NCBI GenBank assembly: GCA_024401215.1
Contig: JAKSLL010000038.1
Location: 1-33,322, forward strand
Reading direction: 5' to 3'
Length of the DNA: 33,322 nucleotides
Source of the DNA: Bacteroidaceae bacterium
GTDB lineage: Bacteria; Bacteroidota; Bacteroidia; Bacteroidales; Bacteroidaceae
The position numbers were made by a program, and so were the translations under genes. Shown here one piece after another: positions 1 through 33,322 of this stretch; the stretch's first letter is position 1, and each line of letters begins with the position of its first letter. The notes beneath the pieces are model-generated. The model ran no database searches. It had not been told where the DNA came from and saw nothing but the letters and a program-made list of their open reading frames with translations.

Positions 1-2
1 GA

Positions 3-31
3 TAACTCCTCTTTAACTCCACTTTAACTCC
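3..31. repeat. Short 11-bp tandem repeat (TAACTCC units)
   Basis: TAACTCC occurs at 3-9, 14-20 and 25-31, giving an exact 11-bp period (about one helical turn). A dyad GCAAGTT-GA-AACTTGC follows at 41-56. The stretch is at the window edge, so the repeat may extend further left. It could be regulatory or a relic; nothing decides this here. Confidence 0.5.
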
Positions 32-107
32 CCAAAACGAGCAAGTTGAAACTTGCAAAGTTGAATCATGTTAAAAATAATAGGAAACAATCATTTAAGC
101 GTAGTTA

Positions 108-139
108 TTTGTTATTATCGTTTTTTTTGCATATATTTG
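108..139 (+). promoter_or_regulatory. Bacteroidales-type promoter for the XRE pseudogene
   Basis: A -33 TTTG at 108-111 is followed by a 20-nt spacer and a -7 TATATTTG at 132-139, matching the Bacteroidetes consensus TTTG-N19-21-TAnnTTTG. It lies just upstream of the broken XRE gene at 165. Because there is no other clear promoter before 414, it may still drive the nuclease gene. Confidence 0.65.
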
Positions 140-164
140 CGCCTGAATTAAATCTTTTATAACA

Positions 165-377
165 ATGGCAGATCTAATCGCATAAAAGTTGTTCTTGTGG
201 AACAGAAAAGAACTGCTAAGTGGCTTGCTGAATAAATCGGTAAGAGTACTTGTACTGTATCTAAGTGGTGCAGCAACTCTGCTCAACCTGATTTACCAAC
301 TCTTGATTTGATAGCCAAGACTCTTGGAGTCGATGTCAAAGAAGCTTCTCAATGACCCCGAAATGGAGGGTGAATAA
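165..377 (+). pseudogene. Degraded XRE/Cro-type helix-turn-helix regulator
   Basis: Reading across frames gives a recognisable small XRE repressor: MADL, then NRIKVVLVEQKRTAKWLAE, then a HTH segment IGKSTCTVSKW, then LPTLDLIAKTLGVDVKE, ending LLNDPEMEGE. Three lesions break it: a lost base near 176 (the start frame reads into a stop at 183-185), an in-frame TAA after the KWLAE codons where family members usually have Gln, and a gained base near 344 that shifts the last ten codons. The intact relatives are about 65-70 aa and often regulate neighbouring restriction or defence genes (family knowledge). The promoter is preserved, which suggests recent decay, unless the lesions are sequencing errors. 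Confidence 0.75.
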
Positions 378-413
378 GTAAAGAATAACCTTGAATCACG
401 TCTAAATAACGTT

Positions 414-1922
414 ATGAAGAATCTTTCAAAATCTAAATACACCACATATTGCCAATGTCCTAAGGCATTGTGGCTTCGCATCAACAAGCCAGAGGAGCAG
501 ATTATTGACCCATCTGTTCAGGCACGATTTGAGGCTGGTAGTGAAGTTGGTGAACTTGCCAAGCGGTTGTTTGGTGAGTTTGAAGACGTAACTTCTTATA
601 TGCAGATGTCTGATGGTACACAGCGTCTTGACCTGAAAGCAATGATTGCAAAGACTCAGAATTGCCTTAACCGAAATGTGGATAATATTGCCGAAGCTGC
701 TTTCTCGTTTGATGGATGCTATTGCGCTGTAGATATTCTTCACAAGACGGAAGAAGGCTACGCAATCTACGAAGTGAAGAGCAGTACTGACCTCAGTCAT
801 CTCGAAGTATATGCACAGGATGTTGCCTATCAGAAGTATGTGCTAACCAATTGCGGTATCAATGTAACGGGGACCTATCTCGTTAATATCAACAATGAGT
901 ATGTACTGGATGGAGATTTTGATGTAAAGGAATTCTTCAATATAAATGATATCAGCGAGGCAGTAGCTAATGAGTATCTTAAGGTATCTACACGTATCGC
1001 CCAAGCAAAACAGATGCTTGAAGACGAAGAGCCAGAGTGTGAGCTTGGCGAATACTGCCATAAACCGTACGACTGTGCTTTCTGGGAGTATTGTTCGCGA
1101 GACATCATCCCTCATCCATCCGTCTTTGACCTTTACCGAATGAGTTTCAAGAATGCACTTGAGCATATGAATGAAGGTCGCATCACTCTTGAGGACATGC
1201 GAGAGCAGAAGTTGAGCGACACACAACAGTTGCAGTTGGAGTGTACACTTGGCGATAAGACATACATAAACAAGGAAGGCATACGGGAGTTCCTGACACA
1301 GTTGTCTTATCCGCTTTATTTTCTCGACTTCGAGACGGAGCAAACCGTAATACCGAAGTATCAGGGTACGCATCCATACCAACAAGTTACATTCCAGTAT
1401 TCCCTGCATTATATTGAGCAAGAAGGAGGCGAACTGAAACACAGCGAGTTTCTTGGTGATGGTGTTACTGACCCACGTCGTGCCCTTGCCGAACAGCTCT
1501 GCCATGACATTCCGATGAATGTCTGCACCACGGCATACAACAAAGCCTTCGAGTGCACTCGCCTGAAGGAACTTGCAGAGGCATATCCCGACCTTGCCCC
1601 ACACCTTATTAACATAAAGGACCACATTGTTGACCTTCTCGATCCATTCCGTGTCGGCTACTATTATAAGCCAGCCATGAACGGTTCGTTCTCTATCAAG
1701 AAAGTTCTCCCAGCACTCTTCCCTGACGACCCGCAATTGGATTATCACAATCTCACAGGAGGTGTACAGAATGGTGGTGAGGCAATGAGCATCTATCCAT
1801 TAATGGCAGCGATGACACCGGAGGAACGTGAGCACACTCGCAAAGCCCTCCTCGACTATTGCTGTCTTGATACATTTGCCATGGTGAAGGTGTGGGAGAT
1901 GTTATTAGAAGTTACAAAATAA
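414..1922 (+). CDS. DUF2779 double-nuclease protein (Cas4-like PD-(D/E)XK + DEDD exonuclease)
   Basis: The 502-aa protein has two nuclease-like halves. The N-terminal half resembles Cas4/RecB nucleases: D107, then E120-x-K122 (IYEVKSS), with Cys13/Cys15 near the start and Cys215, Cys221 and Cys227 later, the usual arrangement of an Fe-S cluster. The C-terminal half (about 300-500) is the DUF2779 region, with DEDD 3'-5' exonuclease motifs: D305-x-E307 (FLDFETE), acidic residues around 403-410, and a final YCCLDTFA (D486). Known members are uncharacterised but common in accessory loci. Likely substrate is DNA or RNA ends (inference). It is followed after 12 nt by the gene at 1935, so they probably form one unit. 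The start is the first ATG and leaves the Cys motif intact. Confidence 0.85.
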   Translation: MKNLSKSKYTTYCQCPKALWLRINKPEEQIIDPSVQARFEAGSEVGELAKRLFGEFEDVTSYMQMSDGTQRLDLKAMIAKTQNCLNRNVDNIAEAAFSFDGCYCAVDILHKTEEGYAIYEVKSSTDLSHLEVYAQDVAYQKYVLTNCGINVTGTYLVNINNEYVLDGDFDVKEFFNINDISEAVANEYLKVSTRIAQAKQMLEDEEPECELGEYCHKPYDCAFWEYCSRDIIPHPSVFDLYRMSFKNALEHMNEGRITLEDMREQKLSDTQQLQLECTLGDKTYINKEGIREFLTQLSYPLYFLDFETEQTVIPKYQGTHPYQQVTFQYSLHYIEQEGGELKHSEFLGDGVTDPRRALAEQLCHDIPMNVCTTAYNKAFECTRLKELAEAYPDLAPHLINIKDHIVDLLDPFRVGYYYKPAMNGSFSIKKVLPALFPDDPQLDYHNLTGGVQNGGEAMSIYPLMAAMTPEEREHTRKALLDYCCLDTFAMVKVWEMLLEVTK

Positions 1923-1934
1923 AAATAACTATGT

Positions 1935-2405
1935 ATGAAGAACATATATTTCTCGGATGAAGAGATAACCTTCAATGATCTCTATTTCGTATGCTATAAG
2001 ATAGAACGTACTGCACGCCATCTTCATCAGCGCAACAACTATGTTGTAGAGAAGCTTGGTAAGGCTGCACTCGAACGTCAGCTATCCATCGCTGGCACTC
2101 TCCATTGTCTTAATCCAGAACAGGTTGTTGCTGACTGGAAAGATGAGTATGCCCTTGAATCAGGAGACTTCGATGTAACATCTATTGACCCACGATTCAC
2201 AGACAAAGTACCATCAGATACTCAGATGGGAAAGGTTTATGCACGTCTTGTTGATTCTGTGACACCTTCAGGTGGCAACTTTGCAGATTCAATCATCAGC
2301 GTCTATGCTTCACCAATAAGCGAAACCATAGACAACTATAACAGTAGCGCCTATTACGAACCAAGATTCGTTCAGACGAAGGCTTACTTGAATGGGACGT
2401 TTTGA
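1935..2405 (+). CDS. Conserved hypothetical protein paired with DUF2779 nuclease
   Basis: This 156-aa soluble protein has no signal peptide or membrane segment. I do not recognise a named domain. The N-terminal 60 residues look helical and basic (CYKIERTARHLHQRNN), and a short conserved-looking stretch PRFTDKVPSDTQMGKVYARL lies near residues 95-115. It starts 12 nt after the DUF2779 stop, so it is probably co-transcribed and may be an accessory subunit of that nuclease (inference from position only). Confidence 0.7.
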   Translation: MKNIYFSDEEITFNDLYFVCYKIERTARHLHQRNNYVVEKLGKAALERQLSIAGTLHCLNPEQVVADWKDEYALESGDFDVTSIDPRFTDKVPSDTQMGKVYARLVDSVTPSGGNFADSIISVYASPISETIDNYNSSAYYEPRFVQTKAYLNGTF

Positions 2406-2444
2406 GTTTAACTATGCAACAATTAACAAAATCAAATTTATAAT

Positions 2445-3764
2445 ATGGAATTTACTGTTGATGAAATAAAAAATATGATTCGAAAATTCTCACTTAACGA
2501 GAGTCGAGAAGAACTGAATAATTATTACTCCTATAAATCGTTGTGGGAGATCCTAAAATTGGGACGCAGCGAACCATCTCATACACATTTCCTTGCATGG
2601 TTTTTTAATTGTCCAGAGTTCAACAACGACATTAATAATGGACCCTGTAAAAAACTTTTGGTGTTATTATTAGAAAGAGCAGAAAAACAAGGACTGTTAA
2701 AAAATTATGAAAAACTTGTTGATAGCTTCTATAATAGCAGACTATGCATTACTTCATGTAAAGCAGATTCAGAATTTCCAATTGAAGTAAAAGAGGGAGA
2801 AGTGGGAAAACCTCCGTATGGAAAAGGAAACATAGATGTATTTCTAACTATTGACATTTTACTGAACAATCGTGCTGTCGAACCTGAACAGCAAGAAAAA
2901 CGTACTATTCACATCGTCATTGAAAACAAAATAGATGCTCCCGAAACGACAAAATGGTTTAATGAACAACATAAACAAGTTAAAACATCAAAAGATTCAG
3001 TATATACGTTATACCAAACAGATGCGTATAATCAGTACATAAAAAAAACATACTCAAAAGATATAAATTTGTTTGTTTTCCTTAATCCAGTTTCTGATTA
3101 TGAGTTAGATAACATAGTTCAACCAGAATGTCATAACAAGGAATATATCCAAATTAATTATCAGCAACTATTAGATAAAATAATCGAGCCAATATACAAA
3201 CGTAGTAACATACCAAGTAATCATAAATCCAAATTATTTGATTATATACGAATTTTAAGTAAACCTTCAGAAACTGATACAAATAAAAATATAACTATTA
3301 TGGCAATACCAGCAAAAGAAAAAGAACTACTTGTTAATTTCTTCAATGAGAATCAAGATCTTATAAGAGCTGCAATAACAGCTATAGGAGATGAGGATTT
3401 GTCTGACGCTTTAGCAAATATAGAAAAAGACCCTAAAGACCGTACAAAGTATAAAATATCCTTCAATGGAAATACTGTAAATAATATCAGTAAAGCTCAC
3501 CTCGCTTCAAAATTTGTAGAAACATACATCTCCGCAAACCCTAACATAACCAAAGATGAGTTGAGTAAAACATTTTCAGGAATATGTTCAAGTTTTTTTA
3601 CGGAATCTAACGATAAAAAACATGACGAAGTAATTATTGGCAATGACAAGTTATATATTCCTAATCAAATTTGGGGAGCAGGTTCAAAATATTTTAATGA
3701 TCTTATGGCTACAATAGACAGCCTAAAGAATAAGTGTAAAATAAAAGTGGAGAAAGAACAATAG
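2445..3764 (+). CDS. PD-(D/E)XK nuclease superfamily protein (PDDEXK_4-like)
   Basis: The 439-aa protein carries the hallmarks of the PDDEXK_4 family: an N-terminal HTHFLAWFF segment (about 46-54), an Asp in GNIDVFLTI (about 130), and the catalytic E-x-K as IVIENKIDAPE (about 160). A Gln-rich helix (EQHKQV) and an aromatic segment LYQTDAYNQYI follow, as in related enzymes. The C-terminal 170 residues are charged and of unknown role. Members are predicted DNA nucleases of unknown target. The gene is visibly richer in A and T than its left neighbours, which suggests separate acquisition. It begins 39 nt after the previous stop. Confidence 0.8.
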   Translation: MEFTVDEIKNMIRKFSLNESREELNNYYSYKSLWEILKLGRSEPSHTHFLAWFFNCPEFNNDINNGPCKKLLVLLLERAEKQGLLKNYEKLVDSFYNSRLCITSCKADSEFPIEVKEGEVGKPPYGKGNIDVFLTIDILLNNRAVEPEQQEKRTIHIVIENKIDAPETTKWFNEQHKQVKTSKDSVYTLYQTDAYNQYIKKTYSKDINLFVFLNPVSDYELDNIVQPECHNKEYIQINYQQLLDKIIEPIYKRSNIPSNHKSKLFDYIRILSKPSETDTNKNITIMAIPAKEKELLVNFFNENQDLIRAAITAIGDEDLSDALANIEKDPKDRTKYKISFNGNTVNNISKAHLASKFVETYISANPNITKDELSKTFSGICSSFFTESNDKKHDEVIIGNDKLYIPNQIWGAGSKYFNDLMATIDSLKNKCKIKVEKEQ

Positions 3765-3787
3765 AATAGTAAGCTGGGATATCATTT

Positions 3788-3886
3788 ATGTCTCGCAGCA
3801 AACTACATAACAAATATATGCGGAAGCAATGGAAAGGTCGGTCTTATTTGTATCGAAAGCGAGAGAATAACAGCCAACAATCGTAG
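3788..3886 (+). pseudogene. Truncated copy of the 4125 gene (N-terminal fragment)
   Basis: ATG at 3788 opens a 32-codon frame whose first 19 residues, MSRSKLHNKYMRKQWKGRS, match those of the protein starting at 4125 (MSRSNLHNKFMRKQWKGRS). The nucleotide match covers about 57 bases at 3788-3844 versus 4125-4181, with only a handful of differences, and then the two diverge. It is best read as a duplicated gene fragment. It could still make a short basic peptide, since it has ATG and a stop. Confidence 0.65.
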
Positions 3887-3928
3887 AACAAGTATCAATC
3901 AATTAACGTTTAACAAAATAAAAAAATT

Positions 3929-4138
3929 ATGACACAAGTAAAGTTTTTTGACAGCTCTACCTCTATTGGAGCATTAGAAAGAAAGGTTAACGATTTTCTT
4001 TCTGAACATGCAAACATGATTGTGGTTAAGGACGTTAAGTACACTGCAGAACCAAATAATGGACGCAGTGGTCGAAACGTTACAGCAATGGTTATCTACG
4101 AGACGGAAGATTTAATCAACCTTGATGTCTCGGAGTAA
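3929..4138 (+). CDS. Cse60-like small protein
   Basis: The 69-aa protein (MTQVKFFDSSTSI..., then IVVKDVKYTAE and NVTAMVIYE) has the length and the beta-alpha-beta layout of the family annotated as sporulation protein Cse60. Members outside Firmicutes occur in mobile and accessory regions with unknown roles; sporulation is not expected here. The A-rich sequence just upstream is a typical Bacteroidales start region. Its last 14 nt overlap the gene starting at 4125, so translation is probably coupled. Confidence 0.65.
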   Translation: MTQVKFFDSSTSIGALERKVNDFLSEHANMIVVKDVKYTAEPNNGRSGRNVTAMVIYETEDLINLDVSE

Positions 4139-4457
4139 CCTACATAACAAATTCATGCGGAAGCAATGGAAAGGTCGGTCTTTGTTTATGGCAAAGGCTG
4201 ACCTTCCTGTGCGCAATGAGCATCGGCAGGATGAGTGTCCGAAGAACAAACCTTCGAAGTTTATCACTACCAGGTGCAGTTTTAGCAAAGTGGCTTGGTT
4301 GCAAGAGTCAACAAACTTTGGTGGGCATAAGATTCCGAAGGGTGGACATCGCAAGGTCAGTGGCATTGTGAGAGCCAAAGTGCGTGACGAAGTGAGACGT
4401 GAGATTGTAAATGAATTAATAACTTCTAAAAACAATAATAGCTATGAGTCTATTTAA
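4125..4457 (+). CDS. Small basic hypothetical protein
   Basis: The 110-aa protein is rich in Lys and Arg, with clusters such as RKQWKGRS near the start and HRKVSGIVRAKVRDEVRREIVNEL near the end; nucleic-acid binding is plausible but unproven. No named domain is recognised. I chose ATG at 4125 rather than the TTG one codon earlier. It overlaps the Cse60-like gene upstream by 14 nt and the metallopeptidase gene downstream by 14 nt, so the three genes form a tightly coupled unit. Its first 19 codons are duplicated at 3788. Confidence 0.65.
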   Translation: MSRSNLHNKFMRKQWKGRSLFMAKADLPVRNEHRQDECPKNKPSKFITTRCSFSKVAWLQESTNFGGHKIPKGGHRKVSGIVRAKVRDEVRREIVNELITSKNNNSYESI

Positions 4458-5220
4458 TGATGATTTGTTTGACACGGATGAGTATTCTGTGCTAGACAAT
4501 CTTTTTCTTCCATACAAATATATTTTGGGAGAAGAAATTAGTAGAAAAATAAAAGAGTTTACCATTAAAATGAAAGATGAAGATGAACGATTATTCGATG
4601 TGCTAAGAAGAGAACTTTCTAATTGGTTAGTTTGTGATAAACTATTAGAAAACGACATAAAATTCGAAATTGACGATGCCCAATCTCCCGTATATGAATC
4701 TGGTATATGCAGATATGGGCAATATAGTCCATTAGAGAAGAAAATAACTCTCTTTATCAAGAATATTCCTGATGACGAATTTGCCGAAATCAAAGCTTCT
4801 ACCATTCTTCATGAGTTAATGCATGCATACTTCGATTGTTGTTTATCGAGAAAACCTGATTTAGAATTTATTGAGGAACCACTTGCTGAAGCTGGTATGC
4901 TTGATTTCTTATATCAGTGCAACGGCAGGTCATTTGATAATGTTCTACAGAGAGTTGCTGAAAAGGAAAAGACTTCTTGCATTGCACATTATGGTTTTGG
5001 TGCATACATTCATCAGCAATCTAAAGATGAAGTTGGCACATTGTATGAATTATACTATAAGATACTTCACAAAGGTTGTTGTATTGACGTAAATAAATTC
5101 ATTGAAGGATTGAATGAGTATGGAGAATATAAAAAAATCATTTGCAAACCTTCACAAGATGAAAAGAAATATGAGTTGTTAAGATCTATTCTGAAAAAAG
5201 TAGAAAAAGAATGTAAATAG
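4444..5220 (+). CDS. HExxH zinc metallopeptidase-like protein (gluzincin type)
   Basis: The 258-aa protein has HELMH at residues 123-127 within TILHELMHAYFD, and a Glu-rich segment 20 residues later (EEPLAEAG, E144-E149) that can supply the third zinc ligand and the gluzincin glutamate. There is no signal peptide or membrane segment, so it should be cytoplasmic. Such small metallopeptidases in accessory loci often act on regulators (family knowledge), but no substrate is visible here; no intact HTH repressor lies next to it. It is the last gene of the overlapping trio and AT-rich like it. The operator-promoter of the next gene begins one nucleotide after its stop codon. Confidence 0.75.
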   Translation: MSLFNDDLFDTDEYSVLDNLFLPYKYILGEEISRKIKEFTIKMKDEDERLFDVLRRELSNWLVCDKLLENDIKFEIDDAQSPVYESGICRYGQYSPLEKKITLFIKNIPDDEFAEIKASTILHELMHAYFDCCLSRKPDLEFIEEPLAEAGMLDFLYQCNGRSFDNVLQRVAEKEKTSCIAHYGFGAYIHQQSKDEVGTLYELYYKILHKGCCIDVNKFIEGLNEYGEYKKIICKPSQDEKKYELLRSILKKVEKECK

Positions 5221-5221
5221 T

Positions 5222-5354
5222 CATACAAAGAATTTGAAAGCCTAACATCTTAAAAATGAACGATTAACAAATAATGACTTCAATACGTCAACAGGTTATT
5301 CAAACTCTTTGAAAGCATTTTCATGGTTTCGATAAGAAATTTATCGTACTTTTG
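5222..5354 (+). promoter_or_regulatory. Island operator-promoter A (two dyads + -7 box)
   Basis: The distal dyad CATACAA-AGAAT-TTGAAAG is at 5222-5240 and the proximal dyad TATTCAA-ACTCT-TTGAAAG at 5297-5315. The right arms begin at 5234 and 5309, 75 bp apart. The -7 box TACTTTTG at 5347-5354 lies 38 bp after the start of the proximal right arm, with a -33-like TTTC at 5327-5330. It drives the gene at 5382. It is one of five promoters with this geometry. Confidence 0.75.
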
Positions 5355-5381
5355 CATCATTAAACAAATAAATAAAGAATT

Positions 5382-6575
5382 ATGAGCAATATGACAACAA
5401 ATATGACAAACAGTTTTAAAACATGGGTTAAAGCTCCAGTGGGAACATACGGCAAGAGCGTTGACGATCCAGTAGTAAAATCAGATTCTTCTTATCAGAC
5501 TTATCTGAATAATGCAGTACAGGGAATTTTAGAAAGTCCTGCGAAAAGTATTATTCCCAATAGGTATCTTGCAACGATTTTCAATGATAATGACTACCTT
5601 ACTATTATTGAGGGATTTATTTACAATGAAGATCTGCTTTTTGCTCTTACTACAGCTGAAGTCGTATTGAAATTTGTAAATAGTGGCATTGATTATCACA
5701 AGAAATCAGGAACATCACTTGATGACAAGAACTACAAAGAATTGCGAAATTCATGTTCCGCACTTAAAGCGTTGCTTATTTATTTAAATAGTAATCAGGT
5801 ATGGATCGACAAGTTTACATGGACATCATCGTATAATACTAAGCAGTTAAGCTCCATCCGTAATTCGTTCCGTAAACCTGATATCCATAAGATTGACGGC
5901 AACGAATGTTTGATGAATGTCAAAGCCTTCGACTTCATCCGTATGGCAATCGAGAATTCCTATTTCTTTGATCCGGATAGCACAATCGACCGACATAAGG
6001 AAATTGTATCGTGTATAACCAACAACCAAGAACTTCCTGCAAGATGGAGTTCGGAAAATGGAGCCTATAACAAAACTGTCTCCACGAAGAAAGATGCTGT
6101 AAATACCTCTGGTTTAGTTTATAAAGGAGTCTATCCTGTTAAAATTGACGGTAACGGCAATGCACAGGTGAAGTCACAAATCAGCGTTTACACAGGATAT
6201 ACCGTTAACGGTGGCATTGACACAATTTTCCAGAATTATAAAATTTCTCATCTCTGGGGCAATGCATACGATCCAAGATATTTCACCAATCTTTGGAACC
6301 TCGTTCTTGTTCCATCATGGGCTAATGATTTGTTGGACAAGGATGAATATGCGCCAGGAGCTTCACCACTGGTTATAAAATTGAAATCAACATTCAAAGC
6401 TATCTGTCTGAAGCACTATAAAATGAAGGACAAGGATTATGATTTCAATTTATGGAACGGTACACCAACTCATCTCTCCAAAGTGGTGAAAGGTGAGTAT
6501 ATGATTAACTGTATAAGCCAACTTCAGTCAGGAGAAAAACTCTCGGCTATAAAGAAAGTATCGGTAAAGGTGTAA
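5382..6575 (+). CDS. Hypothetical protein with HNH-like C-terminal motif
   Basis: The 397-aa cytoplasmic protein is not a family I can name. Its most telling segment is ISHLWGNAYDPRYFTNLWNL followed by VLVPSWANDLLDKDE (about residues 287-322). The spacing of His, then Asn in TNLWNLVLVP, then a polar end recalls the beta-beta-alpha-metal core of HNH nucleases, though the usual final His is replaced by Trp or Asn. It has its own operator-promoter just upstream and is the first gene of the co-regulated island. The N-terminus MSNMTTNMTNS is low-complexity and resembles the start of the next gene (MSEMTN), whose leader is also similar. Nuclease function is inference. Confidence 0.6.
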   Translation: MSNMTTNMTNSFKTWVKAPVGTYGKSVDDPVVKSDSSYQTYLNNAVQGILESPAKSIIPNRYLATIFNDNDYLTIIEGFIYNEDLLFALTTAEVVLKFVNSGIDYHKKSGTSLDDKNYKELRNSCSALKALLIYLNSNQVWIDKFTWTSSYNTKQLSSIRNSFRKPDIHKIDGNECLMNVKAFDFIRMAIENSYFFDPDSTIDRHKEIVSCITNNQELPARWSSENGAYNKTVSTKKDAVNTSGLVYKGVYPVKIDGNGNAQVKSQISVYTGYTVNGGIDTIFQNYKISHLWGNAYDPRYFTNLWNLVLVPSWANDLLDKDEYAPGASPLVIKLKSTFKAICLKHYKMKDKDYDFNLWNGTPTHLSKVVKGEYMINCISQLQSGEKLSAIKKVSVKV

Positions 6576-6589
6576 GAAACATGATATCG

Positions 6590-6597
6590 TACCTTTG
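6590..6597 (+). promoter_or_regulatory. Promoter -7 box for the acidic-protein operon
   Basis: TACCTTTG at 6590-6597 sits in the same TCGTACNTTTGCATCA context as the box at 5347, and the A-rich leader up to the ATG is also similar, suggesting a duplicated promoter and leader. A degenerate half-dyad (AAGAAAG at 6552-6558, 38 bp upstream of the box) is present, but the full two-dyad arrangement is not. Confidence 0.6.
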
Positions 6598-6625
6598 CAT
6601 CACCAACATAAACAAATAAAGGATT

Positions 6626-7195
6626 ATGAGCGAAATGACAAACAAAACGATTGCAGTAGTAGCAAATGAGAAGAACAAGATGCACAAGAGCATCTTTGAA
6701 GACGAGCTGTTCGACGATGTTTCTTCTTATGACTCAAATGAACTTAATTGCAGAATAGGCATTCCTATGGAGTTCTCCTTCTATAAGGACAGAGGATTCA
6801 TCAAGAAAGGTGACAGTATCTGCATTGATGATTGCAAGATGTCGGAGGTAACCACCGAACTTGATTCTCTCTTTGGCAAACTGAGCTGTCATAATACTGC
6901 CAATGATTTTGATTTGTCAGCAGATGCACTGGTATATGAGATTTCAGATTCCATAAATGGTGAGATGATACAGGAACAGCTTGTTGCGTCTGTTGTGCCA
7001 GAAGATGATGCTCAGAAAAGGTGCTTCTTCGAGGAGATTCTCAATGCCCCGAAAGACAAGGACTATGCCGTACTGGCTTTTGATTGGAAAGAACAGCGAA
7101 TTGTGTTCTACGGCATGTATAAGCTTTGTCAGATAGAAAGCTGTATGCAGCAAAGGGTAATAATGAATTTGTTAGATGAAAACTACACCATCTAA
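6626..7195 (+). CDS. Acidic hypothetical protein (189 aa)
   Basis: The protein has no recognised domain, signal peptide or membrane segment. It is acidic and Ser/Asp-rich in the first 70 residues (SIFEDELFDDVSSYDSNELN). The C-terminal half contains SVVPEDDAQKRCFFEEILN and a beta-rich stretch DYAVLAFDWKEQRIVFYGMYKL. It is the first of five or six closely spaced genes up to 9552, all lacking recognisable homologies, and follows its own promoter at 6590. Confidence 0.6.
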   Translation: MSEMTNKTIAVVANEKNKMHKSIFEDELFDDVSSYDSNELNCRIGIPMEFSFYKDRGFIKKGDSICIDDCKMSEVTTELDSLFGKLSCHNTANDFDLSADALVYEISDSINGEMIQEQLVASVVPEDDAQKRCFFEEILNAPKDKDYAVLAFDWKEQRIVFYGMYKLCQIESCMQQRVIMNLLDENYTI

Positions 7196-7271
7196 CATTA
7201 ACGACAAAGGAATATGAATACAAGAATTTCAGAAGAAGACTGAATACACATATCAACACAATAAAGACATC

Positions 7272-7595
7272 ATGGAACAGAAGAACAACGAAAAAGACAT
7301 TGAAGCTCGCAAGTTGATTGCCCAGATTCAGAGTGGCGATACAGAAGCGGAGGCTCGTTTGGTAGAACTCCACAAAGAATTTACTGCATCTGTGATGCGA
7401 CAGTACAAAGGAAAGGGACTATCAGATGAGGAAATAACTTCTGCCTGTGAATCTGCATTGAAGCGTGCAGCACGCAAGTTTGACCTGGACAAGGATTTCG
7501 CATTCATCTCTTATGCAATATGGTGGATGAAAGAAGGAGTACTTCAGGCTCAGAAAGCAAAACGAATGGAGAAAATTAATCAGATTTTTACATAA
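7272..7595 (+). CDS. Orphan sigma-70 region 2 protein
   Basis: The 107-aa protein aligns by eye with sigma-70 region 1.2/2 only: IAQIQSGDTEAEARLVELH, then VMRQYKGKGLSDEEI, ALKRAARKFDLDKDFAFISYAIWWMKEGVLQA. The YAIWWMKE segment corresponds to the YAxWWIRQ signature that contacts the -10 element. Regions 3 and 4 are absent and no remnant is seen, because the next gene starts 5 nt after the stop. It could bind core polymerase as a minimal sigma, or act as a decoy or modulator of the full sigma factor encoded at 13384 in the same island (inference). ATG at 7272 is the first good start after the preceding gene. Confidence 0.75.
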   Translation: MEQKNNEKDIEARKLIAQIQSGDTEAEARLVELHKEFTASVMRQYKGKGLSDEEITSACESALKRAARKFDLDKDFAFISYAIWWMKEGVLQAQKAKRMEKINQIFT

Positions 7596-7599
7596 TAAT

Positions 7600-8106
7600 A
7601 TGACAAAGACGGAACTTGGGAACAGCGATGCCCTGAAAGCTATAATAGAGCAGTTGGAGAACAACCAGGACAAGACAATAACAGTTGTGGCGACTGTTGG
7701 AGAACTGGACTTTACAGAGGAGATTACAATACCCAAAGAGGCATGGGACAAGATTGTAGAATCCGCTGCCTATGAGGTAAAGTGCTCCATAGAAGACGAA
7801 GAAGGTCCGGATAGCGACATCACACCAGATGTTGCTTACCACCTCTGTAGCCGTGGCATAACCATAGCGGGCATTCTTGATCAATGCAGCAAACTCGAAG
7901 AGCTTCGCAACCGCATGTTGGTTGATTTGCTTACAAACGAAGAGTATGAACGTGATGAATATTCTTTGCTTGAAGGCATCGAAGATTTCAAGGTTGCCAT
8001 GTGCGGTTACAATGATGCTGACGAGGACATGTCAGACAAGCAGATTGTCTTTATACACGATGATTATCCACAAATCCTTATTGATGAAATAGAAGCAAAA
8101 CTATAG
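7600..8106 (+). CDS. Acidic hypothetical protein (168 aa)
   Basis: Very acidic soluble protein with repeated Asp/Glu clusters (SIEDEEGPDSDITPD, YNDADEDMSDKQ). No known domain is recognised. The start lies 5 nt after the mini-sigma stop, implying co-transcription and coupled translation. High negative charge could suit binding to polymerase, a sigma factor or a nucleic-acid-binding protein, but this is speculation; function unknown. Confidence 0.6.
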   Translation: MTKTELGNSDALKAIIEQLENNQDKTITVVATVGELDFTEEITIPKEAWDKIVESAAYEVKCSIEDEEGPDSDITPDVAYHLCSRGITIAGILDQCSKLEELRNRMLVDLLTNEEYERDEYSLLEGIEDFKVAMCGYNDADEDMSDKQIVFIHDDYPQILIDEIEAKL

Positions 8107-8112
8107 AACAGA

Positions 8113-8577
8113 ATGATAACTACAGAGTACTGCCACACAGAAATCCATATTAACGGACGTCAACCACTGCCATACCAGTTGGCGGTAACGGAGTACGAGG
8201 ACAGGGAAAACTGGCTACCTATCGAGCTGCCGGAAGGTGTTTTCTTCGAGCTGCATACTATCGAAACTGATGAACATTGGACAAACGATTCTAATCGCGA
8301 GGTATTCGTCTGTCCCTACCATGTAGTCGTCCTGGACGAAGCTGAAGATGAATTCGAAGGACATTTTCTCACTGAGGATGAAGCCGTGAGATTCGTATTA
8401 GATACCAATAGTAACATTCCACGTAATGTCACTACGATGAATGAGATAAATGACTACTGTAAGGACAACGGTCTTAAAGTCCTTTGGTATTACTCCAAGA
8501 CGGAGATTTCCAACATCTGTCCTCCGATAACAGCAAAGATGATAAAATGCCTCTTGGAGGCAACTCATATACAATAA
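8113..8577 (+). CDS. Hypothetical protein (154 aa)
   Basis: The start is 7 nt after the previous stop, so it belongs to the same operon. The protein is acidic in the middle (VVLDEAEDEFEGHFLTEDEAVRFV) with a predicted mixed alpha/beta character and five scattered Cys. No family recognised. The region VCPYHVVVLDEAEDEFEGHF could form a beta-hairpin core. Nothing in the sequence shows membrane or export signals. Confidence 0.6.
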   Translation: MITTEYCHTEIHINGRQPLPYQLAVTEYEDRENWLPIELPEGVFFELHTIETDEHWTNDSNREVFVCPYHVVVLDEAEDEFEGHFLTEDEAVRFVLDTNSNIPRNVTTMNEINDYCKDNGLKVLWYYSKTEISNICPPITAKMIKCLLEATHIQ

Positions 8578-8595
8578 CAATAAAATCAGATAACT

Positions 8596-8970
8596 ATGGA
8601 ACTTAAAGAAATTGGAATTGGTGTAATGATCAACGATAACGACGAAGGTGAGATTGCTACAATGCCAGCAGCTGAGGTTGATGAACTCGTAGCCTTATAC
8701 AACAAAGCATTGGCAACCGTTCTCGTTGGCATAGAGGAAGAAGACCATCACCTGACATTCGACCCATGGCTCAAGGAGCAGAATCCAGCACTCTATGACA
8801 AAGCAATGAAGGCATTCATGGAGGAATACTCTACTCGCATGAGCAGCGAACCTATGGACGATGACGAATGGGAGATGGCAAATAAGTACGCCTCTCACTA
8901 TCGTGATATTGACGGAGTTTATCTTGATGACAGCAACGATGTGAAGTTTTACCGCTTCTCACATCAATAA
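8596..8970 (+). CDS. Acidic hypothetical protein (124 aa)
   Basis: Small, strongly acidic, probably helical protein (MPAAEVDELVALYNKALATV, MDDDEWEMANKYASHYRDIDG). No recognised domain or localisation signal. It follows the previous gene by 18 nt and is presumably in the operon that begins at 6626. A half-site CTTTCAA lies just downstream at 8973-8979 but has no partner arm or -7 box. Confidence 0.6.
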   Translation: MELKEIGIGVMINDNDEGEIATMPAAEVDELVALYNKALATVLVGIEEEDHHLTFDPWLKEQNPALYDKAMKAFMEEYSTRMSSEPMDDDEWEMANKYASHYRDIDGVYLDDSNDVKFYRFSHQ

Positions 8971-9012
8971 AACTTTCAAAGGTAGCTAAACTGAAACAAA
9001 TTTTAAGGACGT

Positions 9013-9552
9013 ATGAAGATATATATCAAGGCTGACTCGGATTTTGAAAATTGCATATATCCTTGGCGCAAGAATATCGAAGAGCAGATAAAGGAAACGA
9101 CAAGTCTTATTTCTGCGGAGTATGAGACAAGTATCTTTGAGTGGTTCAACACCGAAGGACAATGTCCATATTTCCCTTCATTCATTCAGGAGGATATACA
9201 CGCAAGATATATCAGAAATGGAGCAAGCCATTTTTACTTCGGCGAAACAGGACCATATTATCATTTACTGTTTGCGTGGGAACCTGCTGATTTTATTAAG
9301 TCGAATGACATACTCGATGAAGATGATTATGACGAGGCGCAAGCACTTGCCAGCGCAAAAGAAGAATATGTTGCCGTTTGTAAGAAGTTAGGTGTACAAT
9401 ATGATCACGATCTTAAACTACCTGATGGCTTCGTTTATATAGGATCATACGTTGATGGGCAGGATGAACCTTTGTCACTTCCTGGACTGAAGTTTGAAGA
9501 AGATGATGATGGAACATCCCGTCTTGCCCATTGTATGTTCAGCCGTTTATAA
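9013..9552 (+). CDS. Hypothetical protein (179 aa), possibly frameshifted at its 3' end
   Basis: Soluble protein with aromatic-rich middle (HFYFGETGPYYHLLFAWEPADF) and an acidic linker (NDILDEDDYDEAQALASAKEEY). No family recognised. The frame ends at 9552, but the +1 frame continues to a stop at 9614-9616 and reads SAVYNVNGEQEYRLF then SYKLDDSDEG, which looks like genuine protein and suits the end of this gene. Either a one-base indel near 9530-9550 has truncated it, or the extension is chance. It is the last gene before the operator-promoter at 9634. Confidence 0.55.
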   Translation: MKIYIKADSDFENCIYPWRKNIEEQIKETTSLISAEYETSIFEWFNTEGQCPYFPSFIQEDIHARYIRNGASHFYFGETGPYYHLLFAWEPADFIKSNDILDEDDYDEAQALASAKEEYVAVCKKLGVQYDHDLKLPDGFVYIGSYVDGQDEPLSLPGLKFEEDDDGTSRLAHCMFSRL

Positions 9553-9633
9553 TGTAAACGGTGAACAAGAGTACAGATTGTTTTCCTATAAGTTAGATGA
9601 TTCTGACGAAGGATGAAGGTACTACTCAAAAAC

Positions 9634-9765
9634 CTTTCAAAAGATTTGAAAGCATAACTCGCTTATTGTCAACAGTATTACAAGGGAAATAAGATATCAA
9701 TGTATTTCTTCCAACATCATTGAAAGAAATAGACGCCCAAGGATTCAAAAAATTAAGTACCTTTG
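9634..9765 (+). promoter_or_regulatory. Island operator-promoter B (two dyads + -7 box)
   Basis: The distal dyad CTTTCAA-AAGAT-TTGAAAG at 9634-9652 is a perfect inverted repeat (8-bp arms counting the flanking A/T) and continues as CATAAC. The proximal dyad CTTCCAA-CATCA-TTGAAAG is at 9708-9726. Right arms start at 9646 and 9720 (74 bp apart), and the -7 box TACCTTTG at 9758-9765 lies 38 bp after the proximal right arm. Drives 9828 onward. The gene-less stretch 9553-9827 holds this element and the 24-nt leader motif. Confidence 0.8.
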
Positions 9766-9784
9766 CTTCAGCAATAGGGAAACA

Positions 9785-9808
9785 GCCGATTCGCCCATAA
9801 GGAGGTAG
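9785..9808 (+). promoter_or_regulatory. 24-nt leader motif, copy 1
   Basis: GCCGATTCGC-N4-AAGGAGGTAG in the 5' leader of the 9828 gene, with CCAT as the variable core. The right half is a perfect match to the 16S anti-Shine-Dalgarno, unusual in Bacteroidales, but it lies about 22 nt from the start codon, too far for ordinary use. The same motif recurs at 12249-12272. Confidence 0.6.
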
Positions 9809-9827
9809 GCTTAATCATAAAAACAGA

Positions 9828-9959
9828 ATGCTTATGCTAATGTTCTTATTTGGATTCTTGATTGTGATCTTCGGTGGATTCATCCTCATAACACTTCTGA
9901 AGTTAGTGTTCATGATCATTAGTTGGATTATTTCATTCATCTTAAATATCTTTGGATAA
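9828..9959 (+). CDS. Small single-span membrane protein (43 aa)
   Basis: ATG at 9828 opens a 43-codon frame, almost entirely hydrophobic (MLMLMFLFGFLIVIFGGFI then LITLLKLVFMIISWIISF), enough for one or two membrane spans. It lies directly downstream of the island promoter and the 24-nt leader motif. Its TAA overlaps the ATG of the Cys-rich gene (TAATG), so translation is probably coupled. No charged signature of a known toxin family is obvious, although small hydrophobic peptides of this size include type I toxins and holin-like proteins. Confidence 0.55.
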   Translation: MLMLMFLFGFLIVIFGGFILITLLKLVFMIISWIISFILNIFG

Positions 9960-10255
9960 TGGAAACACTGGATGAAAACGGTGATTTGATAGCCTGGATT
10001 GATGACGACTGGGTTGATTGGTGTTCCACTTGCAAGTCATGTAATGCACTTGGTAAACCGAAATGTGAGTTTCCAGAGATAGCAACGCCAGACACCAAGT
10101 TTCACGAAATCGGTTGTCGTTATGAAGACAAATGTGCGTCATGTACTAAACTCGGAACAGACAAATGTACCCATCCCGACGTTGCAACAAAAGATACATT
10201 CTTCGATGACATTCCTTGTACGGATGATCACTGGGAGAGTGTAAAACAATTCTAA
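9959..10255 (+). CDS. Cys-rich protein with two zinc-knuckle-like repeats
   Basis: The 98-aa protein starts at ATG 9959, overlapping the preceding stop by one base; the longer frame to 9923 would run into the membrane gene. Two tandem repeats are visible: WCSTCKSCNALGKPKCEFP...IGC and KCASCTKLGTDKCTHPDVA...IPC. Each has CxxC plus two later Cys, a pattern suited to metal binding. The linkers repeat an ATPDTKFHEI / ATKDTFFDDI theme. The protein is otherwise acidic. Function unknown; it may serve as an adaptor for the membrane mini-protein or the downstream TPR protein (inference). Confidence 0.65.
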   Translation: METLDENGDLIAWIDDDWVDWCSTCKSCNALGKPKCEFPEIATPDTKFHEIGCRYEDKCASCTKLGTDKCTHPDVATKDTFFDDIPCTDDHWESVKQF

Positions 10256-10286
10256 AAATTAAAGTCAACAATAATTTCTAACTTAT

Positions 10287-12227
10287 ATGGCAATAATAGA
10301 GTATCTCCTGATAGGAGAAAAAGACAGTTTGACACGTTTGGAGTCTGCTATTCAGATAGCACAGCAAAAGAGTGAGAATGAAGATGTAAACTTCATGAAC
10401 GCATTGTTCACTGAGCTCGGGATCATGGAGGGAATAAATTCTCTTCTGGTGCGCAGCGATCGTGAGATAGATTGGAATACTTCTTACTCTGTTGTGGAAG
10501 GTATGAGGGTAATCACTACAGATGATGGGCTCTTGCATCCAACAATGTTAATCAAGGAAAATACCGACTATTCAGACAATACAAATCTCAATCATATCAT
10601 TAAGGTCTTGAATAACAGTATTCGTGTGGACCAGACACGTTATTATGGCAGAGGTGACTGTTGGACTACAGGTTCCGAAGGACAGTTCCCAGAGAAGTAT
10701 CATGTGAACTGCGAAGAAGTATGCACATTGGGTGTGGATGACTACTTTATGGATGAGGAGGATGTCATTAATGTCTTCAAGAACAAACTCTCAATTCCTG
10801 AAAGTATCTGCAGTATCGGTGGAATAACGGAATGGTGTGAACAGGAAGACATAGAGTGCGATATCGATGAGGTGGAGGAAAGATATACAATGAATATTGA
10901 TCGTGGAGATTGTGGCCTCGACTTGGAACAAATGCTTTCAGATGCACGACCAGCAGATAGTGAAGCCGCCATCAATGATTTATTCAGAAAGATATACAAT
11001 GAGGTGTCTCCTTGCATTTCCATAAGCAAAGGCTTTAGAATAGGAAGAAAATTGAGCTACAGTAGTAAGACGCTTATCTTCGCATACAAGATTGAGAAGG
11101 AACTTCTGAGTAAGTATATCATTGACTTTGGATGTAAAGAGGTCAAGGATAGCTACTTTGTTGGTCAGGACTACGATGATAAGCTGGGGGATTTCTCAAC
11201 AGATGAAATGAGCGTTGAAGATGCTCTGTTCGCATATATAGATACGAAGAATATAGAGTATCTGAAGATTGCAGCAGAGACTGGTCATAAGGAGGCTCAG
11301 TTTATGTATTATAAAGACCTAAGGTTCGACGACGAGCCTGCTTCTTTGCCTTGGCTCATAAAAGCAGCAGAGAACGGTCATGCAGAAGCTCAATATGAAC
11401 TGTACCGTAAATACCACAACGTTGACAAACAAATGCGCACTCCTTCCGATGATGAGAAAGAAATGATGTGGCTGAAGCGTTCTGCTGACGCTGGACATAA
11501 AAATGCCTTAGAGTGTATCATTGACGAAGACATTGACGATGAGGAGATGTATAAATATTTGCTCAAGGCTGCTGATGCAGGTATTGATAGTGTCTTTGAT
11601 AAACTGGGAAATCTGGCATACGACAGGCAAGATTATGCTGAGGCTGCACGTTGGTGGAGTAAGGGAGTTGGTTGGAATAAAGATAAATATGGCGAGATTC
11701 TGTTTGACGGTCTCGGTGTGGAACATGACTATGTAAAGGCTCTTGAATGCTACAAAGGATTCGCATCCGACATCTTCGATCTTATGCGCCAGATGGGCAT
11801 TGAACCTTCGCAGGAGAAAGCTAAAGAAATTGTAGGCGCGATAATAAGAGAAAGAAGACAGGAGCAATTAATACAAGCTGCAAATGATGCCCTTTGTGAC
11901 GAAGATTATGAAAAGTGCATTGAACTCTATGATAAGGCTGGAGGTATAGAAGTTCTGAGCGAAGCCTCTGACCTTAACAACTATGCATGGAGCTGTTGCA
12001 TGACAGGACAATACGATAAAGCTGTGGAATCTGCTCTGAAAGCTCTTGAATTAGATTGCTCGGGTGCCATTCTGGACACTATAGCAACTGCATACGAAGG
12101 TTTAGGTCGTTACGATGAAGCACTGAAGTATTACGAACAGTCACGCGATGCTTATCTTGCTGATGAAGATGAAGACTCTGCTGAGAGTGAATCTGAAAAA
12201 ATCAAGGCATTACAAGAGAAGAAATAG
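10287..12227 (+). CDS. Sel1/TPR-repeat protein (646 aa)
   Basis: The first 300 residues have no recognised fold and include an acidic Cys-containing region (WCEQEDIECDIDEVEERY). From about 310 onward there are Sel1-type repeats (AAETGHKEAQFMYYKDLR, AAENGHAEAQYELYRKYH, SADAGHKNALECI), then canonical TPRs (NNYAWSCCMTGQYDKAVESA; ATAYEGLGRYDEALKYYEQS) near 565-625, and an acidic tail ending at LQEKK. Such solenoids bind partner proteins. No signal peptide or membrane segment. It is in the unit driven by operator-promoter B, 31 nt after the Cys-rich gene. Likely a scaffold or sensor; partner unknown. Confidence 0.8.
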   Translation: MAIIEYLLIGEKDSLTRLESAIQIAQQKSENEDVNFMNALFTELGIMEGINSLLVRSDREIDWNTSYSVVEGMRVITTDDGLLHPTMLIKENTDYSDNTNLNHIIKVLNNSIRVDQTRYYGRGDCWTTGSEGQFPEKYHVNCEEVCTLGVDDYFMDEEDVINVFKNKLSIPESICSIGGITEWCEQEDIECDIDEVEERYTMNIDRGDCGLDLEQMLSDARPADSEAAINDLFRKIYNEVSPCISISKGFRIGRKLSYSSKTLIFAYKIEKELLSKYIIDFGCKEVKDSYFVGQDYDDKLGDFSTDEMSVEDALFAYIDTKNIEYLKIAAETGHKEAQFMYYKDLRFDDEPASLPWLIKAAENGHAEAQYELYRKYHNVDKQMRTPSDDEKEMMWLKRSADAGHKNALECIIDEDIDDEEMYKYLLKAADAGIDSVFDKLGNLAYDRQDYAEAARWWSKGVGWNKDKYGEILFDGLGVEHDYVKALECYKGFASDIFDLMRQMGIEPSQEKAKEIVGAIIRERRQEQLIQAANDALCDEDYEKCIELYDKAGGIEVLSEASDLNNYAWSCCMTGQYDKAVESALKALELDCSGAILDTIATAYEGLGRYDEALKYYEQSRDAYLADEDEDSAESESEKIKALQEKK

Positions 12228-12248
12228 TCCAGAACGATAACAAGAAGT

Positions 12249-12272
12249 GCCGATTCGCTAAAAAGGAGGTAG
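12249..12272 (+). promoter_or_regulatory. 24-nt leader motif, copy 2
   Basis: GCCGATTCGC-N4-AAGGAGGTAG with TAAA as the core, identical in both 10-nt flanks to 9785-9808. It precedes the gene at 12296 by about 24 nt. A CTCCTT at 12377-12382, inside that gene, could pair with the AAGGAG. This is possibly a translation-control element. Confidence 0.6.
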
Positions 12273-12295
12273 TCAAGAAATTGATATATTAAACT

Positions 12296-12700
12296 ATGAG
12301 TGAAAATTTGAATCCAAATCAGTACATAGAGGCAGTAAAAGCTATCTATGATGAAGCCCTACAGGCTGCTACCGATCTCCTTAAGGAAAAGGGAGAGAAG
12401 TGTTATATCGCATTCTCGGATTGGGAATGTGAGACAGAAGCTTACTACAGTTATAGTGACTGTACAGTATCAATCTTTGGTGTCGGATTAAATGAAAATG
12501 GTAACCTTTGTGTTGCTGCTGTAGTGAATAATATCGGTTACGGACATGGACCAGATGATTTTCCACAGTCATGGACAGAAGCCACAGAACTCAAATCTGA
12601 TTGCTTCCCTGATCTATACTGGTTTGTTGCCGAGAACATTGACAAGACCATTAGCAAGGAAGAAGCTGACGAGATTACCAAGGAATATTGGGATGAATAA
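12296..12700 (+). CDS. Acidic hypothetical protein (134 aa)
   Basis: Soluble acidic protein with an N-terminal helix (NPNQYIEAVKAIYDEALQAA), a central beta-rich part containing YSYSDCTVSIFGVGLNENG, and a helical acidic end (DKTISKEEADEITKEYWDE). No family recognised. Its leader carries the second copy of the 24-nt GCCGATTCGC/AAGGAGGTAG motif. It is followed after 9 nt by the lipoprotein gene. Confidence 0.6.
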   Translation: MSENLNPNQYIEAVKAIYDEALQAATDLLKEKGEKCYIAFSDWECETEAYYSYSDCTVSIFGVGLNENGNLCVAAVVNNIGYGHGPDDFPQSWTEATELKSDCFPDLYWFVAENIDKTISKEEADEITKEYWDE

Positions 12701-12709
12701 GACTTCTAA

Positions 12710-13198
12710 ATGAACATCAAAGTTATAATATCACTAATTCTCGCCACCTTGTTATGTGCCTGTTCACAGAAACAAGGTGGTGAGACAATCGAAACTCAAA
12801 GTGGCATTGACTCAACAAAAACTTGTGTCATGTCTGACGATAGTCTAATAACAGTATATTGGTGGGACACTGGTGATGGAGGAACCGCACCGCAGATAGA
12901 AGCCGTTTGTCGATACAAGACAGTAAACGGACTTGAGAAAAAAATTAAAATTCCAATACTCTCACTCGTTCATCCCGGTGACGATTACATACATCATGAA
13001 GTAGAGAAGATTATCAGCCTCGATACTGAGTATGGAAAGAGAATATATTTCTTCTATCTCAGAGCCAAAGTAGGAAGCAACGAATACGCTCATGACATGG
13101 TGTCAATGACCATAGAAAATGACTCGTTGATGCCAATAAATGTGATAAGTACAGAAAACGGTAATTTTTCGCACATAAGCCTTGATTTGTGCAAGTGA
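12710..13198 (+). CDS. Putative lipoprotein (162 aa)
   Basis: The N-terminus MNIKVIISLILATLLCACSQ is a lipoprotein signal: short basic start, hydrophobic core, then LLCAC with the acylated Cys at 18. The next residues, SQKQGGE, contain no strong retention signal known to me. The mature part looks beta-rich (DSLITVYWWDTGDGG, GKRIYFFYLRAKVGSNEY) and has no recognised family. It is the only clearly exported protein in the island, so it may link the system to the envelope. It ends just before operator-promoter C. Confidence 0.7.
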   Translation: MNIKVIISLILATLLCACSQKQGGETIETQSGIDSTKTCVMSDDSLITVYWWDTGDGGTAPQIEAVCRYKTVNGLEKKIKIPILSLVHPGDDYIHHEVEKIISLDTEYGKRIYFFYLRAKVGSNEYAHDMVSMTIENDSLMPINVISTENGNFSHISLDLCK

Positions 13199-13219
13199 CA
13201 ATAAAAACGTACAAAATAG

Positions 13220-13350
13220 TTTTCAATGTTCTTAAAAATATAACATATTGATTATCCGCGTAATACAAAAAGAATGAATAGATTTGCAGAATGCTTACAA
13301 ATAGGTTGAAAATTTGAATTTCCTTAAATAAAAAATAATACATATCTTTG
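13220..13350 (+). promoter_or_regulatory. Island operator-promoter C (sigma factor promoter)
   Basis: Distal dyad TTTTCAA-TGTTC-TTAAAAA at 13220-13238 (followed by TATAAC), proximal dyad CTTACAA-ATAGG-TTGAAAA at 13294-13312. Right arms start at 13232 and 13306 (74 bp apart), and the -7 box TATCTTTG at 13343-13350 is 37 bp after the proximal arm. The arms are weaker than at promoters B and D, but the geometry is the same. Confidence 0.65.
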
Positions 13351-13383
13351 TATAAAATTTCAAAACCAACTAAAAAAAAGCAT

Positions 13384-14256
13384 ATGAAAGAGTTCAAAAT
13401 CAGTACCAATTCAATCACTTCTCGTGACAGTATCTGCATCTCTAACTACCTCCGTGAGGTAAGTCACATTGAACTCATCACTCCAGATGAGGAGGCACGT
13501 CTCGCGCGTATTATTAATAATGGTGGACGTGAGGGAAAGAAGGCTAAGGAAGTGCTGGTTAAGGCGAACCTCCGTTTTGTGGTCAGCGTGGCTAAGTCGT
13601 TTCGCAACTCTGGTCTCGAACTCTCCGACCTTATCTCCGAGGGCAATCTCGGATTGTTGAGAGCTGCAGAGACCTTCGACGAGACACGTGGCTTCCGTTT
13701 CCTCACCTATGCTGTTTGGTGGATTCGCCAGAGCATCAACAACGCAATCATGAACAAGGGCGGCGTGGTACGCATTCCTTCCAACCAGCATCGCGTCTTC
13801 GCTGACTACCTCGCTATGCAGGAGGAAGTCATGCAGACAGAGGGTCGTGAACTCTCTCTTGATGAGTACTCTGAGATGAGCGGCATCTCGGTGTGTGACC
13901 TCACCAGCGTCATGAAGGCAGCACGCAAGGCAAACAGCCTTGATGCTAAGTTTGGCGACGACTCAGAGGCAACCTACCTCGACATGCTCACATCAGGCAG
14001 CAAGACCGATCGCACTATGGATATGCAGTCATTGTCAACAGACCTCGACCGTATCATTGCGTCTGTGCTTACCGATAAGGAGGCATACGTGCTGTGCCAT
14101 CACTTCGGCATCGGCTGTCCACCGGAGACCTATGACGTCATCGCTGCTGAGATCGGACTTTCACGCGAACGCACCCGCCAGCTCAATATGAATGCGGTAG
14201 AGAAACTGCGTAAGTCGTCAAAGTCACTTAATCTCGTAAACTATCTTGCAGCATGA
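13384..14256 (+). CDS. RNA polymerase sigma-70 factor (RpoD-like, group 2/3)
   Basis: The 290-aa protein (ATG 13384) has region 1.2 (YLREVSHIELITPDEEARLA), region 2 (LRFVVSVAKSFRNSGLELSD, NLGLLRAAETFDETRGFRFL, TYAVWWIRQSI), region 3 (VVRIPSNQHRVFADYLAMQE) and region 4 with HTH (YDVIAAEIGLSRERTRQL). It is close in length and layout to the housekeeping Bacteroidales sigma, but region 4 is shorter and divergent (AYVLCHHFGIGCPPETYDVI). An accessory sigma with a nearly canonical fold inside an island suggests dedicated transcription. Its own promoter carries the island dyads, so it should belong to the same circuit. The codon use appears more GC-rich than the neighbours. Confidence 0.9.
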   Translation: MKEFKISTNSITSRDSICISNYLREVSHIELITPDEEARLARIINNGGREGKKAKEVLVKANLRFVVSVAKSFRNSGLELSDLISEGNLGLLRAAETFDETRGFRFLTYAVWWIRQSINNAIMNKGGVVRIPSNQHRVFADYLAMQEEVMQTEGRELSLDEYSEMSGISVCDLTSVMKAARKANSLDAKFGDDSEATYLDMLTSGSKTDRTMDMQSLSTDLDRIIASVLTDKEAYVLCHHFGIGCPPETYDVIAAEIGLSRERTRQLNMNAVEKLRKSSKSLNLVNYLAA

Positions 14257-14324
14257 TTACATACGAACAGAGGAAACTGCGCCTCAGAGAGCTTATGGCT
14301 CTCATGAGGGCAGATTTATTATAG
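14253..14324 (+). CDS. Possible 23-aa peptide coupled to the sigma gene
   Basis: ATG at 14253 overlaps the sigma-factor stop (ATGA), and the frame MITYEQRKLRLRELMALMRADL ends at 14322-14324. The short amphipathic, Arg-rich helix and the exact overlap favour translation, but the length gives no statistical support. No recognised family. Confidence 0.3.
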   Translation: MITYEQRKLRLRELMALMRADLL

Positions 14325-14346
14325 AGAATAGAAAATACAATATATT

Positions 14347-15996
14347 ATGCCAAAGAAAATAACTTTCAATGACATTGTCCAGAATAAAATCAAAGACTTT
14401 GTCGGCACCAAACGATGGAGCAACTCCTGGTTTGCCAATAGGTATATTGATACATTCACTGAAATCTATGGCAAGATGGAGGCACCAAGTACTTCAACTT
14501 CGCGCAAACTTGTAGAGGAGAAAGGTCATGAATACTCAGAAAAGGAATGTATCGTTCTTGAAAGACTGACAGCCATCACCTTCCATAAGATGTGGCTGGA
14601 GGAACAGAAGCGAGTCATTTTGAAGAAGATGGATGATTACTCTCTTGCTCATGGAGAAGAATCTTCAAACCATGAAAAGACCTTCGATACGGAAGTTCAA
14701 CTTGGTGATTTGGTAAGAAAGTACACGAAGTTTGCTGATAGTCTGTCGGTTGACGATCTGACTGTCAGCTTCAGTCGTTATATTAACATAGAGACAAAGA
14801 TGCCTCTTGTCGTTCTCTGTGATACAGCATCTTTCGCAAGCTATCTTGTGGAGGAATGTGCTGATAATGCTTTGTATGTAGAAGCAGACAAACTACTTGA
14901 AGATGGTGCCGACTATCCAAATAACGTCATCTACACTTCGCTCAAGGTTTCCCCAATGAGCAAAGAAGCCGGAAAGTGTGTCAATGACGCGCTGAAGGTT
15001 ATCTATGGTTCGGCAGCCATCGGCAAGACTAAGCACGTCATTGTTATCATTGAGTCGTGGGACAGTGAAGCTATTGCTAAGTCACTGACAGAATGGAATG
15101 AAACAGCATTGCTCCTTCAGTTTAATTGGACCTACCAGATTATGCATGGATGGCTTCGCATGGAAGAGAATGCCGGACGTATGCATCCAGTATTGAAAAA
15201 GTATATAGGCGAGAAGATTACAGAAATCAAGACCTACAAGGATCCGAGTGGTAACTCACACTACAAACCAAGTTTCGAGTATCTTTACAGCATTCACAGT
15301 ATCACGTGCATGAATCTCGACAAGGGCGAGGAACAGCTTCTTAAGGAACTCATGAAAGATGATGTCCACACCTTTGGCATCAATAACTATCTTATCTCAA
15401 AAGTTTTTAAGACAGATGACTTTAAGGAGATGATGCTCATCCACCGTGAATTAGAGAAGAAAGTTGCATCCCTGCGTCCAACAGTTCCCGAAACAACTCA
15501 GAAGCACATCAACCGCTGCCTGAGCATGGTAAAGACGTGGCCCGAAGCATTCAAGGATGAGGTGCGCAGTTGGGTGGCACAAGGCGGTTCCCCAATTATG
15601 CCTGACTGTGACGGAGCCGACGAATGGATGGAGTTCCTCATGAATCAGTATGAAAAGCAACAGGAGTGGCTTGACGATGAGAAATACATCGCTGCTCTCA
15701 ACACCCTCAAGGCAGACGGCTTCCCAATGCACTGGTTCTCTGATACGTGTGATCAGAAGTCACTTCTCACCGCCATGATAACTTATCCGGAGTGGAAGGC
15801 TGCTTTCCCTCACAAGGAGGATTTCGACCTCCCACAGTTACAATTGGTCCTCCTGAGTGGCGAAGCACCATCACTGGATGCCAAGGGATGGAAGAGATGG
15901 TTTGAGCGAACCTACAACCTCAATCTCGTAGCCTTTAACTTCGACCTTATGATACAAATTCATCAGCTGAAATTGAAATTAGGACGAGTTCTCTGA
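14347..15996 (+). CDS. Hypothetical protein (549 aa)
   Basis: Large soluble protein with no recognised domain. The N-terminal 60 residues are basic and Trp/Tyr-containing (KRWSNSWFANRYIDTFTEIYG). The middle has alternating hydrophobic strands and helices (MPLVVLCDTASFASYLVEEC, KTKHVIVIIESWDSEAIAKS) reminiscent of a Rossmann-like core, without a Walker A. The C-terminal half is helical with several Trp. It lies 22 nt after the sigma-linked peptide and ends before a strong terminator, so it probably shares operator-promoter C with the sigma gene. Role unknown. Confidence 0.65.
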   Translation: MPKKITFNDIVQNKIKDFVGTKRWSNSWFANRYIDTFTEIYGKMEAPSTSTSRKLVEEKGHEYSEKECIVLERLTAITFHKMWLEEQKRVILKKMDDYSLAHGEESSNHEKTFDTEVQLGDLVRKYTKFADSLSVDDLTVSFSRYINIETKMPLVVLCDTASFASYLVEECADNALYVEADKLLEDGADYPNNVIYTSLKVSPMSKEAGKCVNDALKVIYGSAAIGKTKHVIVIIESWDSEAIAKSLTEWNETALLLQFNWTYQIMHGWLRMEENAGRMHPVLKKYIGEKITEIKTYKDPSGNSHYKPSFEYLYSIHSITCMNLDKGEEQLLKELMKDDVHTFGINNYLISKVFKTDDFKEMMLIHRELEKKVASLRPTVPETTQKHINRCLSMVKTWPEAFKDEVRSWVAQGGSPIMPDCDGADEWMEFLMNQYEKQQEWLDDEKYIAALNTLKADGFPMHWFSDTCDQKSLLTAMITYPEWKAAFPHKEDFDLPQLQLVLLSGEAPSLDAKGWKRWFERTYNLNLVAFNFDLMIQIHQLKLKLGRVL

Positions 15997-16002
15997 TATT
16001 CG

Positions 16003-16136
16003 TTAGCAACAATTATAAAAGCATAACCGACTAAAGATAAGCGTTTTATCTTTGGTCGGTTTTCTTTTTGTACACTTTCTTTCAAAATGGTTGAAAGATA
16101 TTAACTGGTTTCCGATGCAATATCTATGTACCTTTG
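16003..16136 (+). promoter_or_regulatory. Island operator-promoter D (DNA-processing/triad operon)
   Basis: Proximal dyad CTTTCAA-AATGG-TTGAAAG at 16079-16097, with the -7 box TACCTTTG at 16129-16136, 38 bp after the right arm start (16091), and a -33-like TTTC at 16109-16112. The distal site at 16003-16021 is weak (TTAGCAA-CAATT-ATAAAAG) but continues as CATAAC and its right arm starts 76 bp before the proximal one. A terminator for the upstream gene is nested between the two dyads. Confidence 0.75.
16026..16069 (+). terminator. Strong intrinsic terminator after the 549-aa gene
   Basis: A 15-bp stem (16026-16040 with 16046-16060, one G-U pair) with a 5-nt loop GCGTT is followed by a run of TTTTCTTTTT. 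It should stop transcription from the sigma-factor unit just before promoter D. Confidence 0.85.
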
Positions 16137-16175
16137 CATCAGAAAACAAAACAACAAAAAAAGAAAGGAACAATT

Positions 16176-16295
16176 ATGTACATCGTTTTAGATTCATGCA
16201 ACAAACCTTTGCGTCGTTTCTCTTCATGGCAGGACGCATTCAACTACAAGACCGTATGCCAGCGTTATGACTGGACTATCAGTCGCATTTACTAA
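16176..16295 (+). CDS. Small protein (39 aa), first gene after promoter D
   Basis: ATG at 16176 opens a 39-codon frame (MYIVLDSCNKPLRRFSSWQD..., ending TISRIY). It follows promoter D by about 40 nt with an A-rich leader typical of Bacteroidales starts, and it is followed 28 nt later by the gene at 16324. Similar small proteins beginning MYIV and containing RRF/W motifs are seen in Bacteroidales (recollection, not checked). The protein is basic and aromatic. It could be a leader peptide or a small DNA-associated protein; unknown. Confidence 0.5.
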   Translation: MYIVLDSCNKPLRRFSSWQDAFNYKTVCQRYDWTISRIY

Positions 16296-16323
16296 TCGTA
16301 TAACCTTATAAAGACATTATCAT

Positions 16324-16926
16324 ATGGCAAAACAACTGGATATAAGAATCAATGGACGGAGTTTCTCTGTCGCTCCTGTAAAGTTGGAGCGCAAGAAGGT
16401 ATATGGTTGGAATGAACTGCGAGTGGTGACTCCTGATGGTGAACTATGTCAGCAGGCTGGTTTGAACAGCGATGGCATTACTATTATTCCGGCAGGAAAT
16501 ACCAAAACAGGTATGCTGCGTGAAGATGGCCTTTGGATGGATCGTTCAGAACTCATAGCATACGATGCTTATGGCAATACGGCAAAGTCAATACCATCGT
16601 CATTCGATATTGGCATAGACCTTATGGAAAAGGCTTCTGTTGAAGAAATGCTTGACCATAATCTTGCATCTATCTATCAGATGACTGGCGATGAAGCTAT
16701 GCTGCTATCAAGTAAGATAGGAGATGACATCTATAAGTTCCCATTCTCATATCGAGGAGGTTACGAGCAGAACACAGCATTCATCATCACTAACGGTCCA
16801 AACGTGTTCATTGTTGTAGGCAATGACGGAGGTTATGACTACATAGGACTTGAACAGCAGGGATATCTTGATACAGTAGAAGATGAAATGTGTCTGGAAG
16901 ACGAGATGGACTTTGCAATGTTTTAG
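16324..16926 (+). CDS. Hypothetical protein (200 aa)
   Basis: Soluble protein with an N-terminal part LDIRINGRSFSVAPVKLERK that looks like a small beta-barrel or sheet, and a C-terminal beta-rich part (NTAFIITNGPNVFIVVGNDG). It ends with an acidic tail (DEMCLEDEMDFAMF). No family recognised. It is the second gene in the unit from promoter D; the 175-nt gap after it carries iteron-like repeats before the gene at 17102. Confidence 0.6.
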   Translation: MAKQLDIRINGRSFSVAPVKLERKKVYGWNELRVVTPDGELCQQAGLNSDGITIIPAGNTKTGMLREDGLWMDRSELIAYDAYGNTAKSIPSSFDIGIDLMEKASVEEMLDHNLASIYQMTGDEAMLLSSKIGDDIYKFPFSYRGGYEQNTAFIITNGPNVFIVVGNDGGYDYIGLEQQGYLDTVEDEMCLEDEMDFAMF

Positions 16927-16936
16927 TCTGTGATAG

Positions 16937-17002
16937 CACTCAAACTGACATTTGTGAGCACTCAAACATTCGTTCGCTTACGCTCAAACGAACGTACGTT
17001 AG
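16937..17002. repeat. Three 22-bp iteron-like direct repeats
   Basis: Units start at 16937, 16959 and 16981 with an exact 22-bp period. The core C(A/G)CTCAAAC opens each unit; the rest differs. The first two share AGCACTCAAAC exactly. A CGTTCG/CGAACG inverted pair overlaps units 2 and 3. The spacing of about two helical turns suits a protein binding array upstream of the gene at 17102. Confidence 0.55.
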
Positions 17003-17101
17003 CAAGCAGACATAGACAATAGCAATGTTATCATCAACATAAAGCATAGCTTTCATGAGCAAATATCAACTCTTTTACACCACAATATCATACATATTAC
17101 A

Positions 17102-17809
17102 ATGAGAGCAATAAACATTTCAAACATAAAAGCCCGCAACGCACAGGTAGGTTTTGAACAGAAAGGCATCAAACCAACAGTCACGATGCAGCGCGAAGAC
17201 GGCATGGGATATACCAATGCACGTTTCCTGAAGGCAACACCTGCAACAAGCATTGAGGTGCTTTACGATAAATTCGGAGAAAACCTTGCCGACGAGATCA
17301 TCAATGGTGACCCAGAGATAGACTTGGAAATGGTAGGTATGCGCCTTGGAAAGGTCAAGAAAGTGTTTCTTGACAATAAGGGCAAAGTGGCTTACAGGGT
17401 ACTAAGACAACAGGTGAGATACTCTCCCGAAGGCGAGGAGATGGAAGTAAAGAAATTCCATACCACAGAGTCAAACATCAATATAGATTTCCCACTGCGG
17501 TGGACCGGAAAACTCATTCCCAAAGATAAGGCTGTGCGTACATTCGCATTCGTCAGGAAATATCAGCTGAAGCATATCAATGGTTTGACTTTTGACTTCC
17601 TTTATGACATGGCAAAGATGCTCGACGAAAAGAACTGTATGATGCTCGTAGGCGCAGGAAGTAAAGGCATTGGTCCACTGGTGATGTCAACTGGCGGTAC
17701 TCCATACAGGGCATTCCTTGAAGGAAGGGTAAAAGATGACAAATACTGTCTGCTCTTGCATCTTACCAATCTTGAACTCAAATCACTTACTAACAATCAA
17801 AACGAATAG
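17102..17809 (+). CDS. Hypothetical protein next to DNA ligase (235 aa)
   Basis: Soluble protein with no recognised domain. It is basic in the first 60 residues (NIKARNAQVGFEQKGIKPTV) and has a conserved-looking end, DEKNCMMLVGAGSKGIGPLV followed by MSTGGTPYRAFLEGRVKDD. It ends 2 nt before the ligase start, so the two are translationally coupled and probably act together. It may be a ligase accessory or substrate-recognition factor (inference from coupling alone). Confidence 0.65.
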   Translation: MRAINISNIKARNAQVGFEQKGIKPTVTMQREDGMGYTNARFLKATPATSIEVLYDKFGENLADEIINGDPEIDLEMVGMRLGKVKKVFLDNKGKVAYRVLRQQVRYSPEGEEMEVKKFHTTESNINIDFPLRWTGKLIPKDKAVRTFAFVRKYQLKHINGLTFDFLYDMAKMLDEKNCMMLVGAGSKGIGPLVMSTGGTPYRAFLEGRVKDDKYCLLLHLTNLELKSLTNNQNE

Positions 17810-17811
17810 CT

Positions 17812-19194
17812 ATGATGAATAATGATTTCCCTAATATTGCCAAAGAATACAAGCGTACGGTAGCTGGTCGCTTCATGCTTGTTGAAGGCGCAAAGCTGAA
17901 AGATAAGATCTCAGGCGAGGACTTCCTTGTCACAAAAAAGATGGATGGTATCATGCTCGTGGTGTTCGTTCGTGATGGTGAAGTAAGCGCCTATACCTCA
18001 CATGGTAATCCTGTACCATGTAAGTTGCCATGCATCCAGGAACTCAAACACACCGTCACCCAGTATGGCATCGCCAACTTGACGCTCGGTGCAGAACTCT
18101 ATGCCACTATTCGTGATGATGGTCGTGAGCGAGTGTGTGACGTGGCGAAGGCTATTGCTTATCCAGAACTGCATGACAAACTTCACATTGCACCGTTTGA
18201 CATCATTGACATTGAGGATGAACCATGTGATGTGCCTCATTACAAGGAGAAATGGACCAAGCTGAACAGATGGTTCAATGGCGGAACACTCGTTCGTCAG
18301 GTTGAAGCGAAAGCTGCGTCAAGCAAAAACGAAGTAGATGAAATCTACAACGAGTGGGTTAAAGAAGGTGGAGCGGAAGGACTCGTAGTTCATAGCGAGC
18401 AACCAATAATATATAAGGTGAAGCCACGCCACACCATTGATGCCGTTATCATAGGTTATACAGTTGGTGAGGACATTCATGCAGATATGATGCGCGATAT
18501 GCTGCTTGCTGTTATGCGTCCTGACGGTGTGCTGCAACAGTTTGCTTCTACTGGTAATGGCTTAACGGAAGACAATCGCAGAGAGTTCTATGCTATGCTT
18601 CAAGGCGACAAGGTTGAGTCGGAGTATGTAGAAACAGATTCTCGCAACGTAGCATTCCAGATGGTCAAGCCAAGAGTGATTGTGGAGATGTCGGGAATAG
18701 ACTTCGTGACGGAAAACGCTGCTGGCGAGCCAAAGCAGAACATGCTGTTGAAATATGATGATGAACAAGGATATACCGTTGTTATGAAGACACCGGGAGC
18801 AGTGGTTCACAGTCCTGTGTTTGAGCGAATCAGGAATGATAAATCATGCAATGCCAGCGATATACGTCTAAAACAGCTTACAGATCTGTGTTCGTTCTCT
18901 GTGAAACGAGCAGTTTCAAGAGAGACATTACCCAACAGCCTGCGAATGCTAAGACGAGTGTTCGTTAAACAAACTGGTAGCAAGATAATGATACAGAAGT
19001 ATGTAGTATGGAAGACTAACAAGGAACCGACAGGCGTATATCCTGCCTACGTACTGCATATAACCGATTATAGCAGCACAAGACAAGAGTTGCTGAAACG
19101 CGACCTGAGAGTATCAGACAGCGAAAAGCAGATAATGGACATCTGCCAGGAAATGATTGATAATAACGTAAAAAAAGGTTGGGAGGAAATCTGA
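17812..19194 (+). CDS. ATP-dependent DNA ligase-like protein
   Basis: The 460-aa protein contains nucleotidyltransferase motifs in order: motif I TKKMDGIML with the AMP-accepting Lys at 43 (K-x-D-G), motif III LGAELYAT near residue 90, motif IV EGLVVHSE, and motif V YKVKPRHTIDAVIIGY. These place it in the ATP-dependent ligase superfamily. The catalytic core is intact; the C-terminal 150 residues are divergent from ordinary OB-fold ends. No N-terminal DNA-binding domain precedes the core. The gene is coupled to 17102 (2 nt) and to the helicase (2 nt), implying a nick-sealing step in the same pathway. An RNA-ligase activity cannot be excluded from sequence. Confidence 0.85.
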   Translation: MMNNDFPNIAKEYKRTVAGRFMLVEGAKLKDKISGEDFLVTKKMDGIMLVVFVRDGEVSAYTSHGNPVPCKLPCIQELKHTVTQYGIANLTLGAELYATIRDDGRERVCDVAKAIAYPELHDKLHIAPFDIIDIEDEPCDVPHYKEKWTKLNRWFNGGTLVRQVEAKAASSKNEVDEIYNEWVKEGGAEGLVVHSEQPIIYKVKPRHTIDAVIIGYTVGEDIHADMMRDMLLAVMRPDGVLQQFASTGNGLTEDNRREFYAMLQGDKVESEYVETDSRNVAFQMVKPRVIVEMSGIDFVTENAAGEPKQNMLLKYDDEQGYTVVMKTPGAVVHSPVFERIRNDKSCNASDIRLKQLTDLCSFSVKRAVSRETLPNSLRMLRRVFVKQTGSKIMIQKYVVWKTNKEPTGVYPAYVLHITDYSSTRQELLKRDLRVSDSEKQIMDICQEMIDNNVKKGWEEI

Positions 19195-19196
19195 CA

Positions 19197-22100
19197 ATGA
19201 ACAAATTTCACATACAGTTATACGAATTCGTAAAGCGTAATGGTGAGCGTTACATCACGTTGCCACAACTGACAGCCATGATGGACGATGAAGGACTCTT
19301 CCGTACATACGCCAACAAACCTTACAAGCTTCTCTTTCGTTTCATGGTAAACGAGGGACTCGTAAAACAGTTTTATGACTTGGGCGAATGGAAGGATGAC
19401 GAGGCAGAGAAGCTGGAGCAGGACATTGAGAACCGATTTTATGGAAATGCTGATGCTCACTATGCCCTTCAGTCAATCGCATACGCTCTTGGCTGGATAA
19501 AGGATGTTGACGATTATGACGATGGCGGCATAGACATCTGTCAGAATTTCGGTTTAGAAGAAGATGCCGTTGAATATATAGCTCATGGTTCTAAGAAGTG
19601 CATCGGTACACTCATTCCTTCTGCAATGGCTTTGCCTGTGCATCACCAACTGAATGTCATTGCTCATGAAGAAGGAAGTGTGGCAGAGTTCGTAATGTCG
19701 GAGATGCAGATTGCCACAAAGAAGGAACTTGATGAGAAGATCAGCGGTGAGCAGATTGATGGTGTCGCTATGGCTATTCGTCAGATGCGCAATGGAAGAG
19801 GTTTTATCATTGGTGATATGACTGGTATCGGCAAAGGTCGTCAGTTGGCGATGTTGCTTAAATGGGCTACTCTCCAGGCGAATCGTCCTGTGTTCGTAAC
19901 GGAGAAATCTGTGTTGTTCAATGACCTGTTCCGTGACCTCTTCGACGTAGGGTATGGCGACCTGAGACCTTTTATCCTGAATACAGACAAGGAGGCTAAG
20001 ATAACCGATGCAAATGGCAACATCATCTATAATCTTCCTGATGAAATGGAAATGAACGAGTTCCGTGACACTAAGAAACTGCCTGCAGGTTATGATTTCC
20101 TGCTTCTCACATATTCGCAACTTAGCCGTGATAGAGCAAAGAACTGGAAGGCAGACTGTGTGATGGACACCATCGAGGGGGCTTACCTTCTCATGGATGA
20201 AAGTCACAATGCCAGTGGTGAAGAGAGTAACGTAGGTGAGTTTTTTCGCGAGGCTGTACAGAAATCATGCGGAGTATGTTTCGCGTCTGCCACATACGCC
20301 AAATATCCTTCGAGTATGCCGATTTATGCAATGAAAACTGCTATGGGCGAAGCAGATGTGTCAGCAACGCAGCTTATAGATATAATCTCACATGGTGGAC
20401 CAATACTTCAGGAGGTTATGGCAAAAGGACTTGTTGCTTCTGGTTCTATGATACGTCGCCAGCGTGACATGAAGGATGTTGAGCGTACTCTCTATACAAG
20501 TGATAATGTGAAAGATATTGCAACAGTGCAGGGAAGATACGATAAGGTTATTGACCTCATTTCAGATATCCATGATTTTCAGGATGAGTTCATTACTCCT
20601 TATCTTAATTGTCTCTCTGCTGAGCAGATTGTGTGCAAGAAACATAAGGTCAGCAAGAATGAAGTGTTCATCAGAAAGAAGACTCACATATCATACATGC
20701 ACTTCTCTTTGCGTATGACGCCAACCATTCGTCAACTTCTCTTCTCAATAAAGACTGATGATGCAATTCAGGCAACACTAGCAGAGTTGAAAGCAGGTCA
20801 CAAGCCTATTTTGCAGATCAACAGGACAATGGAAAGCAACTATACTAATCTCGTACAACCGGGTATGGCCTTGTCAAATGCTGAGTTTGCTCTCAGTCTC
20901 CTTAATTGTCTCAAGGATATGTTTAAGTACAAGGCATTGGCTGCAACAAAGAAAGGTAAGACAACCAAGTATTATGAAGTAGAACAGACTTTCGACTTGA
21001 AAGATCTGAAAAACTTCTTCAATGACGATGATGCGAAACAGGCTTACGATTTCATTGTCAGGAAAATAAATAATACGCACACAGATTTGCCTTTAAGTCC
21101 CATTGACTACTTTGTGCAGACACTGGAAAATGAAGGTTACAAAGTTGGAGAGATGACCCAACGTAAGCTGGCCTTAAAATACGAGAAGATTAAAGACGGA
21201 GCGACAGGAAAGACTTATGCTTTCATGCGAAAGAAGATTGACAAGAAACGTATGGCAGCAGATTTCAACAATGGGACTCTGGACGTATTGATAGGTAATC
21301 GTGTTATGTCCTCGGGCATTTCCCTTCATTGCAGTGATGCTTTCAAAGACAAGCGTAAGCGAACCGTCATAACCTGGGAACATCAAGATAGTGCAGACAG
21401 GCAGACACAATTTGATGGACGTGCAGACAGAACAGGTCAGTTGCAGCATTGTTCCTTTGTAACGTTATCATCAGCAATACCTGCCGAACAACGTTTTCTC
21501 ATGATGAATGAGCGTAAACTTCGTTCATTGAACGCCAATGTAGAAGCCAACCAGCACGCTGATGATGCAGGTTTTGACATGCTGAACAAATATGGCACTA
21601 AGGTGGCTTTGGAATATCTTCACGACAACCCTGAGAAAGAAATCTATTTCATGGATGAAGGTGACAGTCCATTCGTCAAAGCTGATGACCAAACGGTATT
21701 CATTATTCGCTTCATGCGTACACTGGGTTTGCTTAAATGTGATGAGCAAAGAGAAATACTTGATGACGTAATGCACAGATACACTGAGCTCATCAACTAT
21801 CTTGACGAAATAGGTGAAAACGATCTGAAGCCCAATGTGTTGCCTCTCAATGCCACACTGCTTAACAGGTCGGTGTTCAAAAATGGCAAACGCAGTTCTA
21901 CAAGTGTCTTTGGTAATGATGCAATGTTGGATGAAGTGGAAGTTGATGTGCTGAGCAGACCTCTTACATCGGTGCAGATAAAGGCTATTCTCCCAACTTT
22001 GACAAGTACTGATGAGCTGTTAAAACAGTTAAAGGCACATTGCAAACATAAAGCGGAAAACATAAAGGCGTATTACATTCAACTACAGAATGATGCAACA

Positions 22101-22787
22101 CGACAACTTAACCTTCTTCAAAGTTCGGGAGCACATTATACTCCAAGTCATGTGGCGCAATTGGAAGAACGCGCAAACAATACAGATATGATGAATATGC
22201 AGATAGAAAGGGTTGAAACGCAGACAGGTTTGTTATGTCAACTTATCAAGAAGTTTACTAACGGTCAAGCAGTTGGCATTCCGATGGCGCTTGTTGCAGA
22301 AGGAGAAATTGAAGACAACAGACTTGTGGATTACGTTTCCGTTGGGCTGTTCCTAGGCTTTAAGGTCGTAGGAAGCAAGACTACACGATCAAGCATCAAG
22401 GCTGTATTCGTAGTGAACGATGGCAGGTGCAGGTTGGACATACCTCTTACAGAAGAAGGGAAGTTGATAACTATTCACAACCAGACGAATCTTGGCGTGA
22501 TGAGACAGAGATTATCAAAGGTTACCATTGATACATGGGATTCTTTACTGTCTAATTCCACACGCGAAAGAGCTTATATTGTTACAGGAAACCTATTGTC
22601 AGGGATAGCGTATGCCAAAGAGTTCGGCAAGAATGTTGGTAACAGGAAGCTGCGCCAGATAGCAATGAACAAAGGTCGTGGACATCTCATCACTTACACC
22701 GATGATATGGGACGCGTAAAGAATGGCTATATGCTTTCAAGGATGTTCCGTCCAACAGATCTACAGCTTTATGCTCCTAAGCCATAG
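19197..22787 (+). CDS. Strawberry-notch-type SF2 helicase
   Basis: I chose ATG 19197, preceded by GGGAGG at 19181-19186, over the TTG six codons earlier; this gives 1196 aa. Helicase motifs are clear: Walker A TGIGKGRQ (from residue 209), Walker B DESH (334-337), ASATYAKYPSSMPIYAM typical of Strawberry-notch-like proteins, and motif VI DGRADRTGQ (about 740-748). The long C-terminal half is typical of this group. The enzymes are predicted to remodel or unwind DNA or strip bound proteins; some bacterial ones occur in phages and mobile elements. It sits 2 nt after the ligase and 25 nt before the kinase gene, in the operon from promoter D. Confidence 0.9.
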   Translation: MNKFHIQLYEFVKRNGERYITLPQLTAMMDDEGLFRTYANKPYKLLFRFMVNEGLVKQFYDLGEWKDDEAEKLEQDIENRFYGNADAHYALQSIAYALGWIKDVDDYDDGGIDICQNFGLEEDAVEYIAHGSKKCIGTLIPSAMALPVHHQLNVIAHEEGSVAEFVMSEMQIATKKELDEKISGEQIDGVAMAIRQMRNGRGFIIGDMTGIGKGRQLAMLLKWATLQANRPVFVTEKSVLFNDLFRDLFDVGYGDLRPFILNTDKEAKITDANGNIIYNLPDEMEMNEFRDTKKLPAGYDFLLLTYSQLSRDRAKNWKADCVMDTIEGAYLLMDESHNASGEESNVGEFFREAVQKSCGVCFASATYAKYPSSMPIYAMKTAMGEADVSATQLIDIISHGGPILQEVMAKGLVASGSMIRRQRDMKDVERTLYTSDNVKDIATVQGRYDKVIDLISDIHDFQDEFITPYLNCLSAEQIVCKKHKVSKNEVFIRKKTHISYMHFSLRMTPTIRQLLFSIKTDDAIQATLAELKAGHKPILQINRTMESNYTNLVQPGMALSNAEFALSLLNCLKDMFKYKALAATKKGKTTKYYEVEQTFDLKDLKNFFNDDDAKQAYDFIVRKINNTHTDLPLSPIDYFVQTLENEGYKVGEMTQRKLALKYEKIKDGATGKTYAFMRKKIDKKRMAADFNNGTLDVLIGNRVMSSGISLHCSDAFKDKRKRTVITWEHQDSADRQTQFDGRADRTGQLQHCSFVTLSSAIPAEQRFLMMNERKLRSLNANVEANQHADDAGFDMLNKYGTKVALEYLHDNPEKEIYFMDEGDSPFVKADDQTVFIIRFMRTLGLLKCDEQREILDDVMHRYTELINYLDEIGENDLKPNVLPLNATLLNRSVFKNGKRSSTSVFGNDAMLDEVEVDVLSRPLTSVQIKAILPTLTSTDELLKQLKAHCKHKAENIKAYYIQLQNDATRQLNLLQSSGAHYTPSHVAQLEERANNTDMMNMQIERVETQTGLLCQLIKKFTNGQAVGIPMALVAEGEIEDNRLVDYVSVGLFLGFKVVGSKTTRSSIKAVFVVNDGRCRLDIPLTEEGKLITIHNQTNLGVMRQRLSKVTIDTWDSLLSNSTRERAYIVTGNLLSGIAYAKEFGKNVGNRKLRQIAMNKGRGHLITYTDDMGRVKNGYMLSRMFRPTDLQLYAPKP

Positions 22788-22812
22788 ATAGAATAACTTC
22801 AAAATATCGACT

Positions 22813-24096
22813 ATGAATACAGAATTGAAAGAAAATACAACTTTGATACTCCGCAACGGAGATGTTGTTAAGGTAAACAGATTACTTGGTAGTGGCGGAC
22901 AGGGATTTGTCTATTCCGTAACCGTGAATGGCGAAGAATGTGCGCTGAAATGGTACAAGCAGATGCCATCTGACATATTTTATGAGAACCTGCAGAAAAA
23001 TGCCGAGGAAGGAGCACCGTCACCATCATTCCTTTGGCCTATAGCAGTGACAAAAAAGAAGTTTGGCAGTTTCGGTTATATCATGCCGTTGAAGCCAGAT
23101 GGTTACTTTGAATTCAGTGAGTATAGGTTGGCAAAAGTTCGTTTTTCTTCCTTTAGGGCTATAATAAATGCAGCCATTGAACTGTGTGAAGCATTTAGGC
23201 TTCTTCATGCCAAAGGACTTTCGTATCAGGATCTGAATGATGGCGGTTTCTTCATACACCCAGAAACAGGACATCTGCAGATATGTGACTGTGACAATGT
23301 TTTTCCTCATGGCGAGAGTTCGGGAGTCTTGGGCAAGGCAAGGTATATAGCACCAGAGATCGTCATGGGCAAGAATATGCCAAACAGTTACTCTGACCGC
23401 TTCAGTATGACGGTGATGATTTTCATGCTCTTCTGCATTGATCATCCGTTTGAGGGAATGAACGTTGTACGCCATCCATGTATGACAGAAGAAATAGAGC
23501 GACGACTTTTTGGCGAACAGTTGTGTTTTATGTATGATGATGCCGATACAAAGAACAGACCTGTTCGCGGAGTTCATTCCAATGCAATACTTATGTGGAG
23601 CTTGTTGCCTAATGTGCTTAGAGACACTTTCAAGCAAGAGTTTTCCAAAGGGAAATTGGATTCTCCCGATAAGAGGTTAACGGAAATGCAGTGGATAGAT
23701 ATTCTTACAAGAGTTCGTGACTCACTAGTGAGATGTCCGCTGTGTGGTGACGAATCGTTCATTACCAGAACAGGCGTTTCGTGCATTAACCATCATTGCA
23801 ATGGGGCACACTCTGTAATGAGGTGGTTTGAGACTGGTGACCGTTCCATACCTCTTATAAATAATAACATACTGCGTACAGGTAAAGGTGACATGATAAC
23901 TGGACGAGTAGTATTAAAACCAGGAACCAGGGATGTTCTTCTCGTACAGAATCTCACAAAGCATGATTGGAGAATCATCACTCCATCAAACAAAAGCGTT
24001 ACCGTCGCTCCACGCGGTTTCTTTCCTGCCAAGGTAGGAATGAAAGTGGAGATAAACGACAATGAATCAACAATAACATATACAATAAACAACTAA
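22813..24096 (+). CDS. Ser/Thr protein kinase with C-terminal zinc ribbon
   Basis: The 427-aa protein has a kinase domain at about 10-270: glycine loop GSGGQGFVY (26-34), ATP Lys46, catalytic loop YQDLNDGG with D140 (the usual HRD is QD), DCD at 159-161 in place of DFG, and APE (YIAPEIV). These variants resemble the kinases of TerY-P triads. A zinc ribbon follows, C308-x2-C311-x12-C324-x4-C329, then a C-terminal beta-rich module. No membrane segment. It is immediately followed by vWA and PP2C genes, forming the kinase part of a phospho-signalling trio. Likely targets are the neighbouring ligase, helicase or vWA protein (inference). Confidence 0.85.
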   Translation: MNTELKENTTLILRNGDVVKVNRLLGSGGQGFVYSVTVNGEECALKWYKQMPSDIFYENLQKNAEEGAPSPSFLWPIAVTKKKFGSFGYIMPLKPDGYFEFSEYRLAKVRFSSFRAIINAAIELCEAFRLLHAKGLSYQDLNDGGFFIHPETGHLQICDCDNVFPHGESSGVLGKARYIAPEIVMGKNMPNSYSDRFSMTVMIFMLFCIDHPFEGMNVVRHPCMTEEIERRLFGEQLCFMYDDADTKNRPVRGVHSNAILMWSLLPNVLRDTFKQEFSKGKLDSPDKRLTEMQWIDILTRVRDSLVRCPLCGDESFITRTGVSCINHHCNGAHSVMRWFETGDRSIPLINNNILRTGKGDMITGRVVLKPGTRDVLLVQNLTKHDWRIITPSNKSVTVAPRGFFPAKVGMKVEINDNESTITYTINN

Positions 24097-24110
24097 ACAC
24101 TTTAAATATT

Positions 24111-24953
24111 ATGGCAATTACAGATTATGAACTTACTCCTGCGGCTCGTCGCACACTTAACCTTTTTCTTATGATTGATGTCTCTGGCAGTATGGCCGGA
24201 GAGAAGATTGCAGCTGTCAATGATGCTGTGCGCAATGTGATTCCTATTATCAATAATATCGGAGAGAGCAATCCTGACGCAGATATCAAAATCTCAGCAA
24301 TGACTTTCAGCAACTCTGTTGACTGGCTGACACCTCAACCTGTTACTGCATCAGGGCTGACATGGAGTGATCAGTCGGCTTCGGGTATGACATGCCTGGG
24401 CGAGGCTTGCAAGGAACTTAACCGCCAACTGTCTCACAAGAATGGTTTCCTTAAGTCTGCTTCCGGTTCTTATGCACCAGTCATTATTCTTCTGAGTGAT
24501 GGAGGACCAACTGATGATTTCACAGCAGGTATGAATGCACTCAACAATAATGCGTGGTTCCGTCATTCTACCCGTATAGCTATTGCTATAGGCAATGATG
24601 CCGATACGAACGTTCTTGCTACGTTTACAGGTAATCCTGAGCTTGTGTTCCGCGTACACAACATTGATGCACTAAAGACAGTTATAAAGGTTGCAGTTGT
24701 AACTTCATCAATGGTTTGCAGCCAGAGCTCTTCGGTCAGCTGTGGTGGAACTTCGGTTAGCTGCGGAGGAGCAATAGCATCTCCAGCTAATGGTTCGGTT
24801 GCAACCGCCAATGCAGGAATGCCAGTAGGAAGTACACCTTCAAAGTCTCAACTGACTGCTGACGCGATAGCAATGGAGCTGCAAGGTGAACTGGGTATCG
24901 ACGTTGGCGATGATGCCCTGATGAATGAACTGGATATTGACGAATTTGATTGA
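24111..24953 (+). CDS. vWA domain protein (TerY-like)
   Basis: The 280-aa protein has a complete MIDAS: D23-V-S25-G-S27 in LMIDVSGSMAG, a Thr in GMTCLGEAC, and LSDGGPTDD (near 130). The fold covers residues about 15-200. The tail has a Cys/Ser motif repeated (SVSCGGTSVSCGG) and an acidic end (DDALMNELDIDEFD). It matches the TerY family, which bind metal and act as adaptors. It lies 14 nt after the kinase and 2 nt before the PP2C start, so this is the usual kinase-vWA-PP2C arrangement. Cytoplasmic; no signal peptide. Confidence 0.88.
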   Translation: MAITDYELTPAARRTLNLFLMIDVSGSMAGEKIAAVNDAVRNVIPIINNIGESNPDADIKISAMTFSNSVDWLTPQPVTASGLTWSDQSASGMTCLGEACKELNRQLSHKNGFLKSASGSYAPVIILLSDGGPTDDFTAGMNALNNNAWFRHSTRIAIAIGNDADTNVLATFTGNPELVFRVHNIDALKTVIKVAVVTSSMVCSQSSSVSCGGTSVSCGGAIASPANGSVATANAGMPVGSTPSKSQLTADAIAMELQGELGIDVGDDALMNELDIDEFD

Positions 24954-24955
24954 TC

Positions 24956-25711
24956 ATGAGATACGTACATAACCAAACAGTAAAGGGTGCGAGTCATGCT
25001 GACGCAGGAAAGGAGTGTCAGGATGCCTCGCTATCCTGGACAGACGATGAACTGGCTATCATCGTTGTAAGCGATGGTCATAGCGGAGAAAAGCATAACA
25101 ACAGTGCTATCGGTGCTGCGCTTGCTTGCCAGATAACGCAAAACCATCTTCGTGAATTTAGCCTTAATGTTGATGATGAGTGGCTAAGCCACAAACCTGA
25201 AGATATCGTCAAACAGCTTTCAGCAAGTATATTAGCAGAATGGACTCGTGAGATAGCCGAACTTGAAGAGGGCGCAGATGTCATGTCCTATGGCTGTACC
25301 CTCATTGCTTATGTCCAAACAAGACATTTCTGGTTAGCATTGCAGATTGGCGATGGCAGATGTGTTATGCATAACAAGGCAGACGTGTGGATTCAACCCA
25401 TTCCATGGGATGATCGATGTTTTCTCAATATGACCACCTCACTTTGTGATGAGAATGCAGCTAATGAGTTTCGTTTTGCATACGGAGATGTAGAATCGAT
25501 TCCGAAAGCTGTGTTCCTTTGTTCGGATGGTATAGATGGCACATTTGGTTCCGGAGAATTGCTTTATGGATTTTATGGCAACATCATAAAGTCTATAAAT
25601 GATGATGGTATAGAGAATGTGGTTTCGCAACTTCCGGAGGTGCTGTCTCATTACAGTAGAACTGTCAGTAAAGATGACATGAGCATAGCTTTTGTCTTGA
25701 ACGATACATAA
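24956..25711 (+). CDS. PP2C-type Ser/Thr phosphatase
   Basis: ATG 24956 (251 aa) is preferred over the TTG overlapping the vWA stop. PP2C motifs are visible in order: VVSDGHSG (metal-binding Asp), SYGCTLIAYV, LQIGDGRCVM, FLCSDGIDGTFG, and SKDDMSIAFVL (C-terminal metal Asp). All key acidic residues are present, so it should be active. It would reverse phosphorylation by the kinase encoded two genes upstream. The gene ends just before operator-promoter E. Confidence 0.9.
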   Translation: MRYVHNQTVKGASHADAGKECQDASLSWTDDELAIIVVSDGHSGEKHNNSAIGAALACQITQNHLREFSLNVDDEWLSHKPEDIVKQLSASILAEWTREIAELEEGADVMSYGCTLIAYVQTRHFWLALQIGDGRCVMHNKADVWIQPIPWDDRCFLNMTTSLCDENAANEFRFAYGDVESIPKAVFLCSDGIDGTFGSGELLYGFYGNIIKSINDDGIENVVSQLPEVLSHYSRTVSKDDMSIAFVLNDT

Positions 25712-25714
25712 TAC

Positions 25715-25846
25715 CTTTTGAGTTTATTGAAAGCATAAAGTTCTGAAATAGTTGATGTTATCAAAATGTCAACTAATTATAGGACTATGCTTTCAATGAG
25801 CTTGAAAACAAAAAAGTGGTTTTGCTATTATTTCTTCATACCTTTG
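25715..25846 (+). promoter_or_regulatory. Island operator-promoter E (AAA+ ATPase)
   Basis: Distal dyad CTTTTGA-GTTTA-TTGAAAG at 25715-25733, followed by CATAAA. Proximal dyad CTTTCAA-TGAGC-TTGAAAA at 25790-25808. Right arms start at 25727 and 25802 (75 bp apart). The -7 box TACCTTTG at 25839-25846 is 37 bp after the proximal arm, with a -33-like TTTG at 25821-25824. Confidence 0.75.
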
Positions 25847-25880
25847 CATCAGAATTAAAAAATATATAAAATTTTAAGAT

Positions 25881-27572
25881 ATGAAGAAGAAGACATCAAA
25901 TTCAGTAAACAACAACTCAAAGACTTTAGTAGCTTCATTTGTTAACATCTTCAACAAACTCGAGTCCTGTGCGCTTAATGAAGAAGTGCTTGACAGCGTG
26001 AAGGAGGATGTGAAGTTTCTGAGCGAGCGTTTGGGACTGAACACTATTCAGTGCGTGATGGTTGCCGTGCTTCTTGACGACGAAGACGGTTGCTTGTTCA
26101 ATGATTTTGCTAAGCATCTTGGAATCAATAATATCCAGATGCAGCTCTACAAGAGTGATATGAACGATCTTGTGGAGCGTGACCTCGTATATTGCAATAC
26201 GCAAACCATACGTGGCGTCAACAAGAGTGTCTACATGCTCGACGATGATTTCAAGGCTGTTATTGGCAACAACGAGACCTTTGATATCCTTTCAGTAAGT
26301 GAGTGGTCATTGGTTGACCTCATGTCGCATACATCACACATAATAGACGCTAAGCGTAACCGGAATGTCACTTATGATGCAATGAGAAACAAAATCATGG
26401 GATTCATAAAGAATACACAGCATCTTACTCTCTCTGCCGAAATCAAGAAGCTCAATCTCGAGTTTCCTGAACTCCTTACTGTGCTTATTGCTTGTAAGTG
26501 CATTGTGTTGGATAGCGAATACAATATTGGTCATGGTGATTACAACAGGGCCTATGAGACACTTGCTGTGGAGCGCAAGGTATTCAATGGAATCAAGGAT
26601 CGTAAGAACAATCTTTCTCGCAAGGAACTTATGGAAAATGACAATAGTGATGGCTTTGCAAGCCCTTATGTCTTTAAGCTTACAGACAAGGCCATCAGCA
26701 TCTTACTTCCAGAATACGCAAATATGGAGGATGCCGATTCTACGCTCTCTCGCAACGGTCTTGTTGAACCTGAGACGGTTAAAGAGAAGTATCTGTTCTA
26801 CAACACCCAGGAGCAGCATCAGATTGACACCTTGTGCAACCTGCTTGACGAGGCACGCTTCAGTGAGGTGCAGAAGCGACTCGCTGAAACAGGTATGCGT
26901 ACTGGTTTTGCGTGCTTGCTGTATGGTGGTCCTGGAACAGGTAAGACAGAAAGTGTCTATCAGTTGGCTCGCCGTACTGGTCGTGCAATCATGCCGGTGA
27001 ATATTTCCGAGATTCGCGACAAGTTCGTAGGTGAAACGGAGAAGCGCATCAAGCACGTATTTGATAAGTATCGCGCCTATGTGCAGGAGAGTCGTGAAAA
27101 GAACATCCTCTGTCCAATTCTTTTTTTCAATGAGGCAGATGCCATTATCAACAAGCGTTCGGAGAATGTTGAGCGTAGTATTGACAAGATGGAGAACGCC
27201 ACGCAGAATATCATCCTTCAGGAGATGGAGAATCTCGAAGGCATCCTCATTGCTACAACCAACCTCACCTCCAATCTAGACTCTGCCTTTGAGCGTCGCT
27301 TCATCTATAAGATTGAATTGAGCAAACCATCAAAGGAGGTGAAGAGCCTTATCTGGCAGTCAATGATGCCTGAGCTTTGCGAGTATGATGCGGATGAGCT
27401 TGCCAAGTCGTACGATTTCAGTGGTGGTCAGATTGAGAATGTTGTCCGTAAGCAGACCATCAATTGGGTGCTTTATGGCAAGAACGCAACTCTCGAAGAA
27501 CTGCGCACCATTTGCAACGAAGAGAGTATCTCCAACAACAAAACTCGTTCACGCATAGGTTTCTATGCGTGA
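25881..27572 (+). CDS. AAA+ ATPase with N-terminal extension
   Basis: The 563-aa protein has about 330 N-terminal residues of unknown fold, with helical segments that could form winged-helix modules, then an AAA+ core. Walker A GGPGTGKT is at 349-356, Walker B is ILFFNEAD with N417 where Asp is usual and E418 kept, sensor 1 is IATTNLT (N461), and Arg-finger candidates lie in AFERRF (R472/R473). An FtsH/Vps4-like layout is likely, without a protease domain. Asn in the Walker B is also found in some related bacterial AAA+ proteins (recollection), so it may be a family trait rather than a defect. It has its own operator-promoter but belongs to the same regulon. Likely role: ATP-driven remodelling of a partner. 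Confidence 0.85.
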   Translation: MKKKTSNSVNNNSKTLVASFVNIFNKLESCALNEEVLDSVKEDVKFLSERLGLNTIQCVMVAVLLDDEDGCLFNDFAKHLGINNIQMQLYKSDMNDLVERDLVYCNTQTIRGVNKSVYMLDDDFKAVIGNNETFDILSVSEWSLVDLMSHTSHIIDAKRNRNVTYDAMRNKIMGFIKNTQHLTLSAEIKKLNLEFPELLTVLIACKCIVLDSEYNIGHGDYNRAYETLAVERKVFNGIKDRKNNLSRKELMENDNSDGFASPYVFKLTDKAISILLPEYANMEDADSTLSRNGLVEPETVKEKYLFYNTQEQHQIDTLCNLLDEARFSEVQKRLAETGMRTGFACLLYGGPGTGKTESVYQLARRTGRAIMPVNISEIRDKFVGETEKRIKHVFDKYRAYVQESREKNILCPILFFNEADAIINKRSENVERSIDKMENATQNIILQEMENLEGILIATTNLTSNLDSAFERRFIYKIELSKPSKEVKSLIWQSMMPELCEYDADELAKSYDFSGGQIENVVRKQTINWVLYGKNATLEELRTICNEESISNNKTRSRIGFYA

Positions 27573-27616
27573 TACGGGTGTCTAATCTTTACACCTTATT
27601 TAATATATATACGCTT

Positions 27617-27814
27617 ATGAAAACTTTCATCGCATCAATAATGCTATTGCTCACTATCGCCCTTATATGCTTACCAATCAGTGTTGTATGGTTCGCTTTT
27701 GTCTGCAACTATTCCGCAATCATCCGCACAATCATCTTCCTTGCAGGTTTGATTTTGTGCCGACTGGTAAAGCCGCTTTCCATTATCACAGGCAAAGACC
27801 TGAAGTACATTTAA
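27617..27814 (+). CDS. Small membrane protein (65 aa)
   Basis: ATG 27617 opens a 65-codon frame with two hydrophobic spans: IASIMLLLTIALICLPISVV near the start, and AIIRTIIFLAGLILCRLV in the middle, then a basic tail (KPLSIITGKDLKYI). No family recognised. It follows the AAA+ gene by about 45 nt without a clear promoter of its own, so it may be part of the same transcript. A 5-bp hairpin GGTGT/ACACC lies between them. Confidence 0.55.
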   Translation: MKTFIASIMLLLTIALICLPISVVWFAFVCNYSAIIRTIIFLAGLILCRLVKPLSIITGKDLKYI

Positions 27815-27825
27815 TCTTCCACAAC

Positions 27826-28179
27826 ATGATTACATTGAAATCAACTTCCTGCCGATTACTCGACAACAATAACCGAGGAGTTTCATTCTACAAAGTCATT
27901 ACAAAGGTTACAGATGGTGTTACCACCGCAACCTTCCAACGTTATCGTCTTATACCTTCATGGAACGAAATGAGTGACCGAAAACGTCGTGAGTATTTCC
28001 GTGAAGAGGTTAACGTCGAACTTTTTGAAGTATTGAACAACTACGAATCCATTCAAGATAACTGGGAGCAGATAAAGAAGGATCTCAACGAAAGCATACA
28101 GCGAAGTCACAAAAACTTTGAAGCTTATCACAAGTGTATCAATTCCATCCACGGCTTCTGGGAACTCTATAACTTTTAA
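27826..28179 (+). CDS. Hypothetical protein (117 aa)
   Basis: Soluble protein starting at ATG 27826, 11 nt after the membrane mini-protein. It has an N-terminal beta-like part (GVSFYKVITKVTDGVTTATF) and a charged helical C-terminal half (DRKRREYFREEVNVELFEVL; DLNESIQRSHKNFEAYHKCI). No family recognised. It is probably the last gene of the plus-strand unit before the truncated XRE gene. Confidence 0.55.
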   Translation: MITLKSTSCRLLDNNNRGVSFYKVITKVTDGVTTATFQRYRLIPSWNEMSDRKRREYFREEVNVELFEVLNNYESIQDNWEQIKKDLNESIQRSHKNFEAYHKCINSIHGFWELYNF

Positions 28180-28229
28180 AATCTTATGATGCTCTCAGCA
28201 ACTTGTAAAATTATCATTAGAAACATATT

Positions 28230-28405
28230 ATGAGCGAAAACAGATCAAGCATATATCACATTGGCAACGCCATCTACACAGAATTTATTAAGTCTGGGCT
28301 TTCATCTGGTCAGTTGGCAGAAGAGTTGGACTGTACCAAAAATGAGGTTTACAACATGTTCAAATCATCAACAACAGATGTTAATCAATTGGTTAAAGTG
28401 AAAGT
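28230..28405 (+). pseudogene. Truncated XRE-type HTH regulator
   Basis: The frame from ATG 28230 reads IYHIGNAIYTEFIKSGLSS then GQLAEELDCTKNEVYNMFKS, a helix-turn-helix of the small XRE type, up to VNQLVKV. Intact relatives continue with a hydrophobic SxxLxxDFFxxLS-like end. Here the frame runs instead into non-homologous sequence, the repeat/hairpin at 28428, and then the antisense strand of the TlpA-like gene, so the C-terminus is lost. The breakpoint is somewhere in 28400-28430; the end given is approximate. Confidence 0.6.
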
Positions 28406-28427
28406 TGAATGGACTTTCAAGATAAAG

Positions 28428-28464
28428 AGAGGGTGTGTCAACATAATAAAAGAGGGTGTGTCAA
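28428..28464. repeat. 14-nt direct repeat at a rearrangement scar
   Basis: AGAGGGTGTGTCAA occurs at 28428-28441 and again at 28451-28464 (23-bp period), directly after the breakpoint in the XRE gene. The second copy is also the left arm of the hairpin at 28451-28483. This could be an insertion-sequence end or a duplicated terminator arm; no transposase is nearby. Confidence 0.5.
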
Positions 28465-28483
28465 AAGTAATGACACATCCTCT
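28451..28483 (-). terminator. Intrinsic terminator of the TlpA-like gene
   Basis: A 13-bp stem (28451-28463 with 28471-28483, one G-T mismatch that can wobble) with a 7-nt loop. Read on the minus strand it lies 37 nt after the TlpA-like stop and ends in TTTTATTAT, as expected for termination. Confidence 0.7.
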
Positions 28484-28520
28484 TTATGAAAAATCACAAT
28501 GTCTCTGCGATAAACTTCGA

Positions 28521-30893
28521 CTATTTTCCAAGTATCAGCTTTACCAAGCCTTCCAGCGAGTCAAGGTCGCGGGCATCAACTTTTATGTCGAGGATGTTGC
28601 CTTGTGGATCGACAATCTTATATGTTGGGAATGCTGTCACCTGCAGATAACGCTCAATGGCACTCTGCTGCGGAATTTCCAGATTGAAGTGTGTCACATT
28701 ATCGCCAGTCACGTTGTATTCCTTAATCACATTCTCCCATTCGTCCATAGGACTGTTGTTTGCCAGATACACGAACTGCATGTCATACTTTGCAAGACGT
28801 GCATATTCCTCCTCGGAATGCGAGAGAGCCTCTTTGCATGGACCGCACCAAGTGCCCCACACATCTATCAGCACAATCTTTCCCCTATATGGTTCGAGCA
28901 GCTTCTTCAGTATCTCTTCGCCCTCTCTTATGCCCTGAAGATCCTTGCCGGTGTTCAGTTTGAGCTTGTTAAACTGGCGGTTGGAGAGAGCCTGGTAGTA
29001 TTCGTTCTTCCTCTCAAGGTCAGCAAACACCTCAGGACTGTCTATCCACACCTTCAGGCTATCCATGGCAGTGGCAGTTAAAGGCTTGCGATTGTGGTCC
29101 AGTTCATCGTATGCCAGCTTTGTCATCCATATACCTTTGACGAGTTTGTCTGCGCCGATAGAGTCGAGAGCGCTCAAATGATTCTGCCATCTTGACAACA
29201 GAAGGTTATTGGTTGCCACATCCCTTGCACGAGGAGTGTTGAAGATTCGCTCCACCTGCTCAATGAGATCCTTATTTGCAGCATTGAATTCGTTGGCTAT
29301 CTGCTGCTTTCCTTCTACGTCAGGAATTGCATCTATCTCTTTAACAATCTTGTCCACACGAACGTTGTATTCTTTCAGCATATCCCGTTCTTTTGCGTCT
29401 GACGTAATCTCATCGATGTGGTCAGATATGTTGAACGAGTAAGTGTTCTGGACATTGCGTATTGCGTCACCAAGATAGTCGGTCCAGAAAGGTCTCACGT
29501 CCCTATAAAGGGTGTAAGGCTTTGGCAACTTCAGCCAGAAATTCTCGTATGCATACTTTTTTGCATTCTCAGGGAAATAGAAATCTTTCGTAAGGAAACG
29601 TACCTGTCCGAAATCACGAGCCTGCTGCCATGTGGTGCTTTCTTTGCTATATAGATTGAAGCGCGTGGAGAGGGTAGGGTGCTGTCGGCATAGTTCATCT
29701 ACTTGTGCGTGCTGCGTCTTTATAAAACTATCTACCGAAGCAATGTATTTGTCGAAGTCGCCACCATCTTCCTCCATGCGTATGCTCTTCCAGTTGAGAG
29801 GGTGACGGAACAGTTCGTTCTGCAGACGGACATCCTCGCCCATCCACATGCGTCGCCCTTCCTTGAAGTCATAGAGCAGGAAGTATGTCTTGCCAGGCTC
29901 AAGCATGGTGCGCATGAAGCATCGTTTCCAGTCGCAGAAGAACTCAGAACTGTTCATGAGCGGTATCTTGATGCTGAATCTTCCCAACGAATCCAGCTCC
30001 GCATTGAAGTAAACCTGTTTGTCTTGGAAGAAATCTTCGTTGATGAAGTCGAAAGTATTAATGCTGCGATAATGTTCAGGCATATCCTTTATCCATCCTA
30101 TCACGGTAGCTGTGTCAGTCTTATAGTTTGTGTCCACGAAGTCGGTGCGGGTGTCCTTTGAAGGATAGTAAGGCATGAAGCGCTCCGTTATCATCGAATA
30201 TACAGCCTTATTGCCGTCAATAGTGATGGTGCGCTTACCCTTCTTGTCCTTTCCCACCATCACGTTCACGGTCTTACCATCGCTCTCAAGAACAATCTGT
30301 GCCTCGCCGTTGGTTGAGTTTGCCTCTGCTTTCATGTTCCATATCTTGCAGTCGTAGATGGCATAGTTGCCAATGAAGGCAATCTCCCAATCGCCAGTCT
30401 TCTCGTTTCTCCAATATGATGGGAACAGCATCTTGTGGCGCTCCTCCACAGGTCGTATGCCCTTTATCTGGAAGGCACGCTCTCCGTCGCCCTCAATGAA
30501 GTCAAACACCTTGGTGGCAAGAGGTAAAGGCTTGAAGTGGAACACTATGTCCAGTTTGCAGTCAGCCTCTGTCTGGCGGAACTTATCAAACTCAATGCCA
30601 TCTGCCGACACCACAGGATACCTCACACCATCGGCAAGAAGATAAGTATCTTTTGTGAACATAAAACAAGGGTCAGTATAATCGGAACGAAGCTGCACCC
30701 TTACAGCCATCGTTGTCTCATCCTTCTTCAGTTCCACACGGGTTACATCAATGACGGTGTTGAAGAATCCGTCGCCATAACTCGTGCCAAACTCTGTCGT
30801 AGGATTATCCCATACTGCTGGTTTCTGTGCCCATGATGTGGTAAAGCATAGCAACATCACAAACAGCGTAATAAAAAACTTTTTCTTTCTCAT
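28521..30893 (-). CDS. TlpA-like thioredoxin-fold protein (790 aa, exported)
   Basis: The signal peptide MRKKKFFITLFVMLLCFTTSWA ends at a likely signal-peptidase I site before Gln. The first 640 residues are a large uncharacterised extracytoplasmic region with beta-rich and helical parts. The C-terminal 140 residues are a TlpA/ResA thioredoxin domain: IVLIDVWGTWCGPCKEALSH with W682-C683-G-P-C686, then the cis-Pro VTAFPTYKIVDPQGN. Similar large TlpA proteins are common in Prevotella and Bacteroides and are thought to act in periplasmic thiol redox, perhaps in cytochrome or envelope maturation. It is divergent from the island and looks chromosomal. Confidence 0.88.
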   Translation of the reverse strand: MRKKKFFITLFVMLLCFTTSWAQKPAVWDNPTTEFGTSYGDGFFNTVIDVTRVELKKDETTMAVRVQLRSDYTDPCFMFTKDTYLLADGVRYPVVSADGIEFDKFRQTEADCKLDIVFHFKPLPLATKVFDFIEGDGERAFQIKGIRPVEERHKMLFPSYWRNEKTGDWEIAFIGNYAIYDCKIWNMKAEANSTNGEAQIVLESDGKTVNVMVGKDKKGKRTITIDGNKAVYSMITERFMPYYPSKDTRTDFVDTNYKTDTATVIGWIKDMPEHYRSINTFDFINEDFFQDKQVYFNAELDSLGRFSIKIPLMNSSEFFCDWKRCFMRTMLEPGKTYFLLYDFKEGRRMWMGEDVRLQNELFRHPLNWKSIRMEEDGGDFDKYIASVDSFIKTQHAQVDELCRQHPTLSTRFNLYSKESTTWQQARDFGQVRFLTKDFYFPENAKKYAYENFWLKLPKPYTLYRDVRPFWTDYLGDAIRNVQNTYSFNISDHIDEITSDAKERDMLKEYNVRVDKIVKEIDAIPDVEGKQQIANEFNAANKDLIEQVERIFNTPRARDVATNNLLLSRWQNHLSALDSIGADKLVKGIWMTKLAYDELDHNRKPLTATAMDSLKVWIDSPEVFADLERKNEYYQALSNRQFNKLKLNTGKDLQGIREGEEILKKLLEPYRGKIVLIDVWGTWCGPCKEALSHSEEEYARLAKYDMQFVYLANNSPMDEWENVIKEYNVTGDNVTHFNLEIPQQSAIERYLQVTAFPTYKIVDPQGNILDIKVDARDLDSLEGLVKLILGK

Positions 30894-31250
30894 TTTGATT
30901 AGCGATATTAAGATGATTTTTGTAAAAAATAAGAAGGTTGTCGAGAGTGGCGCGTTCTTGGATTCGATATCGACGACAAATTTACCAATTATATCCTAAT
31001 TTTCGGCTACTCCAACCCTCTTTTCCGTTGAATTATGTTAAATTTGTCATTCTTTCAGTACATTATATCCCCGAAATGACCATTGTTTGCCGAAAAATGA
31101 CTATTTTTGCAACCAAAGGCTGCGTCTCTCTGCTGCACTCGGCATAGCTCAAGCTTTGTGCTTGTTTGCAAGAGATTTCATGCTTAGGCAAGCGTCTCCT
31201 TGTCGCCGAGCGGGCGCTATTAGGGCTCTAACATTGACAAAACTAATATA
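30894..31250. other. 357-bp intergenic region with divergent promoters and GC-rich leader
   Basis: On the minus strand, TAAATTTG (30984-30977) is a candidate -7 for the TlpA-like gene, without a clear -33. On the plus strand, TATTTTTG at 31102-31109 is a candidate -7 for the DUF3791 operon, leaving a leader of about 135 nt. This leader is unusually GC-rich and structured, with CAAGC-TTTGT-GCTTG at 31150-31164 and other GC-rich short pairs. No protein is evident. Confidence 0.4.
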
Positions 31251-31484
31251 ATGAAACAAATGTCAAGAGAAGAACATAATATGGTTGGCTATGTAGTGGC
31301 TCTCGTCAGCGAGTTTGCCGCTAGGTATGGCATTATGCCACGCCAGGCATACGCATACCTCAGCAGGTTCAAAGGCCTTGACCATCTGTACAATCACTAT
31401 AAAATCCTGCATACATACTCATTTGAAGATACAGTTGATGTGGTATCAGAGGTATGCAGACATAATGGAGGGAAGTTGCAATGA
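31251..31484 (+). CDS. DUF3791 protein (antitoxin-like partner)
   Basis: The 77-aa protein has the DUF3791 pattern: an N-terminal helix MVGYVVALVSEFAARYGIMP, then RQAYAYLSRFKGLDHLYNHY, and HTYSFEDTVDVVSEVCRHNG. Members are encoded beside DUF3990 proteins in Bacteroidetes and Firmicutes, in an arrangement that looks like a two-gene toxin-antitoxin-like module (inference). The stop overlaps the DUF3990 start (ATGA). Confidence 0.75.
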   Translation: MKQMSREEHNMVGYVVALVSEFAARYGIMPRQAYAYLSRFKGLDHLYNHYKILHTYSFEDTVDVVSEVCRHNGGKLQ

Positions 31485-31630
31485 AACTGTATCACGGTTC
31501 AAATATGAGGGTCACAGAACCCGACCTCAAGCGCTCAAAGCCTTTCAAGGACTTTGGACAGGGTTTCTATCTGTCGGCAGAAGAACAGCAGGCAAAAGAC
31601 CAGGCTCTCAAAACTCTCAAAGCCTTATGA
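31481..31630 (+). pseudogene. DUF3990 protein with its middle deleted
   Basis: The 49-aa frame begins MKLYHGSNMRVTEPDLKRSK then PFKDFGQGFYLSAEEQQAKD, the DUF3990 N-terminus, a predicted ADP-ribosyltransferase-like fold. It then ends QALKTLKAL, which resembles the usual C-terminal end of DUF3990. Full-length members are about 150-170 aa, so roughly 100 internal residues appear lost while both ends and the ATGA couplings to the flanking genes are kept. Loss of catalytic function is expected. Confidence 0.6.
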
Positions 31631-31860
31631 CAAGATTGAACGAACAGCAGATACAGACGATGAAGGAGGAGTTGTCAGTAGAACTCGCAGACTGGCTGAT
31701 GGAAACGTATGGTTATACTCCCCGTGAGGCACTCGACATACTCTACACCTCCGAAACCTTCGACCGTCTGCAAGACACCAACACCAACTTCTATTTTCAG
31801 AGCGTTGGCTACGTTGCTTCATTCTTGAAGAATGAGGTGGAAAACGCTGTGTTCAAATAA
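31627..31860 (+). CDS. DUF3791-like small protein downstream of DUF3990
   Basis: The 77-aa protein starts at ATG 31627, overlapping the DUF3990 stop (ATGA). It has an N-terminal helix (EQQIQTMKEELSVELADWLM), then TYGYTPREALDILYTSETFD and RLQDTNTNFYFQSVGYVASF, a layout like DUF3791 (compare YGIMPRQAYAYLS). It is the third gene of the same coupled operon. It may be a second partner of DUF3990 (inference). Confidence 0.6.
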   Translation: MTRLNEQQIQTMKEELSVELADWLMETYGYTPREALDILYTSETFDRLQDTNTNFYFQSVGYVASFLKNEVENAVFK

Positions 31861-32300
31861 ATGATACAAATTGTTAGAAATTACATAAAGTCAAACAATA
31901 CTTCCATTTATTGCTATTACTTGTGATAGAAAAAGTTAATATTTATAAGTAAATAATAATAAAATTCAGAATATGGTCACAAGAGAACAAATACTTGAAA
32001 CTTAAAGGAAGTGTGAGGAAATATAAGAAAATAGTAAAAATAGGTAAAGATAATAAAAATAATACAAGTTTCTTTCTGTTATCAATCGTGTAGTTAGAAA
32101 TGTAATACGCAATTATCCATCAACGGTTTGGGTTTCTCCATCATTTCTTTCAATAATTTCACCATTGTTGACAAAGTTATACAAGAAAGTATTAGAAATG
32201 TTATTTGCGAGATGGATTAGTCACGTTGATACTTGTTTTCATAATAACGAACAGATGCAGTTCAAAATCAACACTTGAACTGCATCTGCTATATTGTTTG
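31861..32300. other. AT-rich gene-poor region with relics
   Basis: A strongly AT-rich stretch. A tiny frame MVTREQILET opens at 31972 and stops at once, and translations around 32085-32210 (RVVRNVIRNYPSTVW) look like decayed protein without continuity. I see no supported gene here. Confidence 0.4.
32252..32288. repeat. Perfect 14-bp inverted repeat
   Basis: CAGATGCAGTTCAA at 32252-32265 and its exact reverse complement at 32275-32288, with a 9-nt loop. It follows the stop of the minus-strand ATPase remnant by 13 nt, so it is probably the old terminator of that gene. The downstream T-run on the minus strand is weak. Confidence 0.7.
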
Positions 32301-32494
32301 TTATTGTTGAATCAACCATTTCCAGCATGGTATAACCTCAATCACTCCATATTCATCTTCAATGGTCTTTTCTTCATCGTAGGTGATGATTACTCTTCGC
32401 TTGCAAGCCAAGGCTTTTGGCAACTTATGCAGAGCTTCCACCTCACGTTTCTCTGTCGCATCAGCTCCCTCTTGAGTAGAGCTTTGTTAATCAT
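32301..32494 (-). pseudogene. Remnant of an AAA-ATPase/DUF4143-type protein
   Basis: On the minus strand an ATG at 32494-32492 begins MINKALLKREL, typical of the N-terminus of these ATPases. Shifted frame then reads KREVEALHKLPKALACKRR then VIITYDEEKTIEDEYGVIEV and IPCWKWLIQQ, the typical C-terminal end, to the stop at 32303-32301. The roughly 300 middle residues, including Walker motifs, are missing, and the two ends are out of frame. The gene is dead, but its promoter at 32534 and terminator hairpin at 32288 remain. Confidence 0.7.
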
Positions 32495-32526
32495 ATAATA
32501 TTAAAATGGCATTTTATATTTTACGG

Positions 32527-32534
32527 CAAAAGTA
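32527..32534 (-). promoter_or_regulatory. Promoter -7 box of the ATPase remnant
   Basis: TACTTTTG on the minus strand (CAAAAGTA on plus at 32527-32534), with a -33-like CTTG about 20 nt upstream (plus CAAG at 32555-32558). It lies 32 nt before the remnant start codon at 32494. Confidence 0.55.
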
Positions 32535-32594
32535 TAAAATTCTATTTTAATAAGCAAGGTTTTCCTCTACTTTTAAGTGTTTTTTTCAAACAAG

Positions 32595-32777
32595 ATGGCT
32601 ACAGAGTATGGTTATGTGTCTGCAAACGAGATGGCTTCAATCTCTATTGATGCGTCGAAGTATGGTCTTGGTATCTTGAAGGTTGGGCAGGACATTGAAG
32701 AGTTTGAGCCTTGTGAGTTGTCTGCTGTCAATGATGCAGAGCTCCAGGAGTTCTTGTCAAATCTCTATGATGAATAG
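32595..32777 (+). CDS. Small acidic hypothetical protein (60 aa)
   Basis: ATG 32595 (preferred over GTG 32577) gives a 60-aa acidic protein (MATEYGYVSANEMASISIDA..., DAELQEFLSNLYDE). No family recognised. It may be an intact small gene or the tail of a decayed one; the context of relics on its left makes the latter possible. Confidence 0.4.
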   Translation: MATEYGYVSANEMASISIDASKYGLGILKVGQDIEEFEPCELSAVNDAELQEFLSNLYDE

Positions 32778-32799
32778 GGGAGAGTATTAACCAATGATG

Positions 32800-32822
32800 G
32801 GCGGTAGTTCTTTGCTACTGCC
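32800..32822 (+). terminator. Weak hairpin after the 60-aa ORF
   Basis: GGCGGTAG at 32800-32807 pairs with CTACTGCC at 32815-32822 (8 bp with one G-U), loop TTCTTTG. No good U-run follows, so it may be an attenuator-like or leftover structure. Confidence 0.35.
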
Positions 32823-32843
32823 TATCAATAAAAGCTTATTGTT

Positions 32844-32957
32844 ATGTACGAATTAGGAAGCATCATCATTATCATCCTTGTCTTCCGTGTAATTTTTGTC
32901 ATTCTTGGAGCATGGTGGGAAGGAGATAAAAAGAATGATTTTAGAAGAGATAGATAG
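32844..32957 (+). CDS. Small membrane peptide (37 aa)
   Basis: ATG 32844 opens MYELGSIIIIILVFRVIFVI then LGAWWEGDKKNDFRRDR: one hydrophobic span and a charged cytoplasmic tail. The form suits a small membrane protein; no family is recognised and there is no clear promoter. Confidence 0.4.
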   Translation: MYELGSIIIIILVFRVIFVILGAWWEGDKKNDFRRDR

Positions 32958-32993
32958 TTTTTTGTTATTTAGAGTGTTAATCACTACTGATTA

Positions 32994-33059
32994 ATAACCA
33001 TGAATCTACAGTTTCATGATTACATAAATATTGGTTATAAATAATTATGTGTATCTTTG
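32994..33059 (+). promoter_or_regulatory. Promoter with nested dyads before the last gene
   Basis: The -7 box TATCTTTG is at 33052-33059, with a -33-like TTGG at 33031-33034. Upstream, CATGAA-N8-TTCATG (32999-33018) is nested inside ATAACC (32994-32999) and GGTTAT (33033-33038). The outer right arm overlaps the -33 region, which suits repressor control. The island dyad CTTTCAA-N5-TTGAAAG is absent here. Confidence 0.5.
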
Positions 33060-33099
33060 TAGCGTGTAAATCGGTAACTTATAGGAGATTCTCGATATA

Positions 33100-33322
33100 A
33101 TGGTTGAAATAAATGAAAAACTTGTGTCTCACTTCACGAATCCACAAGATGGCATACACTTGGAAAACGAGGAGCAGCGATTGCTGAACTTCGCAGAAAC
33201 GTATGCCATGTGCGACAATGCTATTGTGGCACTTAACAATATGAGAACAGGCAAGTGTCACATCTTTCTGGGCAAGACGGCAGAGGTTCTTGGCATAGGA
33301 AAAGCTGGCACACATTTGTTTG
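33100..33322 (+). CDS. Start of a regulator-like gene (partial, possibly LuxR-type)
   Basis: ATG 33100 opens a frame that runs off the window (74 codons seen): SHFTNPQDGIHLENEEQRLL then AETYAMCDNAIVALNNMRTG, then CHIFLGKTAEVLGIGKAG. The layout resembles Bacteroidales regulators with an N-terminal sensory domain and a C-terminal LuxR HTH (from memory); the HTH would lie beyond the window. The promoter is at 33052. Confidence 0.45.
   Translation, partial: MVEINEKLVSHFTNPQDGIHLENEEQRLLNFAETYAMCDNAIVALNNMRTGKCHIFLGKTAEVLGIGKAGTHLF

Follow-up and report, generated by a model that had tools for sequence, protein, structure and literature searches.

Twin dyads at five promoters of a Bacteroidaceae island, a putative operator of a dedicated regulator

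Related operators and conflict systems

At CRP/FNR-type class I and class II promoters, dimeric activators bind tandem upstream sites; the FNR site reads TTGAT-N4-ATCAA. In phages and mobile elements, XRE/CI-type operators form arrays of closely spaced sites that overlap the promoter. Inverted repeats are also recognized by BrxR, which is described as binding two boxes with 11-bp arms and a 5-bp spacer in a defence island (PMC9122601). According to the same source, R-BOX1 lies downstream of the BrxR promoter, R-BOX2 lies upstream of PbrxA, and BrxR acts as a repressor. With respect to gene content, triads of a kinase, a PP2C, and a stand-alone vWA protein have been described in NTP-dependent conflict systems, as has a zinc ribbon (PMC7159879); in its main text, the terms "sigma factor", "DNA ligase", and "strawberry" do not occur.

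Here, we discuss an island of ~23 kb within a window of 33,322 nucleotides (the whole stretch of DNA that was analysed). Its five gene groups are each headed by a promoter with twin dyads of the form CTTTCAA-N5-TTGAAAG, one distal and one proximal copy upstream of each operon head. No account of such a twin-site operator was found in the titles and abstract openings of the literature searched. Like CRP/FNR-type tandem sites, the dyads are palindromes upstream of the -35/-33 region that are in helical phase with one another as well as with the promoter, and they keep a constant distance upstream of -33 (5/5 promoters here and 3/3 in Prevotella pectinovora, see below). However, the sequence and the half-site order differ, and the island repeats one 74–76 bp pair at five promoters. 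XRE/CI-type operators are likewise arrays of dimer-sized, AT-rich palindromes, and an XRE-like HTH gene is present at the end of the island, but the island dyads are 74–76 bp apart and lie upstream of the promoter. The BrxR boxes have the same spacer length, are found at two places in one island, and in one case lie upstream of a promoter (PMC9122601). In contrast to their 11-bp arms, those of the island are 7 bp long, and the island sites are paired, both upstream, and present at five promoters; a wHTH-WYL regulator encoded together with the system was not found among the window ORFs scanned. The kinase (22813), vWA (24111), and PP2C (24950) genes adjoin one another, as in the conflict-system triads (PMC7159879), but here the triad is embedded with a sigma factor, a DNA ligase, and a Strawberry-notch helicase under a shared operator.

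Organization of the five promoters

The earlier note had placed ten dyads in front of five -7 boxes, and all ten coordinates are correct. The distances it gave were also reproduced: the right arms within a pair are 75, 74, 74, 76, and 75 bp apart at promoters 1–5, and the proximal right arm is 38, 38, 37, 38, and 37 bp from the -7 box. Measured from its end, the proximal dyad is 30–31 bp from the -7 box in 5/5 promoters. All features listed below are on the forward strand, and the limits of the putative operons are based on strand and gene spacing.

At promoter 1, the distal dyad (5222..5240; CATACAAAGAATTTGAAAG, then CCTAAC) is followed by the proximal dyad (5297..5315; TATTCAAACTCTTTGAAAG) and the -7 box (5347..5354; TACTTTTG) of the operon headed by 5382. 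This distal dyad starts 2 bp past the stop of ORF 4444-5220. Putative operon 1 (5382..9552) runs from 5382 (397 aa, function not assigned) through 9013 and includes 7272, a 107-aa protein with sigma region 2 only. Promoter 2 carries a perfect distal dyad (9634..9652; CTTTCAAAAGATTTGAAAG, then CATAAC), a proximal dyad (9708..9726; CTTCCAACATCATTGAAAG), and a -7 box (9758..9765; TACCTTTG). The operon behind it (putative operon 2, 9828..13198) begins with a small, hydrophobic protein of 43 aa (ORF 9828-9959) and continues with the TPR protein 10287, 12296, and 12710, the last of which reads like a lipoprotein. Promoter 3 consists of a distal dyad (13220..13238; TTTTCAATGTTCTTAAAAA, then TATAAC), a proximal dyad (13294..13312; CTTACAAATAGGTTGAAAA), and a -7 box (13343..13350; TATCTTTG) in front of the sigma factor operon (putative operon 3, 13384..15996). 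The sigma factor (13384-14256) is group-2-like and divergent; its region 2.4 resembles that of the housekeeping sigma and its region 4.2 is altered. It is followed by the 549-aa protein 14347, whose predicted structure, with a mean pLDDT of 35, is uninformative.

The distal site of promoter 4 (16003..16021; TTAGCAACAATTATAAAAG, then CATAAC) matches 9/14 dyad positions and is barely a dyad, with AAAAGCATAAC and the spacing kept. The proximal dyad (16079..16097; CTTTCAAAATGGTTGAAAG) is perfect, and the -7 box (16129..16136) reads TACCTTTG. A terminator-like hairpin with a T run (16025..16061, z -6.5), 3' of the preceding operon, sits between these two sites. Putative operon 4 (16176..25711) comprises 16324, 17102, the ATP-dependent DNA ligase 17812, the Strawberry-notch helicase 19179, the protein kinase 22813, vWA 24111, and PP2C 24950. 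The tail of the kinase has Cys pairs that look zinc-ribbon-like by eye. Finally, promoter 5 has a distal dyad (25715..25733; CTTTTGAGTTTATTGAAAG, then CATAAA), a proximal dyad (25790..25808; CTTTCAATGAGCTTGAAAA), and a -7 box (25839..25846; TACCTTTG), and heads the AAA operon (putative operon 5, 25881..28179) with the AAA ATPase 25881 and 27667.

Judged from their sequences, the distal and proximal sites are not equivalent, because the CATAAC extension is present on the distal site only: NNTAA directly follows the distal copy in 5/5 promoters and the proximal copy in 0/5. Together with the variable distal left arms (4–7 of 7 matches), and with promoter 4, where the distal dyad is mostly lost yet AAAAGCATAAC is kept, this asymmetry could suggest that two proteins are at work, with the proximal dyad bound by a dimer and the distal site by a different protein that reads TTGAAAGCATAAC as an asymmetric element. 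We consider this improbable, since 4/5 distal copies are still dyads (11–14/14) and share their sequence with the proximal copies, and since in P. pectinovora the diverged distal copy is the better dyad (13/14).

Chance and duplication as origins of the pairs

The number of matches to CTTTCAAN5TTGAAAG (maximum 14) was scored at all 33,304 window positions. The eight top-scoring positions (at least 12/14) are all copies named in the earlier note: 16079, 9634, 25790, 9708, 25715, 13294, 5297, and 5222. A score of 11/14 is reached by a ninth named copy, 13220, and by three other positions (31542, 6474, and 5568). Hence 9/10 named dyads score at least 11/14, the exception being 16003. The view that such pairs are too regular for chance is borne out: four pairs scoring at least 11 at 73–77 bp are present in the window, compared with a maximum of 0 in 200 dinucleotide shuffles of it. 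Similarly, the pattern AAAGNNTAAN{62,67}TTGAAARN{30,31}TAYYTTTG occurs four times in the window and 0 times in 100 shuffles. Across 70 columns, at least 4/5 promoters agree in 24 columns around the distal site and in 20 around the proximal site, relative to a mean of 8.1 and a maximum of 18 at 2000 random placements. A chance origin is rejected on the basis of the shuffles, the random placements, and the left-arm matches described below.

The distribution of identity among the five promoters bears on whether the pairs were simply copied. Mean pairwise identity is 0.85 in the proximal arms, 0.69 in the distal arms, 0.80 in the distal CATAAC extension, and 0.90 in the -7 box. It is at shuffle level in the N5 spacers (0.26 and 0.24) and in the 60 bp upstream of the distal dyad (0.31). 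Three further stretches are raised: between the dyads (0.36; shuffle mean 0.29, maximum 0.36), in the 28 bp before the -7 box (0.38; mean 0.29, maximum 0.40), and in the 12 bp after it (0.57; mean 0.33, maximum 0.52). Conservation of the arms only does not explain these three. With the N5 spacers and the upstream flank at shuffle level, recent promoter duplication was rejected as the origin, although these three stretches are somewhat raised.

Another possible reading is that a promoter cassette was inherited and copied inside the island, or that the dyads are a DNA-structure signal, in either case without a dedicated regulator. Leader duplication does occur here, as ORF 6626 is preceded by a leader similar to the one of 5382, and the three raised stretches exceed the shuffle averages. 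The copied 6590 leader, however, is without dyads, the arms are conserved next to spacers and an upstream flank at shuffle level, and a second island, itself diverged, retains the arms. We therefore regard such an origin as very improbable.

Island specificity and the homologous island

As for occurrence at unrelated chromosomal promoters, which would have spoken against a dedicated operator, the two-block motif has three matches in the 4.35-Mb genome, all inside the window. Divergence keeps promoters 3 and 4 from matching this pattern, and since the assembly is 93.55% complete, some promoters are outside the view of the scan. Two dyads with at most one mismatch are present elsewhere in the genome, one inside an ORF and the other without TAnnTTTG across the 1.7 kb inspected; from this context, neither is a promoter site. 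A general chromosomal regulator is unsupported, because the two-block pattern is absent from the remaining genome. In 392 other genomes of the order, 24 stray matches were found in 23 genomes, and a reversed control pattern gave ~13 matches (counted by eye) in the same set.

When genomes of 84,980 species were scanned with a pattern that does not include the left arms, 61 stretches were returned, and the only contig with two of them was contig12 of Prevotella pectinovora P4-76. The left arms match at 10–13/14 in the four window and two P. pectinovora matches and at no more than 8 in the other 59 stretches. Contig12 carries a homologous island, the one such island found with most of the genes, and in the 3.3-Mb P. 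pectinovora genome both two-block matches are within it. The expectation that homologous islands keep the dyads holds for the 3/3 alignable promoters, which have both sites, but not for the 9828-type promoter, whose place is taken by a promoter that lacks dyads; the contig start truncates the 5382 promoter. At the three promoters, the pairs are 74, 76, and 75 bp apart, the proximal right arm is 38, 38, and 38 bp from the -7 box, and the dyads score 13/10, 9/13, and 12/13 (maximum 14). The distal dyad of promoter 3 reads CTTTCAGTCAGTTTGAAAG in P. pectinovora (13/14) compared with TTTTCAATGTTCTTAAAAA in the window. In the distal dyad of the most diverged promoter, positions 1 and 19 have changed together (T..A to C..G) and position 15 is now paired with 5, while position 7 has changed the opposite way. 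Substitutions between the islands are fewer in the arms (7/84) than at other bases (42/291), a difference that is not significant (Fisher p = 0.20). As would be expected of a dedicated regulon, the operator is thus kept in the homologous island and has no match at unrelated promoters of the genome.

In the more distant loci examined that share part of the island's gene content, dyad pairs were not found. The kinase is present in 12/301 genomes, its own included, and no dyad pair was found at 10 loci from the 11 other genomes, nine of these loci having kinase, vWA, and PP2C; a tie to this triad is rejected. Ties to the sigma and AAA genes as a pair, or to the module of 16324, 17102, and the ligase, were also discarded: no dyad pair of at least 11 at the right spacing was found in the loci examined (7/20 regions fetched, another 10/10, and the six top scores of one further locus), a threshold that would miss weaker or differently built operators. 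A phage or plasmid origin of the island is not supported by viral-contig and plasmid scans. No relative of proteins 10287, 19179, 13384, and 17102 was confirmed on viral contigs, where an operator pattern had zero matches, and the plasmid scans gave zero matches with 17102 and helicases of 27–29% identity with 19179 (among the 10 records listed of 312).

Candidate regulators

At the end of the last operon lies a truncated XRE-like HTH gene (28230..28400, forward strand), whose first 57 codons align with an HTH protein of P. pectinovora. Pfam matches are below cut-off strength for both, HTH_20 alone (E 0.0037) for the whole ORF 28230 and HTH_3 (E 0.0078) for the P. pectinovora protein. The candidate is truncated in both islands; the P. 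pectinovora copy has 253 aa and ends beside an ORF that looks transposase-like by eye. Another locus of P. pectinovora, which lacks the operator, encodes a relative of 374 aa. The C-terminal part of the HTH protein has weak similarity to 14347 (22%, E 0.011), which profile comparison did not confirm. The scans of the window ORFs returned no match to WYL and none to a CRP/FNR-like protein; PF13280 (WYL) has five matches elsewhere in the genome, none on the window contig. Tentatively, then, the XRE-like gene 28230 may be taken as the best in-island candidate for the predicted regulator.

A model for joint regulation of the island

The earlier note suggested that a dimeric regulator binds both sites. 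The shared, island-specific two-site operator in this proposal is well supported, while the protein side is something that we infer. The symmetry, the spacing, and the position fit a dimeric binder that would fill both sites together through cooperation or looping; since 74–76 bp corresponds to about seven helical turns, the two dyads are expected on the same DNA face. Moreover, one dedicated, putative regulator probably switches the whole island together, because the five promoters share the pair geometry and the related island keeps the pairs.

Whether such a protein activates or represses can be approached through the position of the sites. The proximal dyad, 30–31 bp above the -7 box, is above the -33 region, a placement that we take to be activator-like by class I/II rules. 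Counted from the inferred start, its center lies at about -52, which is ~40 bp upstream of the -7 box. TTTG is found 17–23 bp above the -7 box in 1/5 promoters (by eye). The position is not decisive for activation, because the repressor BrxR also has R-BOX2 upstream of PbrxA. Indeed, the same operator could be bound by a repressor, with two same-face dimers looping or cooperating to silence a costly island until they are released by a signal such as DNA damage or phage infection. The spacing of ~7 turns suits a small loop, an XRE-like HTH gene is found where the last operon ends, and BrxR, from a defence island, binds inverted repeats with a 5-bp spacer, one box being upstream of a promoter (PMC9122601). 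However, in 5/5 promoters both island sites are clear of the -7 box and of the inferred start, R-BOX1, the box found active by bandshift and reporter, is downstream of its promoter (PMC9122601), and the WYL matches of the genome are all outside the window ORFs scanned. Repression is an alternative that we hold to be rather unlikely; an activator is more likely than a repressor.

We therefore favor, with moderate confidence, a model in which a dimeric regulator dedicated to the island uses the pairs as its operator, with an activating proximal and a cooperative distal dimer. Most likely, the proximal dimer would act as an activator beside RNA polymerase at promoters whose -33 elements are poor, and the distal dimer, aided by the CATAAC extension, would raise occupancy cooperatively. 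Through the shared operator, all five operons, among them those with the extra sigma factor and the ligase/helicase/kinase/vWA/PP2C/AAA genes, would thus be switched on jointly. A more speculative and rather doubtful extension is that this is a mobile island with its own transcription regime, where the two-site activator and the sigma factor form a feed-forward switch by which the island takes over the host RNA polymerase.

The paired dyads, which were checked in two islands, provide a sequence-level entry to how a multi-operon conflict-type island of Bacteroidales might be switched as a unit. The short operator fragment makes the predicted regulator findable by pull-down, and the presence of a sigma factor within the regulon makes a feed-forward switch directly testable.

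Paired dyads at five island promoters

Upstream of the operons headed by 5382, 9828, 13384, 16176 and 25881 (promoters 1 to 5), the earlier note had placed CTTTCAA-N5-TTGAAAG-like dyads in pairs, with proximal copies at 5297, 9708, 13294, 16079 and 25790 and distal copies at 5222, 9634, 13220, 16003 and 25715; these are present in all five promoter regions. Ranking of 33,304 window positions by matches to CTTTCAAN5TTGAAAG gave eight with at least 12 of 14 arm bases, all of them claimed copies. At 11 matches, the ninth copy (13220) is level with three unrelated positions. The tenth, 16003 (9/14), has mostly lost its symmetry and keeps AAAAGCATAAC and the spacing. The fixed geometry also holds: the right arms of a pair are 75, 74, 74, 76 and 75 bp apart, and the proximal right arm lies 38, 38, 37, 38 and 37 bp from the -7 box, TAnnTTTG. 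Chance is rejected by shuffling: the window has four pairs in which each copy scores 11 or more and the spacing is 73-77 bp, vs none in 200 dinucleotide shuffles. A three-block pattern (paired right arms and -7 box) matched the window four times and 100 shuffles not once.

Among the five promoters, mean pairwise identity is highest in the -7 box (0.90), followed by the proximal arms (0.85), the CATAAC that extends the distal site (0.80) and the distal arms (0.69). The N5 spacers (0.26 and 0.24) and the 60 bp upstream (0.31) are at shuffle level, which speaks against simple recent copying of promoters. Three further stretches lie somewhat above the shuffle mean: 0.36 from one dyad to the other (mean 0.29, maximum 0.36 in shuffles), 0.38 in the 28 bp preceding the -7 box (0.29, 0.40) and 0.57 in the 12 bp past it (0.33, 0.52); some common promoter context is possible. 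At promoter 4 a terminator-like hairpin (16025-16061, z -6.5), 3′ of the preceding operon, sits between both sites, and the spacing is still 76 bp. The leader of ORF 6626 (6590-6626) resembles that of 5382 (ATCGTACNTTTGCATCA...AAACAAATAAA...ATTATGAGC) and has no dyads.

The genome scan proposed with the original observation, run as TTGAAAN{67,70}TTGAAAN{31,33}TANNTTTG, returned three matches in the 4.35-Mb genome, all on this contig and on the same strand, at promoters 1, 2 and 5. Elsewhere in the order, 23 of the 392 other genomes searched held 24 stray matches, vs about 13, counted by eye, for a reversed control pattern. Allowing up to two mismatches, the genome has 62 single dyads (control, 32), eight of them inside the 33-kb window. 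Of those with one mismatch or none, two lie outside it: one (C202) falls within an ORF, and the other (C90) has no TAnnTTTG in the 1.7 kb inspected.

A homologous island in Prevotella pectinovora

The three-block scan of genome contigs (84,980 species) found 61 stretches, and the sole contig matched twice was P. pectinovora P4-76 contig12 (16,782 bp). It carries a homologous island, to which window 12242-16925, 17094-17954 and 20028-28400 align at ~90-94% DNA identity; identity between orthologous proteins ranges from 60 to 98% across aligned parts. Left arms are absent from the scan pattern and so offer an independent test: they match at 10-13 of 14 bases in the four window and two P. pectinovora matches and at no more than 8 in the remaining 59 stretches.

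The dyads are kept in this island, where the sigma factor, 16176 and AAA operon promoters have both sites (distal/proximal scores 13/10, 9/13 and 12/13), spaced 74, 76 and 75 bp, with the proximal right arm 38 bp from the -7 box in each; that box is TACCTTTA at the 16176-type promoter. Of the three, the sigma promoter differs most between the islands (at 37 of the 124 non-box columns compared), and its distal copy in P. pectinovora, CTTTCAGTCAGTTTGAAAG (13/14), is a better dyad than the window copy. Its outer positions have jointly changed from T..A to C..G, and positions 5 and 15 have become a matching pair; position 7 changed in the opposite sense. Over the three promoters, 7 of 84 arm bases and 42 of 291 other bases are substituted, a difference that is not significant (p = 0.20). 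The 9828 equivalent has a different promoter, TATCTTTG, without dyads, and the contig begins upstream of the 5382 homologue, the promoter 1 equivalent not being kept. Across the entire P. pectinovora genome the two-block pattern matches twice, each time within this island.

The P. pectinovora island is reduced, with ~2 kb absent between ligase start and helicase (L143 7454-7700; 17954 to 20028 of the window). It also lacks counterparts of window 6579-9833 and of 10053-12242, which includes the TPR gene.

The two-site operator is real, island-specific and retained in a second island, and its form is of a known kind. No description of this operator was found in the literature, searched at the level of titles and abstract openings.

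Genes under the operator

The operon limits are inferred. In operon 3, 13384-14256 is the gene of a full-length sigma factor (regions 1.2, 2, 3 and 4) with 43% identity to the one further full-length relative that the genome yielded, taken to be the housekeeping sigma. Both have YAVWWIRQSI in region 2.4 and differ in region 4.2 (RTRQLNMNAVEKLR vs RVRQIKEKAIRRLR). Operon 1 includes a 107-aa region-2-only sigma fragment (7272-7595), a relative of which (48% identity) lies at 6495-6824 of L162, a second P. pectinovora locus. Operon 5 encodes an AAA ATPase. Operon 4 encodes two proteins without assigned function, an ATP-dependent DNA ligase, a Strawberry-notch helicase, and a kinase (22813), vWA (24111) and PP2C (24950) triad, corresponding to a set that Kaur et al. 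2020 describe (PMC7159879). Immediately 5′ of the first operator, 4444-5220 encodes a protein without assigned function with a HELMH motif (zincin-like). The structure model of protein 14347 was of too poor quality for use.

Proposed mechanism and candidate regulator

Beyond the existence of the sites, we infer the following. The symmetric 7-bp arms and free 5-bp spacer suggest recognition by a dimer, and since 74-76 bp is about seven turns at 10.5 bp per turn, both sites would lie on the same DNA face. The distance to the -7 box, which varies by no more than one base, suggests that the proximal site contacts, or accommodates, RNA polymerase. The Bacteroides housekeeping sigma recognizes TAnnTTTG at -7 and TTTG near -33, according to PMC7366714. 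With 30-31 bp between its downstream end and the -7 box, the proximal dyad lies above the -33 region, which makes an activating position likelier than a blocking one; activation is the favored reading, in which the distal dimer would help cooperatively. Its main rival is repression, and an upstream position is not decisive against that: one promoter controlled by the repressor BrxR likewise has a box, the second of two, on its upstream side (PMC9122601).

Of the genes noticed in the island, 28230 is the sole HTH candidate. Over its first 57 codons it shares 60% identity with a 253-aa XRE-like protein encoded at the corresponding position in P. pectinovora, and both genes are cut short at the island edge. 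A hairpin-like repeat at 28404-28470 (GAGGGTGTGTCA...TGACACATCCTC), exactly where the HTH gene alignment ends, resembles an insertion-element end. L162 (15,281 bp) is a second, decayed island, adjoining a DUF2779 gene that is 76% identical to window 414; it retains remnants of 14347 and PP2C, and the genes flanking it look chromosomal. At the place taken in the window by the sigma factor, between homologues of 12710 and 14347, it encodes a related 374-aa HTH protein, and it shows no dyad pair. The regulator may be encoded outside the island, for example as one of five WYL proteins.

Island composition and probable movement

Among the 45 database genomes of the window's genus, only the window's own has protein 14347, yet P. 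pectinovora, apparently of another genus in that database (one holding >249 genomes), has it at 97%, so the island has probably moved between genera. Left of the island, window 414-3764 carries DUF2779 and PDDEXK_4 genes; homologues of both lie near an AAA homologue in locus L068, as does a homologue of the DUF2779 gene in L073.

Parts of the island recur in other genomes. Sigma factor and AAA genes occur together in three loci (L058, L059 and L065), and the conserved trio 16324-17102-ligase (window 16324-19194) in five (L153, L155, L157, L158 and L159). Two of the five, L155 and L159, have a sigma factor close by, and a single apparent operon of L155 includes AAA_5 and DUF2201 vWA genes as well. 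The triad is found alone in further loci. Since the examined loci with sigma-AAA, the trio or the triad show no dyad pair, the operator, on this comparison of sequences, is a property of this composite island and not of any single module.
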